Positions 1 through 64,000 of a stretch of 64,000 nt of DNA are shown one piece after another. Origin of the DNA: Phycicoccus sp. Soil802 (GTDB lineage: Bacteria; Actinomycetota; Actinomycetes; Actinomycetales; Dermatophilaceae); assembly GCF_001429605.1 (NCBI RefSeq), contig NZ_LMSS01000007.1:124001-188000 (forward strand). Reading direction: 5' to 3'. Under the pieces are notes generated by a model. That model did no database searches. It was given only the letters and a program-made list of their open reading frames with translations, and was not told the DNA's origin. Numbering within the stretch: the stretch's first letter is position 1; every line of letters begins with the position of its first letter. The position numbers and the translations under genes were made by a program.

Positions 1-325
1 CGCCGGGGGCGGCTGACGTATCCAATCCGCGCTGCGCCCGATCGGTCAGGCTGTCCGTCGGGACCGCAGGTCGGCGATGCCGCGGCCGGCGGCAGTCCCC
101 TTGCGCTCGAACCTCGTCACCGGCCGCTCGGCCCAGCGATCGACCACGCTAAGACGGCCCCGCAGGTGTGCCGTCATAGGCACGACCGGCGGCAGTAGCG
201 TGCGCCTGATCGCGCGCAGAGCGGCATGATCGGATGTTTTCGGCACGATCGCGACCACGTACGTCGAGCAGTTCAGCGAGTGGGTGACTGAAGCCCGACG
301 ACCTCGGTGAGCCGTCTGACCGCCG
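1..325. other. No confident gene; left edge of integrated element
   Basis: I see no gene I can defend here. On the minus strand a frame stays open from about 288 down to a stop at 46 and reads like protein in its last 80 residues (rich in Arg, Ala and Val), but it has no good start codon or ribosome binding site. It may be the tail of a decayed gene of the integrated element that continues to the left of the window. Confidence 0.3.
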
Positions 326-1024
326 TCATCGCTCGACGTCCGGCCCGCCCATGAACGTCTCGAGCGCGAGATCGAGCTCCGATCGAAACGTCGAGGCGCC
401 GCCAACCAAAGCCTCCGGCGACACGACGAACGAGTTGGGCACCCTTGGCTCACCGAACAGCCTGCTGAAGGGACGCCGCACGACCACCCCTTCGTGGGAG
501 CCGACAAGCACACGCAGAGTGAACGACGGTCCGTCCTCAAGCCCTTCGAACGCGTGCCACGGCAGGAAGAACGACTCGAAGGGGTGACGCACCGCGAGAC
601 CCTCTGCGGAGAACACGGCCGAGTACCGCAACGCCAAGCCCATCCCCGCCAACGACGCGAACATGAGGATCACCCAGAGACAAGTCATTAAGGGGGCGTA
701 TGGCGGCGCCGCCGATGCTGTAGCCCAGTCAACCAGGGCGAGCACCCCTCCACCGATGGCCCATGCTCCCGCGACGTAGGCCGCGCGGTGGAAGTCTCCC
801 GGTATTGTTACCGTCCCGTCGGCGGCGTGCCGCGGCTGAGCCGTTTGACTCTCGCGACCGATCCAGAGCAACACACAACCGAATGCGGCCAAGCCACCCG
901 CCGCGACGAGCCAATTCATGTGGGGTAGGGGGGCCAGCCACTCCGGCTGCTGAACGGTCACCGTGGCAACTATGGCGGCCACGACACACGTGTGCACGCA
1001 CATCGGCATGAGCGGACGTTCCAT
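326..1024 (-). CDS. Hypothetical membrane protein with possible PH-like C-terminal domain
   Basis: The 232-residue product has about four hydrophobic segments: near residues 10-28, 35-55, 80-100 and 110-130. A soluble C-terminal part of about 95 residues follows. That part (SAEGLAVRHPFESFFLPW) has the beta-rich pattern of bacterial PH-like domains found in small actinobacterial membrane proteins. That assignment is inference, and I do not recognise the family by name. The start at 1024 has a G-rich stretch very close upstream; Met-6 at 1009 is an alternative. The gene lies in the integrated-element side of the window, on the strand opposite to rep-xis-int, and could be cargo or older flanking DNA. 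Confidence 0.6.
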   Translation of the reverse strand: MERPLMPMCVHTCVVAAIVATVTVQQPEWLAPLPHMNWLVAAGGLAAFGCVLLWIGRESQTAQPRHAADGTVTIPGDFHRAAYVAGAWAIGGGVLALVDWATASAAPPYAPLMTCLWVILMFASLAGMGLALRYSAVFSAEGLAVRHPFESFFLPWHAFEGLEDGPSFTLRVLVGSHEGVVVRRPFSRLFGEPRVPNSFVVSPEALVGGASTFRSELDLALETFMGGPDVER

Positions 1025-1400
1025 CCCCGCCTAGTTGGGTAAGGAGTTGGTCAAGGATGGCCGGTGGTCGGGGGTAAAGGTGGATTGCTGTCCGTGGTGG
1101 GTGTCATCCTCGAAGCAGCGGACAATTCCATACAAAACAAACACACAAATTTGACGGGTATATCCCTGGGGGTCGGCTCCCCACCCTTGGCCAGAGGCCG
1201 CACACAAACTGACAGCCGCTCAAACACACACAGACAAAACTCTTCGTCCGCACCTCCCTGATTCTTCTGTGTCCGGCGTTTGAGCGACCCCCAGCGTCGG
1301 TGAGCACCACCCTTAGTGGCCGCCCCAGTACCGGGTGTGTCGTGTGGAACGGGTCGCACTAGCTCCACGCGGCACACCCTTGGGAAAGGGCGTGGTGGTC
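1025..1400. other. Intergenic region before rep, possible replication origin or promoter
   Basis: About 375 bases without a gene. The stretch 1130-1240 is clearly more A-rich than its surroundings and carries repeated ACACA/ACACAAA words near 1140, 1201 and 1222. A short hairpin-like GC stretch lies near 1165-1190. In pSAM2-type elements the double-strand origin and the rep promoter lie near rep, so this is a candidate for one of them. The sequence shows only A-rich short repeats; the function is inference. Confidence 0.25.
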
Positions 1401-2969
1401 GTGACCTCGACGACCCGCAACCAGGTGTGGACGGCGCTGCCCCCGATCGGCGATCGGGACGACCGCCCGCTGGACTTGCCGCAGCTGGACGCCGCGACGC
1501 AGGCGCAGGTGGTGGCCCGGTTGCTGTCGCCGGACTTCGACGCCTGGTCGGTGGCCGCATCCCGGGTCGGGTTCTGCGCCAAGCCAATCCGCCTGGTCGG
1601 CCAGTCCCGCACCTTCGACAAGACGACTGGTGAATTGGTCCGGTGTTACGCGTCGGCGGATGAGCCGACCGGGGTGACGTTCGTGCGCTGCGGCAACCGG
1701 CGCGCCTCCGAGTGCGAGTCTTGCTCGCGGCTGTACGCGGCGGACACGTTCCACCTGATCCGCTCAGGGGTGACCGGCGGAAAGGGCGTCCCGGCGACCG
1801 TTGGCGAGAACCCGCTGGTGTTCGCGACCCTGACCGCCCCGTCGTTCGGGCCGGTCCACGGCGTCCGCCCCAACAACGGCAGGTGCCGGCCACGACGCGA
1901 TACCGGAGCCCGCTGCCCGCACGGAAGACCGTTGTCCTGCATGGCGATTCACGCCGATGAGGACATAGCCGTGGGGCAGCCGTTGTGTCCGGACTGCTAC
2001 GACTACGCCTCCCAGGTGGTGTGGCAGTGGTGGGCGCCCGAGCTGTGGCGACGCTTCACGATCACCCTGCGACGGATGCTGGCCCACCACGTGGGCGTGC
2101 TGCCCGCCCACCTCGGCGATGTGGCGAGCGTGCAGTACGCGAAGGTCGCCGAGTACCAGCTGCGCGGCGCGGTGCACTTCCACGCCCTTGTCCGCCTCGA
2201 CGGCCCCCAAACCACTGACGGCTTCGCTCACGCCCCCACCCAGGTGACCGCCCGAGTGCTGTCCGCGCTCGTCGAGCAGGCCGTCCGCGCGGTCCGGGTC
2301 ACCGCCGACCCGGTCCACGACGGCGATGTCCCGCGCGTGCTGGCGTTGGGAGTCCAGGTCGACACCCGCCCGGTGCGGACCTCGTCACGCACCGACGACC
2401 CCGACCGCGAGCTCACCCCCGAGCAGGTCGCCGGGTACCTGGCTAAGTACGCCACCAAGTCCGCCTCCGACACCGAGGCCAAGGACTCCACCCACCTGCG
2501 CCGCCTACACGCCACCGCCCGCAGCATGGCCGCGCGTGCCGTCAGCGCCGAGGAGGACCCGACGGCCCCTTATGGGTTGCTCGGCAAATGGGCACACACG
2601 CTCGGCTTCCGGGGCCACTTCGCGACCAAGTCCCGCCGCTACTCCGTCACCCTCGGCGCCCTCCGCCGGGCCCGGCAACGCGCTCAGGCCCGGATCGTCG
2701 AGGCCAACCGCACAGGCACCCCTATCGACCTCCGCGCCATCGAGGCAGAGCTCCTCGCCGACGTCGAAGACGAGGCCACCGTCGTGATCGGATCCTGGGC
2801 CTACGCCGGCACCGGATGGGCCAACGACGGCGAAACCGCCCTCGCCACCGCAGCCGCCTCCCGAGCCCGCGAGTACGCCCAGGAGCGAGCCCGAATTCGA
2901 AGTGAGCACAACAGAAACCGCTTGAGAGGAAACACTGATGACAGTTCGAAGATCTTCACCGGCAGGTGA
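1401..2969 (+). CDS. Replication initiator protein, RepSA-like, of an integrative element
   Basis: This is a replication initiator of the type carried by pSAM2-family actinomycete integrative elements. It has a Cys-rich segment (CGNRRASECESC) around 1690-1725. An HxH motif (HFHALVRLDG, at 2175-2183) and a downstream YLAKYATK motif (tyrosines at 2436 and 2448) are what is expected of rolling-circle HUH endonucleases. The frame opens at 1335, but a GGGAAAGGG sequence at 1382-1390 favours a GTG start at 1401 (522 residues). It overlaps the excisionase gene by 32 bases, so rep, xis and int form one transcript. Its expected job is to nick and start replication of the excised circle. Confidence 0.85.
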   Translation: MTSTTRNQVWTALPPIGDRDDRPLDLPQLDAATQAQVVARLLSPDFDAWSVAASRVGFCAKPIRLVGQSRTFDKTTGELVRCYASADEPTGVTFVRCGNRRASECESCSRLYAADTFHLIRSGVTGGKGVPATVGENPLVFATLTAPSFGPVHGVRPNNGRCRPRRDTGARCPHGRPLSCMAIHADEDIAVGQPLCPDCYDYASQVVWQWWAPELWRRFTITLRRMLAHHVGVLPAHLGDVASVQYAKVAEYQLRGAVHFHALVRLDGPQTTDGFAHAPTQVTARVLSALVEQAVRAVRVTADPVHDGDVPRVLALGVQVDTRPVRTSSRTDDPDRELTPEQVAGYLAKYATKSASDTEAKDSTHLRRLHATARSMAARAVSAEEDPTAPYGLLGKWAHTLGFRGHFATKSRRYSVTLGALRRARQRAQARIVEANRTGTPIDLRAIEAELLADVEDEATVVIGSWAYAGTGWANDGETALATAAASRAREYAQERARIRSEHNRNRLRGNTDDSSKIFTGR

Positions 2970-3165
2970 AGCAACCACGTCGCGACCGCCGAGCTGCGCT
3001 CGGTTGTGGACCCTCCAGGACGTCTCGGACTTCCTGAACGTGCCGATGGGGACGCTCTACCAGTGGCGGGTCCGCGGCGAGGGTCCACCAGCGTTCAAGG
3101 TTGGCCGCCACATCCGCTTCGATCCCGACCGGGTCAGGGCCTGGCTCTCCGAGTCTGGGGCATGA
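2938..3165 (+). CDS. xis: Excisionase / AlpA-like helix-turn-helix DNA-binding protein
   Basis: A 75-residue protein with a MerR/AlpA-type helix-turn-helix in residues 23-70. The segment LWTLQDVSDFLNVPMGTLYQW is followed by the usual basic wing (FKVGRHIRFDPDRVRAWL). Small proteins of this type directly upstream of a tyrosine integrase act as recombination directionality factors. It starts inside the end of rep and stops one base before the integrase ATG. Xis is named from context and domain; a transcriptional role cannot be excluded. Confidence 0.8.
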   Translation: MTVRRSSPAGEATTSRPPSCARLWTLQDVSDFLNVPMGTLYQWRVRGEGPPAFKVGRHIRFDPDRVRAWLSESGA

Positions 3166-3166
3166 C

Positions 3167-4276
3167 ATGGCCAGCATCGACAAGCGCGAACGCGGTGGCG
3201 CAGTCACGTGGCTGGCGCGATGGCGTGACGACACCGGTCGTCAGCGCAAGAGGTCGTTCAGGCGCAAGATCGACGCCCAGCGCTTCGTCACGCAGATCGA
3301 GGCGGACATGCTGCGAGGTCAGTACGTCGATCCGTCGGACACCACAACGGTGCTGGAGTATGCCCGTCGCTGGGCCGCGGCGAGGATCCACCGACCGACG
3401 ACGGCTCGGCGGGTGGAGAGCATGATCTCTACTCATGTTGCTGGGACCAGCTTGGGGGCGCGACGACTTGCGGCGGTCACGCCGTCGGAGGTGCAGGCCT
3501 GGGCATCGGACCGAGCGCAGATCTTGGCACCGACGACGTTGCGCAACCTGGTGAGCCTGCTGCGCTCGGTATATGCCTCGGCAGTGCTTGATCGGTTGGT
3601 GGCGACGTCGCCCGTGGTTCGGCTGTCGCTTCCCCCGACACATCGGGAGCGAGTCGTGCCCCTATCGATCGAGCAGGTCCTGGCTCTGTCCGAAGCGATG
3701 CCCAGGCGTAACCGGGCGATGGTCATCACCCAAGCCGGCCTCGGCCTTCGGATCGGCGAGCTCTTGAGCCTGCGGGTCCAAGACGTCGACTTCATGCGCA
3801 GGTCGGTGCGCATCGAGTGGCAACTGGCCCCCGGGCAGAAGACGCGCAGCGCCCCGAAGACGCGGCGCTCAACGAGGACCCTTCCGCTCCCCCAAGTGGT
3901 GGCCGAAGCGCTGTCGGTGCATCTCGAGGAGTTCGCGCCGGGCTACGACGGCACCCTGTTCACCACTCGGTTCGGGGCGCCATACCGGCACGACTACTAC
4001 GGGACACGGATCTTCGCCGAGGCGGTCGCCAGGAGCGGCCTGCCCAAGTCGACCACGTCCCACGACCTGCGGCACCACTACGCCTCGGTGCTCCTGGCAC
4101 AAGGCGAGTCGGTCATCGCGGTGGCCGAGCGCCTGGGCCACCACAACGCGAGCCTGGTGCTGTCCACGTATGGCCACCTGATGCCCGATTCCGAGGACCG
4201 AACCCGCCGAGCGATCGAAAGTGCTTGGGCCTCGTGTGCCCCGTCCGTGCCCCACGAGGAGGTCGCAGGTCGCTGA
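3167..4276 (+). CDS. int: Site-specific tyrosine recombinase (integrase)
   Basis: A phage-type integrase of 369 residues when started at the ATG at 3167, one base after xis. The frame is open from 3101, but the extra residues overlap xis and lack family similarity. It has an N-terminal Arm-binding-like region (WLARWRDDTGRQRKRSF), a SAM-like core-binding domain, and a C-terminal catalytic domain. The catalytic Arg is in GLRIGELLSLR, the H-x-x-R box is HDLRHHYAS, a Gly-His follows in RLGHHN, and the nucleophilic Tyr is in LSTYGHLM. It converges with ychF only 20 bases away, which points to the ychF 3' end as the integration site. Confidence 0.93.
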   Translation: MASIDKRERGGAVTWLARWRDDTGRQRKRSFRRKIDAQRFVTQIEADMLRGQYVDPSDTTTVLEYARRWAAARIHRPTTARRVESMISTHVAGTSLGARRLAAVTPSEVQAWASDRAQILAPTTLRNLVSLLRSVYASAVLDRLVATSPVVRLSLPPTHRERVVPLSIEQVLALSEAMPRRNRAMVITQAGLGLRIGELLSLRVQDVDFMRRSVRIEWQLAPGQKTRSAPKTRRSTRTLPLPQVVAEALSVHLEEFAPGYDGTLFTTRFGAPYRHDYYGTRIFAEAVARSGLPKSTTSHDLRHHYASVLLAQGESVIAVAERLGHHNASLVLSTYGHLMPDSEDRTRRAIESAWASCAPSVPHEEVAGR

Positions 4277-4325
4277 CCTGCGGAAATGGCCGTGTTTCAA
4301 ACGTTGAAGCGGAACTCCACGACGT
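4277..4325. other. Putative attachment site (attR) at the 3' end of ychF
   Basis: The integrase stop codon and the ychF stop codon are 20 bases apart on opposite strands. The last codons of ychF still give the conserved ending VEFRFNV. Integrative elements commonly recombine into the 3' end of a gene and restore it, with int next to the junction. The crossover identity block would be expected in about 4290-4325. The matching left copy must lie outside the window, so this is inference from layout. Confidence 0.35.
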
Positions 4326-5382
4326 CGCCGTCGGACATGACGTAGTCCTTGCCCTCCATGCGGACCTTGCCCGCGGCCTTGGCCGCAGCCATCGAGCCCA
4401 TGGCGTCGAGGTCCTCGTAGGACACGATCTCGGCCTTGATGAACCCACGCTGGAAGTCGGTGTGGATGACCCCGGCGGCCTGCGGCGCGGTCCAGCCCTG
4501 ACCGATGGTCCACGCGCGCGACTCCTTGGGGCCGGCCGTGAGGTAGGTCTGCAGGCCGAGCGTGTGGAACCCGGTGCGGGCGAGCTGGTCGAGCCCGGAC
4601 TCCTCGGCGCCGAACGACTCGAGCAGCTCCATGGCCTCCTCCGGCTCCATCTCCATGAGGTCCATCTCGAGCTTGGCGTTGAGGAACACCGAGTCGGCGG
4701 GCGACACCAGCGCGCGCAGGGAGTCCTGCAGCGCGGCGTCGGACAGCTGGTCCTCGTCGAGGTTGAACACGTAGATGAACGGCTTGGTCGTCAGCAGGCC
4801 CAGGCCCCGCGCCTCGGCGAGGTCGACCCCGGCAGCCGCGCCCGCGGCATACAGGGTGTGGCCCTCCTCGAGCACCTTCTGCGCCGCCACGGCGTTGTCG
4901 AGGATGGCCTTCTTCTCCTTCTGGATCCGCGACTCCTTCTCCAGCCGCGGCACGGCCTTCTCGAGGGTCTGCAGGTCGGCGAGGATCAGCTCGGTGTGGA
5001 TCGTCTCGATGTCCGACTCGGGCGAGACCTTGCCGTCGACGTGGACGACGTCGCCGTCCTCGAACGCGCGCACCACCTGGCAGATCGCGTCGGCCTCACG
5101 GATGTTGGCGAGGAACTTGTTGCCCAGGCCCTCACCCTCCGAGGCCCCGCGGACGATGCCGGCGATGTCGACGAACGACACCGTCGCGGGCAGGATGCGC
5201 TCGGAGCCGAAGATCTCGGCCAGCCGCTTGAGGCGGGCGTCCGGCAGCGGGACCACCCCGACGTTCGGCTCGATCGTCGCGAACGGGTAGTTCGCGGCGA
5301 GCACGTTGTTCTTGGTCAGGGCGTTGAACATCGTGGACTTGCCCACGTTGGGCAGGCCGACGATTCCGATAGTGAGAGCCAC
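4297..5382 (-). CDS. ychF: Redox-regulated ATPase YchF (OBG-family GTPase-like)
   Basis: A 361-residue YchF, the normal family length. The P-loop is GLPNVGKS at residues 9-16, followed by a DIAG G3 motif. A NLDE motif stands where ordinary GTPases have NKxD; this change is the family hallmark and gives preference for ATP. A C-terminal TGS domain ([15 protein letters not shown] onward) ends in VEFRFNV. YchF binds ribosomes and affects translation and oxidative stress responses. The gene is intact although the integrated element abuts its 3' end. It is followed upstream by the thioesterase gene on the same strand. Confidence 0.97.
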
Positions 5383-5394
5383 AAGGCCGAGAGT

Positions 5395-6267
5395 CTACCG
5401 GCGGTCAGCGGCAGGCACGGACGCCCGGGCGAGCTGCCGAGACAGCGCGACGAGCCGTCCCTCGCTGTCCCAGACCTCGGCGTCCTCCTCGAGGAAGCCA
5501 CCGGCCAGCGTGCGGTTCGTGAGGTTCACCCGCAGCCAGCCCGGGGCCGGACGGGCGCGGACGTGCGCCGTGAGCTCGAGGGTGGGCGTCCAGCCGGGCA
5601 GCCCGAGCTCGAACGCGACCGGCGGCAGGGCGTCGACGGCCAGGAGCAGCAGGAGCGGGTCGGGCTCGCGGCCGTCGGCCATCCGCAGCCACCCGCGGAT
5701 GACGCCGTTGCCCGACGGCTTGCCCATCGCCCAGCCGGTGGTCGCCGGGTCGAGGCGCATGTCGAGGCGCTGGAGGAGGGAGGCGTGCTTGAGGAAGTCC
5801 GGCGGCGCCTGGGCCGCCGACACGCAGCGGTCGGGGGGCGGCAGCTCGGGCGGCTGGGCGGACGTCGTGAGGTCGCCGTCGACCGAGGCGAGGTCGCCGT
5901 AGGTCGCGAGGAAACGGACCCGCTCCACCTCGCCGCCCTGCCCGTCGTCCTGCAGCAGCGAGGCCTGTCCGGTCGACACGGCCCGGCCCCGGCGGATCAC
6001 CGAGGTGCGCACGGTCGCGGGTCCGGGGGCACCCGGCGTCAGGTAGTAGGCGCTGATCGCCAACGGGTCCGGGTGGGCCGGACGGTCACCGTCCGCAGTG
6101 CCGAACTCCGCGGCGAGCGCCCGACCGGCGATGGCCAGCAGCACCCCGCCGTTGACTCCGCCGCCGATCCGCCACCCCTCGCCCAGGGCCGCGTCGTAGA
6201 CGCCCCCCTCGCCGTCGCGTGCGGAAACCGCTGAACCCGTGTCGAACTCACTCGCCCCACTGACCAC
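5395..6267 (-). CDS. Acyl-CoA thioesterase family protein (TesB-like double hotdog)
   Basis: About 290 residues with the double-hotdog layout of TesB-like thioesterases. The N-terminal half has the GWRIGGGVNGGVLLA helix entry and an ISAYYLTPG strand. The C-terminal half is a shorter hotdog (LELTAHVRARPAPGWLRVN). The family hydrolyses acyl-CoA thioesters; the substrate cannot be read here. The frame opens at 6312, but that start lies beyond the palindrome at 6292-6329. A GTG at 6267 with GGGAGC seven bases upstream is the better start. The stop is 12 bases from the ychF start, so the two probably share a transcript. Confidence 0.75.
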   Translation of the reverse strand: MVSGASEFDTGSAVSARDGEGGVYDAALGEGWRIGGGVNGGVLLAIAGRALAAEFGTADGDRPAHPDPLAISAYYLTPGAPGPATVRTSVIRRGRAVSTGQASLLQDDGQGGEVERVRFLATYGDLASVDGDLTTSAQPPELPPPDRCVSAAQAPPDFLKHASLLQRLDMRLDPATTGWAMGKPSGNGVIRGWLRMADGREPDPLLLLLAVDALPPVAFELGLPGWTPTLELTAHVRARPAPGWLRVNLTNRTLAGGFLEEDAEVWDSEGRLVALSRQLARASVPAADRR

Positions 6268-6291
6268 TTGGCTGCTCCCATCCTGCGCTGC

Positions 6292-6329
6292 GCGCGGCAT
6301 ACCTGACGTCACTGGAGGGTATGCCGCGC
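6292..6329 (-). terminator. Hairpin of inverted GTATGCCG words downstream of the metalloprotease gene
   Basis: Twelve-base arms GCGCGGCATACC and GGTATGCCGCGC flank a 14-base loop, just after the stop of the leftward metalloprotease gene. There is no T-tract, as is common in actinobacteria. It is one of the paired GTATGCCG sites found across the window. Confidence 0.6.
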
Positions 6330-6338
6330 AACGGCCGG

Positions 6339-8720
6339 TCAGGGCGTGGCCGTGGCCTCCGCCACGTCCTCGGCGGTGGCCGTCGTCGGCTGGGTCGGGG
6401 AGGTAGTGGGGTCAGTGGTGCTCGCCGGATCCGAGGTGCTGCTCGCGCTCGACGACGACCCGGGGGCGGTCGATGAGGAGCTGGCCGAGGGCGAACCCCC
6501 GGTCGAGGACCCGGTGGCACCAGTCGTGGGCGACGTCGAGCCAGTCGGCCCGGTGGTCGTGGGCGCGGTCGGCGTGCTACCCGTGGCCGGTTTCACCCAG
6601 GCAGGGTCCTGCTGCACGATGGCCAGGATCTGGCGCTCGAACTCGGTCAGCCGCTCCTGGAGCTCGCTGAGGGGGACATCCTGGATGGAGTCCCCGAAGG
6701 CGGAGATCTCCTTCCACAGCTCCGCGAGCTCGGCACTGCTCTGGGCGCTGAGAGGGCCGGACAACGTCACCACCAGCTGGGTCGCGAGGGCCTGGGTGAC
6801 GCACTGCACGCAGCCGTAGTTGACGGCCGCGGCGACGTTCTCGGGGACGACGACGTTGGCGTTTCCCAGAACGAGGACGACCTGGAAGGCCACTGCGACG
6901 GTCTGGCACCCGGTGCAGGACGCCAGCGCGTAGGCCTCGTTGCTGTTCGACACCGTGTCACCATCGGCCCAGACCAGGGCGAAGGCCACGTCGTAGAGCG
7001 AGGACCCGTCCTTGGTGTTGACGGCCATGGCCTGGTTGCCACCCTCGCCCGGAGGGAGCGGGCGGTTGAACGGGAAGACCCAGGTCGGCAGCTGCTGGTC
7101 CCCGTCCGCCGCCCGGCCCCCTCGGGGCACCATGACGACCGCCAGCTCCGGCGACTCCGCAGTCGGCAGCGCCGCATCGCGGGGCCACACGGCTCGCCCC
7201 GCACCCTGCCGACCCTGCTGCAGCGTGGTCGGGGTCCCTGAGCGCAGGGTGCTGGCGACGCCGTCTGCCAGCGTCCCGCGCTCGTAGGCCTGGATGGGCC
7301 GGTACGTGCCCGGCTGGGGCCACCAGGACCAGGCCAGCCCGGCCACGACTGCGAGCGCCAGCACGCCGGCCAGCGCGCGCCGCATCGGTCGGTCCTCGGT
7401 GGCCCGCCAGGTGCCGGTCGCGACCTGCTTGGTGACACGCGTGACGATGAAGACGACGCCCAGCACCGGAAGGGCGATGGCGACGATCGACAGCACCCGC
7501 ACCACGACGGCGAGCACGTCACCGTCGGCGAGCTGCGTCTCGAGCCGCGCCCACTGCCTGCCGACGGAGGCCCACGCGGTCCCCGCGACGCGGGGGAGGC
7601 TCAGGACCATCATCACGAGGGAGAACAGCAGGACGGGCACGACGACGACCACCCAGACGGTGACCACGGCCCGGGCCCAGGGCTTGAGCACCGTGGCCTC
7701 CGGGTCGTTCCAGTGCCGGGGAAGCAAGCCCACGAGGGTCGGCTTGATCCGGTGGTAGAGGTCGGGCACCCCGGTGACGTCGGCCAGGACGTGGTAGCCG
7801 TCGAACCGCACGAGAGGAGCCAGTTGGCGCACCATCTGGAGCACTTGGGTCGCGATGATCAGCAGGATCGCGTCCCAGCCCGTGCCCCACCAGACGCCGA
7901 ACATCGCCACGGCCACGATGGCGTTGAAGTAGAGACCACCGAGGTCGGTGCGCACTCGTCCGGCGCGGCCGAGCCGGTAGCTGTCGGTGACATCCGTGTA
8001 GAAGGCCGGCCACACGAGGTAGAAACCGGTGCCCATGGCCCCGGGTGTCGAGCCTCCGTAGCGCGCGGCCGCTGCGTGCCCGAACTCGTGGAAGCCGGCC
8101 GAGACGACCGTCAACGCGAACACGGCCAGCAGCAGGGCCGGCTGGTCGAAGGCCTGATGGGTGGCCGACGCCAGCCCCTTGTCGAGCAGCACCCAGGCGC
8201 AGACTGCGAGGAACGCGCCGACCAGCACCACCACGACGACCGGTGCGAAGAGCAGGGCGAAGGGGGCGGTGATCCGCCTGGTCGATTCCGGATCGGACAC
8301 GACGTACTTGAACCGCAACGCCAGCAACGGGTTCGAGCGCCGGACCTCGGGTTCCGAACCGTCCGCCTTCGTGAGGACCCCGAGGGTGCGCAGCTTGTCG
8401 CACAGCGTCTCCACGTCTGCCCCGGACACCTGGCGTCCCAGGGCTGCCCCCATGGCCTCGGCCACCTCGGCGTGGGACCGCTGCCCGTCCACGTGCTCCA
8501 GCACGGAGTAGAGCAGAGGGGTCAGCTGGATCGCCTGGCCGTCACCCCGGCGCACCAGGGCGGGGGCGACGCGGTAGCCGGAACCGGGCACCTCGCCGAG
8601 GAGCTGCACCCCGTCGGCCCGCACGGGTGCCGCACCCCCACCACTCGGTGGGGGTGCGGTCGCCTCGTCGTGGACGACTGCGGGCGCGTCGGGGGCACCC
8701 GGCCCCTCGAAGGGAGTCAC
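6339..8720 (-). CDS. PqqD-like/M50-type membrane zinc metalloprotease with secreted C-terminal region
   Basis: 793 residues. Positions 40-105 look like a PqqD-type peptide-recognition domain (IQLTPLLYSVLEHVDGQRSH). About eight membrane segments follow between residues 160 and 480. The zinc motif HEFGH is at residues 211-215 and the third ligand is likely D307 in RFDGYHVL, the arrangement of site-2-protease/YydH-type intramembrane peptidases. After the last membrane helix comes an extracytoplasmic region with two CxxC pairs (SCTGCQTV, GCVQCV) and a disordered Ser/Thr/Pro/Gly-rich tail of about 75 residues. The GTG start is 21 bases after the repeat-protein gene, so the two are co-transcribed. 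I infer that it processes or exports that protein; the true substrate is unknown. Confidence 0.8.
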   Translation of the reverse strand: MTPFEGPGAPDAPAVVHDEATAPPPSGGGAAPVRADGVQLLGEVPGSGYRVAPALVRRGDGQAIQLTPLLYSVLEHVDGQRSHAEVAEAMGAALGRQVSGADVETLCDKLRTLGVLTKADGSEPEVRRSNPLLALRFKYVVSDPESTRRITAPFALLFAPVVVVVLVGAFLAVCAWVLLDKGLASATHQAFDQPALLLAVFALTVVSAGFHEFGHAAAARYGGSTPGAMGTGFYLVWPAFYTDVTDSYRLGRAGRVRTDLGGLYFNAIVAVAMFGVWWGTGWDAILLIIATQVLQMVRQLAPLVRFDGYHVLADVTGVPDLYHRIKPTLVGLLPRHWNDPEATVLKPWARAVVTVWVVVVVPVLLFSLVMMVLSLPRVAGTAWASVGRQWARLETQLADGDVLAVVVRVLSIVAIALPVLGVVFIVTRVTKQVATGTWRATEDRPMRRALAGVLALAVVAGLAWSWWPQPGTYRPIQAYERGTLADGVASTLRSGTPTTLQQGRQGAGRAVWPRDAALPTAESPELAVVMVPRGGRAADGDQQLPTWVFPFNRPLPPGEGGNQAMAVNTKDGSSLYDVAFALVWADGDTVSNSNEAYALASCTGCQTVAVAFQVVLVLGNANVVVPENVAAAVNYGCVQCVTQALATQLVVTLSGPLSAQSSAELAELWKEISAFGDSIQDVPLSELQERLTEFERQILAIVQQDPAWVKPATGSTPTAPTTTGPTGSTSPTTGATGSSTGGSPSASSSSTAPGSSSSASSTSDPASTTDPTTSPTQPTTATAEDVAEATATP

Positions 8721-8741
8721 GTCAGCGAGAGCTCGCGCCGA

Positions 8742-9398
8742 CTACTGGGAGATGTCGGACGACTGGTCGGTCGTCGCGTTCGCGTCGGCGTCGATGTCCT
8801 GGACGATGATCGCGTCCTGCTGGGCCAGCGCCACGGCATCGGAGTCGATCGACCCGATGTTCGCGGCGACCGCCGCGTCGATCGGGGCAGCCACGTTGGC
8901 GTTGGCCGCCACCGCACCCGCGATCGGCGCGGCGAGGTCGAGGTCGGCGGCCAGGTCGACATCGACGTTGAGCAGGTTGCCGTCCAGCGCGCCGTTGCTG
9001 GTGACCGCGTCGGTCGCGCCGTCGGTCGGGGACGTCGTCGCGTCGGCGGGAGCGTCCGTGGTGGCGGGCGTCTCGGCGGCCTGGTCGATCGTGGAGTCCT
9101 GGCCGGCATCGGCCACGGCCTCACCCGTGATGCCCTGGTCGATGATGACGCCCTGGTCTGCCATGGCCTCGGCCTCGGAGCCGACGGACAGGATGTTCGC
9201 GCCGACCGCAGCGTCGATCGGCGCCGCCACGTTGGCGTTCGCGGCCACGGCGAGGTCGATCGGCGCAGCGGCGTCGAGGCCGATGTCCAGGTCCGCGTTC
9301 AGGTCGAGGAGGCTGATGACCTCCTTGTCGGGCAGGGCGGTGCCGGCCTCGGCGGCCAGCTCGTCCGCGGTCAGTGGCGGCATGCTCGAGTCAGTCAT
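8742..9398 (-). CDS. Acidic two-repeat protein, possible substrate or precursor of the adjacent metalloprotease
   Basis: A 218-residue protein of very unusual composition. It has no Phe, Trp, Tyr, Cys, His or Arg and a single Lys (K25), and it is dominated by Ala, Asp, Ile, Val, Asn and Thr. Residues 1-30 resemble a leader (PPLTADELAAEAGTALPDKE). Two repeats of about 60 residues follow, near 31-90 and 141-202, and share VAANANVAAPIDAAV. A Thr/Ala/Pro/Asp linker separates them. ATG at 9398 has GGAGTG upstream. I do not recognise the family. The layout (leader-like N-terminus, repeats, next-door peptidase with a PqqD-like domain) suggests a processed secreted or surface peptide, by inference. 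Confidence 0.7.
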   Translation of the reverse strand: MTDSSMPPLTADELAAEAGTALPDKEVISLLDLNADLDIGLDAAAPIDLAVAANANVAAPIDAAVGANILSVGSEAEAMADQGVIIDQGITGEAVADAGQDSTIDQAAETPATTDAPADATTSPTDGATDAVTSNGALDGNLLNVDVDLAADLDLAAPIAGAVAANANVAAPIDAAVAANIGSIDSDAVALAQQDAIIVQDIDADANATTDQSSDISQ

Positions 9399-9591
9399 GG
9401 TGCACTCCGTGTCGACGGTTTCCCCCGGCCCAATGACACGGCGACAGTACCCCTCGCTGCCTCACGATGCACATCGGGGCAAGGCCCTGACCTGCGACGA
9501 TGCCCCTGCGAGCACTCAGCCAGGCGGCTGACCACTGCAACCGGTGTGGGCGACGAACGGCCGCCGCGCGGCATACCTGGTCGACCTCACC

Positions 9592-10509
9592 TCACAGCGC
9601 CGGGAGTCCGTCCTCGAGGTATGCCGTGGGGCCGGCATGGGCGGCGAGGAAGGCGAGCAGGCGCTGGTTGTAGGGCGCCACGCGCTCCTCCCACTCCTCC
9701 TCGGCGGCGAAGTGCAGCGAGCGGATCTCCCTGCGCTCCAAGGTGGTCCGCGCGATGAGCTCCTCGTCGGCGACCCCGAGGTCGAAGACGAAGACCGTGG
9801 CGTCGCTCCACCCTCGCCACGGTGGCAGCCAGTTGACCGCGAGCAGGGCGCGGACCTCGACGTCGATCGCGAGCTCCTCCCTGACCTCGCGAACCACGCA
9901 CTCGGCCGGCGACTCCGAGGGGTCGACCACGCCACCGGGCAGGTCCCACTCGGCCTTGTAGGTGAGCTCGCACAGCAGCACGCGCCCCGCAGGGTCGCGC
10001 AGCACGCCCTGGGCGATGGCGCGCTTGGTGGGCAGTGACGAGTTGAGCAGGGCGATGAAGCCGTCGCGGCTGTCGGGCTCCGCGTCGTCGCGCAGCCGGG
10101 CGAGCACCATCGTGTCGACCCGCTCACCGGGACCCGCGAGCGCCCCGCGGGCGACCCCCTCCTTGCGCATCCCGGCGCGCAGCGCGGCCCGCACCCCCGA
10201 TCGGTCGGCGTCGGGCACCCGGGCCTCGATGCGGTGCACCTCGAGCGCGTCGAAGGTCCAGGCGACGGCCAGTCGCAGGGCGCGCTCGACGATGCCGACC
10301 TCGCGGTACTCGGCGACGACCGCCCAGATCAGGTCGGCGTCACCGGACCCGTCGTCGATCACCTCGACGCGCCCCACCTGTTCGCCCTGCCACTCGACGG
10401 AGAACGCGTGGTCACCCAGCTCACCGGTCGGGTCGGGGTCGCCGCCGTCGCCGTCGACGGCCCGCAGGGTCAGGTCGCCGTCGACCAGCGCCATCCCGGG
10501 TTCAGCCAC
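9592..10509 (-). CDS. GNAT acetyltransferase-Nudix hydrolase fusion protein
   Basis: 305 residues in two domains. Residues 1-140 have the end of a GNAT fold (AEYREVGIVERALRLAVAW, then LEVHRIEARVPDADRSG), the acetyl-CoA binding type. Residues 160-300 form a Nudix domain with the box at 192-214 (GGVVDPSES, then REVREELA). The box has the key Arg and Glu residues but ends EELA where the consensus has EEXG. Nudix enzymes hydrolyse nucleoside diphosphate derivatives; the substrate is not deducible. The fusion suggests coupled modification and clean-up of one small molecule, by inference. The gene stands alone, with no close co-directional neighbour. Confidence 0.8.
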   Translation of the reverse strand: MAEPGMALVDGDLTLRAVDGDGGDPDPTGELGDHAFSVEWQGEQVGRVEVIDDGSGDADLIWAVVAEYREVGIVERALRLAVAWTFDALEVHRIEARVPDADRSGVRAALRAGMRKEGVARGALAGPGERVDTMVLARLRDDAEPDSRDGFIALLNSSLPTKRAIAQGVLRDPAGRVLLCELTYKAEWDLPGGVVDPSESPAECVVREVREELAIDVEVRALLAVNWLPPWRGWSDATVFVFDLGVADEELIARTTLERREIRSLHFAAEEEWEERVAPYNQRLLAFLAAHAGPTAYLEDGLPAL

Positions 10510-10632
10510 GCGCCAACCCTAGACGAGCCGCCCCAGCCTCATCCGTTCGGCTGAATTGTCACCGGGGTGCGGAACGGTGCGACCCAGCGCTCGTTGTCCC
10601 CGTAACCGTCCCGTCAGGCAAAGGAGTGCCCC

Positions 10633-10827
10633 GTGACCTCCACCGGTCCCGAAGAGGAGCTCAACGATGCCGCACTCCTCGAGGAGATCGACCTCCTCGC
10701 CGACCTGGTGGTGGCGGCAGGCAGTGCGGACCGGCCCCTGACCGACCCCGAGGTGGACCTGGCCCTGGGCCTGCATCCTCAGCCCGTGCGGCCACCAGGC
10801 GCCGAGGACGTCGCGGCTGCCTCGTAG
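10633..10827 (+). CDS. Small acidic hypothetical protein
   Basis: A 64-residue protein with a strong AAAGGAG ribosome binding site six bases before a GTG start at 10633. The sequence is acidic and Leu-rich (LLEEIDLLADLVVAA), predicting one or two helices, and it has no membrane segment. I do not recognise a function. The ribosome binding site and the codon pattern support a real gene. Confidence 0.65.
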   Translation: MTSTGPEEELNDAALLEEIDLLADLVVAAGSADRPLTDPEVDLALGLHPQPVRPPGAEDVAAAS

Positions 10828-10868
10828 CGTCCGCTGGTCGACGCGAGCTGGGCTCGGGGCTTCGCGGT

Positions 10869-11729
10869 TCAGGACTGGTCGAGTCGGCTGACCTGTGCGG
10901 GGGTGAGCGCGATGTCGGTCGCGGCGGCGGAGGCCCGGACCGTCTCGGGGCGGCTGGATCCGGGGATGGGGATGACCACTGGGGACTTGGCCAGCATCCA
11001 CGCGAGCGTCACCTGCTGTGCGGTGGCGCCGACCTCGGCGGCGACCTCGGCGAAGGGCTGGTAGGTGGTGGCGAGGTCGGCGGCGTTCTTGATGCCTCCG
11101 AGTGGGCTCCACGGCAGGAACGCGATGCCGAGTGCGTCGCACAGCTCGAGCTCTGGCTCACTCGACCGGAAAGCGGGCGAGAACTGGTTCTGCACGGACA
11201 CCAGTCGCCCGCCGAGGATCTGCTGGGCGCTGCGGATCTGGTCCGGGTTGGCGTTGGAGATGCCGGCCATGCGGATCTTGCCTGCGTCGAGCAGGTCCGC
11301 GATGGCGCCGACCGAGTCCTCGTAGGGGACGGTGGGGTCGGGGCGGTGGAACTGGTAGAGCCCGATGGCGTCGACTCCCAGGCGCTGCAGGGACGCCTCA
11401 CACGCGGCCTTGATGTGGGCGGGGGTGCCGTCCAGGGTCCAGGCGCCGCCACCAGGGCGCAGGTGCCCGCCCTTGGTGGCGACGAGCACGCCGGAGGTGT
11501 CACCGCCGTAGGAGGCCAGCGCTTCGGCGATGAGGGTCTCGTTGTGACCGACGTCGCTCGCATCGAGGTGGTACGCATCGGCGGTGTCGATCAGGGTGAT
11601 GCCGGCGTCGAGGGCGGCGTGGATCGTGGCGAGGGAGCGAGACCGGACGGGACGCCCCTCGATGGACATCGGCATCCCGCCGAGTCCGATGGCGCTGACC
11701 TTGGTGTCGCCGATCTGGCGCAGCTGCAT
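10869..11729 (-). CDS. Aldo/keto reductase
   Basis: 286 residues, a complete NADPH-dependent aldo-keto reductase TIM barrel. The expected catalytic residues are D48 and Y53 (LIDTADAY), K86 (VLVATKGG) and H128 (LYQFHRPDP). The cofactor-binding C-terminal part reads VVIPIPGSSRPETV. The frame runs open to 11858, but MQLRQIGDTKVSAIG at 11729 is the standard N-terminus, with AAGGAG ten bases upstream. It is divergent from a LysR regulator, with a perfect inverted repeat between them. The LysR protein therefore probably controls it, and the inducer may be a carbonyl substrate. Confidence 0.92.
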   Translation of the reverse strand: MQLRQIGDTKVSAIGLGGMPMSIEGRPVRSRSLATIHAALDAGITLIDTADAYHLDASDVGHNETLIAEALASYGGDTSGVLVATKGGHLRPGGGAWTLDGTPAHIKAACEASLQRLGVDAIGLYQFHRPDPTVPYEDSVGAIADLLDAGKIRMAGISNANPDQIRSAQQILGGRLVSVQNQFSPAFRSSEPELELCDALGIAFLPWSPLGGIKNAADLATTYQPFAEVAAEVGATAQQVTLAWMLAKSPVVIPIPGSSRPETVRASAAATDIALTPAQVSRLDQS

Positions 11730-11810
11730 GGGGTGGCTCCTTGCGGTGGGCGGGTGGCCGGTGGGTCCGGCCCTGAGGTGGAGCGGGTTGGTGATGTCGT
11801 CAAGGATCCC

Positions 11811-11825
11811 TGTCAACGATTGACA
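11811..11825. promoter_or_regulatory. LysR operator between aldo-keto reductase and lysR genes
   Basis: TGTCAACGATTGACA is a perfect inverted repeat (six-base arms, three-base centre) in the 144-base divergent intergenic region. It fits the T-N11-A form of LysR-family binding sites. A TACACT hexamer at 11860-11865, eight bases before the LysR ATG, could be a leaderless -10 box. Confidence 0.6.
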
Positions 11826-11873
11826 AGTCCAACAGTAGAAAGTGCTGGCAGTATCCACTTACACTTCTGGATC

Positions 11874-12755
11874 ATGGACCTGCGGCAGCTCGAGCACTTC
11901 GTCACCGTGGCCGAGGAGCGGCACTTCACCCGCGCCTCGGAACGGCTGTTCATCTCCCAGTCCGGGCTGTCCGCGTCGATCAGGGCACTCGAGAAGGAGC
12001 TCGACGCGGAGCTGTTCGACCGCAACACCCGCCGGGTCGAGCTGACCGACGCGGGACAGGCGCTGCTCGAGGAGTCGCGACGGACCCTCGCGAGCGTGGT
12101 GGCTGCGCGGGATGCCGTCGCCGCAGTCCAGGGCCTGCGACGGGGCCGACTGCGGGTCGGGACCGAGCAGTGCCTGGGTGCGGTCGACGTGCCCAAGGAG
12201 CTCGCCACCTTCCATTCCGCGCACCCCGGCGTCGAGCTGGTGGTCCAGCAGGCGGGGTCGGCCCGGTTGGTCGACGAGGTGCACACCGGACGGCTTGACA
12301 TCGCCTTCGTCGCAGGGTCGGCCGGCGCTCCTGACGACGTGAGGTTCGAGCGGCTCGAGAGCGAACCCATGACCGTGGTCTGCCGACCCGAGCACGGCTT
12401 GACCCGCGCCAAGCGGCTGGGGTGGAAGGCGCTGGGCGGTGAGACGTTCGTCGACTTCAACACCGACTGGGGCTCCCGGCAGGTGGCCGACCGGGCCTTT
12501 GCTGCGGCAGGAGTCGCCCGGCGGATCGCCTCGGAGGTCAATGACGTCCACACCTTGCTCGACCTCGTCGAGCACGGCCTGGGCATCGCCGTCGTGCCCA
12601 AGCACATCGCCGCCAAGAAGGCTGGGAAGCTGATCGCCGTGCCGCTGCCCGCGGATGCGCCGACCTGGGACGTCACCATCGCGCTGCCGGCCAGCGCCAC
12701 CACCGCTGCCGGCGAGATCTTCCTGGCACCCATCCGCCAACGGTTCGACACCTGA
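11874..12755 (+). CDS. LysR-family transcriptional regulator
   Basis: 293 residues. The N-terminal winged helix-turn-helix (MDLRQLEHFVTVAEERHFTR through LFDRNTRRVELTDAG) is typical of LysR. The periplasmic-binding-protein-like effector domain follows from about residue 90 (RLRVGTEQCLGAVDVPKEL). The ATG at 11874 is chosen because it starts the canonical MDLRQL sequence; longer readings run into the divergent gene. It probably regulates the adjacent aldo/keto reductase and itself through the TGTCAA-N3-TTGACA palindrome. The effector is unknown. Confidence 0.93.
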   Translation: MDLRQLEHFVTVAEERHFTRASERLFISQSGLSASIRALEKELDAELFDRNTRRVELTDAGQALLEESRRTLASVVAARDAVAAVQGLRRGRLRVGTEQCLGAVDVPKELATFHSAHPGVELVVQQAGSARLVDEVHTGRLDIAFVAGSAGAPDDVRFERLESEPMTVVCRPEHGLTRAKRLGWKALGGETFVDFNTDWGSRQVADRAFAAAGVARRIASEVNDVHTLLDLVEHGLGIAVVPKHIAAKKAGKLIAVPLPADAPTWDVTIALPASATTAAGEIFLAPIRQRFDT

Positions 12756-12848
12756 GGGACGGGCTGACCGAAGATCCAGCGGGGCACTCACGCGGCTGAG
12801 CCCGTGTCGCGCCGTGCCGTGTCGGTGGCTGATGGGATGGTCCTGTCC

Positions 12849-14045
12849 ATGGAACTCGTGGGCATCCTCATCCTCGGCCTGGTCGTCGGCGCAGCCGCCG
12901 GCTGGTGGAGCGCGCGCGGGTCCGCCTCCGCCGCCCTGGCGTCGGCGCGCACCGAGGCCGACCTCCTGCGTGAGCGCGTGGTCGACCTCGAGGCCGCGGT
13001 CTCCGACGACGCCCAGACCGCAGCGGCCCTCCTGCCCCTCCGCGACGCCCTCGTGCGGGTCGAGCAGCAGGTCGGCACGCTCGAGCGTGACCGCACCAGC
13101 CAGTTCGCGGCGCTCGAGACGACGATGGCGGCGGTGCACGAGTCGACCACCGCCCTGGGTCGCCAGACCCAGTCGCTGGCCGGTTCGCTCAACTCCTCGA
13201 CCGTGCGGGGGGCCTGGGGTGAGGTCCAGCTGCGACGGGTGCTCGAGCACGCCGGCATGCTCGCGCGGTGCGACTTCGACGAGCAGGTATGCCGCGTGAG
13301 CCGGCACCAGCGCCAGGTGCGCCCCGACGTCGTGGTGCGCCTGCCCGGCGACAAGTACCTCGTCATCGACGCCAAGGCCCCGATGGGTGCCTTCCTCGGC
13401 GCCCAGGCCGACGACGTCCCGGCCGGTGAGCGCAAGGAGCTCCTCCGGTCGCACGCCGCGTCGCTCAAGTCGCACGTGACGTCGCTGGCCGCCAAGGACT
13501 ACTGGGCTGCCTTCGACAACTCTCCCGAGATGGTGGTCTGTTTCGTCCCCAGCGATGCCATGCTCGCTGCGGCCCTGTCGGCCGACCCGGCCCTGCACGA
13601 GGACGCCATGTCCCGCCGCGTGGTGCTCGTCGGTCCGGGCTCGCTGCTCGCGCTGCTGCGGACCGTGGCGTTCACGTGGCAGCAGGACGCCCTGACGGCG
13701 CACGCCCGCGAGGTGATGACCCTCGGGCGCGACCTCTACGACCGGCTGGGCACGCTGGGCAGCCACACGATGCGGATGGGCACCGCCCTGCAGCGCTCGG
13801 TGGAGGCCTACAACCAGATGGTCGGGGCCCTCGAGTCGCGGGTGCTGGTGTCAGCGCGGCGGATGCACGAGGCGGGGATCGTCGAGCGGCCGCTGCCCAC
13901 CCCGCTGCCGCTCGAGACCGGCCCCCGGGTGCTGACGGCGATGGAGCTGATCGAGGCCGCCACGGCCGACGCCGAGCGACCTCAGCTGGACTTCGACGAC
14001 GTCGAGATCCCGCCGAGGTGGACCGGCAGGGAGTCGACCGCATAG
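12849..14045 (+). CDS. rmuC: DNA recombination protein RmuC
   Basis: About 398 residues. A single N-terminal membrane helix (MELVGILILGLVVGAAAGWW) is followed by a coiled-coil segment to about residue 140. The conserved RmuC nuclease-like domain starts at STVRGAWGEVQLRRVLEHAG and includes VIDAKAPMGAF. RmuC limits inversions and affects recombination at short inverted repeats. The start could also be 12837 or 12804; 12849 gives the cleanest membrane anchor. Its last 64 bases overlap the end of the convergent P450 gene on the other strand, which is unusual for two conserved genes. Confidence 0.9.
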   Translation: MELVGILILGLVVGAAAGWWSARGSASAALASARTEADLLRERVVDLEAAVSDDAQTAAALLPLRDALVRVEQQVGTLERDRTSQFAALETTMAAVHESTTALGRQTQSLAGSLNSSTVRGAWGEVQLRRVLEHAGMLARCDFDEQVCRVSRHQRQVRPDVVVRLPGDKYLVIDAKAPMGAFLGAQADDVPAGERKELLRSHAASLKSHVTSLAAKDYWAAFDNSPEMVVCFVPSDAMLAAALSADPALHEDAMSRRVVLVGPGSLLALLRTVAFTWQQDALTAHAREVMTLGRDLYDRLGTLGSHTMRMGTALQRSVEAYNQMVGALESRVLVSARRMHEAGIVERPLPTPLPLETGPRVLTAMELIEAATADAERPQLDFDDVEIPPRWTGRESTA

Positions 14046-15268
14046 ACGATCGACTGGTCGCGGAACTGCAGGCTTTCCGGGGCTGCGGCGAGCGCCAGCT
14101 CCGGGAAGCGGCGGACCAGTCGGGGGAAGGCGATCCGCAGCTCGAGCCGGGCCAGCTCGGCCCCGACGCAGCGGTGGAAGCCGTACCCGAATGCCACGTG
14201 CGGTGACGGCGGGCGGTTGGGGTCGAAGGTGCCCAGGTCGGGACCGATCCGGTGGTCGCGATCCGCCCGGCTCAGGGCTGCGATGACCACATCGCCCTTG
14301 TGGATCGTCTTGCCGAAGAGGTCGAGGTCTTCCTTGGCGAACCGCGGGAACGCGATCTGCACGACGCTGAGGTAGCGCAGCATCTCCTCCACGACCCGGT
14401 CGATGGAGCTGTCGTCGTCGCGGACGAGCTCGAAGTGCTTGCGGTCGCGCAGCAGCACCAGCGACCCCAGGGCCAGCATGCTGGCGGTCGTCTCGTAGCC
14501 GCCGGTGAAGACGCCGTCGGCGAGCCCGGCGACCTCCTCGTCGCTGACCTCGTCGCCCACCGCAGCGAGGATCCGGCCCAGGAGCCCGTCGCCCGGGTCG
14601 ACCCGCTGCTTGCGGGTGGCGTCGAGCAGGAACAGCTGGCTCTGCGAGATGGCGCCGAAGGCACCCGCACCCCCGGCCGTGACGTCGAAGCGGGCGTGGC
14701 TCAGCGTGCGGAAGCGCTCACGGTCCTCCACGGGGAGACCGAGCAGCTCACAGATGACGAGGAACGGGATGGGGAAGGCGAAGTCCTCGACGAGGTCGAC
14801 GACCGGGCCGTTCGCCTCCATCCGGTCAAGCTGGTCATCGACGATGGCCTCGATCCTCGGAGCCAGCCGGTTGATGCGGCGCATGGTGAACTCGGGCGTG
14901 AGCAGCGCGCGCAGTCGGGTGTGCTCGGGCGGGTCGGTGAAACCCAGCCCGCCCACGCTGGCTCCTGCCGCGCCGACGTACGGCCGGATGTCGTTGCTGA
15001 ACCTGCGCTGGTCGGCCAGGACGGCTTTGGCCTCCTCGTGGCCCGACACCAGCCAGATGTTCATGCCGAACATGTGCGCGAGCCGGTGGACCGGCTCCGG
15101 GGCGGTCGTCCCGATCCGGTGCACCGGGTCGAGGCCGGAGCGCCGCAGCGGGCGGAGCAGGCGGCGGGGCACCGCGTCAAGGCTCGAGAGGTCGACCGGG
15201 CCGCCGCCCGTGGCACGGGCGATGAGCCGCTGCGTGAGGCGCGCCCGCGCAGAGGTCAAGCCGATCAT
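13982..15268 (-). CDS. Cytochrome P450
   Basis: 428 residues, complete. The I-helix oxygen-activation motif is GGYETT, the K-helix E-x-x-R is EEMLRYLS, and the heme-binding Cys loop is FGYGFHRCVG followed by AELARLE. This is a soluble class I bacterial P450 that would need a ferredoxin and a reductase. No partner gene is nearby, so its redox partners are encoded elsewhere and its substrate is unknown. It converges with rmuC and shares 64 bases at the 3' ends. Confidence 0.95.
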   Translation of the reverse strand: MIGLTSARARLTQRLIARATGGGPVDLSSLDAVPRRLLRPLRRSGLDPVHRIGTTAPEPVHRLAHMFGMNIWLVSGHEEAKAVLADQRRFSNDIRPYVGAAGASVGGLGFTDPPEHTRLRALLTPEFTMRRINRLAPRIEAIVDDQLDRMEANGPVVDLVEDFAFPIPFLVICELLGLPVEDRERFRTLSHARFDVTAGGAGAFGAISQSQLFLLDATRKQRVDPGDGLLGRILAAVGDEVSDEEVAGLADGVFTGGYETTASMLALGSLVLLRDRKHFELVRDDDSSIDRVVEEMLRYLSVVQIAFPRFAKEDLDLFGKTIHKGDVVIAALSRADRDHRIGPDLGTFDPNRPPSPHVAFGYGFHRCVGAELARLELRIAFPRLVRRFPELALAAAPESLQFRDQSIVYAVDSLPVHLGGISTSSKSS

Positions 15269-15358
15269 GGGTCAGACGGTACCCGCGTGGCGTCGTCGCG
15301 ACGGACAGGCTCCCTAGTTCCGGGTGCGCGTCGCGACCGACGCCTCCCGCACCAACCC

Positions 15359-15433
15359 CCGACTCCTGGCCACCCATCCCGCACCAACGCCCGAAATGCG
15401 CTACCTGGAGACGCACTGGTGGCCCGAAGTCGG
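15359..15433. repeat. Large imperfect palindrome, copy 1 of the ACTTCTGGCCAC family
   Basis: Left arm CCGACTCCTGGCCACC (15359-15374) pairs with GGTGGCCCGAAGTCGG (15418-15433) at 14 of 16 positions. It lies in the 194-base gap between the P450 start and the ispH stop. Related copies are at 44973 and 51527. The rest of the gap holds no gene. Confidence 0.6.
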
Positions 15434-15462
15434 AGGCCTCCGCGACCTCACGAAACCCACCG

Positions 15463-16488
15463 TCAGTGGAGTGAGCCGGCCTCTTCGAACGCTCCGTCGT
15501 GGCGCATCTTGTCGCTCAGCCCACGGGCCTTGAGGTCCCTGCGGATCTCGTTGGGCAGCGAGAAGAGCAGGCTCTCCTCGGCAGCCACGACGGGCTTCAC
15601 GTCGGCGTAGCCCCGCTCGCCGAGGTACGTGAGCACGTCCCGGACCAGCAGCTCGGGGACCGACGCCCCGGAGGTCACCCCCACCGTGGAGACGCCCTCG
15701 AGCCACGCCTCGTCGATCTCGTCGGCGTAGTCGACGAGGTGGCCGGCGCGGGAGCCGTGCTCGATTGCGACCTCGACGAGCCGCACCGAGTTGGACGAGT
15801 TGCGCGAGCCCACGACGATCATCAGGTCGCACTCCGGCGCCATCTGCTTCACGGCCAGCTGACGGTTCTGGGTGGCGTAGCAGATGTCGTCGCTGGGCGG
15901 GTCCTGCAGGGACGGGAACCGCTCGCGCAGCCGCCGCACCGTCTCCATCGTCTCGTCGACCGACAGCGTCGTCTGCGAGAGCCAGACGACCTTCTCCGGG
16001 TCGCGGACGGTGACGTTGGCGACGTCGTCGGGGCCGTCGACCAGGGTGATGTGCTCAGGAGCCTCGCCCGAGGTGCCGACGACCTCTTCGTGCCCCTCGT
16101 GGCCGATCAGCAGGATGTCGAAGTCGTCGTTGGCGAACCGGACCGCCTCGCGGTGCACCTTGGTGACCAGCGGGCAGGTCGCGTCGATCGTCTTCAGGCT
16201 GAGGGCCTTGGCCTCCTCGTGGACGACCGGGGCGACCCCGTGGGCGGAGAAGATGACGGTCGCGCCCTCGGGCACCTCGTCGGTCTCCTCGACGAAGATC
16301 GCGCCACGCTTCTCGAGCGTGGTGACGACGTGCTTGTTGTGCACGATCTCCTTGCGCACGTAGACCGGGGGCCCATAGAGCTCGAGGGCCTTCTCGACGG
16401 TCACGACGGCCCGGTCGACGCCCGCGCAGTACCCCCGCGGGGCGGCCAGCAGCACGCGCTTGGTGGCCTGGTCAGTCGTCTGGGTCAT
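15463..16488 (-). CDS. ispH: 4-hydroxy-3-methylbut-2-enyl diphosphate reductase IspH
   Basis: 341 residues, an iron-sulfur enzyme that makes IPP and DMAPP in the last step of the non-mevalonate pathway. The three cluster cysteines are C21 ([12 protein letters not shown]), C105 ([12 protein letters not shown]) and C203 ([10 protein letters not shown]). The E-x-x-T-type active site region is also present. The frame is open far upstream to 17076, but the ATG at 16488 followed by [20 protein letters not shown] is the proper start. It stands as a single leftward gene. A palindromic terminator lies between its start and the DoxX gene. Confidence 0.97.
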
Positions 16489-16531
16489 GGCTCCATCGTA
16501 GGTGGCCGTCGCCGGCCACCCCAATCCGCGG

Positions 16532-16570
16532 GCGGGGTGTGCCGCGTGGTCACCACGCGGCATACCCCGC
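16532..16570 (-). terminator. Terminator-like palindrome with GTATGCCG arms after the DoxX gene
   Basis: Nineteen-base arms (16532-16550 and 16552-16570) pair fully except one G-T wobble: GCGGGGTGTGCCGCGTGGT and ACCACGCGGCATACCCCGC. One arm carries the GTATGCCG word, the other a one-base variant. It follows the stop of the leftward DoxX gene and precedes ispH. Confidence 0.65.
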
Positions 16571-16583
16571 CCCGGGCGCCAGC

Positions 16584-16952
16584 TCAGAGGGAGTGCGGCC
16601 CGAAGCGCTGCCAGGCCACGAACGCCGCGAGCAGCCCCAGGACGACGTTGACCGGCACCACCTGCGGCTCCTTGCGGCGCAGGTGGGTGACCACCGCCAG
16701 CACCTGCACCACGACGAGCCCCGTCGCGGCCAGCGGCGTCAGCCAGGCCGCGATCCCCGTGGCGGCGGGGAGGACCAGCCCGATCGCGCCGAGCAGCTCC
16801 ATCACGCCGATGAACCGCACGGTGCGGTCGGAGAAATCCTCGACCCACGGCATCGTGCCTTCCAGCGCGCGACCCCGGGTCGACTTCAGCACGCCGGCCA
16901 CTCCGAAGGCGACGGCCAGGATGATCTGCACGATCCACAGCACGGTGTTCAT
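16584..16952 (-). CDS. DoxX-like family membrane protein
   Basis: 122 residues with four predicted membrane helices: [56 protein letters not shown] and [16 protein letters not shown]. This is the DoxX/DUF4870-like small-protein arrangement. Relatives are linked to redox or thiol homeostasis, but the role here is not known. The long open frame that extends to 19097 is an artefact; ATG at 16952 is the start. It is transcribed divergently from a TetR regulator, and two palindromes in the shared promoter region make it the likely regulated gene. Confidence 0.85.
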
Positions 16953-16974
16953 GGTTTCCCTCACGGTCCCGGAA

Positions 16975-17035
16975 GTGGAGGCCATCCTCCACTCTCTCCG
17001 TGCGGGAAACCATCGATGTGGAGGATGTATTCCAC
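16975..17035. promoter_or_regulatory. Paired TetR operators between doxX-like gene and tetR
   Basis: Two related palindromes lie 43 bases apart. GTGGAGGCCATCCTCCAC (16975-16992) has seven-base arms; GTGGAGGATGTATTCCAC (17018-17035) is a weaker version. Both fall in the 111-base divergent region, so the TetR protein probably represses both genes here. Confidence 0.65.
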
Positions 17036-17063
17036 TTACCTCGAGCCCACCTATGCTGGGGCG

Positions 17064-17786
17064 ATGCCGAGCACACCGGAGTGCGAGTCGCGACACCTGC
17101 GCGCGGACGCCGAGCTCAACCGGAGCCGGATCCTCGCCGCCGCCCAGCAGGTCTTCGGTGAGCAGGGGGTGTCCGCGCCGCTGAGTGAGGTCGCCGCCCG
17201 CGCCGGCGTCGGGATCGCGACGCTCTACCGCCGCTTCCCCGACCGTGCCGCCCTGGTCAGCGAGGCCTTCGAGGACGCCTTCGACCGCTACGACGCCAGC
17301 GCCGACCAGGCCCTCGCGGAGGACGACCCGTGGGAGGGGTTCGCGGGGCTCGCGGAGCGGATGGGCGCCCTGCAGGCGGAGAACCTCGGGTTCGCCCACC
17401 TCATCCAGTCGTCGATGCCGATGGGTCGGACCGGGACCAGCGCCCGCGAGCGCAGCTACCGCAAGGTGCTCGAGGTGATCCGGCGCGCGAAGGAGGCCGG
17501 GGTGCTGCGCGACGACTTCAGCCCCGAGGACCTGCCGATCCTTTCGTTCGCCCTCGCGGGGGTGATCGAGACGACCCGCGACGACCTGCCCGACGCCTGG
17601 CGACGCCACGTGGCGCTGTTCCTCGACGGCTGCCGCCCTGCCGGCGGCAGGCCCGACGGCCGGCGCCACATACCGTCCGCGCTGCCGCCGGCAGCGGAGC
17701 CGGCCGGTCTCCAGCGCGCCATGCTGCGCTCGTCCCGTCGGCGGCAAGGTCGTGGGTCGCGCTCCGGTGACGGGCCCACCTCCTAG
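17064..17786 (+). CDS. TetR/AcrR-family transcriptional regulator
   Basis: 240 residues. The N-terminal helix-turn-helix reads [19 protein letters not shown], then [20 protein letters not shown], the typical TetR recognition helix. A C-terminal ligand domain follows ([21 protein letters not shown]), resembling the SbtR-like group. The C-terminal 35 residues are Arg/Ser/Pro-rich and probably disordered. ATG at 17064 is chosen. It is divergent from the DoxX-like gene and likely controls it through the GTGGAGG palindromes. The ligand is unknown. Confidence 0.92.
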
Positions 17787-17795
17787 AGTGGACGC

Positions 17796-19058
17796 GTGAG
17801 CGGCCCAGACCAGCGCCCGGCGCTGCCCGAGAAGGCCGCCGACACCTCGGCGGAGTCGCCGTGGCCGGTGCGGCTGCTGAGCATGCGCATCGCCGAGTAC
17901 GTCGAGAAGATGTCGGTGCTCTGGGTCGAGGGGCAGGTCGTCCAGCTCACCCGCCGCCCCGGCCAGCGCACCGCCTACCTCACCCTGCGCGACCCCGATG
18001 TCGACATGTCCCTCTCGGTCGCGATCCAGGTCAACGCCCTCGACGCGATGGCGACGCCCCTGGCCCAGGGAGCGCGGGTCGTCCTCCAGGCCAAGCCGGT
18101 CTTCTGGACCCAGCGTGGCTCGTTGATGCTCGACGCCCGCCAGATCCGGCCCGTGGGCGTGGGCGAGCTCCTCGCGCGGGTCGAGCACCTCAAGCGGACC
18201 CTTGCCGCAGAGGGCCTGTTCGACCCCGAGCGCAAGAAGCCGTTGCCGTTCCTGCCCCGCACCGTCGGGCTGGTCTGTGGGCGGGCGGGGGCCGCGGAGA
18301 AGGACGTCGTCGAGAACGCCCGTCGCCGCTGGCCCACGGTCCGCTTCGAGATCCGTGAGGTCGCCGTGCAGGGCGGCAACGCGGTGCAGGAGGTGATGGC
18401 CGCGCTCCAGGAGCTCGACGGGCGGCCCGACGTCGACGTCATCGTGATCGCCCGTGGGGGCGGCTCGGTCGAGGACCTCCTGCCGTTCAGCAACGAGGCA
18501 CTGGTGCGCGCGGTCGCCGCCACCCGCACCCCCGTCGTCTCGGCGATCGGCCACGACGTCGACACTCCCCTCCTCGACCACGTGGCTGACTGGCGGGCCT
18601 CCACGCCCACCGACGCAGGCAAGCGGGTGGTGCCCGACGCGCAGGCCGAGCGGCACGGCATACGCCACTCGCGCGACCGAGGGCGGCGCGCGCTGCACGC
18701 GCGGATCGCCAGCGAGCGCCGGCACCTCATCGCCCTGCGCTCGCGCCCGGTGATGGCCCGCCCGGCGGCGATGATCGAGGCCCGTCGCCAGGAGCTCGAC
18801 GCCCTGACCGACCGGGCCCACCGCCGCGTCCTCGCCTCGGTCCACCGGGCGGCCGACCAGGTCGCCCACCTGCGTGCGCAGGTCAGCACCCTCTCGCCGT
18901 TGTCCACCCTCGAGCGTGGGTATGCCGTCGTGCAGCACCGCGACGGGCGGGTCGTCATGGACCGGGCCGACGTGACGGTCGACGAGGTGCTCCGCGTGCG
19001 CGTGGCGCGTGGCGACTTCGCCGCGAGCGTCGTCGGCCTGCCCGGCAGCTCCGGTTAG
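17796..19058 (+). CDS. xseA: Exodeoxyribonuclease VII large subunit
   Basis: 420 residues. An N-terminal OB-fold (VLWVEGQVVQLTRRPGQRTAYLTL) is followed by the XseA nuclease domain with PRTVGLVCGRAGAAEKDV, VIARGGGSVEDLLPFSNE and SAIGHDVDTPLLD. The C-terminal coiled region binds multiple small subunits. The OB-fold binds single-stranded DNA and the enzyme degrades it to oligonucleotides. It starts with GTG at 17796 and is followed by xseB 11 bases later. Confidence 0.97.
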   Translation: MSGPDQRPALPEKAADTSAESPWPVRLLSMRIAEYVEKMSVLWVEGQVVQLTRRPGQRTAYLTLRDPDVDMSLSVAIQVNALDAMATPLAQGARVVLQAKPVFWTQRGSLMLDARQIRPVGVGELLARVEHLKRTLAAEGLFDPERKKPLPFLPRTVGLVCGRAGAAEKDVVENARRRWPTVRFEIREVAVQGGNAVQEVMAALQELDGRPDVDVIVIARGGGSVEDLLPFSNEALVRAVAATRTPVVSAIGHDVDTPLLDHVADWRASTPTDAGKRVVPDAQAERHGIRHSRDRGRRALHARIASERRHLIALRSRPVMARPAAMIEARRQELDALTDRAHRRVLASVHRAADQVAHLRAQVSTLSPLSTLERGYAVVQHRDGRVVMDRADVTVDEVLRVRVARGDFAASVVGLPGSSG

Positions 19059-19069
19059 GCTCCTCCACC

Positions 19070-19336
19070 ATGGCCAAGGGAGCAGAGAAGGCGACACCCG
19101 CCGTCGAGACCGACCGCACCGTCGAGACGGACGGCGCGTTCGACGACATCGCGGAACTGTCCTACGAGCAGGCCCGCGACGAGCTGATCAGCGTGGTCGC
19201 CCAGCTCGAGGGTGGCCAGCTCGGGCTCGAGGAGAGCATGCGCCTGTGGCAGCGGGGCGAGGCGCTGGCGGCCCACTGCAGCACATGGCTCGACGGCGCC
19301 GAGGCCGCCCTCGCCCAGGACGACCCCGAGGACTGA
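19070..19336 (+). CDS. xseB: Exodeoxyribonuclease VII small subunit
   Basis: 88 residues. The conserved small-subunit helices are LSYEQARDELISVVAQLEGG and LGLEESMRLWQRGEALAAHC; the N-terminal 25 residues are a variable charged extension. Several copies wrap around the coiled-coil arm of XseA. It lies in an operon directly after xseA. Confidence 0.96.
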   Translation: MAKGAEKATPAVETDRTVETDGAFDDIAELSYEQARDELISVVAQLEGGQLGLEESMRLWQRGEALAAHCSTWLDGAEAALAQDDPED

Positions 19337-19377
19337 GGCCCGGCCAGGGCTGCCCGACCCGGGTGGTCCTGCGCAGG

Positions 19378-19935
19378 TCAGCTGGTCGGGACGGGACGGA
19401 GCGTCTCGGCGAAGGCCGTCAGCTCGTCGAACGTGCCGGTGCCGGTCACGATCGTCGTGAGCTCGGAAGCGGTCTCCGCGCGGTGGACGAGGCTGTTCTG
19501 CACCTTGCCGCTGCGGACGTAGGTGCCCCACGTCTGGCCCTCCACCTGCACCTCACCGGTCTTGGCGGCGCGGTTGGTCTGCGCCGACACCCACTCGTCG
19601 GTGGCGTCCTTGGTCTGCTCGATCGCGACGTAGTTGCCGGTCGGCGACTGGTAGCCGGCGTGCCAGGTCATCAGGCCACCGGTGGAGCGGACGTAGCGCA
19701 CGCTCGTGGCCTTCCACCCGTCCGGCAGCGCCTCGGGCCGGTCGATCGGCCAGCCGCTCGTCCGCGCCACCTCGACCGAGGTCCCGGCCACGTCGACGGG
19801 CGGCTGCGAGACGCTGTTGACCCGGGGCACGATGGCGATGAGGGCGGCCACGATCACGCCGATCACCACGAGCGACCGGACCATGTTGGCCACGGAGCCG
19901 TTGGCGTAGGAACTGCGGGGGGCGGGCGTGCTCAC
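19378..19935 (-). CDS. DUF4245-family membrane-anchored protein
   Basis: 185 residues with one N-terminal membrane helix (MVRSLVVIGVIVAALIAIVP) and an extracytoplasmic domain. Motifs such as VARTSGWPIDRPEALPDGWK and TWHAGYQSPTGNYVAIEQT match the actinobacterial DUF4245 family, whose function is not established. The GTG start at 19935 is chosen; the frame is open further upstream into glpX, which is on the opposite strand. In actinobacteria this family is commonly found beside glpX and xseA/B, as here. Confidence 0.85.
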   Translation of the reverse strand: MSTPAPRSSYANGSVANMVRSLVVIGVIVAALIAIVPRVNSVSQPPVDVAGTSVEVARTSGWPIDRPEALPDGWKATSVRYVRSTGGLMTWHAGYQSPTGNYVAIEQTKDATDEWVSAQTNRAAKTGEVQVEGQTWGTYVRSGKVQNSLVHRAETASELTTIVTGTGTFDELTAFAETLRPVPTS

Positions 19936-20032
19936 GCTCCCATCGTCCACGACCGGGGCACCCCGGCGCCAACCGCCCCCACCACCGATAGGCTGCGGGC
20001 GCTCACCCGCCGTCGCGTGAAGGATCCATCGC

Positions 20033-21079
20033 ATGTCCGAGCAGCACCTCCCCTCGTCCTTGCGCGTCGGCGTCGAGGCGCCCGACCGCAACCTCGCCCT
20101 CGAGCTGGTGCGGGTGACCGAGGCGGCCGCGATGGCCGGCGGTCGCTGGGTCGGCCGGGGCGACAAGAACGGCGCCGACGGGGCCGCGGTCGAGGCCATG
20201 CGCGCCCTGATCAGCACGGTCTCGATGAAGGGTGTCGTCGTCATCGGCGAGGGCGAGAAGGACGACGCCCCGATGCTCTACAACGGCGAGGAGGTCGGCG
20301 ACGGCAACGGTCCGGAGTGCGACGTCGCCGTCGACCCGATCGACGGCACGACCCTGACCGCGAAGGGACAGTCCAACGCCGTGTCGGTGCTCGCGGTGTC
20401 CGATCGCGGCAGCATGTACGACCCGTCGGCAGTCTTCTATATGGACAAGCTCGTGACCGGTCCGGAAGCGGCCGACGTCGTCGACATCCGCCTGCCCGTC
20501 GCCGAGAACATCAAGCGGATCGCCAGGGCCAAGAAGGAGACCGTCGAGGACGTCACGGTCGTCATGCTCGACCGCCCGCGGCACCAGAAGCTCGCCGACG
20601 AGGTGCGCGACGCCGGGGCGCGGCTGCGGTTCATCTCCGACGGTGACGTCGCCGGCGCGATCATGGCGGCCCGCGACGACACCGGCATCGACCTGCTGCT
20701 GGGGATCGGCGGCACCCCCGAGGGCATCATCACCGCCTGCGCCATCAAGTGCCTCGGCGGGGTCATCCAGGGTCGGCTGTGGCCGCAGGACGACGACGAG
20801 CGCCAGCGCGCCCTCGACGCCGGGCACGACCTGGACCGCGTGCTGTCGACCGACGACCTCGTCACCGGCGAGAACTGCTTCTTCGTGGCCACCGGCATCA
20901 CCGACGGCGAGCTGCTCAAGGGTGTCCGCTACCGCGCGGGAGGGGCCACGACGCACTCCCTGGTGATGCGCTCCAAGTCGGGCACGATCCGGCTCATCGA
21001 GAGCCACCACCAGCTGGCCAAGCTGCGTGCCTACTCCTCCGTGGACTTCGACCACGCCGGCCCGGGCGGTGCCTCGTGA
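20033..21079 (+). CDS. glpX: Class II fructose-1,6-bisphosphatase GlpX
   Basis: 348 residues, the usual size. Metal and substrate motifs are [15 protein letters not shown] and [11 protein letters not shown]; a later [10 protein letters not shown] loop binds phosphate. It hydrolyses fructose-1,6-bisphosphate in gluconeogenesis and is the main FBPase type in actinobacteria. The ATG at 20033 has GAAGGAT upstream. Its stop overlaps the GTG start of the next sugar kinase gene by GTGA, so the two are translationally coupled. Confidence 0.97.
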
Positions 21080-21990
21080 CCCGCCTGCTCGTCGTCGGCG
21101 AGGCTCTGGTCGACATCGTCGCCGAGCCGTCCGGGGAGCGCACCGAGCACGTCGGCGGCAGCCCGGCCAACGTGGCCATGGGCCTGGCGCGACTGGGGCA
21201 CGACGTCGACTTCGCGGGCTGGCTCGGCCGCGACGAGCGGGGCGAGCGGATCTCCGCCCACCTCGCGGACCACGGCGTCCACGTCCTGCCGGAGAGCTTC
21301 GGTGACGACCCGACGTCGACCGCCGTGGCGACCCTCGACGACACCGGCGCCGCGTCCTACGACTTCGACCTGCACTGGAACCTGCCGACGATCGCGCTGC
21401 CCGAGGGCACCGGGCACGTCCACACCGGGTCGATCGCCACGGTCCTGCTCCCCGGTGCGGCCAGCGTCACCGCGGCCCTCGAGGCCGTGCGGTCGCAGGG
21501 CACGGTCTCCTACGACCCCAACATCCGCCCCAGCATCATGGGCGACCTCGACCCGGTGCGAGCCCGGGTCGAGGAGCTGGTGGCCCTCAGCGACGTGGTC
21601 AAGGCGAGCGAGGACGACCTCGCGCTCCTGTACGCCGGTCAGTCACCCGAGCAGGTCATGGCGGCGTGGGTGGGTCTCGGGGCCGGCATCGCCGTGGTGA
21701 CCCTCGGCGCCGACGGTGTCGCCTACCGGGTGTCCGGCGACGACACGGTCGCCCGCGCCGACACCCGGGCCGAGCAGGTCGTCGACACCGTGGGGGCGGG
21801 TGACTCGTTCATGGCCGGGCTGGTCTCCGGACTCGTGGCCGCCGGACTGCTGGGTGACCCGGGTGCGCGCGAGCGGCTGCGCACCGCGACACTGGAGGAG
21901 GTCCGGCCCGCCGTCGAGCGCGGCCTGGCCACCAGTGCTGTGACCGTCGGCCGGGCCGGCGCGTACGCCCCCGCACTGGACGAGCTGTAG
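21076..21990 (+). CDS. PfkB-family carbohydrate kinase
   Basis: 304 residues of the ribokinase/PfkB fold. The N-terminal substrate motif is [15 protein letters not shown]. The C-terminal ATP site and catalytic Asp are in [13 protein letters not shown]. The substrate is probably a ketose or fructose-like sugar, which fits its coupling to fructose-1,6-bisphosphatase, but this is inference. It starts at the GTG overlapping the glpX stop. Confidence 0.92.
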
Positions 21991-22040
21991 AGCTCGAGCT
22001 GTAAGAGCAGTAGCCCCGAAGACAGGAGCACGACGACCCG

Positions 22041-23720
<1,680 letters not shown>

Positions 23721-23734
23721 GCGAGGACCACGCT

Positions 23735-24253
23735 GTGAGCGAGAACCCAACGACCGCAGGCGATTTCGACGACCTGCTCGACGCCAACCGCACCTATGCG
23801 TCGACCGACTTCGCGACGGGCGGCTTCGACGGCATCGCGCACGCCGGCGTCGCCATCGTCACCTGCATGGACTCGCGGATCGACCCGCTGCGGCTGCTCG
23901 GGCTCAAGCCCGGCGATGCCAAGATCTTCCGCAACCCCGGTGGCCGCGTGACCGCCAACGCCCTCGAGGCGCTGGTCCTCGGCGTGCACCTGCTCGGGGT
24001 CGAGCGGATCCTCATCGTGCCCCACACCCGCTGCGCCATGGCGAGCAACACCGAGGCCGAGCTGCGCGAGCGGGTCGGCGCCTCGGCCGGCCAGGACGCG
24101 TCGTGGCAGGGGTTCCACGTCATCGACAACCAGCGCGAGGCCCTGATGGCCGACGTGCGAGCCGTGCGCTCGCACCCACTGATCGGCGACCAGGTCCCGG
24201 TCGGCGGGTTCATCTACGACGTCGACACGGGACTGCTCGAGCAGCTGGTCTGA
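23735..24253 (+). CDS. Beta-class carbonic anhydrase
   Basis: 172 residues, a short beta-carbonic anhydrase like mycobacterial Rv1284. Zinc ligands are C44 (VTCMDSR), H97 and C100 (VPHTRC), with the D46-R48 dyad. It interconverts CO2 and bicarbonate. A GTG at 23717 overlaps the fumarase stop, but the GTG at 23735 with GAGGA upstream is preferred. It is co-transcribed with fumarase and ends before a strong palindromic terminator. Confidence 0.93.
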   Translation: MSENPTTAGDFDDLLDANRTYASTDFATGGFDGIAHAGVAIVTCMDSRIDPLRLLGLKPGDAKIFRNPGGRVTANALEALVLGVHLLGVERILIVPHTRCAMASNTEAELRERVGASAGQDASWQGFHVIDNQREALMADVRAVRSHPLIGDQVPVGGFIYDVDTGLLEQLV

Positions 24254-24273
24254 GCGGCCGCGCGCCGACGCAG

Positions 24274-24316
24274 ACGCGGGGTATGCCGGGTGGTGACCAC
24301 CCGGCATACCCCGCGT
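24274..24316. terminator. Perfect 21-bp-arm palindromic terminator between carbonic anhydrase and ohr
   Basis: Arms of 21 bases pair perfectly around a single central G (24295). Each arm contains GTATGCCG (24281 on plus, 24302 on minus). It lies between two convergent genes, so it can stop transcription from both sides. Confidence 0.85.
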
Positions 24317-24347
24317 CGCGTCGTGGGCGCGTCGGCGGCCTACGCCG

Positions 24348-24770
24348 TCAGGCGAGGGCGACGGTGACGTCGATGTTGCCGCGGGTCGCCTTGGAGTAGG
24401 GGCACCGCTCGTGCGCCGCGTCGACCAGCTGCTGGGCGGTGCCGCGGTCGAGGCCGGGCACCTCCGCGACCAGCGCGACCGCGAGACCGACACCCGTGTC
24501 GGTCTTCCCGAGGGTCACCGTGGCGGTGACGGTGGAGTCGGAGGTGTCCAGCCCCATCGCCGTGGCCACCGAGTTGAGGGCGTTGCCGAAGCAGGCGGCA
24601 TACCCGGCCGCGAAGAGGGTCTCGGGGTTGGCCTTGGGGTTGGCCTTGCTGCCGGGCTTGCCGAGCTTGAGGTGGACGACGCCGTCCGCGCTCGTGACGT
24701 GCCCGGCCCGGCCACCCTGGGCGGTGGCGGCGATCGAGTAGAGCGGTTCGGTCAGGGACTCGTGGGGCAT
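24348..24770 (-). CDS. ohr: Organic hydroperoxide resistance protein (Ohr/OsmC family)
   Basis: 140 residues. The redox cysteines are C60 (AACFGNAL) and C123 (ERCPYSKATRG), the Ohr arrangement. The N-terminal strand LYSIAATAQGGRAG is typical. It reduces organic and fatty acid hydroperoxides, using a lipoyl or other dithiol reductant. ATG at 24770 is chosen; 24785 adds five residues. No OhrR-type regulator is beside it. Confidence 0.93.
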   Translation of the reverse strand: MPHESLTEPLYSIAATAQGGRAGHVTSADGVVHLKLGKPGSKANPKANPETLFAAGYAACFGNALNSVATAMGLDTSDSTVTATVTLGKTDTGVGLAVALVAEVPGLDRGTAQQLVDAAHERCPYSKATRGNIDVTVALA

Positions 24771-24899
24771 CAGCGGGGCTCGCATTCGGTGGGGCGACGG
24801 ATGAGGACATCCTCGGGGCGGATGCCGCTCAGGACAACGGGGGCGGTGCATCCGTGATTCCAGAACGGCCCCATCACCCGCTCGTCCTAGGCTGTGACG

Positions 24900-26132
24900 A
24901 TGCCGACACCGGTGCGCCACCTCGTCATCGGCGGCGGGATCATCGGGCTCACGGTGGCCGAACGGCTGTGCCGCGAGCATCCCGGTGCCGACGTCACCGT
25001 GGTCGAGAAGGAGTCGACCTGGGCCACCCACCAGACCGGCCGCAACAGCGGGGTCATCCACTCGGGCCTCTACTACCCGCCGGGCTCGCTCAAGGCAGCA
25101 TTCTGCCGCGCCGGGGCGGCCTCGCTCACCGCCTTCGCCCGGGAGGAGGGCATCACCCACGAGATCTGCGGCAAGCTCGTCGTGGCGACCAGGGCCGACG
25201 AGCTGCCCGGACTCGACCGGTTGCACCAGCGCGGCCTGGCCCACGGACTCGCCGTCACCCGGCTCACCCGCGACGAGGCCCGCGCGCACGAACCCCACGT
25301 CAACGCCCTCGCCGCACTGCACGTCCCCGAGACCGGCATCATCGACTACCCCGCCGTGTGCGCGGCCCTGGTGCGCCGACTCGAGCGAGCCGGGGCCACC
25401 CTGCTGCTGGACACCGAGGTCCTCGGCCTGGGCAGCGGCGCGGGTCGGGGCGGTGTCGTGGGCGCTCGGGGAGCCGGGGGCATCGTCGTGCGGACCAGCC
25501 GCGGCGACCTCCGGGCCGACCTGGTCGTCTCGTGCCCGGGCCTGCAGGCCGACCTGGTGGCGCGACGGCTCGGCCACCGGCCCTCGGCGCGCATCGTCCC
25601 CTTCCGGGGCGAGTACTTCGAGCTGCGTCCCGAGGCGACCCATCTGGTCAGGCACCTGGTCTACCCCGTGCCCGACCCCGACTTCCCGTTCCTCGGCGTC
25701 CACCTCACCCGCGACACCGACGGGCACGTCCACGCCGGCCCCAACGCGGTGCTCGCCCTGGCCCGCGAGGGGTACGACTGGCGCACCGTGCGCTGGCCGG
25801 ACCTGCGCGAGACCCTGACCCACCCGGGCTTCTGGCGACTCGTGGCCCGGCACCACCGGGCCGGGGCCGCCGAGGTGGCGCGCTCCCTGTCCCGACACCG
25901 CTTCGGGGCGAGCCTGCGCCGGCTGGTGCCAGAGCTGCGTGACGACGACCTCGTGCCGGCCGCGGCCGGGGTGCGCGCCCAGGCCCTGCGGGCCGACGGT
26001 TCGTTGGTCGACGACTTCCTGATCGAGCGCGCCGGGTCGGTGGTCCACGTCCTCAACGCGCCGTCCCCGGCCGCCACGAGTGCCTTCGAGATCGCCCGCC
26101 ACATCGTGCACCTGCTCGACGAATCCGCCTGA
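24900..26132 (+). CDS. lhgO: L-2-hydroxyglutarate oxidase
   Basis: About 410 residues, an FAD-dependent oxidoreductase of the DAO/LhgO group. The Rossmann FAD motif is VIGGGIIGLTVAERL near the N-terminus. The characteristic QTGRNSGVIHSGLYY motif follows, and VPFRGEYFELRPEA and HAGPNAVLALAREGYDW are further family markers. It oxidises L-2-hydroxyglutarate to 2-oxoglutarate, a metabolite repair step. GTG at 24894 is an alternative start. The gene is monocistronic, with terminator-like structures after it. Confidence 0.93.
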   Translation: MPTPVRHLVIGGGIIGLTVAERLCREHPGADVTVVEKESTWATHQTGRNSGVIHSGLYYPPGSLKAAFCRAGAASLTAFAREEGITHEICGKLVVATRADELPGLDRLHQRGLAHGLAVTRLTRDEARAHEPHVNALAALHVPETGIIDYPAVCAALVRRLERAGATLLLDTEVLGLGSGAGRGGVVGARGAGGIVVRTSRGDLRADLVVSCPGLQADLVARRLGHRPSARIVPFRGEYFELRPEATHLVRHLVYPVPDPDFPFLGVHLTRDTDGHVHAGPNAVLALAREGYDWRTVRWPDLRETLTHPGFWRLVARHHRAGAAEVARSLSRHRFGASLRRLVPELRDDDLVPAAAGVRAQALRADGSLVDDFLIERAGSVVHVLNAPSPAATSAFEIARHIVHLLDESA

Positions 26133-26158
26133 GCCGCAACAACTTCCTCTCCGCCCAA

Positions 26159-26243
26159 CTTTATCGGGTCAAGCAAGAAGCTTGACCTTCACCCCAGAAC
26201 CGAAGTCGAGCGAAGGTCAACGTTCCCCCATGACCCGATAAAG
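26159..26243. repeat. Nested inverted repeats downstream of lhgO
   Basis: Outer arms CTTTATCGGGTCA (26159-26171) and TGACCCGATAAAG (26231-26243) match over 13 bases. Inside them TTGACCTTC (26182-26190) pairs with GAAGGTCAA (26212-26220). The segment is AT-richer than its surroundings and lies between convergent lhgO and glmM, next to another hairpin. It could be a terminator, a protein-binding site or a small mobile remnant. Confidence 0.5.
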
Positions 26244-26256
26244 CTGTGGCAGGTGA

Positions 26257-26287
26257 GGTATGCCGGGTGGTGACCACGCGGCATACC
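26257..26287. terminator. GTATGCCG palindromic hairpin between lhgO and glmM
   Basis: GGTATGCCGGGTGGT (26257-26271) pairs with ACCACGCGGCATACC (26273-26287), with one mismatch. It lies at the 3' ends of two convergent genes. Confidence 0.7.
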
Positions 26288-26309
26288 CCGCCTCTGCGTG
26301 GCGGGGCGG

Positions 26310-27665
26310 TCAGAGCGAGAGGCGCGCCTTGACGACGTCGACCAGGCGGTCGGCGACGGCCTGGGCCTGCTCCTGCTCGGCGGCCTCGACCATGACGCGG
26401 ACGACCGGCTCGGTGCCGGACTTGCGCAGCAGCACGCGGCCGCTGCCGGCGAGCGCCTCCTCCTCGGCCTTGACGGCCGCCTTGAGCTCGTCGTCCGTCT
26501 CGACCCGGGCCTTGTCCACGCCCTTGACGTTGATGAGGACCTGGGGCAGTCGGCGCATCACGGTGGCCAGCTCCGCCAGGGGCTTTCCGGTCTCGGCGAC
26601 GCGGGCGGCGAGCATCAGGCCGGTGAGCACGCCGTCGCCGGTGGTGCCGTGGTCGAGGAAGATCACGTGCCCGCTCTGCTCGCCGCCGAGCGAGTAGGAG
26701 GACGCGCGCATGTCCTCGAGGACGTAACGGTCACCGACCGCGGTCTGTCGCACCGCGACGCCCTCTCGCTCCATCGCCTGCAGCAGGCCGAGGTTGCTCA
26801 TGACCGTCGCCACGAGGGTGTCCTGGGCCAGCGCGCCGCGGGACTTCAGCGACACGGCGAGGATCGCCATGATCTGGTCGCCGTCGACCTCGGTGCCGGT
26901 GTGGTCGATCGCGAGGCAGCGGTCGGCGTCACCGTCGTGGGCGATGCCGAGGTCGGCGCCGCGGGCCACGACGGCAGCCTTGAGGTGGTCGAGGTGCGTC
27001 GAGCCGTAGCCGTCGTTGATGTTGAGGCCGTCGGGCTCGGTGCCGATCTCGTAGACCTCGGCGCCGGCCAGCCGGAACACCTCCGGCGAGACCTGGCTGG
27101 CTGCACCGTGGGCGCCGTCGATGACGACCTTGATGCCGTTGAGACGGTTGGGCAGGACGGTGAGCAGGTGGGAGATGTAGCGCGTGTGGCCGTCGGGCAT
27201 CGTCACGACCCGGCCCACGTCGGGGCCGGTCGGGCGCTCCCAGTCCTGGTCGAGGCGGGCGGCGATCTCGTCCTCGATCCGGTCGTCGAGCTTGTGCCCA
27301 CCGGCGGCGAAGAACTTGATCCCGTTGTCCGGCATGGCGTTGTGCGACGCCGAGAGCATCACGCCGAAGTCCGCGTGGGTGTCATCGGTGAGGAAGGCGA
27401 TCGCCGGGGTCGGGAGGACGTTGGCGTGGTAGACGTCGACACCCGCCGAGGCCAGGCCGGCGATCACGGCGGCCGAGAGGAACTCTCCCGAGGCGCGGGG
27501 GTCCCGACCGACGACGGCCTTCGGGCGGCGCCCGGCTCGACGCGCGTCGTCACCGAGGACGTGGGCGGCAGCCACGCTGAGCCGCAGCGCCAGCTCGGCC
27601 GTGATGTCGACGTTCGCGAGCCCGCGAACCCCGTCGGTACCGAAGAGTCGTGCCGTGGTGGGCAT
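26310..27665 (-). CDS. glmM: Phosphoglucosamine mutase
   Basis: 451 residues. The catalytic phosphoserine is S107 in [13 protein letters not shown]. The metal-binding loop is AHDGDADRC, the sugar specificity loop is [10 protein letters not shown], and the phosphate-binding loop is [12 protein letters not shown]. It converts glucosamine-6-phosphate to glucosamine-1-phosphate for peptidoglycan precursors. It follows rplM-rpsI on the same strand, as in most actinobacteria, but with a hairpin terminator between. Confidence 0.97.
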
Positions 27666-27760
27666 GAAGAGGAAGCCTTTCGATCAGGTGCGCGGACGGC
27701 CGCGCCGCGTGGGCAGGGCCGGGCGCACGGGCATCTGGCGTGAACCTACCCCCAAAGACG

Positions 27761-27795
27761 CCGGAGGCGGCACCCGAGTTGGGCGCCGCCTCCGG
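27761..27795 (-). terminator. Terminator of the rplM-rpsI operon
   Basis: CCGGAGGCGGC (27761-27771) pairs perfectly with GCCGCCTCCGG (27785-27795), with a 13-base loop, just after the rpsI stop. This would separate rpsI from glmM. Confidence 0.75.
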
Positions 27796-27815
27796 ACGGG
27801 TACTGCAGGGGCAGA

Positions 27816-28322
27816 TCAGCGCTTGCTGTACTGCGGAGCCTTGCGGGCCTTCTTGAGACCAGCCTTCTTGCGCTCCGGGACGCGGGCGTCACGGGTGAGG
27901 AAGCCGGCCTTCTTGAGGGCCGGACGGTTCAGCTCCTCGTCGATCCCGTTGAGCGAGCGGGCGACGCCGAGGCGGACCGCACCGGCCTGGCCGGAGGGGC
28001 CACCACCGTGGACGCGCACGAGCACGTCGTAGGCACCGTCGAGCTCGAGCAGCGTGAACGGCTCGTTGACGATCTGCTGGTGGACCTTGTTCGGGAAGTA
28101 CTGCTCGAGGGTGCGCCCGTTGATCTTCCACTCGCCGTTGCCGGGGACGATGCGCACGCGGGCGATGGCCTGCTTGCGTCGACCGGTCGCGGCGCCGGGC
28201 ACGGTGGCACTGGCGCGACGCGCGGGCTCGTCGGAGGAGACAGGGCCCTCGGACTCGGAGGTGTACTCGGTCAGCTCGACCTCGTCACCCTCGACAGGGG
28301 TCTCAGTGTTGATGTCAGTCAC
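27816..28322 (-). CDS. rpsI: 30S ribosomal protein S9
   Basis: 168 residues. The conserved S9 core runs from [15 protein letters not shown] to the C-terminal [12 protein letters not shown], whose final Lys-Arg tail contacts P-site tRNA. A variable acidic N-terminal extension of about 45 residues is present, as in other actinobacteria. It follows rplM by nine bases. Confidence 0.98.
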
Positions 28323-28331
28323 AAGAAATCC

Positions 28332-28775
28332 TTACTGGGAGACCTGGGTGATCTCGAACGGGACGGGCTTCTGGGCGCTGTGCGGGTGCTCGGAGCCGGC
28401 GTAGACCTTGAGGTGGGTCAGCTGCTCACGACCGAGCGTGGTGTGCGGGAGCATGCCGCGAACGGCCTTCTCCACGGCCTTGGCCGGGCTCTTGGCGAGC
28501 AGCTCGGTGTAGGAGGTGCTCTTGAGGCCGCCCGGGAAACCGGAGTGGCGGTAGGCCTTCTTCTGCTCGAGCTTGGCGCCGGTGAGGGCGACCTTCTCGG
28601 CATTGATGATGATGACGAAGTCGCCACCGTCGACGTGCGGGGCGAACGTGGTCTTGTGCTTGCCGCGCAGGAGGATCGCGGTCTGGCTCGCCAGGCGACC
28701 CAGGACAACGTCCGTGGCGTCGATGACGTGCCAGGTGCGAGTGACCTCGGCCGGCTTCGGGGTGAAGGTGCGCAA
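28332..28775 (-). CDS. rplM: 50S ribosomal protein L13
   Basis: 147 residues, the standard size. Family motifs are [34 protein letters not shown] and [15 protein letters not shown]. It is an early assembly protein of the 50S subunit, and in other bacteria it regulates its own rplM-rpsI operon. Two adjacent hairpins lie upstream at 28833-28866. Confidence 0.98.
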
Positions 28776-28823
28776 AGTTCTGAACCTTTACATCGGAATT
28801 ACATGAGGAAATGCGATGGTTCG

Positions 28824-28866
28824 GTATGCCGCGTGCGCCCGAGGCGCACGATCCGCCGGGCGGATC
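28824..28866 (-). promoter_or_regulatory. Tandem hairpins and a GTATGCCG word upstream of rplM
   Basis: GTATGCCG at 28824 is followed by GTGCGCC-CGA-GGCGCAC (28833-28849) and directly by GATCCGCCGGGCGGATC (28850-28866). These two abutting hairpins sit 60-90 bases before the rplM start on its leader side, in a 270-base gap with no gene. They could be a leader structure for autoregulation or a boundary element; the sequence does not decide. Confidence 0.4.
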
Positions 28867-28984
28867 GGTGGTGTCGCCTTACGAGGGCGCACGGCACAAC
28901 AGTGCTCAAGTTTACGGGCAACGCGCTGTGCACCCAAATCGCCGTTGAGGCCGCCGCAAACAGGCCCTGACCTGCGGTGATGCA

Positions 28985-29042
28985 CGTGCACATTTCCTGT
29001 GCAAAATACTTGTGCAAACGAAGTGTGCAAAGGTATTGTGCA
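28985..29042 (+). promoter_or_regulatory. 13-bp periodic TGTGCA array overlapping a leaderless promoter
   Basis: TGTGCA starts at 28998, 29011, 29024 and 29037, exactly 13 bases apart, with a weaker copy (CGTGCA) at 28985. The array ends four bases before the ATG at 29046. A TATTGT at 29034-29039, with TTGTGC at 29010-29015 18 bases before it, could be -10 and -35 boxes, which would make the mRNA leaderless. A regulator binding these repeats would block the promoter. Confidence 0.6.
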
Positions 29043-29045
29043 CGC

Positions 29046-29657
29046 ATGGCCACTTCTCGTACCCAGATCGGCGACATGACGGGCCTGCGCCTCGACGCCG
29101 CCGCCCTCAAGGTCCTGGCCCACCCCCTGCGCTCGCGGCTGCTCAGTGCCCTGCGCGTCGACGGGCCCGCGACCGCCACCGCACTGGCCGCACGGCTCTC
29201 GACCAACTCCGGGGCGACCTCCTACCACCTGCGCAAGCTCGAGTCGGTGGGGCTGGTCTCGGACAACGGCGAGGGCGAGGGCAAGCGCCGGCTCTGGCAG
29301 GCGGCCACCGACTTCCACACCTGGGAGGCCAGCGACTTCGCCGGCGATGAGGACTCCGAGACGGCGCTCAACTGGCTGGTCCGCGACTACGCCCGCCACT
29401 TCTCCGAGAAGTTCGAGCAGTGGCTCGACGTGCAGGAGACCTGGCCGGTGGAGTGGCGCGACGCCGCCGGCATGAGCGACAACTTCGTGGTCGCCACCCC
29501 GGAGCAGGTCGAGCAGCTCAAGGCCAAGCTCGACGAGCTCCTCCTGAGGTACCGACGGGTCGGGCAGGGCAACCCGAAGGCACGCCGCCTCGCCGTCTAC
29601 TACGCGGCATACCCACTCGACCTCGACCGGGTCCCGACCGGCAAGGACGTGTCATGA
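29046..29657 (+). CDS. ArsR-like winged-helix transcriptional regulator
   Basis: 203 residues. The winged helix-turn-helix spans about residues 15-95 (ALKVLAHPLRSRLLSALRVD, then LSTNSGATSYHLRKLESVGL). A C-terminal region follows (FSEKFEQWLDVQETWPVEW) that may dimerise or bind ligand. There is no obvious metal-binding cysteine cluster, so it is ArsR-like by fold only. It overlaps the following MFS transporter gene (ATGA) and probably controls that operon through the 13-bp repeats at its own promoter. Confidence 0.9.
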   Translation: MATSRTQIGDMTGLRLDAAALKVLAHPLRSRLLSALRVDGPATATALAARLSTNSGATSYHLRKLESVGLVSDNGEGEGKRRLWQAATDFHTWEASDFAGDEDSETALNWLVRDYARHFSEKFEQWLDVQETWPVEWRDAAGMSDNFVVATPEQVEQLKAKLDELLLRYRRVGQGNPKARRLAVYYAAYPLDLDRVPTGKDVS

Positions 29658-30937
29658 GCAGCCTCTCCCCCACCGCGGCCAAGCGGGTCTTCCTCATCCT
29701 GAGCACGACCCGCTGGCTCCCGGTCGGCTTCGTCGTCGGCATCTTCACCCTCGTGGCCCGCGAGCGCGGCCTCACGATCCAGCAGATCACCCTCTACATG
29801 ACCGCGCAGGGGATCATGGTCTTCCTGCTCGAGCTGCCGACCAGCGGGTTCGCCGACGCGCTGGGGCGGCGTCCGCTGTTGCTGCTCGCCGGGGTGGTCA
29901 ACATCGGGGCGGGCGTGGCCTTCCTCTTCGCCCAGTCGTTCTGGCAGTTCGCCCTGTCCGCGGGCCTGATGGGGGTCTACCGGGCGCTGGACTCCGGCCC
30001 CCTGGAGGCGTGGTACGTCGACACCGTGCACGAGCGCGAGCCCGGCGCTGACGTCCACCGCGCCATGTCGGCGCAGGGCGTGCTGGTCGGCGTCGGCATG
30101 GGTGGGGGCGCCCTGGTGTCCGGTGGGCTCGTGGCCTGGCACCCGTTCCGTGACTCGAGCGCCCTGCTCCTGCCGATCCAGGTCTTCGTGGCGCTGTGCG
30201 TCGTGCACCTCGTCGCGACCATCGCGCTCCTGCGCGAGACCCCGCGCAGTGACGGCCGGATGCGGGCCCGGCTGGCCGACTCCGTGCGCGAGACCCCGGT
30301 GGTGGTGCGCGACGGGATCCGCCTCGTGACGCGCAACCGCGTGCTGGCCGGGTTGGTCGCCGTCGAGCTGTTCTGGGTCATCGGGATGATGGCCTACGAG
30401 ACGCTGATGCCCCTGCGCCTGTCCGACCTGCTCGGCTCGGAGGCCGAGGCCGGCGCCTGGATGGGCCCGGCTGCGGCCGGCGGCTGGGCGCTGTTCTCGG
30501 TCGGCTCGTGGCTCGGTGGCCGCGCCGCCGACCGTTTCGGGCTGGTGCAGGCCGCTGTGCTGGGTCGGGTGCTCAACGGCCTCGGCGTCGTGGCGATGGG
30601 CCTGGTCCTCGGACCCGCCGCGCTCATCGCGGCCTACCTCGTGACCTACTCGCTGCACGGCGCCGCGAGCCCTGCCTACATGGGCCTGATGCACCGCGAG
30701 GCGAGTGCGCGGAACCGCGCGACGATCCTCTCGCTGGGCTCCCTGGTCATGCAGGCCGGTGGCGCGGTGGCCGGCCCCCTCCTGGGTCTGCTGGCGGCCC
30801 ACACCTCGATCGCGACCGCGATGGTCGTCGCCGGTGCCGTCAGCACCGTGGGCTTCGTCTGCTTCCTCCCAGCCTGGCGCCGTGGCCGGCTCGAGCCGGT
30901 CGACGAGCTCGAGGTCGAGGACGCCACCACCGCCTAG
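29654..30937 (+). CDS. MFS transporter
   Basis: 427 residues with about 12 membrane segments. The MFS loop motif between helices 2 and 3 appears as SGFADALGRRPLLLL, and a repeat-like GGRAADRFGLVQAA starts the second half. It is probably a drug or metabolite efflux pump. It is translationally coupled to the upstream winged-helix regulator through a four-base overlap. It converges with another MFS gene 23 bases away. Confidence 0.92.
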   Translation: MSSLSPTAAKRVFLILSTTRWLPVGFVVGIFTLVARERGLTIQQITLYMTAQGIMVFLLELPTSGFADALGRRPLLLLAGVVNIGAGVAFLFAQSFWQFALSAGLMGVYRALDSGPLEAWYVDTVHEREPGADVHRAMSAQGVLVGVGMGGGALVSGGLVAWHPFRDSSALLLPIQVFVALCVVHLVATIALLRETPRSDGRMRARLADSVRETPVVVRDGIRLVTRNRVLAGLVAVELFWVIGMMAYETLMPLRLSDLLGSEAEAGAWMGPAAAGGWALFSVGSWLGGRAADRFGLVQAAVLGRVLNGLGVVAMGLVLGPAALIAAYLVTYSLHGAASPAYMGLMHREASARNRATILSLGSLVMQAGGAVAGPLLGLLAAHTSIATAMVVAGAVSTVGFVCFLPAWRRGRLEPVDELEVEDATTA

Positions 30938-30960
30938 CTCCGTCGCGTGGGTGGACGGCC

Positions 30961-32193
30961 TCAACCGAGGGTCGCGAGGGCCGGCTCGGGCGCGGGGACA
31001 CTCGTCGTCCGGCGCAGCTCGCGCGACCCGCGGACCAGCATCGGTGCGAACGACGCGAGCGCCATCACGACGGCGGCCACCAGGATCACCCGACCGGTCC
31101 CGTAGGTGTGCGCCAGCGGTCCGGCGAGGGCGTTGCCGGCCGGGATCGCGACGAACGACGTCAGGATGTCCCACGACGACACCCGTGCCAGCACCGAGTG
31201 CGGTACACCGTCCTGCAGCGCGGTGTCCCAGCAGACCGAGAAGTACATCAGCCCACCGAAGGCGACCACCGCCGCGCCGATGACCGCGGCCAGGTGGCCC
31301 GGCCACGCGAACGCCGCCGCGAACAGCGACATCAGCGCCACGCAGGGCCAGCCGACGAAGAGCGGGCGACTCGGCGGCATACGCAGCGCCAGCAGGCCAC
31401 CCACCAGCCCCCCGGCGCCGGAGGCCGCGGAGATCCACCCGAGGGCGGTGGGGCCGCCCAGGTCGCGCACCGCGATGACGTCGACCAGCACGGTCACCGC
31501 CCCAAAGGCTGCGTGGTATGCCGTGGCGGCCAGCAGGCCGGCCAGCAACCAGCTGCGGCTGGTGACCTCGTGCCACCCCTCCCGGAGCTCCGCGAGCAGG
31601 CCCACGCGCGCGGCGCGCGGGGCGTCGACGCGGATGGCTGCCACCGTGCCCGCCGACACGAGGAAGGAGGCGGCGTTGACCACGAAGGCCCAGGGGGCGC
31701 CGGCCCACGCGACGAACACGCCGGCCGCGGCGGGGCCGAGGATGAAGGCGGAGTTCTGGAGGATGTTGAGGGTGGCGTTCGCCGCGTGCCGCCGGTCCGC
31801 CGCCACCAGCAGCGGGCGTAGCGAGACGAAGGCCGGCCCGAAGAAGGCGGCGGCACCACCGGTCACGGCCGCCAGCCCGCAGAGCAGCGGCACGCTGTCC
31901 TGGCCGGTCGCGAAGTAGCCGGCGGTGCCGAGGGCGCTCAGGGCCCGCACGACGTCGCTGGCGACCATGATCCGTCCCGGCGACACCCGGTCGGCCCAGA
32001 CGCCGCCCACGAGCGTGCCCGCCAGGCGGGCCGCCATGGTGGCTGCGAGGACGAGACCGAGCTCGCTGGCGCTGCCCCCGCCGGCGAGGACGGCGACGGC
32101 CAGGGCGATCGGCGCGAACGCGTCGCCGAACCACGACAGGCCCTGGCCGACGGCCAGGAGGCGGAATCCGCTGGGGGCTGGACTGGAGGTCAT
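30961..32193 (-). CDS. MFS transporter, EntS-like
   Basis: 410 residues with 10-12 membrane segments. The sequence type (GQGLSWFGDAFAPIALAVAV at the N-terminus; LVGGVWADRVSPGRIMVASD after helix 2) is that of the EntS/MFS_3 exporters. The substrate is unknown. It is divergent from a MarR regulator 77 bases away, which most likely controls it. Confidence 0.92.
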   Translation of the reverse strand: MTSSPAPSGFRLLAVGQGLSWFGDAFAPIALAVAVLAGGGSASELGLVLAATMAARLAGTLVGGVWADRVSPGRIMVASDVVRALSALGTAGYFATGQDSVPLLCGLAAVTGGAAAFFGPAFVSLRPLLVAADRRHAANATLNILQNSAFILGPAAAGVFVAWAGAPWAFVVNAASFLVSAGTVAAIRVDAPRAARVGLLAELREGWHEVTSRSWLLAGLLAATAYHAAFGAVTVLVDVIAVRDLGGPTALGWISAASGAGGLVGGLLALRMPPSRPLFVGWPCVALMSLFAAAFAWPGHLAAVIGAAVVAFGGLMYFSVCWDTALQDGVPHSVLARVSSWDILTSFVAIPAGNALAGPLAHTYGTGRVILVAAVVMALASFAPMLVRGSRELRRTTSVPAPEPALATLG

Positions 32194-32270
32194 GCGAGAA
32201 ATATTAGTACACCATCTAACTATCTGTCATCTAACTCTCAGACGGTATCCAGATCTGCCACACTGGTTCC
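32194..32270. promoter_or_regulatory. Divergent MFS/marR promoter region with direct repeats
   Basis: CATCTAACT occurs at 32213-32221 and again at 32228-32236, 15 bases apart. An AT-rich TACTAAT-like -10 candidate (minus strand, near 32203-32209) lies close to the MFS start codon. The region is strikingly AT-rich for this genome and is the expected MarR binding zone. Confidence 0.5.
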
Positions 32271-32774
32271 ATGGCCAAGCAGCAGGAGCAGGACTGGGTG
32301 GACCAGCACGTCGAGCGCTGGCGGCGGACCTTCCGGGGGTTCGACCCCGAGGTCGAGGGCGCCCTCGTGCGGATCGGGGCGATCAACCGGCACGTGAAGC
32401 GCGCCAACGCCACGGCCTTCGGTGAGCTCGGGCTGGGGCCGGCCGAGTACGACACCCTCCACACCCTGCTCATCCAGCCCGAGCCCAACGAGACGACCCC
32501 CGCCCAGCTCGCCGAGGCGTGCCACGTCACTCGCGCTGCGATGACCTCGCGGCTTGACCGGCTGGTCGAGCTGGCCTACGTCACCCGCGAGAGCGACCCC
32601 CTCGACCGGCGACGGATCATCGTCCGGCCCACCCAAGCCGGACGGGCCGTGTGGAAGCAGGCCCTCGAGCTGGCCGTCGTCCGCGAGAAGCAGACCCTGG
32701 CGGTGCTGAGCGAGGCCGAGAAGGTCCAGCTCAACGCCCTCCTGCGCCGCATCGTCCTCGGCCTCGAGACCTGA
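32271..32774 (+). CDS. MarR-family transcriptional regulator
   Basis: 167 residues. The winged helix-turn-helix covers residues 50-125 (LGPAEYDTLHTLLIQPE, TPAQLAEACHVTRAAMTSRL, RESDPLDRRRIIVRPTQAG), with the typical D-x-R wing. Dimerising helices lie at both ends. It presumably represses the divergent MFS transporter and itself. It converges with the amylopullulanase gene. Confidence 0.93.
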   Translation: MAKQQEQDWVDQHVERWRRTFRGFDPEVEGALVRIGAINRHVKRANATAFGELGLGPAEYDTLHTLLIQPEPNETTPAQLAEACHVTRAAMTSRLDRLVELAYVTRESDPLDRRRIIVRPTQAGRAVWKQALELAVVREKQTLAVLSEAEKVQLNALLRRIVLGLET

Positions 32775-32805
32775 CCCCGGCGAGTCGGGGCCAGGTCCCG
32801 AGTCG

Positions 32806-35800
32806 TCAGGGCTGGAGGAAGACCGCCACGGTCCTCGGCGGCACGGTCGCGGTGCCTGCGGCCGCATTCCACGTCGACGTCTTGACGACGGCGTCCGAGC
32901 CCTGCTGCTGCACCGGCGACAGAGCCAGGGTGGCGCCGGCCAGGCCGGGCACCTTCTGCGTCACGGCCGTCGGCGACGCGTTGAAGACCACGACCAGGCC
33001 CTTGAGCTGCGGGTCGACGTCCGCGCCCTTGGTGTCGTCGATCCGCATGGCGATCACCCCGGGGTGGGCGTCGGCCGTGCCGCTGGCTGGGAAGGAGACC
33101 TTGGCGTTGATCGCCGAGGCACTGCCCAGCCGGAACAGCCGGGTCGAGAACCGCAGCCGCAGCAGGTCCTGGGCCTGCGCCGTGGCGCTCTGCACGTCTG
33201 CTGCTGCCGGCTTGAGCGCCGGGTTGGCCAGCAACGGCTTCTGGAACGACCACTTCGACTCGTTGTCGCCCTTGAGCGGCAGCCCGTGGCCGAAGCCGTT
33301 GTCCGCGCCGGTCCAGTCGAGCGTGTTGAACCAGTCCGAGCTGTCATAGCTGTTGCGGTCCAGCGACTTCGACCGGAGCAGGTCTGCGCCGGCGTGCCAG
33401 AACGACGGAGTCTGGGCGAGGGCGGTCGTCGAGAGCGAGAGCGTGTTCATCCGCACTCGGTCGCTCATCGAGGTCGCCACCGGCAGCTTGTAGGTCAGGC
33501 TGTCGAACAGCGCCTCGTTGTCGTGGGCATCGACGTAGGTGATCACCTCGTCCGGCTGGTCGGCATAGCCCGCCGGCTGGCCGTTGTAGTCCACGTCCTT
33601 GCCGGTCACCACGGAGCCATTCTCGTTGAGCCGCAACGAGAATGACCTCAGGTTGCCGGCCAGACCGAGCTCGACGAGATCGGTGTCGTGCTTGAGCCGG
33701 GTCGCCGCATCCGGGTTCGCCCCGAGGTCGCCGTTGGGGTCGGTGGCCTCACCGCTGCCGAACCCCTGGACCCGCGGGTTGTCGTCGAACGGTCCGCCAC
33801 CCCGCACGGCGTCACGCAACCGGTCCGAGAACGTCCCGATCCCGGTGCCGCCGAGCTGGCCCTGGGTGGCCTGCACGAACCGCGCGTTGTTCGCGACCTC
33901 GCCGAAGTTCCAGCCCTCGCCGTAGACGTAGACGGACTTGCCGTCGACGCCGTCCTTGCTCAGCGTGAGCTGGTCGAGGGCAGCCCGGACGGCCAGCATG
34001 TTGGCCTTGCTGTGGTGCCCCATCAGGTCGAACCGGAAGCCGTCGACCTTGTAGTCCCGGGCCCACAGCACGACCGCGTCGACCATCGCCTTCTGGGCCA
34101 TGGCGTGCTCGGTCGCGACGTTCTGGCAGCAGGTCGACGTCTCGACGGCACCACTGGCGTTGAGGCGCTGGTAGTAGCCCGGCACGACCTTGTCGAGCAC
34201 GCTGGTCTGCGCCTGCCCCGAGGTGGGGGTGTGGTTGAACACCTGGTCGAGGACGACGCGCAGCCCGTCCTGGTGGAGCGCCCCGACCATGGTCCGGAAC
34301 TCCGCGACCCGCGCTCCCCCGTCGGCCTTGGCTGCCGTGGAGGCGTAGGAGCCCTCGGGTGCCATCCAGTGCCACGGGTCGTAACCCCAGTTGAAGGCGT
34401 CCTTGGCGCGGATGGCGTCGAGGCAGGCCTGCTGCTGGTCGCTGTCCGGCGGGTAGGACTCGAGGTCACAGCCCGGGGTCTGCTGGTTGGCCGGGTCCTC
34501 GGGGATCGACGCGATGTCGAAGGTCGGCAGCAGGTGCACCGTGTTGAGCCCCGCGGCCGCGAGCGCCTTGAGGTGCTTGGTGCCGTTGCCGTTCTCCGCG
34601 AAGGCCAGGTAGGAGCCGCGGTTCTCCGCGCTCACCGTCGGGTCGTTGACCGAGAAGTCACGGACGTGCAGCTCGTAGATGGTCGAGTCGACGTCCTTGG
34701 CCAGCGCCGGCGCCTTGGCCGTGCGCCACGACGAGGGTTGGTATGCCGCGTCGCTGAGGTCGACGGCCACCGACCGGGTCGAGTCGAGGGTCAGGGCGAC
34801 CGAGTAGGGATCGGTCACCTGCGTCGTCTCGACCTTTCCGGTGCTGGGGACGTAGACGGTCACCTCGTAGAGGTAGCGCGCGTTGCGCACCCCTGCAGAC
34901 CCCGACCACGAGCCGTCGGACCCGCGCGCCAGGTGGGTTCGGGTCGCGGCGCTGGCCGGCGCATCGGCGGCCGCGCCAGGGGCCCAGGTGAGCAGGTCCA
35001 CCCGCTGCGCCGTGGGCGCCCAGATCCGGTAGGCGGGCGAGCGCCCGGCGAAGGTGACGCCGTAGGCGCGCTTGCCCGCGTCCGCGGCATACAGGTCGTC
35101 GAGGACGTAGGCGATCTGCACACCCGTGGCGTCGATGACCCGGTTGAGGGAGTCGAAGACCCCGACCGCGACCTGGCCCTTGAGGATCTCGGGCACCTGC
35201 TTGGCGGTCTTGTCATCGAGCCGCAGCGCGAGGTAGCCGGCGAGCTCTGGATGGGCGGCGACCACCGTGGCCGACAGTCCCCGCGGGTCCCACGTCAGCG
35301 GGGCCGACGAGCCGCCGACGATGTCCTCCGCGTCGACACTGAGCCCACCGGTCGCCGACCAGGCCAGCCGCCAGCGCAGCAGCGCGGGGTTGGCGCCTTC
35401 GGGGACCATGCCGGCAGGCGCGGCGATGAGGTCCTTGCCGACCCAGACCGCCCGCTGCTTGGTCAGGTCGGGGGCAGCCCCGGCCCTGGCGGCCTTGGCC
35501 GTCGCGACGTGCGTGCTGATGTCGTAGGAGATCGAGACCACCATGCCGTCGGCCGGTACGGTCAGCGAGATGTTGCCACCACCCGGCGCGCCACCGGCGC
35601 CGAAGTTCACGTCCCAGCTCAGGCCGTGGGTGATCTTGAACTCGTAGGTGCCGGCCGGCACCTGGTCACTCGACCAGGTGAAGATGCCGTCGCCGTTGGG
35701 GTCCTGCAGCCACGGTCGCATGCAGTCCGGGCTCCAGTCGGCCGGGCAGCCCAGCTCGGACTGGAACGACCCGGGCGCGGTGACGATCGGACCCTGGGCG

Positions 35801-38598
35801 TTCGAGGTCACGTAGTGCGTGCCGTGGTCGTAGTAGAACGTCACGCCGGTGGCGGGCGGCGTGTAGCCGATGTTGTCACCCCCCGGCACTCCTCCGGCCC
35901 CGTAGTTCTCGTCCCAGGACTTGTTGATCGCGACCTTGTAGGCATAGGTCTTGACCGGGAGCGTGGTGTAGGTGCCCTTCCAGATCTGGTCCTTGGGGTC
36001 GAGCGCGAGCTGGGCCTGCGGGCAGTCCGGCGACCAGTCCGCGGCACACCCCATCTCGGAGTTGTGGTCACCGGGGACGCTGGCTGCATCCGGCTGGGTG
36101 ACCGGCCCGACGTTGCCACCGCCGCCAGCGGCCTTCGGGTCGCCCACGATGCCGTAGCTCGACGACGCCGAGAGGTGGCCCACCGAGTCCTTGGCCACCG
36201 CGCGGTACTCCACCAGCGTGCCCTTGGGCCAGGCCGTCGTGTCGCTGACGTCGTGGAAGACGCGGTAGGGCGCGTTGTCGTCGGTGCCCAGCTCCTGCCA
36301 CGCCGTCGTCCCCACGGGGCGGGCGAGGAAGGAGACCTGGGCGAACGTGTTGTCCGCGATGCCCGCGCCGATCTCGGCACGGCCGCCGACGACGTCACCG
36401 GCACCGGGCGAGGTCAGGTAGACCGCGGGCGCCGACTTGGGCTTGTCCATCGGGCTCGTGGCCTTCCACACGGAGACCGACTGCGCCGGGAGGGTGACGG
36501 CGAGGCGGCCGTCCTTGGCCGAGCGCACCGACGACGTGGTGCCGTAGACGGGCGCGAACGTCTGGTTGTGGCCGTACGTCGCGAAGGTCGCGGACTTGGC
36601 CGTCGTCGCGTTGTTCAGGGCGACGACGTACTCGACGCGCTGGTCCTTGTCGATGCGGGAGAAGGCGAACAGGCCTGCGTTGCTGCTGGCGTAGCGGTGC
36701 ACCTGCGCACCGTCGGCGAGGGCGGGGTTGGCCGCCCGGACCGCGGACAGCTCCTTGATGTGCTGGTAGAGCGGCGCGCTGGTGTCGAACCGCTCCTTGG
36801 CGCCCGGCTCCCCGCCCAGCACCTGCTCGCTCGCGTAGCTGGGGACCTGGGTGGCGAACATGTCCTGCCGGGCGGCCTTGTCGCCGCCGGAGCCCATGAA
36901 GCCCTGCTCGTCGCCGTAGTAGGTGATCGGCTGGCCCCGGGTGAGGAACATCAACGAGTCGACCAGCTTGACGCGACGCATGAGGTCTGCGGCGTCCGCG
37001 CTGGGACCCTTGAGGAGCATGGCGACCCGACCCATGTCGTGGTTGCCCGTGAAGGTCGGCAGCTCGTAGGCGTTGGAGTCGGTGTCGGTGTAGTAGTCGT
37101 CGTCGGCATAGAGGTCGCGCAGGTCGGTCCCCGACTTGCCCTGCACCCAGTTGACCGACTGCGCCTGGAAGCCGAAGTCGAGCGTGGCCGGGAGCTTGCC
37201 GGTGGTCGTGAAGGTCGACATGTAGGACGGCCGCGAGTCGAAGACCTCGCCGAACATGAAGAAGTCGTCGTTGCCGTCCTTCCTGGCCTGCTCCAGCATC
37301 GCCGGGCTGAACTTCTGCCAGAACTCCATGTTGACGTGCTTCACGGTGTCGATCCGGAAGCCGTCGACGCCGAAGTCCACCCACGCCTTGTAGATGTCCT
37401 CCATGCCCTGCTCGACGTCGGCCTGCTCGGTGAACAGGTCGTCGAGCCCCACGAAGTCGCCGTACTCCGAGGACTCACCGGCGAAGGTGGAGTCGCCCCG
37501 GTTGTGGTAGTTGGTCCGGTCGTTCAGCCACGCCGGCACCTTCACCGTCGCGTCGGCGGGGGTGTTGAAGACCGGGTGGTACGGGAACGAGGTGTTCGGG
37601 TCCAGGGCCGGGAAGCCGGGTTTGCCGGCATACGCCTTGTCGTCGAAGACGTTCCCGTCGGCGTCCTTGTAGGGAGAGGTCGCCTTGTCGATGTAGGAGT
37701 ACTGGCCCTCGGAGTAGTTGATGACGTCCGCCGTGTGGTTGGTGATGATGTCGAAGAAGACCTTCATCCCCTTCGCATGGGCTGCCGAGATCAGGGCCGT
37801 GAGGTCGGCGTTGGTGCCGAGGTGCGGGTCGACCTGGGTGAAGTCGGTGATCCAGTACCCGTGGTAGCCGGCACTGTCGTTCGGCGGGGCACCCTGCACC
37901 GGACGGTTCTTGAACGACGGCGTGAGCCAGATGGCCGTGGTGCCCAGACCCTTGATGTAGTCGAGCTTCGACTGGATCCCCTTCAGGTCACCACCGTGGT
38001 AGTACCCGCTGTTGGTCGGGTCGTAGCCGGTCTGGAACTTGTCGCCGGTCAGCCCACCCTTGTCGTTGGTCGGGTCCCCGTTCGCGAACCGGTCCGCCAT
38101 GACGAAGTAGTAGCGCTCCTTGGTGAGCGGCTCGCGCAACGAGTCCGCGGCATACGCCTGGTCGGCACTGGTGGCCGGCCCCGACAGCTGGACCGGTCGC
38201 ATGCCCACCTGGTGGCTGACGTCGTCGTAGGAGAACTCGATGCGCGCCGGACCCTTGAGGACCAGCGGGATGTTGCCGCCGTTCTTCGCCCCACCCGCAC
38301 CGTAGTTCTCGTCCCAGGAGTGGTTGATGACCACCTTGAACTCGTACGAGCCCGCGGGCACGTCGAAGACCTTCGCGTATGCCGTGGTGTTGCCCACCTG
38401 CGTCAGGTCCGTCGTCGTGCAGTCCGGAGCCCAGTCACCGGGGCAGCCGAGCTCGCTCTGCAACGAGCCGGCCAGCGTGGCCGTCCGGGGCACCGGGTCC
38501 GCGGCGGACGCGGGACCGGCCGCCAAAGGCACCCCCACCCCGGCGAAGATGACGGCAGCGCTGCTGAGGGCAGCAAGAAGGGTCTTGGTACGCGCCAT
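32806..38598 (-). CDS. Secreted bifunctional alpha-amylase/pullulanase (amylopullulanase)
   Basis: 1930 residues from the ATG at 38598, which opens a clean signal peptide (AALSSAAVIFAGVGVPLAAG, cleavage near ASA-ADP). An X25-type starch module (QSELGCPGDWAPDC) at about 45-130 is followed by a GH13 alpha-amylase domain with D417 (DGFRIDTV), E451 (FGEVFD) and D521 (GNHDMGR). Two more X25 modules start near 843 and 943. The second half is a pullulanase: a CBM48-like segment (AYRIWAPTAQRVDLLTW), then a GH13 domain with D1524 (DGFRFDLMGH), E1561 (YGEGWN) and D1693 (DAHDNE). It should cleave both alpha-1,4 and alpha-1,6 links in starch or glycogen outside the cell. Confidence 0.95.
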   Translation of the reverse strand: MARTKTLLAALSSAAVIFAGVGVPLAAGPASAADPVPRTATLAGSLQSELGCPGDWAPDCTTTDLTQVGNTTAYAKVFDVPAGSYEFKVVINHSWDENYGAGGAKNGGNIPLVLKGPARIEFSYDDVSHQVGMRPVQLSGPATSADQAYAADSLREPLTKERYYFVMADRFANGDPTNDKGGLTGDKFQTGYDPTNSGYYHGGDLKGIQSKLDYIKGLGTTAIWLTPSFKNRPVQGAPPNDSAGYHGYWITDFTQVDPHLGTNADLTALISAAHAKGMKVFFDIITNHTADVINYSEGQYSYIDKATSPYKDADGNVFDDKAYAGKPGFPALDPNTSFPYHPVFNTPADATVKVPAWLNDRTNYHNRGDSTFAGESSEYGDFVGLDDLFTEQADVEQGMEDIYKAWVDFGVDGFRIDTVKHVNMEFWQKFSPAMLEQARKDGNDDFFMFGEVFDSRPSYMSTFTTTGKLPATLDFGFQAQSVNWVQGKSGTDLRDLYADDDYYTDTDSNAYELPTFTGNHDMGRVAMLLKGPSADAADLMRRVKLVDSLMFLTRGQPITYYGDEQGFMGSGGDKAARQDMFATQVPSYASEQVLGGEPGAKERFDTSAPLYQHIKELSAVRAANPALADGAQVHRYASSNAGLFAFSRIDKDQRVEYVVALNNATTAKSATFATYGHNQTFAPVYGTTSSVRSAKDGRLAVTLPAQSVSVWKATSPMDKPKSAPAVYLTSPGAGDVVGGRAEIGAGIADNTFAQVSFLARPVGTTAWQELGTDDNAPYRVFHDVSDTTAWPKGTLVEYRAVAKDSVGHLSASSSYGIVGDPKAAGGGGNVGPVTQPDAASVPGDHNSEMGCAADWSPDCPQAQLALDPKDQIWKGTYTTLPVKTYAYKVAINKSWDENYGAGGVPGGDNIGYTPPATGVTFYYDHGTHYVTSNAQGPIVTAPGSFQSELGCPADWSPDCMRPWLQDPNGDGIFTWSSDQVPAGTYEFKITHGLSWDVNFGAGGAPGGGNISLTVPADGMVVSISYDISTHVATAKAARAGAAPDLTKQRAVWVGKDLIAAPAGMVPEGANPALLRWRLAWSATGGLSVDAEDIVGGSSAPLTWDPRGLSATVVAAHPELAGYLALRLDDKTAKQVPEILKGQVAVGVFDSLNRVIDATGVQIAYVLDDLYAADAGKRAYGVTFAGRSPAYRIWAPTAQRVDLLTWAPGAAADAPASAATRTHLARGSDGSWSGSAGVRNARYLYEVTVYVPSTGKVETTQVTDPYSVALTLDSTRSVAVDLSDAAYQPSSWRTAKAPALAKDVDSTIYELHVRDFSVNDPTVSAENRGSYLAFAENGNGTKHLKALAAAGLNTVHLLPTFDIASIPEDPANQQTPGCDLESYPPDSDQQQACLDAIRAKDAFNWGYDPWHWMAPEGSYASTAAKADGGARVAEFRTMVGALHQDGLRVVLDQVFNHTPTSGQAQTSVLDKVVPGYYQRLNASGAVETSTCCQNVATEHAMAQKAMVDAVVLWARDYKVDGFRFDLMGHHSKANMLAVRAALDQLTLSKDGVDGKSVYVYGEGWNFGEVANNARFVQATQGQLGGTGIGTFSDRLRDAVRGGGPFDDNPRVQGFGSGEATDPNGDLGANPDAATRLKHDTDLVELGLAGNLRSFSLRLNENGSVVTGKDVDYNGQPAGYADQPDEVITYVDAHDNEALFDSLTYKLPVATSMSDRVRMNTLSLSTTALAQTPSFWHAGADLLRSKSLDRNSYDSSDWFNTLDWTGADNGFGHGLPLKGDNESKWSFQKPLLANPALKPAAADVQSATAQAQDLLRLRFSTRLFRLGSASAINAKVSFPASGTADAHPGVIAMRIDDTKGADVDPQLKGLVVVFNASPTAVTQKVPGLAGATLALSPVQQQGSDAVVKTSTWNAAAGTATVPPRTVAVFLQP

Positions 38599-38691
38599 GA
38601 CAGCACCGTCCTGGTCAACGGGAGTTCGGGGGAACCAAGGCAATGTATTCCCGCCCGGCCCGCAGCGCTCGCCGAGAACGACGGGTCCGGC

Positions 38692-40416
38692 TCAGCGGGC
38701 GCGGGCCACCCGGCCCTCGTCCCAGACCGGCTCGTCCGACTCGTAGACCCGGCCGTCCGACCCGAACACCAGGAACCGGTCGAAGCCCCGCGCGAACCAC
38801 CGGTCGTGGGTCACTGCGATGACGGTGCCCTCGAACGCCTCGAGGCCCTCCTCGAGCGCCTCGGCCGAGTGCAGGTCGAGGTTGTCGGTGGGTTCGTCGA
38901 GCAGCAGGCAGGTCGCACCCGACAGCTCGAGCAGCAGGATCTGGAACCGCGCCTGCTGGCCACCGGAGAGCGAGTCGAAGGTCTGCTCGCTGGCTCGCGC
39001 CAGGCCGTAGCGGTCCAAGACCCGGGCGGCCTCCTCGCGGGGCCGTCCGGCGCGGTGCTCGTCGCCCCGGTGCAGGATCTCGAGGAGCGTGCGGTCGACG
39101 AGGGCGGGCTGCTCGTGCGTCTGGGCGAACCAGCCCGGCCGCACCCTCGACCCCAGGCGCAGCCGACCGGTGTGGGTCACCGAGACCGGCTGGAGGTCGC
39201 CGACCGGGCGGTGCTCGGCGTCGGGGTCGCTCCCACCGGCCGCCACGAGGCGCAGGAAGTGCGACTTGCCCGAGCCGTTGCTGCCGAGGACCGCGACTCG
39301 CTCCCCGAACCAGATCTCGAGGTCGAACGGCTTCATCAGTCCCCCCATGGCGGGAGAAAGCGTGCCATCGGGAGGTGACCCCGCCTTCAGCTCAAGCCGC
39401 TCGGCGATGACGGCGCGCTTGGCGGTGCGACCACCCTTGAGCCGCATGTTCACGTTCTGCCGCAACGGCGTCTCCTGCGGTGGGCCGGCCTCCTCGAACT
39501 TGCGCAGGCGGGTCTGGGCGGCGTGGTAGCGGGGCGCCATGCCGTCGTTGTACTTGGCCTTGACCTTGAGCATCTGTACCAGGTCCTTGATCTTCTGGTG
39601 CTCCTCGTCCCAGCGCCGGCGCAGCTCCTCGAGGCGGGAGTTCCGGTCCTCCCGGGCCTGGTGGTAGGTCACGAACCGCCCCGGGTGGACCCACAGGGTC
39701 GAGCCGGCACCCCCGGGTTCGAGGGTGGCGACCCGCGTCGCGACCCGGTTGAGCAGCTCCCGGTCGTGGCTGACGAACAGCACCGTCTTCGGCGAGGCGA
39801 TGAGCTGCTCCTCGAGCCACCGCTTGGCCGGCACGTCGAGGTAGTTGTCCGGCTCGTCGAGCAGCAGCACCTCCTCGGGCCCGCGCAGCAACGCCTCGAG
39901 GACGACCCGCTTCTGCTCCCCGCCCGACAGGGTGGTGACCTTGCGCCACTGGGCCTTGTCGAACGGCATACCGAGGGCTGCCACGGTGCAGACGTCCCAC
40001 AGGGTCTCGTAGTCGTAGCCACCCACGTCGCCCCACGCGACGAGGGCGTGCGCGTAGGCCATCTGGTCGGCCTCGCTGTCGCGCTCCATCATCAGCATCT
40101 CGGTGCGGTCGATCTCGGCGGCGGCCTCGCGCACCGGCTCCGGCGCGACCGACAGCAGCAGGTCGCGCACGGTCGAGTCGTCGCGCACCGAGCCCACGAA
40201 CTGCCGCATCACCCCGAGGCCGCCCGAGCGCGTCACCGCGCCCTCGTGGGCCACGAGGTCACCGGCGATGATCCGGCCCAGCGTCGTCTTACCCGTGCCG
40301 TTGGGACCGATGAGGGCCACCTTGGCGCCCTCACCCACGCGGAGGGAGACCTCGCTCAGCAGGGGCCGGCCGTCCGGCAGCACGAAGCTCACGGTGTTGA
40401 TGTCGAGGTGTCCCAC
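38692..40416 (-). CDS. ABC-F family ATP-binding protein
   Basis: 574 residues with two ABC ATPase domains and no membrane region. The first has GPNGTGKTT, LSGGEQKRV and VLLLDEPDNYLD. The second has GSNGSGKSH, LSGGQQARF and LLLDEPTDNLDL. A charged linker joins them (DRNSRLEELRRRWDEEHQKI). ABC-F proteins act on the ribosome, as translation factors or in antibiotic resistance. DEPDNYLD replaces the usual DEPTNHLD in the first half. GTG start at 40416. The 48-base gap to the pullulanase gene holds no clear signal. Confidence 0.93.
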   Translation of the reverse strand: MGHLDINTVSFVLPDGRPLLSEVSLRVGEGAKVALIGPNGTGKTTLGRIIAGDLVAHEGAVTRSGGLGVMRQFVGSVRDDSTVRDLLLSVAPEPVREAAAEIDRTEMLMMERDSEADQMAYAHALVAWGDVGGYDYETLWDVCTVAALGMPFDKAQWRKVTTLSGGEQKRVVLEALLRGPEEVLLLDEPDNYLDVPAKRWLEEQLIASPKTVLFVSHDRELLNRVATRVATLEPGGAGSTLWVHPGRFVTYHQAREDRNSRLEELRRRWDEEHQKIKDLVQMLKVKAKYNDGMAPRYHAAQTRLRKFEEAGPPQETPLRQNVNMRLKGGRTAKRAVIAERLELKAGSPPDGTLSPAMGGLMKPFDLEIWFGERVAVLGSNGSGKSHFLRLVAAGGSDPDAEHRPVGDLQPVSVTHTGRLRLGSRVRPGWFAQTHEQPALVDRTLLEILHRGDEHRAGRPREEAARVLDRYGLARASEQTFDSLSGGQQARFQILLLELSGATCLLLDEPTDNLDLHSAEALEEGLEAFEGTVIAVTHDRWFARGFDRFLVFGSDGRVYESDEPVWDEGRVARAR

Positions 40417-40576
40417 GGGGTCAAGGGTGCTGCACGCGACCCCCGCCCGTCATCTCAGTTGTCTGGCGGCCAACGCCGGACGAAGGGACTAGACGAAGGT
40501 AAAGGCTTGTCAAAGTTGGCAGGGAGCACCGGTCCAGACCCCCGACCATGGAAACCTCACCCCGAAAGGACATCCC

Positions 40577-41473
40577 GTGCCCCGCTCTGCCTCCCCCCTG
40601 CGCCTCATGGCTATGGTCGCCCTCGTGGCGATCGTCGGTGCCGTCGGCGTGACGGTGGCAGGCCAGGCGATGGCTGCCCCGGAGGTGGACCGCACCGGTC
40701 GGCCGGCCGCTGCGCGAGCCATGTGGGTCTGGGACACGTCCGACCCGCAGGCGGTCGTCAGCCTCGCCACGGCTCGGGGCATCGGTCAGCTGTATGCCGC
40801 CGTCCCCCCGCACGTGGACGGCTCACCGAAGCTCGCCGAGCTCCAGCAGCTCGTCGCCCTGGCCGACGCCGCGGGGCTGCGGGTCGACGCGCTCGGCGGC
40901 GACCCGGGCTGGGTCGACAACCCCACGTGGGTGGTCACCAACTGGCTCCAGCCGGCGCTCGCCACCGGGCTGTTCACCGGGGTCCACGTCGACATCGAGC
41001 CCTACACGACCCCCGCGTGGACGAAGAACCGCAAGGCCGTCATCAAGAAGTACCTCACGACCCTCGACACGCTCGGCGCCGCCGCCGCAGCAACCCCGAT
41101 CGAGGCGGACATCCCGTTCTGGTTCGACGAGATCGCCGCGAACGGCTCCACGCTGGACCGCGAGATCATGCGTCGCACCGACGCGGTCACCGTGATGGCC
41201 TACCGCAACACCGCCGACGGGACCGACGGCACGATCGCCCTCGCCTCGGCCGAGCTGGCCGCGGGCGCACTGCTCGGCCGCCCGGTGCGGGTCGGTCAGG
41301 AGACGAACTTCCTCGGCGCCGACCCGACGGAGGTCAAGCAGACCTTCCACGGCATGACGCTGGCGCAGATGGACGCCCAGCTCGCGCTCGTGCGGGACGC
41401 GTTCTCGGGCTCCCCCGCGTTCGCGGGGCTGGCGATCCACGACTCGGTCGGCTACGCGGCCGTCACCGGCTGA
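40577..41473 (+). CDS. Secreted TIM-barrel-like protein of unknown function
   Basis: 298 residues. A signal peptide (MAMVALVAIVGAVGVTVAG, cleavage near AMA-APE) is followed by a domain with repeated beta-alpha units (ARAMWVWDTS, IGQLYAAVPPHV, LRVDALGGDPGWV, GVHVDIEPYTTPAW, DAVTVMAYRNTADG). VDIEP resembles the catalytic strand of GH18-like barrels, and the fold is probably a glycosidase-type TIM barrel. The activity is not established. GTG start at 40577 with AAAGGA upstream. It lies alone between ABC-F and TetR genes. Confidence 0.75.
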   Translation: MPRSASPLRLMAMVALVAIVGAVGVTVAGQAMAAPEVDRTGRPAAARAMWVWDTSDPQAVVSLATARGIGQLYAAVPPHVDGSPKLAELQQLVALADAAGLRVDALGGDPGWVDNPTWVVTNWLQPALATGLFTGVHVDIEPYTTPAWTKNRKAVIKKYLTTLDTLGAAAAATPIEADIPFWFDEIAANGSTLDREIMRRTDAVTVMAYRNTADGTDGTIALASAELAAGALLGRPVRVGQETNFLGADPTEVKQTFHGMTLAQMDAQLALVRDAFSGSPAFAGLAIHDSVGYAAVTG

Positions 41474-41503
41474 CCGGTCCCCCCGGACTTCCTCCGCTGG
41501 GGC

Positions 41504-42157
41504 TCAGGGCCTCTCGGGCTCCAGGAGCAGGCGGCACCACAGGTCCTCGAGCAGGTCGGCGTAGCGCTGGGCCGACCAGCCGCGCGAGCGGAGCAGCAGC
41601 CAGTAGTCGGGTGAGTTGGTCGACCAGATCAGGTCGGCCACCTCGTGGTCGGTGAGGTCTGCCCGCAGGTCGCCCGTCGCGCGCAGGTCGGCGGCCAGCA
41701 GCAGCATGTTGGCGGCCCGGCGGTCCATCACCATCGCCCAGGCCGAGGCCGAGGCGGGGTCGGACTCCCCCGCCCTGCGCAGAGCCTCGAGCAGCGGGGC
41801 GGTGCGCGGCACGAGCGTCCGCAACGCCGCGGCATACACCGCGAGCTTGTCCCGGCCGGTGCGGGCGGCCTGCACGGCCCGCACGTAGTCGCGCTCCTGG
41901 GCGGGCACCGGCTCGTCGCTGGAACCCAGCACCATGTCGACCACGGCGACCGCCAGCTCGGGCTTGCGCCCCACGCTGGTGTAGACGGTGTCGACCGAGA
42001 CGCCGGCCGCAGCCGCGACCATCGCCACGGTCGTCGCCTCGTAGCCGTGCTCGGTCAACAGGTCCTTGGCTGCGCGCAGGACGGCGAGCCGGGTGCGCTG
42101 TGCCTGCTCGGCGCGCAGCGTCGACCGGTAGGTGCGGGTCTTGACGGGCTTGGTCAT
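41504..42157 (-). CDS. TetR-family transcriptional regulator
   Basis: 217 residues. The N-terminal helix-turn-helix includes RLAVLRAAKDLLTEHGYEA and MVAAAAGVSVDTVYTSVGRK. The C-terminal helices form the ligand domain (LLEALRRAGESDPASASAW). It is divergent from a cupin gene 104 bases away, with an inverted repeat at 42176-42203 next to its start. This suggests autoregulation and control of the cupin gene. Confidence 0.92.
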   Translation of the reverse strand: MTKPVKTRTYRSTLRAEQAQRTRLAVLRAAKDLLTEHGYEATTVAMVAAAAGVSVDTVYTSVGRKPELAVAVVDMVLGSSDEPVPAQERDYVRAVQAARTGRDKLAVYAAALRTLVPRTAPLLEALRRAGESDPASASAWAMVMDRRAANMLLLAADLRATGDLRADLTDHEVADLIWSTNSPDYWLLLRSRGWSAQRYADLLEDLWCRLLLEPERP

Positions 42158-42175
42158 CGGGCCTACCTTAGCAAT

Positions 42176-42203
42176 ATTCGTCCGAAGATGATTCGGATGA
42201 AAT
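42176..42203. promoter_or_regulatory. TetR operator candidate between tetR and cupin genes
   Basis: ATTCGTCCGAA and TTCGGATGAAAT form an imperfect inverted repeat around a five-base centre. It lies 19 bases from the TetR start in an AT-richer patch, the usual position for a TetR binding site. Confidence 0.55.
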
Positions 42204-42261
42204 GGCTGGGCCCGACGACGGGTCGGGAGCCGTGGCCCGGATGCAGCACGAGGAGCGTCAG

Positions 42262-42801
42262 ATGAGCGAGCTCGGGACGACCGCCATGACTCCCACCACC
42301 GACCATGGCCCCGGGGTGGTCCACCGGCCGGCGGGCACGGGACGGGGGACGTGGGCGATGGGCTCGTTGTTCGAGCACCTCCTCACTGCTGACGAGTCGG
42401 GCGGGCGACTCGGCGTCGCGATCGTGACCCAGCCCCCCGGCATCGCCACCCCGCTGCACCGGCACACCCGTGAGGCAGAGGCCTTCTACCTCCTCGACGG
42501 CGCCATGACCTACCGCGCCGGGGACGAGGTCTTCCACCTCACGGCCGGTGACTTCATCTGGCTGCCGGCGATGCTGCCCCACGCCTTCCGGGTGACCGGC
42601 GACCGGCCGGTCCGGTTCCTGGGCCTCACCGACCCCGGGCACCTGTTCGACCTCTACGACGAGGTCGGGCTGCCTGCGCTCGAGCACCGGCTGCCGGGAG
42701 CGGATGGTCGCCCGATGCCCGAGGAGATCGCCCGGTGGAACGTCGTGGGCCCGCGGTACGGGCTCGAGGTGGTCGGACCGCCCCTGCCCGAGGGCTCCTA
42801 G
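42262..42801 (+). CDS. Cupin-domain protein
   Basis: 179 residues with a single cupin barrel. Motif 1 is PLHRHTREAEAFYLLDGAMT, with metal-ligand His/Glu residues, and motif 2 is FIWLPAMLPHAFRV. Such proteins include quercetinase-like dioxygenases and metabolite binders; the reaction is not known. The ATG at 42262 is preferred for its GAGGAG ribosome binding site; the frame opens earlier at 42202. Its stop overlaps the truA stop by four bases on the opposite strand. Confidence 0.88.
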   Translation: MSELGTTAMTPTTDHGPGVVHRPAGTGRGTWAMGSLFEHLLTADESGGRLGVAIVTQPPGIATPLHRHTREAEAFYLLDGAMTYRAGDEVFHLTAGDFIWLPAMLPHAFRVTGDRPVRFLGLTDPGHLFDLYDEVGLPALEHRLPGADGRPMPEEIARWNVVGPRYGLEVVGPPLPEGS

Positions 42802-43679
42802 CCCCTCCGCTCGCCCAGGGTGCGCACGGCCCGCGCCTCGTCCGCACGGGAGGCCAGCCCGGTGTCGTCGGGGTAGGTGACCTCCTCCAGCGACAGGCCG
42901 TGGGGTGGCATGACGGTGACGCCGGTGTCTCTGACGGCGGCGCGCATCACCTCGGCGGGCCACTCGACCGAATGGCGCCCCTCGCCGACCGGCAGCACCG
43001 CCCCGACCAGCGACCGCACCATCGAGTGGCAGAACGCGTCGGCCACGACGGTCGCCTCGAGGGTGCCGTCCGCGGCCCTGCGCCACGAGTAGTCGAGCAG
43101 CGTGCGCACCGTGGTGGCGCCGTCCCGCTTCTTGCAGAACGCGCCGAAGTCGTTCAGCCCCAACAGTTTCTGCGCCGCGGAGTGCATGGCCTCGACGTCC
43201 AGCTCACGCTTGGTGAGGACCGTGTCACGTCGCCGGAGCGGGTCGGCCGTCGCGGGTCGGTCGCACAGTCGGTAGAGGTAGCGGCGCTGCAGCGCCGAGA
43301 ACCGCGCGTCGAAGCCCGCGGGGGCGACGCCCACCGCCCGCACGCCGATGTCTGCGGGGAGTATGCCGCGCAGTCGCGACAGCGCCGCTGCCTCGGCGGA
43401 GCGCTCCGACCGACCGCGCAGGGCCGCCCAGGCCGACGGGTCTGCGTCGAGGTGAGCCACCTGTCCGCGGGCGTGCACGCCGGCGTCGGTGCGCCCCGCC
43501 ACGGTGAGGCGCACCGGTTCGCTGGAGCGCAGCAGGGTGGTCAGGGCGGCCGAGAGCTCCCCCTCGACGGTGCGCAGACCCGGTTGGGCCGCCCAGCCGG
43601 AGAAGTCGGTGCCGTCGTAGCCGAGGTCGAGGCGGATCCGCAGGGGCGCGGTCGGCTCCACGCCCTGCTCGTCGTCCAT
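42798..43679 (-). CDS. truA: tRNA pseudouridine(38-40) synthase TruA
   Basis: 293 residues. The catalytic Asp lies in AGRTDAGVHARGQ. Other family motifs are LGYDGTDFSGWAAQPG, FDARFSALQRRYLYRL and FCHSMVRSLVGAVL. It isomerises uridines 38-40 in the anticodon stem of tRNAs. In many actinobacteria truA follows rplQ directly; here two unrelated genes lie between them. Confidence 0.97.
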   Translation of the reverse strand: MDDEQGVEPTAPLRIRLDLGYDGTDFSGWAAQPGLRTVEGELSAALTTLLRSSEPVRLTVAGRTDAGVHARGQVAHLDADPSAWAALRGRSERSAEAAALSRLRGILPADIGVRAVGVAPAGFDARFSALQRRYLYRLCDRPATADPLRRRDTVLTKRELDVEAMHSAAQKLLGLNDFGAFCKKRDGATTVRTLLDYSWRRAADGTLEATVVADAFCHSMVRSLVGAVLPVGEGRHSVEWPAEVMRAAVRDTGVTVMPPHGLSLEEVTYPDDTGLASRADEARAVRTLGERRG

Positions 43680-43743
43680 CCCGCCAGCCTAGCCACGGGC
43701 ACGGCTCCGACGATGCCGGCCGGCGGTCTGCCAGAGTGGGCGG

Positions 43744-44937
43744 GTGAGGATCGCCACCACCGCGGCGCCGACCGCTGCCGGGCTGGCCCGGCACCGCGCG
43801 GCCGTCGCCGCCGCCTTCGCCGTCCAGGGCCTGCTGTTCATCTCCCTGACCACCCGGCTGCCGAGGTTGCAGGACCGGTGGGACCTGTCGGAGCTGTTCG
43901 TCTCCGGGCTCCTGCTGATGGTCGTGCTGCTGGCCGGCGCCGGGTCGGCCCTGGCCGAGCTGGCCGCCACCCGCCGGGGCAGTGCCACGACGTTGCGGGT
44001 CGGGTTCGTCCTGCAGGCCTTCGGGTTGGCCGCGGTCGCCGGGGCGCCACAGCGGGGTGTCTTCGTGGGCGGGCTCGCCGTCTACGGCCTGGGCCTCGGC
44101 GTGGTGGACGCCGCCTCCAACATGCAGGCGGTGGCGGTCGAGCACCGCTACGGCCGCACCATCCTGCCGTCGTTCCACGGCGCCTGGACGGCGGGCGGGA
44201 TCGTCGCGACCGTCGTCACGATCGCGGTGACGCAGGTCGGCCTGCTCGCCGGTTTGCTGCCGTTGTGCGCCGTGGCGCTCATCCTGCTGGCCGCCCCCCT
44301 CCTGCCCGCGAGCGCCGACCCGCCGGTGACGACCGCGCCCGGCCTGGACGTCCCGTGGCGCAAGATCCTCCTGCTCGGTGCCGCGATGGTGCTCTTCTAC
44401 ATGGTCGACACCGCCGCGACGACCTGGGGGCCGGTCTTCCTCAAGTCGGTCCACGACGCCCCCGACTGGCTGCTTCCCCTCGCCACCCTCCCCTACCTCG
44501 TCGCCAGCCTGGCCACCCGGCTCGCCGGTGACGCCGCGGTCGCCAGGGTCGGGGCCGTGTCCCTGCTCCGCGGCGGTGCGGTCGTGGCGTGCGGGGCCCT
44601 GGCCGTCATCGTCTTCTCCCCCTCGTGGTGGGTCGCCGTCCTCGGGTTCACCATCCTCGGTGGCTCGGTGGCCGTGATCGCGCCGTTGTCCTTCTCCGCC
44701 GCCGCGGTGGTCGCCGGAGGCGGGCTCGACCCCGAGGCGCGACGGGCGCGGGTGGATGCGGTGATCGCCCGGTTCAACCAGTTCAACTACGTGGGAGGGC
44801 TGCTGGGCGCGGTCCTGACCGGCGTGGTCGGGTCGCAGTCACTACGGCCGGGGTTCGCCGTACCCATGGTGCTGATCCTGGCCATCCTCCCCCTCGCCGG
44901 CGCCTTCCGCACCGAACCGGCGACCCGGCACACCTGA
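43744..44937 (+). CDS. MFS transporter
   Basis: 397 residues with about 12 hydrophobic segments. Features include the short first helix pair (AVAAAFAVQGLLFISLTTRL), GGLAVYGLGLGVVDAASNMQ and FLKSVHDAPDWLLPLATLPY. The GLGVVDAASNMQ motif is found in the FucP/YbjJ-like MFS group. The substrate is unknown. GTG start at 43744. The intergenic palindrome family copy at 44973 follows it. Confidence 0.9.
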   Translation: MRIATTAAPTAAGLARHRAAVAAAFAVQGLLFISLTTRLPRLQDRWDLSELFVSGLLLMVVLLAGAGSALAELAATRRGSATTLRVGFVLQAFGLAAVAGAPQRGVFVGGLAVYGLGLGVVDAASNMQAVAVEHRYGRTILPSFHGAWTAGGIVATVVTIAVTQVGLLAGLLPLCAVALILLAAPLLPASADPPVTTAPGLDVPWRKILLLGAAMVLFYMVDTAATTWGPVFLKSVHDAPDWLLPLATLPYLVASLATRLAGDAAVARVGAVSLLRGGAVVACGALAVIVFSPSWWVAVLGFTILGGSVAVIAPLSFSAAAVVAGGGLDPEARRARVDAVIARFNQFNYVGGLLGAVLTGVVGSQSLRPGFAVPMVLILAILPLAGAFRTEPATRHT

Positions 44938-44972
44938 CCGGCGCACCCGCCACCCGCAGGTGTGGCAGACCG

Positions 44973-45054
44973 CCCCCACTTCTGGCCACCAGCACCTCAC
45001 CAGACCCTCAGAACCGCCATCCCGTGAGGCACCAGTGGCAACAAGTCGGGGTGG
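44973..45054. repeat. Large imperfect palindrome, copy 2 of the ACTTCTGGCCAC family
   Basis: The left arm begins CCCCCACTTCTGGCCACC and continues GCACCTCAC. The right arm reads GTGAGGCACCAGTGGC, then AAGTCGGGG. The outer parts pair at 10 of 12 core positions and CCTCAC/GTGAGG pairs fully. It lies between the convergent MFS and acyltransferase genes. Confidence 0.65.
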
Positions 45055-45071
45055 GGCGGGCCGGGGTGGGG

Positions 45072-47138
45072 TCAGCCCGGCCACCCTCCAGACGCGCGCA
45101 ACCGGGCGGCGAGCACTGGAGCCAGCGTCGCGGCATACGTCTTCGTGAGGTGGTTGTCGTCGAGGTAGACCCAGACGTTCCCCACCGAGGGTGGGCACTG
45201 CTCGTCAGGGCAGATGTGGTCGGTCAGGTCGACGATGGTGAGCCCTCGGACCCCCGCCAGTGCGGCCGCAGGGTCGACGGGAGCGAGCTTGGCGGCGACC
45301 GGCGCGCCACAACCGGCCTCGTCCCCCTCGCGGAGCGCGCAGTTCACCACTCCCCCGTGCCAGCGCGGGTTGTCGCGCAGCCCGACGACGGAGATCCCCC
45401 GGGTCGTGAGCTCGAGGACGGCTGCCTGGTAGCCGGTCACCAGCCGTTCCGCGGCGGTGGTGGGGTGCGCCGCGGTCGCCACCGTCACCACGCTGTCAGG
45501 ACGGTGGTCGGTGAGGTATTCCATCGCCTCGCGGTTGAAGGCCGCGCACGCACCCGAGCGGGTCTGGGCGTCGCCGAAGCTGCAGGCGCCCTTGAGCAGC
45601 GAGACCAGGCGCCAGTGGTTGCTCCTGGCCAACGGCAGCAGCGTCGCCAACCACTGCTCGGCATGGGAGTCACCGACGACCACGATCGTGCGCCGGGCCG
45701 GGCCACTGGGCTCGAACACCCGACAGCTCAGCCCACCGTCGGGCGCCCAGGCACCCCCGCAGGGATCGGGCAGCGACGCGAACTCGCCACGCAGCGCCGT
45801 GGACGCCGGCAGTCGGTCCCGCTGCGGGAGCGGGATGACCGCGGCGGCCGCCCCCACAGCCCGGGCACCCGGGTGGCGGGGGTCGAACGCGCCGCTGGCC
45901 ACCGCATCCGCGCGGGCGGCCTCACCGTGCAGCTGCAGCAGGCCGACCCCGCAGAAGGTCAGAGCCGTGCCGACGATGCAACCCAGCAGCACGGCTGAGC
46001 GCCACGGTGCGGTGTCCGGCCAGGACCGCCCGCGCAACGGTCGCTCGACCCCGCGACCGAGCCCGACCGCCAACACGCCGGAGACCATCACCACGCCGAG
46101 GCCGTCCACCACGCCCGCCCCGGGCCGACCCGACCACGCGAGCCACAGCACGAGGACCGGCCAGTGCACGAGGTAGAGCGCATAGGCGTAGCCGCCGACC
46201 CCCACGAGTGGTCGGCTCGACAGCAGCCGGTCGACACCGAGCGGGTGCCCGGTGCGTCCCGCCGCGATGATGGCGGCTGCGGAGAGCAGCGGCCACAGCG
46301 CGAGGTAGCCGGGGAACGCGTGGGTCACCTGCAGCACCAGCCCGCAGCTGACCATGCCCGCCAGCCCGACCCAGCCCAGCGGCACACCCAGCGACCCCGG
46401 CACCCGCAGCCGCGCCAGCCCGAGCGCCAGCAGCGTCCCGAAGGCGAACTCCCACAGCCGCGCCCCGCCGTCGAAGTAGGCGAAGGCCTGCCGCTGCGAC
46501 GTCGTGTGCACCGAGTAGGCCAGCGACAGGACGAAGACCACCCCGAAAAGTGCCGCCACGAGCGGCCGCAGGGCCACGCCGGTGCGACGGGCCACGACCC
46601 CCGCACCCACGAACAGCAGCGGCCACAGCACGAAGATCTGACCCTGCAACGACAGCGACCAGAAGTGCTGGAGCGGGCTCGCCACGCCCTGGTCGGCCGC
46701 GTAGTAGTCGACGGCCCGATGGGCGAGCAACCAGTTCTGGACGTAGCCGAGCGTGGCCAGGCCCTCCTGCAGGAGGTCGCCCCACCGGGTCGGGGGGAGC
46801 ACCACGAAGGAGACGGCCAGGGTCGCGACCAGCACCACCACCGCAGCCGGGACCAGGCGTTGGAAGACGTGCAACCAGTGTCGTCCGAGCGAGATCCGCT
46901 GCCCGGCCTCGAGCCGGCGCACGAAGCTGCCCGACATGAGGAAGGCCGAGATCAGCAGGAAGATGTCGATCCCGCCGGAGACCCGGCCGAGCCACACGTG
47001 GTAGCCGACCACCATGAGGACGGCCAGGGCGCGGAGCCCCTGCACCTCGGGGCGGTAGGGCGAGCCGGTTGACCGGACGGCCGGGGCCTCGACGTCAGGG
47101 GCCCGGACGGTGTCCGGGCGTGGTGGGGCAAGGGTCAC
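45072..47138 (-). CDS. Membrane acyltransferase with SGNH domain (OafA-like)
   Basis: 688 residues. Residues 28-400 form an acyltransferase-3 membrane domain of about ten helices. It starts with PYRPEVQGLRALAVLMVVGY and H48 in YHVWLGRVSGGIDIF. The C-terminal 240 residues are an extracytoplasmic SGNH hydrolase-like domain with the Ser block VVGDSHAEQW and the Asp-x-x-His block DDNHLT near the end. Such fusions O-acetylate cell-surface glycans or peptidoglycan; the acceptor is unknown. GTG start at 47138. It sits between rplQ and truA, a place normally without a gene. Confidence 0.93.
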   Translation of the reverse strand: MTLAPPRPDTVRAPDVEAPAVRSTGSPYRPEVQGLRALAVLMVVGYHVWLGRVSGGIDIFLLISAFLMSGSFVRRLEAGQRISLGRHWLHVFQRLVPAAVVVLVATLAVSFVVLPPTRWGDLLQEGLATLGYVQNWLLAHRAVDYYAADQGVASPLQHFWSLSLQGQIFVLWPLLFVGAGVVARRTGVALRPLVAALFGVVFVLSLAYSVHTTSQRQAFAYFDGGARLWEFAFGTLLALGLARLRVPGSLGVPLGWVGLAGMVSCGLVLQVTHAFPGYLALWPLLSAAAIIAAGRTGHPLGVDRLLSSRPLVGVGGYAYALYLVHWPVLVLWLAWSGRPGAGVVDGLGVVMVSGVLAVGLGRGVERPLRGRSWPDTAPWRSAVLLGCIVGTALTFCGVGLLQLHGEAARADAVASGAFDPRHPGARAVGAAAAVIPLPQRDRLPASTALRGEFASLPDPCGGAWAPDGGLSCRVFEPSGPARRTIVVVGDSHAEQWLATLLPLARSNHWRLVSLLKGACSFGDAQTRSGACAAFNREAMEYLTDHRPDSVVTVATAAHPTTAAERLVTGYQAAVLELTTRGISVVGLRDNPRWHGGVVNCALREGDEAGCGAPVAAKLAPVDPAAALAGVRGLTIVDLTDHICPDEQCPPSVGNVWVYLDDNHLTKTYAATLAPVLAARLRASGGWPG

Positions 47139-47262
47139 CCCGTCATCCGACCGCCTCCAGGTGGCGGTGCGGTGACCTCGCCACGGCCAAGGGGTGAACC
47201 GCAGCGGTCACCGCCGGACGGGTGCCGCCCGTGCCGCACCGAACCCCGAGGCGCCGGGGACG

Positions 47263-47300
47263 ACGAGGGCCGCTCACCCCATGGGGTGAGCGGCCCTCGT
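47263..47300 (-). terminator. Terminator of the ribosomal operon after rplQ
   Basis: A perfect 38-base palindrome with 19-base arms (left arm ACGAGGGCCGCTCACCCCA) lies just past the rplQ stop. It is the strongest transcription-end signal in the window and does not contain GTATGCCG. Confidence 0.88.
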
Positions 47301-47322
47301 CGGTGCCGGGTGGCTGCCTGGG

Positions 47323-48060
47323 TCAGGCGCCGGCCTTCTCGAAGCCAGCGGCCTCGGCGTCGGCGGCGGACTTGAACCAGAACTCCGCGTGGGTCTGGTC
47401 GTACCACTGGCCGTCGGGCTCGTGGAACTTGCCGGAGTCGGCGTTGCCCTTGACGGTGTACTCCGCGTCGGGGGACGAGCCGTCCTCGTTCGCGGCGATG
47501 GCACCGGCCGGGACCTCCTTGGCGGCAGCCTCGGTGGTCTCGGTCTCGGTCGCCTCGGTGGACTCAGTCGCCTCGGTGGTCTCCTCGGCCTTGGCGTCGT
47601 CCTCCGCAGCCTTGGTCTCGACCGCAGCCTGCTTGGCCTCGGCCTGCTTGGCGGAACGCTTGGTGGCGGCCTCCGCCTCCTTGACCGTCGCCTTCTTGGC
47701 CAGCGGCTCGCGGACGAGCTCGATCACGGCCATGGGGGCGTTGTCACCCTTGCGGGCGCCGATCTTGGTGATGCGGGTGTAGCCGCCGGGGCGCTCGGCC
47801 ATGTCGGGCGCGATCTCGGTGAAGAGACGGTGCACGACGCCCTTGTCGGAGATGACCGACAGGACGCGACGACGGGCGTGGAGGTCACCGCGCTTGGCGA
47901 ACGTCACGAGACGCTCGGCCAGCGGGCGCAGGCGCTTGGCCTTGGCCTCGGTGGTGGTGATCGAGTCGTGCTCGAACAGCGAGCTGGCCAGGTTGGCCAG
48001 GATCAGGCGCTCGTGAGCCGGACCGCCGCCGAGACGGGGACCCTTGGTGGGGGTAGGCAT
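47323..48060 (-). CDS. rplQ: 50S ribosomal protein L17 with C-terminal extension
   Basis: 245 residues, about twice the bacterial norm. Residues 1-118 are L17 ([38 protein letters not shown]). Then comes a charged Ala/Glu/Thr-rich linker of about 75 residues. A compact C-terminal domain ([20 protein letters not shown], then [19 protein letters not shown]) resembles the sunset-type domain found on other actinobacterial proteins. The function of this extension is not known to me. It ends the alpha operon. Confidence 0.96.
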
Positions 48061-48129
48061 GGTTCAGGTTCTCCTTGGTGTGTGACCTGCCGGCACCGCG
48101 GACGGTGCCGACTGGTCAGCGGCGGTTGG

Positions 48130-49164
48130 TCAGAGCTGCTCGTCTTCGGCCAGGGCGCGGCCGTCGTCAACGAAGTCGTCGTCGTAGTCGCCGTAGTTGT
48201 CGGCGATGGCGGACGGGTCGAACCCGGGCGGGCTGTCCTTGAGGGCCAGGCCCATGCCGACGAGCTTGGCCTTGACCTCGTCGATCGACTTCGCACCGAA
48301 GTTGCGGATGTCGAGCAGGTCGGCCTCGCTGCGTCCGACGAGCTCACCCACGGTGTGGATGCCCTCGCGCTTGAGGCAGTTGTAGGACCGGACGGTGAGG
48401 TCGAGGTCCTCGATCGGCAGCGCCAGGTCGGCAGCCAGGGCGGCGTCGGTCGGCGACGGGCCCATGTCGATGCCCTCGGCCTCGACGTTGAGCTCGCGGG
48501 CCAGGCCGAACAGCTCGACCAGGGTCTTGCCGGCGGAGGCCATGGCGTCGCGGGGGGCCATCGAGTTCTTGGTCTCGACGTCGACGATCAGCTTGTCGAA
48601 GTCGGTGCGCTGCTCGACACGGGTCGCCTCGACCTTGTAGGTCACGGCGAGCACCGGCGAGTAGATGGAGTCGACCGGGATGCGGCCGATCTCCTGGTCG
48701 CCGGACTTGTTCTGGTTGGCCGAGACGTAGCCGCGACCGCGCTCGACGGTCAGCTCCATCTCGATCTTGCCCTTGCCGTTGAGCGTGGCGATGTGCAGGT
48801 CGGGGTTGTGCACCTCGACGCCGGCCGGCGGAGCGATGTCCGCGGCGGTGACGGCGCCCGCACCCTGCTTGCGCAGGTACATGACGACCGGCTCGTCGTG
48901 CTCCGAGGAGACGACCAGGCCCTTGATGTTGAGGATGATCTCGGTGACGTCCTCCTTGACCCCGGGGATCGTGGAGAACTCATGCAGCACGCCGTCGATG
49001 CGGATGCTGGTCACGGCTGCGCCGGGGATGCTCGAGAGGAGCGTGCGGCGCATGGAGTTGCCGAGCGTGTAGCCGAAGCCGGGCTCGAGGGGCTCGATGA
49101 CGAAGCGGCTGCGGTTGTCCGCAACGACGTCTTCGCTGAGTGAGGGGCGCTGTGCAATGAGCAC
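48130..49164 (-). CDS. rpoA: RNA polymerase alpha subunit
   Basis: 344 residues. The N-terminal domain ([20 protein letters not shown]) mediates dimerisation and core assembly. The C-terminal domain contains [20 protein letters not shown] and [15 protein letters not shown], which bind UP elements and activators. An acidic tail ends the protein. GTG start at 49164. A hairpin separates it from rpsD. Confidence 0.98.
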
Positions 49165-49264
49165 GGGTGTTTCCTTTCTCTTCGGCGACCGCTATATGAC
49201 GCCGATGATGTGCCGGTCCGACCGGCTGTCCATGCCACCTCTGTCTGCGGCGTGGACCACAACG

Positions 49265-49308
49265 CTTCGGTATGCCGCGCGCACGAGCGCGCCCGCGGCA
49301 TACCGAAG
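49265..49308 (-). terminator. GTATGCCG hairpin between rpsD and rpoA
   Basis: CTTCGGTATGCCGCG (49265-49279) pairs perfectly with CGCGGCATACCGAAG (49294-49308), and the inner GCGC/GCGC can extend the stem. It follows the rpsD stop inside the alpha operon, so it may attenuate or process the transcript rather than end it. Confidence 0.6.
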
Positions 49309-49315
49309 CTCGTTG

Positions 49316-49924
49316 TCAGTTCTTCGAGTAGAGCTCGACGATCAGCTGCTCCGTGAGGATCGTGTCGATCTGCGCACGCTCCGGGAGCTGGTGGATCATG
49401 ATCTGCAGCGTGCCCGGGACGACCTGGAGCCAGGCCGGGGTGGGGCGCTCGCCGAAGGTCTGGCGAGCCAGCTCGATCGGGAAGGTGTTCACGGACTGCT
49501 TGCGAACGGTGATGATGTCGTACTGCTCGACGCGGTAGGACGGGACGTCAACGCGCACGCCGTTGACCTCGAAGTGGCCGTGCGTGACGAGCTGGCGAGC
49601 CGCACGACGGGTGCGGGCCAGGCCGGCGCGGTAGACCACGTTGTCCAGGCGGGACTCGAGGATCTGCAGCAGGGTCTCACCGGTCTTGCCAGAGCGGCGC
49701 GAGGCCTCCTGGTAGTAGCCGCGGAACTGCTTCTCCATGACGCCGTAGGTGAAGCGAGCCTTCTGCTTCTCCTGCAGCTGGGTGAGGTACTCCTTCTCCT
49801 GCATCCGGCGACGGCCGTGCTGGCCGGGCGGGAAGGGACGGAGCTCGAAGTTCTTGTCGCCGCCGACGAGGTCGACCTTGAGGCGACGCGACTTCTTGGT
49901 GATGGGGCCGGTGTAACGAGCCAT
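49316..49924 (-). CDS. rpsD: 30S ribosomal protein S4
   Basis: 202 residues. The N-terminal part lacks the zinc cysteines seen in some S4 proteins. The S4 RNA-binding domain contains RLDNVVYRAGLARTRRAARQ and VTHGHFEVNGVRVDVPSYRV. It is a primary 16S rRNA binder. It follows rpsK by 35 bases. Confidence 0.98.
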   Translation of the reverse strand: MARYTGPITKKSRRLKVDLVGGDKNFELRPFPPGQHGRRRMQEKEYLTQLQEKQKARFTYGVMEKQFRGYYQEASRRSGKTGETLLQILESRLDNVVYRAGLARTRRAARQLVTHGHFEVNGVRVDVPSYRVEQYDIITVRKQSVNTFPIELARQTFGERPTPAWLQVVPGTLQIMIHQLPERAQIDTILTEQLIVELYSKN

Positions 49925-49959
49925 GAGTTTTCTCTATCTCCCTGTTCTTTACCGACGGC

Positions 49960-50364
49960 TCAGACGCGACGGCGCTTGGGCGGACGGACACCGTTGTGCG
50001 GCGAGGGGGTGACGTCGCTGATGGCGCCGACCTCCAGGCCGGTCGCGGTCAGGGAACGGATGGCGGTCTCACGACCGGAGCCGGGGCCCTTGACGAAGAC
50101 GTCGACCTTGCGCATGCCGTGCTCCATCGCGCGACGGGCAGCAGCCTCGGCGGCCATCTGAGCGGCGAACGGGGTGGACTTGCGCGAACCCTTGAAGCCC
50201 ACCTGGCCGGCAGAGGCCCAGGCGATGACGGCACCAGAGGGGTCCGTGATCGAGATGATCGTGTTGTTGAAGGTGCTCTTGATGTGAGCGTGCCCGTGGG
50301 CGATGTTCTTCTTTTCCTTGCGGCGCACCTTCTTGGCGCCGGCCGTACGAGCCTTGGGAGGCAT
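49960..50364 (-). CDS. rpsK: 30S ribosomal protein S11
   Basis: 134 residues. Core motifs are [39 protein letters not shown] and [19 protein letters not shown] at the C-terminus. It lines the platform of the 30S subunit. Its start codon overlaps the rpsM stop by one base. Confidence 0.98.
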
Positions 50365-50741
50365 TACTTACCAACCTTCTTCTTGCCGGCGACGGTGCGC
50401 TTGGGGCCCTTGCGGGTGCGCGCGTTGGTCTTGGTGCGCTGACCGCGCACAGGCAGGCCACGGCGGTGGCGCAGACCCTCGTAGGAGCCGATCTCGACCT
50501 TGCGGCGGATGTCGGCGGCGATCTCGCGACGGAGGTCACCCTCGATCTTGACGTTCGCCTCGAGGTGGTCGCGGAGGGCGACCAGCTCGGTGTCGGTCAG
50601 GTCGCGGACGCGCGTGTTCGGGTTGACACCCGTCGCGGCCAGGGCCTGCTGGGAGCGGGTACGACCCACTCCGAAGATGTAGGTGAGAGCGATCTCGACG
50701 CGCTTCTCGCGCGGGAGATCCACACCAACAAGACGTGCCAT
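50364..50741 (-). CDS. rpsM: 30S ribosomal protein S13
   Basis: 125 residues from ATG at 50741, which has an AAAGGAAA ribosome binding site. The longer open frame to 50906 is not needed. Motifs are [34 protein letters not shown], and the C-terminal [19 protein letters not shown] that contacts tRNA. The 236-base gap upstream to rpmJ holds no gene and may carry an internal promoter. Confidence 0.98.
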
Positions 50742-50977
50742 CTTGTGTGTTTCCTTTGTTTCACCGGAGGTCTGGAGCAGTACCGTTCCGGGCTGCTTCC
50801 CGAAGCTTTCCTCGGGGCACCGGTCCTCGGCCTCCGGGCCGGGGGTGACGTCCTGGGCTGCGTCGACGACGCTGCTCTCAGGGGCCGGGTACTGCGGTCG
50901 ATTCACTTGTCTGCGCTTCTCGAAGAGATGCGAGTCGTGCTGGGCGAGTCCCGAACCCGGGCCTCAGGTGGAGCTGG

Positions 50978-51091
50978 TCAGCCCTGGCGCTGCTTGTGGC
51001 GCAGGTTCTCGCAGATCACCATGACCCGGCCGTGACGGCGGATCACCTTGCACTTGTCGCAGATCTTCTTGACGCTCGGCTGGACCTTCAT
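50978..51091 (-). CDS. rpmJ: 50S ribosomal protein L36
   Basis: A 37-residue protein that reads [19 protein letters not shown] and ends NLRHKQRQG. The zinc-binding residues are C11, C14, C27 and H32 ([12 protein letters not shown]), so it is the zinc-containing paralogue. It sits between infA and rpsM, as in most actinobacteria. Confidence 0.97.
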
Positions 51092-51167
51092 AGCCTCTGC
51101 TTCAGTCGATCTGGCACTGTCGCTCCGGGCGGACCGACAGGTCTAACGGGTGGTGCTGGTCGTGCGT

Positions 51168-51389
51168 CTAGCGGTAGCGGAAGACGATCCGGCCACGGGT
51201 CAGGTCGTACGGGCTGAGCTCCACCACCACGCGGTCCTCGGGGAGGATCCGGATGTAGTGCTGACGCATCTTGCCCGAGATGTGAGCGAGAACCTTGTGA
51301 CCGTTCGTGAGCTCGACCCGGAACATTGCGTTCGGGAGAGCCTCGACGATCGTGCCCTCGATCTCGATGACACCGTCCTTCTTGGCCAT
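51168..51389 (-). CDS. infA: Translation initiation factor IF-1
   Basis: 73 residues forming one OB-fold ([40 protein letters not shown]). The start at 51389 is the family start; the longer frame to 51521 is not real. It binds the 30S A site during initiation. Confidence 0.98.
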
Positions 51390-51526
51390 ATCCTCCACAA
51401 TCTGTCGTCGTGGCGCCCCCGGCTGGGGCGCACACACGAATACGGCACGCGAGGTCGCGCACCGACAGATCAGTCTACGCCAGGACTGCCTGAGCACGAA
51501 ATCGCGCTCCAGGACCCCCAATCACG

Positions 51527-51598
51527 CGACTTCTGGCCACCCATGGCGCACCAGGACGCCGAATGCGGCGTCAGGTGCTGCACCAGTGGCCAGAAGTG
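51527..51598. repeat. Large palindrome, copy 3 of the ACTTCTGGCCAC family
   Basis: ACTTCTGGCCAC (51529-51540) pairs perfectly with GTGGCCAGAAGT (51586-51597). An inner arm GCACCAGGACGCCG (51548-51561) pairs with CGGCGTCAGGTGC (51566-51578) apart from one bulge, closing on an AATG loop. It lies in the gap between the infA start and the map stop. It is the most regular of the three copies. Confidence 0.7.
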
Positions 51599-51624
51599 CG
51601 GGGAAGGAGCGTGCGGAAGGGGGG

Positions 51625-52467
51625 TCAGGCCAAGGGGGCGTATGCCGCGCCGGCGGCTTCCAGCCGCTCCTTGCCGCCGTCGAGGGCGGTCAGCACCCAC
51701 AGCCCGGCGTCGGTGACGGCCACGGTGTTCTCCCAGTGGGCCGCCCTGGACTTGTCGTTGGTCACGACGGTCCAGTCGTCCTCGAGCACGGTGGTCTCGG
51801 CGCTGCCGAGGGTCACCATCGGCTCGATCGCCACGGTCACCCCGGAACGCACCGTGGGACCGCGGTCTCGGACGCGGTAGTTCGGCACCTGGGGGTCCAT
51901 GTGCATCTCGGTGCCGATGCCGTGGCCGACGTAGTCCTCGATGATCCCGTAGTCGTGCCCGTCGCGCTCGCCAGAGGCGACGATGCTGTCCTCGACCCCG
52001 GCGCCCACGGCATACAGCGACTCCCCCACGGTGAGCGCGGCGATGCCGGCCCACATGGAGTCCTCGGTCGCGTCGATCAGGGCGAGGTCCTCGGGGCGCC
52101 CGGCGTCGCGGCCGCCCACGATGACGGAGATCGCGGCGTCGCCGTGCCAGCCGTCCACGATGGCCCCGCAGTCGATCGAGATGAGGTCACCTTCGGCCAG
52201 CACCCGCGAGCCGGGGATGCCGTGCACGACCTCGTCGTTGACCGACGTGCACAGCGAGCCGGTGAACCCGTGGTAGCCGAGGAACGACGGTGTCGCCCCA
52301 CACCCACGGATGTGCTCCTCGGCCAGCTCGTCGAGCTGCTTGGTGGTCATCCCCGGACGGACCGTCTGGGCCATCAGCTGGAGGGTCTGACCGACCACCA
52401 GACCAGCCTTGCGCATGCGCAGGATCTGGTCGGGGGTCTTGGTCTCGATGCGGGACCTGCCGAACAT
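51625..52467 (-). CDS. map: Type I methionine aminopeptidase
   Basis: 280 residues. Expected metal ligands lie in SIDCGAIVDGWHGDAAIS (two Asp), VGHGIGTEMH (His), VAIEPM (Glu) and HWENTVAVTDAG (Glu). It removes N-terminal Met from new proteins. The sequence lacks the N-terminal SH3-binding zinc region seen in some actinobacterial paralogues. Its start codon touches the adk stop. Confidence 0.97.
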   Translation of the reverse strand: MFGRSRIETKTPDQILRMRKAGLVVGQTLQLMAQTVRPGMTTKQLDELAEEHIRGCGATPSFLGYHGFTGSLCTSVNDEVVHGIPGSRVLAEGDLISIDCGAIVDGWHGDAAISVIVGGRDAGRPEDLALIDATEDSMWAGIAALTVGESLYAVGAGVEDSIVASGERDGHDYGIIEDYVGHGIGTEMHMDPQVPNYRVRDRGPTVRSGVTVAIEPMVTLGSAETTVLEDDWTVVTNDKSRAAHWENTVAVTDAGLWVLTALDGGKERLEAAGAAYAPLA

Positions 52468-53042
52468 CAGGATCGAGCAACCCCTTCGAGGGCTTCGGAG
52501 ATGCGGGTGAAGACGTCGTCGACCGACCCCATGCCGTCGACCTGCACGAGCAGGCCGCGGGCGGAGTAGACCTCGGTCAGCGGGGCGGTCTCGCGACGGT
52601 AGATCGCCTGGCGCTCGCGGATGACCTCTTCGGTGTCGTCCTCGCGTCCCTCGATCTCGGCCCGCTTGAGCAGCCGCTGGACCACGGCCTCTTCGTCCAC
52701 GGTCAGCTCCAGGACGGCACCGAGCGCGTGGCCGTGCTCGGCCAGGATCGCGTCGAGCGTCTCGACCTGGGCGGCCGTGCGCGGGTAGCCGTCGAGCAGG
52801 AAGCCCTGCTCGGCGTCGTCCTCGAACAGCCGGTCGCGCACGATCGCGTTGGTGATCTCGTCGGTGACGTAGCCACCGGACGCGAGCACCTCCTTGACCT
52901 GCAGACCGAGGGGGGTCTCGTTCTTGATGTTGGCGCGGAAGATGTCGCCGGTCGAGATCGCCGGGATGCCGAACGTGTCGGCGATCTTGGCCGCCTGCGT
53001 GCCCTTACCGGCACCGGGCGGACCCAGGATGATCAGACGCAT
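52467..53042 (-). CDS. adk: Adenylate kinase
   Basis: 191 residues. The P-loop is [10 protein letters not shown] (residues 7-16), followed by [10 protein letters not shown] and [16 protein letters not shown]. The LID region is short, as in the actinobacterial type. It balances AMP, ADP and ATP. It overlaps map and secY by single bases, so the three are tightly coupled. Confidence 0.97.
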
Positions 53043-54355
53043 TACCGAAGGAACCCTTCGTAGTGCCGCTGCTGCAGCTGCGACTCGATCTGCTTCACCG
53101 TCTCGAGGCCGACGCCGACGATGATCAGGATGGAGGTGCCACCGAACGGGAAGTTCTGGTTGGCGCCGACGAGCTTCAGTGCGATGAGCGGGATCAGCGA
53201 GACGAGGCCGAGGTAGATGGCCCCTGGAACGGTGATGCGGGTGAGCACGTAGTCGAGGTACTCGGCCGTGGGTCGCCCGGCGCGGATACCTGGGATGAAG
53301 CCTCCGTAGCGCTTCATGTTGTCGGCCACTTCCACCGGGTTGAACGTGATCGACACGTAGAAGAACGTGAAGAACAGGATCAGCGCGATGTAGGTCGCCA
53401 TGTAGATCGGGTGGTCGCCGCGCACCAGGTGCGCGTCGATCCAGGTCACCCAGCCGGGCTGGTCGCCGGTGGTGGACCTGTTGAACTGTGACAGCAAAGA
53501 GGGCAGCGCGAGCAGCGACGAGGCGAAGATCACGGGGATGACGCCGGCCATGTTGACCTTGAGCGGGATGTAGGTCGAGGTCCCGCCGTACATCTGGCGG
53601 CCGACCTGGCGCTTGGCGTACTGCACCGGGATGCGGCGCTGGCTCTGCTCGACGAACACGACCAGGGCGATGATGAGGAAGCCGAGCAGGATGACGCCGA
53701 TGAAGACGTCCCAGCGGCCGTCCTGCTGCTGGATCGCCCAGAGCGAGCTGGGGAACGAGCTGGCGATCGAGGTGAAGATCAGCAGCGACATGCCGTTGCC
53801 GATGCCCTTGTCGGTGACCAGCTCACCGAGCCACATGACGACGCCGGTGCCGGCGGTCATCGTGAGCACCATGATGACCAGGGTCGGGATCGACTCGTCG
53901 GGCAGGATGCTCGTGCAGTTCGGGCCGAACAGCGCGGACGGGTTCTGGGCGAACGTGATGAGGGTGGAGGACTGCAGGACCGCCAGGCCGATGGTCAGGT
54001 AGCGGGTGTACTGCGTCATCTTCGTCTGGCCCTGCTGGCCCTCCTTCTTGAGGGCCTCGAACCGCGGGATGACCACGGTGAGGAGCTGCACGATGATGCT
54101 CGCCGTGATGTACGGCATGATCCCGAGCGCGAAGATCGACAGCTGCAGGAGGGCGCCACCACTGAAGAGGTTGGCCAGGCCCAGCACGCCGGTGGTCGCG
54201 TCAGCACCCTTGATGCAGGCCTGCACGGCGGTGTAGCTCACGCCGGGGACGGGCACGTGCGAGCCGAGCCGGAAGACGACGACGATCGCGAGGGTGAACA
54301 GCAGCTTCCTGCGCAGGTCCGGCGTCTTGAACGCACGGGTGAAGGCGGTGAGCAC
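53042..54355 (-). CDS. secY: Protein translocase subunit SecY
   Basis: 437 residues with ten membrane helices. Markers are [20 protein letters not shown] at the start, [19 protein letters not shown] in helix 2, and the cytoplasmic loop [20 protein letters not shown]. It is the channel of the Sec translocon. It ends overlapping the adk start. A GTATGCCG hairpin precedes it. Confidence 0.98.
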
Positions 54356-54453
54356 AGGTCCTCCTGGTGACGCGGGCCCGTGGGGCCACGCGATGATGAT
54401 GGTCAGGCAATCCTACGAAGGCTACCCCGGGTGACGGCTGGGGACAGCAAACG

Positions 54454-54498
54454 GGGTATGCCGCGCGCTCACCTCAGCGGTGAGCCCGCGGCATACCC
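54454..54498 (-). terminator. Two-tier GTATGCCG hairpin between rplO and secY
   Basis: GGGTATGCCGCG (54454-54465) pairs with CGCGGCATACCC (54487-54498), and an inner CTCACC (54468-54473) pairs with GGTGAG (54479-54484). It follows the rplO stop within the spc operon, before secY. Confidence 0.6.
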
Positions 54499-54514
54499 TG
54501 TCGTTCTGGCGTGG

Positions 54515-55000
54515 TCAGGCGGAGGTGACCGAGCCGCCAGCGGCTTCGATCTTCTCCTTGGCGGTCGCCGAGAACTTGTCAGCGGTCACGTTGACCTTGA
54601 CGGTGATCTCGCCGGTGCCGAGAACCTTGACCGGGGAGTTGTCGCGGACCGCACCCTTGGCCACGAGGTCGGCGATGGTCACATCGCCACCCTCGGGGAA
54701 CAGGGCCGACAGCTTGTCCAGGTTGACGACCTGGAACTCCACGCGGAACGGGTTCTTGAAGCCACGGAGCTTCGGGAGACGCATGTGGAGCGGCATGGCG
54801 CCACCCTCGAAGCGCTCCGGGACCTGGTAGCGGGCCTTGGTGCCCTTGGTGCCGCGACCGGCGGTCTTGCCCTTGGAGCCCTCACCGCGACCCACGCGGG
54901 TCTTGGCGGTCTTGGCACCCGGGGCGGGACGCAGGTGGTGCACCTTGAGGGCCGTGCCCTCAGGAGCGGCAGCGGCCTTCGCGGCCTTCTTCTCTGCCAT
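54515..55000 (-). CDS. rplO: 50S ribosomal protein L15
   Basis: 161 residues. Family motifs are [40 protein letters not shown] and [20 protein letters not shown]. It carries an Ala/Lys-rich 15-residue N-terminal extension. It is two bases from rpmD. Confidence 0.98.
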
Positions 55001-55002
55001 GG

Positions 55003-55182
55003 TCAGTCAACCTCCTCGACAGCGACCAGGTGGGTCACTGTCTTGACCATCCCGCGGATCTCGGGACGGTCCTCCTTGACGACGACGTCGCCAATGCGCT
55101 TCAGACCGAGGCTGCGCAGCGTGTCACGCTGGTTCTGCTTGCCACCGATCTCGGAACGGGTCTGGGTCACCTTGAGACGCAT
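55003..55182 (-). CDS. rpmD: 50S ribosomal protein L30
   Basis: 59 residues from ATG at 55182: [20 protein letters not shown], then [20 protein letters not shown]. The size and sequence are standard. Its start codon overlaps the rpsE stop codon. Confidence 0.97.
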
Positions 55183-55838
55183 CAGGCACCTGCCTTCGCA
55201 GCTTCGCGACCGGCAGCCTGGGCGCGCAGCATGGCGGCCGGGGCGACCTGGTCGACCGGGAGGCCGCGGCGGGCAGCCACTTCCTCCGGACGCTCGAGAC
55301 CCCGGAGGGCCGCGACGGTCGCGTGGACGACGTTGATGGCGTTGTCCGAGCCGAGCGACTTGCTCAGCACGTCGTGGATGCCGGCGCACTCGAGCACCGC
55401 GCGCACCGGACCACCGGCGATGACACCGGTACCGGGAGCGGCGGGGCGGAGCATGACGACACCGGCAGCGGCCTCACCCTGGACGGGGTGCGGGATGGTG
55501 CCCTGGATGCGCGGGACCTTGAAGAACTCCTTCTTGGCCTCCTCGACACCCTTGGCGATCGCCGCGGGAACTTCCTTGGCCTTGCCGTAGCCGACGCCGA
55601 CGGTTCCGTCGCCGTCGCCCACGACCACGAGGGCGGTGAAGCTGAAGCGACGACCACCCTTGACGACCTTGGACACGCGGTTGATGGTCACGACGCGCTC
55701 GACGTAGGCGCTCTTCTCGGCCTGGTCGCGGCCGCCGTCACGACGGTTGTCGCGGCCACCGCGGCGGTCGCCGCGCTCACCACGAGCTGCGTCGCCGCCA
55801 GCAGCGGCACCAGTGCCTCGACGCTGGGGTCCGGGCAT
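55182..55838 (-). CDS. rpsE: 30S ribosomal protein S5
   Basis: 218 residues. The first 45 residues are an Arg/Gly/Asp-rich disordered extension ([20 protein letters not shown]). The S5 N-terminal dsRNA-binding fold follows ([40 protein letters not shown]), then the C-terminal domain ([20 protein letters not shown]). It affects translational accuracy. Confidence 0.98.
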
Positions 55839-55878
55839 CAGATGTTCCTCATCTCAATAACAGTTTCGGTCACGGTGC

Positions 55879-56253
55879 TCACAGGGCCAGTCCACCCTCG
55901 CGGGCGCCCTCGGCGATGGCCGCGACGCGGCCGTGGTACTTGTTGCCACCACGGTCGAACACGACGGCCTCGACACCGGCGCTCTTGGCGCGCTCGGCGA
56001 GCAGCTCGCCCACCTTGCGGGCCTTGGCGGTCTTGTCACCCTCGAACGAGCGCAGGTCCGCCTCCATGGTGGAGGCCGACGCCACGGTCTTGCCGATGGT
56101 GTCGTCGACGATCTGCACGAAGACGTGGCGCGAGGAGCGTGACACGACCAGGCGCGGACGCACGGTCGTACCAGTCACCTTCTTGCGCAGGCGCAGGTGG
56201 CGACGGCCGCGTGCAGCGGACTTGCCCTTGGCGCGCTTGACGATCATTGCCAT
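55879..56253 (-). CDS. rplR: 50S ribosomal protein L18
   Basis: 124 residues. Motifs are [40 protein letters not shown] and [20 protein letters not shown]. It binds 5S rRNA. It starts four bases after the rplF stop. Confidence 0.98.
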
Positions 56254-56256
56254 GGC

Positions 56257-56793
56257 TTACTTACCGGCCTTTCCGACCTTGCGACGGATCTGCTCGCCCG
56301 CATAGCGAACGCCCTTGCCCTTGTACGGGTCGGGCTTGCGCAGCTTGCGGATGTTCGCAGCAACCTCGCCAACGAGCTGCTTGTCGATGCCCTGGACCGC
56401 GAAGCGGGTCGGGTTCTCGACGGCGAAGGAGATGCCCTCGGGGGCCTTGACGGTGATCGAGTGGCTGTAGCCGAGCGCGAACTCGAGGTCGCCGCCCTTG
56501 TTGGCCACGCGGTAACCCGTGCCGTGGATCTCCAGCTTCTTCTCATAGCCCTCGGTCACACCGAGCACCATGTTGTTGATGAGCGAGCGGGTCAGGCCGT
56601 GCAGGGCACGGGACTGGCGCTCGTCGTTGGGGCGCTTGACCTCGAGGTCAGCGTCGCCCTTCTCGACCGTGATCGGCTCGGCCACGACGTGGCTGAGCTG
56701 GCCCTTGGGGCCCTTCACCGTGACGGACTGGCCGTCGATGGTGACCTCGACACCGCTCGGGATGGCAACTGGGAGTCGTCCGATACGCGACAT
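56257..56793 (-). CDS. rplF: 50S ribosomal protein L6
   Basis: 178 residues with the two-repeat L6 fold. Motifs are [20 protein letters not shown], the [12 protein letters not shown] strand, and the C-terminal signature [20 protein letters not shown]. It lies near the factor-binding site of the 50S subunit. Confidence 0.98.
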
Positions 56794-56804
56794 GTCGAAT
56801 CCCC

Positions 56805-57203
56805 TTACCAGACGTAGGCGAGGACTTCCCCGCCCACGCCCTTGGCTTTGGCCTGGCGGTCCGTGAGGAGACCAGACGAGGTGGAAAGGATCGCCACGCC
56901 GAGACCGCCGAGAACCTTGGGCAGGTTCGTCGACTTGGCGTAGACACGCAGACCGGGCTTGGAGACACGGCGCACGCCAGCGATGGAACGCTCGCGGTTG
57001 GGGCCGTACTTCAGCTCGATGGTCAGCGTCTTGCCGACCTCGGCGTCCTCGACCTTCCAGGAGGCGATGTAGCCCTCGGCCTGGAGGATCTCGGCGATGT
57101 GGGACTTCAGCTTGGAAAACGGCATGGAGACTGCGTCGTGGTGCGCCGAGTTGGCGTTCCGGACGCGGGTCAACATGTCCGCAATCGGGTCAGTCATGGT
57201 CAT
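56805..57203 (-). CDS. rpsH: 30S ribosomal protein S8
   Basis: 132 residues. Motifs are [20 protein letters not shown] and the C-terminal [31 protein letters not shown]. It binds the central domain of 16S rRNA. A 78-base gap separates it from rpsN. Confidence 0.98.
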
Positions 57204-57281
57204 GGGCTTCTCCGGCCCTCTCTCACCGTGGTTTCACTGCGTCTGCAGCGACCTGCGATGTAAGGATGAAATCGGTGGGTA

Positions 57282-57467
57282 TTACCAGGAGCTCTTGGTG
57301 ACGCCGGGCAGCTCGCCGCGGTGTGCCATCTCGCGAAGGCAGATGCGGCAGAGCCCGAACTTGCGGTAGACCGAGTGCGGTCGGCCGCAGCGCTGGCAAC
57401 GGGTGTAGCCACGCACCTTGAACTTCGGCTTCTTGTTGGCCTTGTTGACCAGGGCGGTCTTCGCCAT
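57282..57467 (-). CDS. rpsN: 30S ribosomal protein S14, zinc-binding type Z
   Basis: 61 residues, the short zinc-ribbon S14. The cysteines are in RCQRCGRP and GLCRICLRE. The type Z protein in the spc operon is usual for actinobacteria. It lies one base after rplE. Confidence 0.98.
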
Positions 57468-57468
57468 G

Positions 57469-58068
57469 TCAGTTCTCCTTGAAGGGGAAGCCGAGCGCCT
57501 TGAGCAGTGCGCGGCCCTCGTCGTCGTTGGTGGCGGTCGTCACGACGGTGATGTCCATGCCACGCACGCGGTCGATCCGGTCCTGGTCGATCTCGTGGAA
57601 CATCGACTGCTCCGTGAGGCCGAAGGTGTAGTTGCCCTTGCCGTCGAACTGCTTGGGCGACAGGCCGCGGAAGTCACGGATACGGGGCAGGCCCACCGAC
57701 ACGAGGCGGTCGAGGAACTCCCACATCCGGTCGCCGCGCAGCGTGGTGTGCGCACCGATCGGCATGCCCTCGCGCAGCTTGAACTGCGCGATGGACTTGC
57801 GGGCCTTGGTGACCAGGGGCTTCTGGCCGGTGATGGCCGAGAGGTCCTTGATCGCGCCCTCGATGAGCTTGGCGTCCTTGGCGGCGTCACCAACACCCAT
57901 GTTGACGACGACCTTGACCACGCCGGGAACCTGCATGACGTTCTCGTAGCCGAACTGCGTGAACAGCTGGCCCTTGATCTCGTCCGCGTAGCGCTGCTTC
58001 AGGCGCGGCGTCACCGCTGCGGAAACTTCGGTCTGGGGCTTGCTTGAGGTGATTGCGGTTTCGGTCAT
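57469..58068 (-). CDS. rplE: 50S ribosomal protein L5
   Basis: 199 residues from ATG at 58068; the frame opens nine bases earlier. Motifs are [40 protein letters not shown] and [20 protein letters not shown]. It binds 5S rRNA and contacts the 30S head. Confidence 0.98.
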
Positions 58069-58073
58069 GTCTC

Positions 58074-58433
58074 TCACAGGTCCTTGCCCGAGCGCACCGC
58101 GACACGGGTGCGGACGGTCTTGGTGCGGCCGTTGCGCTCGACGGTCTCGACGCGGGTCTTGATCCGGGTGCCGACCTTCTTGTCGTCCGGGTCGACGACC
58201 GCGACGTTGCTGACGTGGATCGCAGCTTCCTGGACGACCAGGCCACCGGTGCGGCTGCCGCGAGCGGTCTGGCCGGCCTTGGTGTGGCGGGTCACGCGGT
58301 TGACGCCCTCGACGAGCACGCGCTCGGTCTCGGGGTAGACGGCGATGACCTTGCCGATGCTGTTGCGGTCCTTGCCGGTGAGCACCTTGACGGTGTCACC
58401 CTTCTTGATCTTCATCTTCTTCTTGTCAGCCAT
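58074..58433 (-). CDS. rplX: 50S ribosomal protein L24
   Basis: 119 residues. The KOW motif is [20 protein letters not shown], followed by [14 protein letters not shown]. It initiates 50S assembly. It lies three bases after rplN. Confidence 0.98.
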
Positions 58434-58436
58434 GGG

Positions 58437-58805
58437 TCAGAGCACCTCCGGCGCCAACGAGATGATCTTCATGAACTTCTTCTCACGCAGCTCGCGGCCC
58501 ACGGGGCCGAAGATGCGGGTGCCACGGGGGTCCCCGTCGGCCTTGAGGATGACGGCGGCGTTCTCGTCGAACTTGATGTACGACCCGTCACCGCGACGGC
58601 GCTCCTTGGTGGTGCGCACGATGACAGCCTTGACGACGTCGCCCTTCTTGACGTTGCCGCCAGGGATGGCGTCCTTGACTGCGGCGACGATGACGTCACC
58701 GATGCCGGCGTAACGACGACCCGAGCCACCGAGGACACGGATGCAGAGGATTTCCTTTGCACCAGTGTTGTCGGCGACGCGCAGTCGCGACTCCTGCTGG
58801 ATCAC
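58437..58805 (-). CDS. rplN: 50S ribosomal protein L14
   Basis: 122 residues. Motifs are [20 protein letters not shown] and [20 protein letters not shown], with [21 protein letters not shown] 100-base gap to rpsQ upstream contains no gene and could hold an internal promoter. Confidence 0.98.
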
Positions 58806-58905
58806 TTCTAACTCCTACTCGTCGTGCTGGTTCTCACCCTCGCGGGCGAGCCTGGCCGAACTTGACTGTCTGATGACAGATGGGCTTGCCGAGGCGGCAG
58901 GTGGC

Positions 58906-59196
58906 TTACTTGGCCTTCTCGAGGATCTCCACCACGCGCCAGCGCTTGGTGGCCGAGAGGGGACGGGTCTCCATGATCGAGACGCGGTCGCCGATACCGG
59001 CAGCGTTGTCCTCGTCGTGGGCCTTGACCTTGCTCGAGCGCCGCAGGACCTTGCCGTAGAGCGCGTGCTTCACGCGGTCCTCGACCTCGACCACGACGGT
59101 CTTGTCCATCTTGTCGCTCACCACGTAACCCTGGCGGGTCTTGCGGTAGTTGCGGTCCTGCGCCGTCACGGCCTCATCCTTCACGTTCTTGGTCAT
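58906..59196 (-). CDS. rpsQ: 30S ribosomal protein S17
   Basis: 96 residues. Motifs are [20 protein letters not shown] and [20 protein letters not shown], with [17 protein letters not shown] at the end. Its start overlaps the rpmC stop by four bases. Confidence 0.98.
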
Positions 59197-59447
59197 GCCG
59201 ACTCCTCCTTGGCCGAAGCACTCGGGCTCTGCCCGATACCCAGCTCACGCTCACGGAGCTCGGTGTAGATGCGGGCGATGTCCTTGCGGACGGCGCGCAG
59301 ACGGCCGTGGTTGTCCAGCTGGCCGGTGGCCGACTGGAAGCGGAGGTTGAACAGCTCCTCCTTGGCCTTGCGGAGCTCGTCGACCAGACGGTCGTCGTCG
59401 AGACCACGCAGGTTCTCCGACACCAGGTCCTTGGATCCGACTGCCAT
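59193..59447 (-). CDS. rpmC: 50S ribosomal protein L29
   Basis: 84 residues. The L29 core is [20 protein letters not shown], followed by [20 protein letters not shown] and [14 protein letters not shown] short Ser/Ala/Glu tail follows. It sits near the exit tunnel. Confidence 0.98.
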
Positions 59448-59866
59448 CAGATGTCACCACCCTCACGCCGAACGAAGCGGCACTTCATGGGGAGCTTGTG
59501 CATCGCCAGACGCATGGCCTCACGGGCGACCTCTTCGGACACACCGGACACCTCGAACATCACGCGACCAGGCTTGATGTTGGCGATCCACCACTCGGGG
59601 GAGCCCTTACCGGAACCCATGCGGGTCTCGGCAGGCTTCTTGGTCAGCGGGCGGTCGGGGTAGATGTTGATCCACACCTTTCCACCACGCTTCATGTAAC
59701 GCGTCATCGCAATACGAGCGGACTCGATCTGACGGTTGGTGACGTAGGCGGGCTCGAGGGCCTGGATGCCGTAGTCGCCGAACGCGATCTTGGTGCCACC
59801 CTTCGCAGCGCCCGAGCGACCCGGGTGGTGCTGCTTGCGGTGCTTGACTCGACGAGGAATCAACAT
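59447..59866 (-). CDS. rplP: 50S ribosomal protein L16
   Basis: 139 residues from ATG at 59866: [19 protein letters not shown]. Motifs are [20 protein letters not shown] and [20 protein letters not shown]. It contacts A-site tRNA. The longer open frame upstream into rpsC is not real. Confidence 0.98.
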
Positions 59867-59867
59867 G

Positions 59868-60686
59868 TCAGGACTGCTCTCCCTCAGTGCTGGCTGCGGT
59901 CGCCTCGACGGCGGGAGCCTCAGCAGCGGTCTCGGTGGCGGCGGCCTCCGGACGCTCGCGACGAGCGCGGGCCGGACGGTCGGCGCCGTCACGACGGGGG
60001 CCACGGCTCGGGCGCGGCGCAGCAGCCTGCTGCTGGGCCAGCTCACGAGCGGTGACGTCACCCTTGTAGATCCACACCTTGACGCCGATGCGACCGAAGG
60101 TGGTGCGGGCCTCGTAGAAGCCGTAGTCGATCTGCGCACGCAGGGTGTGCAGCGGGACGCGACCCTCGCGGTAGAACTCGGTGCGAGACATCTCGGCGCC
60201 GCCGAGGCGACCGGACACCTGGACACGGATGCCCTTGGCGCCGGCGCGGGTGGCGGACTGCATGCCCTTGCGCATCGCGCGACGGAACGAGACGCGAGCA
60301 GAGAGCTGCTCGGCGATGCCCTGCGCGACGAGCTGGCTGTCGACCTCGGGGTTCTTGACCTCGAGGATGTTCAGCTGGACCTGCTTGCCGGTGAGCTTCT
60401 CGAGCTCGCCGCGGATGCGGTCGGCCTCGGCGCCGCGGCGACCGATCACGATGCCGGGACGCGCGGTGTGGATGTCCACACGGACGCGGTCACGGGTGCG
60501 CTCGATCTCGACGCGGGAGATGCCGGCCCGCTCCATGCCCTCGGACATGAGCTTGCGGATGGCGACGTCTTCCTTGACGTAGTCGCGGTACCGCTGACCC
60601 TCCTTGGTGGAGTCAGCGAACCAGCGGCTCTTGTGCTCGGTGGTGATTCCGAGGCGGAAGCCGTGCGGGTTGACCTTCTGACCCAT
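59868..60686 (-). CDS. rpsC: 30S ribosomal protein S3
   Basis: 272 residues. The KH domain contains [20 protein letters not shown], and the C-terminal domain has [20 protein letters not shown] and [21 protein letters not shown] disordered Ala/Glu/Arg-rich tail of about 55 residues follows, typical of actinobacterial S3. It lies at the mRNA entry site. Confidence 0.98.
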
Positions 60687-61087
60687 TAGCGGGTGCCTCC
60701 CTTGGTGGTCTTCGGCGTGACGACCACGGTGATGTGGCTGGTCCGCTTGTTGATGCGCGCCGCGCGGCCCTGGGCCCGCGGACGGAATCGCTTCATGGTC
60801 GGACCCTCGTCGACGAAAGCGGCGCTGATGACCAGGTCGCGCTCGTCGAAGGCCTCGGAGGCCTTGTCAGCCTTGACCCGAGCGTTGGCGATGGCGCTCT
60901 CGAGCACCTTCTGGACCGGGTCGGACGCGGACTGCGGGGCGAACCGCAGCACGGCAATCGCCTCGACGGCCTGCTTCCCGCGGATCAGGTCCACGATGCG
61001 GCGCGCCTTCTGGGGCGTGACGCGGATGTTGCGTCCGCTCGCCTTGGCTTCCATCACGTTGTCCTTGTTGTCGGTGGAGGCAGCCAT
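60686..61087 (-). CDS. rplV: 50S ribosomal protein L22
   Basis: 133 residues. Motifs are [20 protein letters not shown] and [19 protein letters not shown], with [19 protein letters not shown] at the end. The extended loop of L22 lines the exit tunnel and is a site of macrolide resistance changes. Confidence 0.98.
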
Positions 61088-61368
61088 CAGCGACGCCGCC
61101 CCTTCTTGTCATCCTTCACGTGACCCTTGAACGTGCGGGTCGGCGCGAACTCACCGAGCTTGTGGCCGACCATCGACTCGGTGACGAACACCGGGACGTG
61201 CTTGCGGCCGTCGTGCACGGCGAGGGTGTGACCCAGCATGTCCGGGCTCACGACCGAACGACGTGACCAGGTCTTGATGACGTTCTTGGTGCCCGCTTCG
61301 TTCTGGACGTCGACCTTCTTCTGAAGGTGGCCGTCGATGAAAGGGCCCTTCTTCAAGCTACGAGGCAT
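61087..61368 (-). CDS. rpsS: 30S ribosomal protein S19
   Basis: 93 residues: [20 protein letters not shown], then [20 protein letters not shown] and [20 protein letters not shown]. It is standard in size and sequence and overlaps rplV by one base. Confidence 0.98.
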
Positions 61369-61386
61369 GGTTTCTCAGGCTCCTTC

Positions 61387-62223
61387 TCAGCGCTTCTTGC
61401 CAGTACGGCGGCGGCGAACGATCATCTTGTCGCTCGGCTTGCCGGGGCGACGGGTGCGGCCCTCGGCCTGACCCCACGGGCTGACGGGGTGACGTCCACC
61501 GGACGTCTTGCCCTCACCACCACCGTGCGGGTGGTCGACCGGGTTCATGGCGACACCACGGACGGTCGGGCGCTTGCCCTTCCACCGCATGCGGCCGGCC
61601 TTGCCCCAGTTGATGTTGGACTGCTCGGCGTTGCCCACCTCGCCGACCGTGGCGCGGCAGCGCAGGTCGACGTTGCGGATCTCACCGGACGGCATGCGCA
61701 GCTGGGCGTAGGGGCCGTCCTTGGCGACGAGCTGCACGCGCACACCAGCCGAACGGGCGATCTTCGCGCCGCCACCGGGCTTGAGCTCGACGGCGTGGAT
61801 GACCGTACCGGTCGGGATGTTGCGCAGCGGCAGGCTGTTGCCGGGCTTGATGTCGGCCGAGGGGCCGTTCTCGATGTTGGCGCCCTGCTCGAGGCCCTTG
61901 GGGGCCAGGATGTAGCGCTTCTCACCGTCGGCGTAGTGCAGCAGCGCGATGCGCGCCGTGCGGTTGGGGTCGTACTCGATGTGAGCGACCTTGGCCGGCA
62001 CACCGTCCTTGTCATGGCGACGGAAGTCGATGACGCGGTAGGCGCGCTTGTGTCCACCACCGATGTGACGGGTGGTGATGCGGCCGTTGCTGTTGCGGCC
62101 ACCGGACTTCGTGAGGGGGCGCACCAGCGACTTCTCAGGCGTGGAGCGCGTGACCTCGACGAAGTCGGCGACGCTGGAGCCTCGGCGGCCGGGCGTGGTC
62201 GGCTTGTACTTGCGGATACCCAT
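61387..62223 (-). CDS. rplB: 50S ribosomal protein L2
   Basis: 278 residues. Motifs are [20 protein letters not shown] and, in the peptidyl-transferase-near loop, [20 protein letters not shown], followed by [20 protein letters not shown]. It is required for subunit joining. Confidence 0.98.
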
Positions 62224-62258
62224 TGTTCGTAATCCCTTACGTCTCTTCAGCGATTCCG

Positions 62259-62564
62259 TCAGGCGCCGGCACCGAAGATGTCGATCGAGCCCTCGCGGAG
62301 GGTGACGATCGCACGCTTGGTGTCCTTGCGCTTGCCGATGCCGAACCGGGTGCGGCGGGTCTTGCCGACACGGTTGAGGGTGTGGACGGAGTCAACCTTG
62401 ACGTTGAAGACGCGCTCGACGGCGATCTTGATCTCCGTCTTGTTCGCCCGCGGGTCGACGATGAAGGTGTACTTGCCCTGGTCGAGCAGCGAGTACGACT
62501 TCTCGGAAACGACCGGTGCGATCAGGATGTCGCGCGGGTCCTTGCCTGCAGCGAGGGTGCTCAC
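62259..62564 (-). CDS. rplW: 50S ribosomal protein L23
   Basis: 101 residues. Motifs are [40 protein letters not shown] and [20 protein letters not shown]. It is the docking site for trigger factor and SRP at the tunnel exit. It overlaps the rplD stop by four bases. Confidence 0.98.
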
Positions 62565-63388
62565 TTGGTCTCCTCCTCGTCCGCGCTGGCCTTGGCGGCC
62601 TTGGCCGTCTTCGCGGCCTTCGCGGGCTTGTCGGCCTTCTCAGCCTTCTCGGCCTTCTCGGCCTTGGCGGGCTTTTCGGCCTTCGCGGCGGTCTTGGTGG
62701 CCTTGGCGGGCTTGTCTGCCTTCGCAGCCTTCTCGGCCGTGGCGGTCTCGTCCGTCTCGTCGACGATCGTGACCTCGACGCCACCCACGGGCTGTGCCTT
62801 GGTGACGAAAGCCTCCAGGGCGGCCTTGGTGAAGACGACGTCGTCCGAGCACAGCACGTCGTACGTGTTGAGCTGGTCGGCGGCGAGCACGTGCACGCCC
62901 TCGAGGTTGCGCACCGACTTCAGCGACACCAGGTCGCTGCGGTCGAGCACCACGAGCAGGTTGGGACGGTCGGTCAGGCCGGCGAGCAGGGCGAGCGCGT
63001 CCTTGGTGGACGGGGCGGAGCCCGTCACCAGCGACTCGACGACGTGCACGCGGTCGTGGCGGGCCCGGTCGGAGAGGGCGCCACGCAGGGCGGCGGCCTT
63101 CATCTTCTTGGGGGTCCGCTGGGCGTAGTCACGCGGCTGCGGGCCGTGGACGACGCCACCACCGGCGAACTGCGGGGCGCGGGTCGAGCCCTGACGGGCG
63201 CGGCCGGTGCCCTTCTGGCGGTAGGGCTTGCGGCCACCACCGCGGACTTCGCCGCGGGTCTTGGTGGAGTGCGTGCCCTGACGCGCAGCGGCCAGCTGGG
63301 CCACGACGACCTGGTGGATCAGCGGGACGTTGACCTGGACGTCGAAGATCTCGGCGGGCAGGTCGGCGACGACAGTCTTGGTAGCCAT
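62561..63388 (-). CDS. rplD: 50S ribosomal protein L4 with Lys/Ala-rich tail
   Basis: 275 residues. The L4 core (about 1-210) has [20 protein letters not shown] and [20 protein letters not shown]. The last 60 residues are a low-complexity tail of repeated [12 protein letters not shown] units, far longer than in most bacteria. The tail is probably disordered and RNA-binding by charge. Confidence 0.97.
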
Positions 63389-63393
63389 GTGGG

Positions 63394-64000
63394 TCAGGCT
63401 CCCTTCGCGGCCGTGCGGACGAGGACCGTGCCGTTGCGGGGGCCGGGAACGGCACCCTTCACGAGCAACAGGCCTCGCTCAGCGTCCACGGCGTGGATCG
63501 TGAGGTTCTGGGTGGTCTGGCGCTCGCCGCCCATCCGGCCGGCCATCCGCATGCCCTTGAAGACGCGGCCCGGGGTGGCGCAGCCACCGATCGAGCCCGG
63601 CTTGCGGTGGTTCTTGTGGGAGCCGTGGGAGGAGCTGACGCCGTGGAAGCCGTGCCGCTTCATGACGCCGGCAAAGCCCTTGCCCTTGGTGGTGCCGGTG
63701 ACGTCGACGTCCTGGCCGGCCTCGAAGGTCTCGACCGTGACTTCCTGGCCGAGCGTGTACTCGGCGGCGTCAGCGGTACGGAGCTCCACGAGGTGGCGAC
63801 GCGGGGTCACGCCGGCCTTCTCGAAGTGCCCGGTCAGGGGCTTGGTCACCTTGCGGGGGTCGATGGCGCCGAACGCGATCTGGACGGCGTCGTAGCCATC
63901 CGTCGCGGCGTCGCGCACCTGCGTCACGACGCAGGGGCCCGCCTCGATGACGGTGACGGGGATGAGCCGGTTCTCGGCATCCCACACCTGGGTCATGCCG
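63394..64000 (-). CDS. rplC: 50S ribosomal protein L3 (partial at the window edge)
   Basis: About 202 residues are visible. The reading frame continues to the last base, and the visible N-terminus [20 protein letters not shown] is internal to L3, so the true start lies outside the window. Motifs are [20 protein letters not shown] and [20 protein letters not shown]. It heads this part of the S10 operon; rpsJ is expected just beyond. Confidence 0.97.

What the first reader, a model, noticed from the sequence alone, without database searches (positions are those of the whole stretch)
4845..54496. Over-represented octamer GTATGCCG, spread through coding and intergenic DNA and paired in hairpins
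By hand I find 34 copies. Plus-strand GTATGCCG starts at 6319, 9619, 13287, 18920, 24281, 26258, 28824, 31516, 34741, 38377, 40792, 43361, 49270, 51640 and 54456. The reverse form CGGCATAC starts at 4845, 6295, 9569, 16558, 18656, 24302, 24596, 26279, 29605, 31375, 35085, 37626, 38148, 39964, 41830, 45131, 49296, 52008 and 54489. With about 70 percent GC a random model gives roughly two to three. About 13 copies are intergenic, mostly as inverted pairs in terminator-like hairpins, and the rest are inside genes, where they use codons rare here (TAT for Tyr, GCA for Ala). None occur in the integrated element (1-4.3 kb) or the ribosomal genes beyond 54.5 kb. Neisserial and Pasteurellaceae DNA uptake sequences share exactly these traits: about one per kb, both strands, inverted pairs as terminators, absent from foreign DNA. 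A chromosome-organising or methylation-linked word is an alternative.
Basis: partly seen in the sequence, partly recalled or inferred. Interest (0 to 1): 0.78.

Follow-up and report, generated by a model that had tools for sequence, protein, structure and literature searches.

The report
Self-DNA uptake word in actinobacteria
An actinobacterium and dozens of its relatives carry one eight-letter word thousands of times across their own chromosomes, in a pattern that looks like the "take up kin DNA" labels so far known from two groups of Gram-negative bacteria.

Summary
Within the class sampled, the word is rich only in one family (Dermatophilaceae/Intrasporangiaceae), scattered over its tree, at background in many members, with dialects (GGATGCCG, GAATGCCG, GTATGACG). 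It shows no replication-strand bias, forms inverted pairs just after stop codons, is scarce in low-GC DNA, and is conserved above its surroundings in word-rich species but not in word-poor ones. New: same-strand copies exclude each other within about 1-1.5 kb while opposite-strand copies do not; E. coli Chi shows no such exclusion. The genome has comEA/comEC and a Tad pilus cluster laid out like Micrococcus luteus tad-1, needed there for transformation. Both tad-1 genes tested are missing in 8 of 31 word-negative and 0 of 46 word-rich genomes, yet the link is loose: 16 of 31 word-negative genomes keep them whole. Best reading: a DNA-uptake-sequence system, a third independent one and the first I know of in Gram-positive bacteria. 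Uptake was not measured; no receptor was found.

The parts
24281..24309 (.). inverted pair: word(+) 24281-24288 and word(-) 24302-24309, 29-nt hairpin
   Evidence: RNA MFE -24.6
26258..26286 (.). inverted pair 26258(+)/26279(-), 23 nt from a called 3' gene end
   Evidence: RNA MFE -20.2
49270..49303 (.). inverted pair 49270(+)/49296(-), 12 nt from a called 3' gene end
   Evidence: RNA MFE -21.7
54456..54496 (.). inverted pair 54456(+)/54489(-), 18 nt from a called 3' gene end
   Evidence: RNA MFE -32.3
6295..6326 (.). two words facing away from each other: 6295(-) and 6319(+)
9569..9626 (.). two words facing away from each other: 9569(-) and 9619(+)
4845..4852 (-). single word, in gene; identical in 6 of 7 aligned relatives
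13287..13294 (+). single word, in gene
16558..16565 (-). single word
18656..18663 (-). single word, in gene
18920..18927 (+). single word, in gene; identical in 6 of 7 aligned relatives
24596..24603 (-). single word
28824..28831 (+). single word, outside called genes
29605..29612 (-). single word
31375..31382 (-). single word, in gene
31516..31523 (+). single word, in gene
34741..34748 (+). single word, in gene
35085..35092 (-). single word, in gene
37626..37633 (-). single word, in gene
38148..38155 (-). single word, in gene; first of the last 13 words of the window, which alternate strand without exception
38377..38384 (+). single word, in gene
39964..39971 (-). single word, in gene
40792..40799 (+). 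single word, in gene
41830..41837 (-). single word, in gene
43361..43368 (+). single word, in gene
45131..45138 (-). single word, in gene
51640..51647 (+). single word, in gene
52008..52015 (-). single word, in gene

Best explanation
GTATGCCG is a DNA uptake sequence of a naturally transformable actinobacterial family. Shown: an exact 8-mer, with flank preferences (-1 G, +1 C, +2 G, +5 G), kept thousands of times per genome on both strands, in and between genes, with dialects in sister genera, maintained in some species and drifting in others, and spaced so that one copy per strand per about 1-1.5 kb seems enough. [quoted passage not shown] luteus tad-1. Inferred: the pilus or a partner binds DNA at the word, one strand enters through ComEC in an orientation set by the word, and recombination replaces the resident copy, so word-bearing alleles are taken up and copied preferentially (drive, or selection for kin DNA). 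Same-strand words closer than a recombination tract add nothing, hence the strand-specific exclusion. The confidence is for 'works as an uptake sequence', not for the receptor or the strand-entry step.
For: Counts and controls. Other families of the order: at most 167 copies in any of 58 genomes; in a 296-genome sample of the class at most 386 outside the family (7.5-Mb genome, reversed control 176). Dialects: GGATGCCG 3949, 3816 and 3838 in three genomes, GAATGCCG 3135 in one (control 27), GTATGACG 1954 and 1966 beside GTATGCCG. Genic words identical in word-rich relatives 11 of 15, 15 of 21, 10 of 17, 7 of 20 and 4 of 14 against 33, 30, 24, 24 and 18% of same-gene same-phase 8-mers; in word-poor relatives 4 of 18 and 5 of 20 against 24 and 23%. 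Two words in ten 2-kb windows under 66% GC against 0.55-0.60 per kb above 68% (ribosomal-protein end of the window left out). Pairs nearer a stop than a start: 8 of 10 and 7 of 9. Same-strand pairs under 1.5 kb: 28 seen, 106.7 expected; E. coli Chi 41 seen, 24.5 expected. comEC in 77 of 80 family genomes. Both tad-1 genes tested missing in 8 of 31 word-negative and 0 of 46 word-rich genomes. M. luteus comEC, tad-1 and tad-2 needed for transformation (PMC4322843, PMC8467076, passages).
Against: No uptake data. comEC is found in word-negative genomes too, and 16 of 31 word-negative genomes keep uninterrupted tad-1 tadA and tadF while 7 of 46 word-rich ones do not, so machinery and word are only loosely linked. 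No receptor that tracks the word was found. Three genomes classed as word-rich (G004, G009, G017) have tad-1 tadA split by 11-79 kb of other DNA, which should block uptake now. Most one-off neighbours of the word are not enriched, whereas decaying copies should leave some. In 6 of 32 further genomes or loci neighbouring words lean to the same strand and 6 tie (small numbers). Family identity of the genome is inferred from neighbours.
Confidence: 0.78

Rival explanations
1. A Chi-like recombination signal: an octamer read on one strand by the end-processing helicase-nuclease, guarding own DNA ends and promoting repair.
For: Octamer, genome-wide, apparently read per strand; own DNA richer than foreign-like DNA.
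Against: In 400 kb of E. coli K-12 Chi is strand-biased (71:41) and same-strand copies cluster (41 seen, 24.5 expected under 1.5 kb); here strands are balanced (129:138, 146:159) and same-strand copies repel. Terminator pairs and close dialects are not expected of Chi.
Confidence: 0.09
2. A methylation- or restriction-linked word (HIP1-like, recalled), kept because a methyltransferase or restriction enzyme of the family reads it.
For: HIP1 (recalled) is likewise strongly enriched in genes; the word is family-bound with dialects.
Against: Not palindromic; strand-specific exclusion and pairs behind stop codons are not explained. No methyltransferase was searched for.
Confidence: 0.06
3. A chromosome-organising word (KOPS/SRS, matS or nucleoid-protein site).
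For: Even spacing per strand.
Against: No replication-strand polarity seen (GC skew is weak here); at background in 31 of 80 family genomes; low in foreign-like DNA.
Confidence: 0.04
4. A mobile repeat (REP/MITE-like hairpin) plus decayed copies.
For: Some hairpins share an inner stem (24281, 26258 and L158:9334).
Against: Inner stems differ in the other pairs shown; 200 of 276 words in the own sample are unpaired and inside called genes, in all six frames; differences to relatives are mostly substitutions in place, with gaps at some sites.
Confidence: 0.02

Closest known systems
DNA uptake sequence (DUS) of Neisseriaceae with receptor ComP
   Same: Short exact word in genes and between them, inverted pairs as terminators, dialects (some one base apart) in sister taxa, two dialects in one genome in S. 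muelleri (PMC3630211, passages); spacing of 1.1-1.5 kb matching conversion tracts (PMC2397512, abstract and passages).
   Different: Unrelated sequence; high-GC Gram-positive host; PilM of type IVa pili in only 4 of 80 family genomes, a Tad pilus instead; no ComP homologue was searched for; strand-specific exclusion does not appear in the passages read.
Uptake signal sequence (USS) of Pasteurellaceae
   Same: Over-represented word in genes and terminators, no general orientation bias (PMC2346458, passages); receptor only predicted (ComN, PMC12616744, abstract in the listing).
   Different: Sequence, host and pilus type differ.
Micrococcus luteus natural transformation (tad-1, tad-2, comEA/EC)
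   Different: No uptake word in the passages read: 'uptake sequence' has 0 hits in PMC4322843 and PMC8467076. Orthology is by layout and pilin look, not by a tree.
Chi, HIP1, KOPS/SRS (recalled)
   Same: Abundant short words read at DNA level.
   Different: Strand bias, palindromy or clustering as detailed under rivals.

Membership tests
DNA uptake sequence (DUS/USS) | strong genome-wide over-representation on both strands, in genes and between them | tested here: met
DNA uptake sequence (DUS/USS) | inverted pairs at gene ends | tested here: met
   15 of 19 classifiable pairs nearer a stop than a start; 5 of 24 pairs fell inside called genes; termination itself not tested
DNA uptake sequence (DUS/USS) | related dialects in related genera | tested here: met
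DNA uptake sequence (DUS/USS) | under-represented in foreign DNA | tested here: met
   low-GC windows only, plus the word-free 1-4.3 kb; no systematic prophage set
DNA uptake sequence (DUS/USS) | host has a competence machine | tested here: met
   comEC/comEA and tad-1, by sequence only
DNA uptake sequence (DUS/USS) | presence of the word tracks the machine | tested here: inconclusive
   39 of 46 word-rich (two of them with tadA and tadF on different contigs) against 16 of 31 word-negative genomes with uninterrupted tadA and tadF, p 0.002, uncorrected for kinship
DNA uptake sequence (DUS/USS) | word promotes DNA binding, uptake or transformation | not testable with these tools
   needs bench work
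DNA uptake sequence (DUS/USS) | cognate receptor (ComP-like) | tested here: inconclusive
   no ORF confined to word-rich genomes among those displayed for the com and tad loci; the rest of the genomes was not compared
Chi | leading-strand bias | tested here: not met
   129:138 and 146:159; GC skew here is weak, so leading strands are assigned with noise
KOPS/SRS | polarity towards the terminus | tested here: not met
   strand counts per stretch homogeneous, p 0.999 and 0.98
HIP1-type methylation word | palindromic site of a methyltransferase | tested here: not met
   the word is not a palindrome; methylation itself not testable here

The most novel reading that the evidence does not exclude
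A strand-read uptake code in Gram-positive bacteria: the orientation of GTATGCCG decides which strand (and hence which side) of a DNA molecule enters through a Tad-pilus machine, so each strand of the chromosome carries its own independent array of words spaced by the import tract, and sister genera have split into dialects that act as mating groups.
Probability: 0.45. Interest if true: 0.93.

Novelty: new variant of a known kind. Interest (0 to 1): 0.88.

Why it matters
DNA uptake sequences are known to me only from Neisseriaceae and Pasteurellaceae, both Gram-negative with type IV pili. A third independent origin, in actinobacteria with a Tad pilus, would show that self-labelling of DNA evolves repeatedly and with different machines. 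The family (53 genera sampled) offers dialects, absences and decays as natural replicates to test drive against selection, and the strand-wise exclusion is a sharp, countable prediction about how uptake is oriented. It also suggests a practical handle: DNA carrying the word may transform actinobacteria that are now hard to transform.

Tried and rejected
Type IVa pilus as the uptake machine: PilM in 4 of 80 family genomes, three of them partial matches, rejected. Heli/sec TadA (TIGR03819) as discriminating gene: a match in 80 of 80, over the cut-off in 73, not discriminating. comEC: 77 of 80 (the three misses are draft genomes of word-rich members), not discriminating. A word-specific extra gene beside comEC, the heli/sec tad locus or tad-1: none among the ORFs displayed for some of the loci; my gene caller is crude. 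The adjacent FtsK/SpoIIIE-domain gene as word reader: no match in the fetched 20 kb of two word-rich genomes (G021, G035) and a partial one, away from its usual place, in G076, so not required there; not pursued. GTACGCCG as a further dialect: 25 against 6.0 and 14 against 3.1 by synonymous shuffles in G033 and G049, but also common in loci outside the family; taken as a codon-context effect, not settled. Sequencing-adaptor artefact (an adaptor holding CGGCATAC shows in the listing): rejected, contexts differ. Literature: searches (0 papers; 1 paper; 15 listed of 1,865; 12 of 94; 10 of 142; 10 of 109) listed no report of an actinobacterial uptake sequence; word searches listed 25 of 643 and 25 of 2,606 papers, none on such a word by title and abstract start. 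The lists are capped and the library is open-access PMC only.
Full report
Observation. The word is the top 8-mer of the window by observed over expected and occurs 2,241 times in the own genome, 1143 forward and 1098 reverse, against 51 for the reversed string. In 504 kb of own sequence (window, two 20-kb loci and twenty 20-kb stretches) there are 267 copies where trinucleotide content predicts 6.3; in 400 kb of G077 305 against 8.5. G077 has the contig length of Phycicoccus elongatus Lp2, so I take it to be that organism.

DNA-level, not protein-level. Inside called genes 194 copies stand against a mean of 15.7 in 20 synonymous-codon shuffles (G077: 205 against 20.0), and all six frames are used, mostly those reading TAT-GCC (89) and GCA-TAC (49). 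Most single-base neighbours are close to expectation; the commonest exceptions are GGATGCCG (67 against 46; 101 against 46 in G077) and GTAGGCCG (47 against 28; 26 against 17). Flanks prefer G before the word, C and G after it and G at +5 (own genome; the G077 flank table stopped on an N).

Who has it. In 147 genomes the word is rich only in the window's own family; the 58 genomes from other families of the order hold at most 167 copies each. In a 296-genome sample of the class, six of them family members, the largest count outside the family is 386 in a 7.5-Mb genome with control 176. Other classes and phyla were not searched. Named relatives place the family: comEC neighbourhoods with several copies are Terrabacter, Terracoccus, Humibacillus, Intrasporangium oryzae, a Nostocoides MAG, Phycicoccus elongatus, Ornithinimicrobium (7 and 3) and Arsenicicoccus (6); with none are two Janibacter, Phycicoccus jejuensis and another Phycicoccus, Intrasporangium flavum and Dermacoccus. 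The family name Dermatophilaceae (GTDB) is recalled. On a tree of 44 loci (43 scored: 23 with, 20 without, one counted as 'with' by its dialect) the label needs at least 9 changes, 8 forced by well-supported branches; whether these are losses or gains is not decided, but a deep branch (L068) carries the word.

Of 80 family genomes classified, 43 are rich in GTATGCCG, 3 only in GGATGCCG, 3 weak and 31 without; nine further family genomes were left out of that table (handle limit or low completeness), and all nine have over 1,000 copies.

Dialects. GGATGCCG reaches 3949 (G036), 3816 and 3838 (G026, G073), 2195 in G053 (beside 1217 GTATGCCG) and 1336 in G011; the other 75 of 80 rows have 241-1,038. 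GTATGACG reaches 1954 and 1966 (G037, G079), 1557 (G013) and 319-834 in nine more, all also rich in GTATGCCG. Two of the 80 rows have counts identical to two others and are probably the same genomes. GAATGCCG reaches 3135 in G022 (control 27), with 730, 388 and 352 in G060, G052 and G028 (61 genomes). Variation is thus at positions 2 and 6.

Maintenance and decay. Across aligned orthologous DNA, genic window words are identical in 11 of 15 (G004), 15 of 21 (G006) and 10 of 17 (G002) cases, against 33, 30 and 24% of 8-mers of the same genes and phase; the excess is weaker in word-rich G001 (7 of 20 against 24%) and G061 (4 of 14 against 18%). In word-poor G010 and G007 it is 4 of 18 and 5 of 20, the control level. 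Changes in G010 fall mostly on position 4 (14 of 29; single changes T to C three times, T to G twice).

Place and strand. Inverted pairs lie a median 23 nt (own) and 11 nt (G077) from a stop codon; 8 of 10 and 7 of 9 are nearer a stop than a start, while 1 of 11 and 4 of 13 pairs fell inside called genes. Ten 2-kb windows under 66% GC hold 2 words (0.10 per kb against 0.55-0.60 above 68%); in G077 28 such windows hold 22 (0.39 per kb against 0.72-0.93). Strand against local GC skew is 129:138 and 146:159 (skew is weak here).

A new rule. Neighbouring isolated words lie on opposite strands in 149 of 208 cases (own, p 4e-10), 164 of 257 (G077, p 1e-5) and 310 of 498 (32 further word-rich genomes or loci, p 5e-8); of those 32, 20 lean to opposite, 6 tie and 6 lean to same strand (a few loci overlap slightly). 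Of six control 8-mers that gave counts, five lie near 50:50 and one leans to the same strand (142:112); a seventh gave none. All-pairs counts show why: same-strand pairs are at 0.20, 0.36, 0.14 and 0.34 of expectation up to 1.5 kb in the own genome and normal beyond; the zone is about 1 kb in G077 and other genera, up to 2 kb in the rest of the genus; opposite-strand pairs stay at 0.75-1.5. The GGATGCCG genomes are not significant (16 same, 28 opposite, p 0.10; G036 7:22, the other two 9:6). E. coli Chi, a known strand-read octamer, does the reverse: 41 same-strand pairs under 1.5 kb where 24.5 are expected, against 28 and 106.7 for the word. Each strand thus seems to carry its own array, blind to the other. 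The scale resembles neisserial conversion tracts and DUS spacing of 1.1-1.7 kb (PMC2397512, abstract and passages).

Machinery. comEA and comEC are adjacent and comEC is found in 77 of 80 family genomes. PilM is in 4 of 80. One Tad cluster, tadA-tadB-tadC-flp-tadE-tadF-tadG beside an FtsK/SpoIIIE-domain gene, has the layout of M. luteus tad-1; of its pilin-like genes only TadE passes a Pfam cut-off, the others are named by place and look. In M. luteus comEC, tad-1 and tad-2 genes are needed for transformation, and a mutation in the FtsK/SpoIIIE neighbour lowers it at least 1000-fold (PMC4322843 and PMC8467076, passages). TadF of this cluster has no match in 11 of 80 genomes, only a 29-bit one in a twelfth, and a stop inside in 2 more; tadA is missing, split or partial in others. 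Neither gene is found in 8 of 31 word-negative (5 genera) and 0 of 46 word-rich genomes (p 4e-4); uninterrupted tadA and tadF stand in 39 of 46 (in two of them on different contigs) against 16 of 31 (p 0.002), both uncorrected for kinship and partly scored by eye. By TadF alone it is 44 of 46 against 19 of 31. So wholesale loss of the cluster goes with absence of the word, but many word-free species keep it.

Reading. The set is what a DNA uptake sequence predicts, and no single rival explains it: Chi fails on strand bias and spacing, chromosome words on polarity and on absence from sister genera, methylation words on palindromy and pairs behind stops, mobile repeats on single genic copies. 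The missing pieces are the assay and the receptor. I therefore call it DUS-like in working (0.78) and leave formal membership open.

Noticed in passing
L216 (G004:C1:2414000-2433999), L214 (G009:C11:664500-684499); also G017:C43 and G038:C23: The tad-1 tadA gene is split: in G004 and G009 near residue 237 with about 71 and 79 kb between the halves, in G017 and G038 near residues 205-214 (Walker A region) with about 11 and 35 kb. L216:8611-10146 next to the junction reads like a large serine recombinase (by eye). Mobile elements seem to enter this competence-pilus ATPase repeatedly.
   Followed up: partly
L145 (G036:C1:2422000-2441999), behind tadC: No flp, tadE or tadF match in the 20 kb; low-GC-type ORFs follow tadC and a TadG C-terminal remnant lies at 1600-1767, in a genome that still holds 3949 GGATGCCG.
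   Followed up: partly
G078 and G057 tad-1 loci (L225, L228): About 40 kb and 13 kb lie between tadA and tadF instead of about 3 kb, so the cluster holds insertions.
   Followed up: partly
L099 (Nocardioides pocheonensis, 22 kb): CTCAACCA 12 copies (0.4 expected) and GTGGTTGA 10 (0.5 expected): another abundant word or repeat family.
   Followed up: no
window 1-4300: Word-free stretch ending in an integrase-like ORF (3101-4276, by eye), read as an integrated element.
   Followed up: no
L149:1629-18765 (own genome): 17 kb at 65% GC with a single word, perhaps an acquired island.
   Followed up: no
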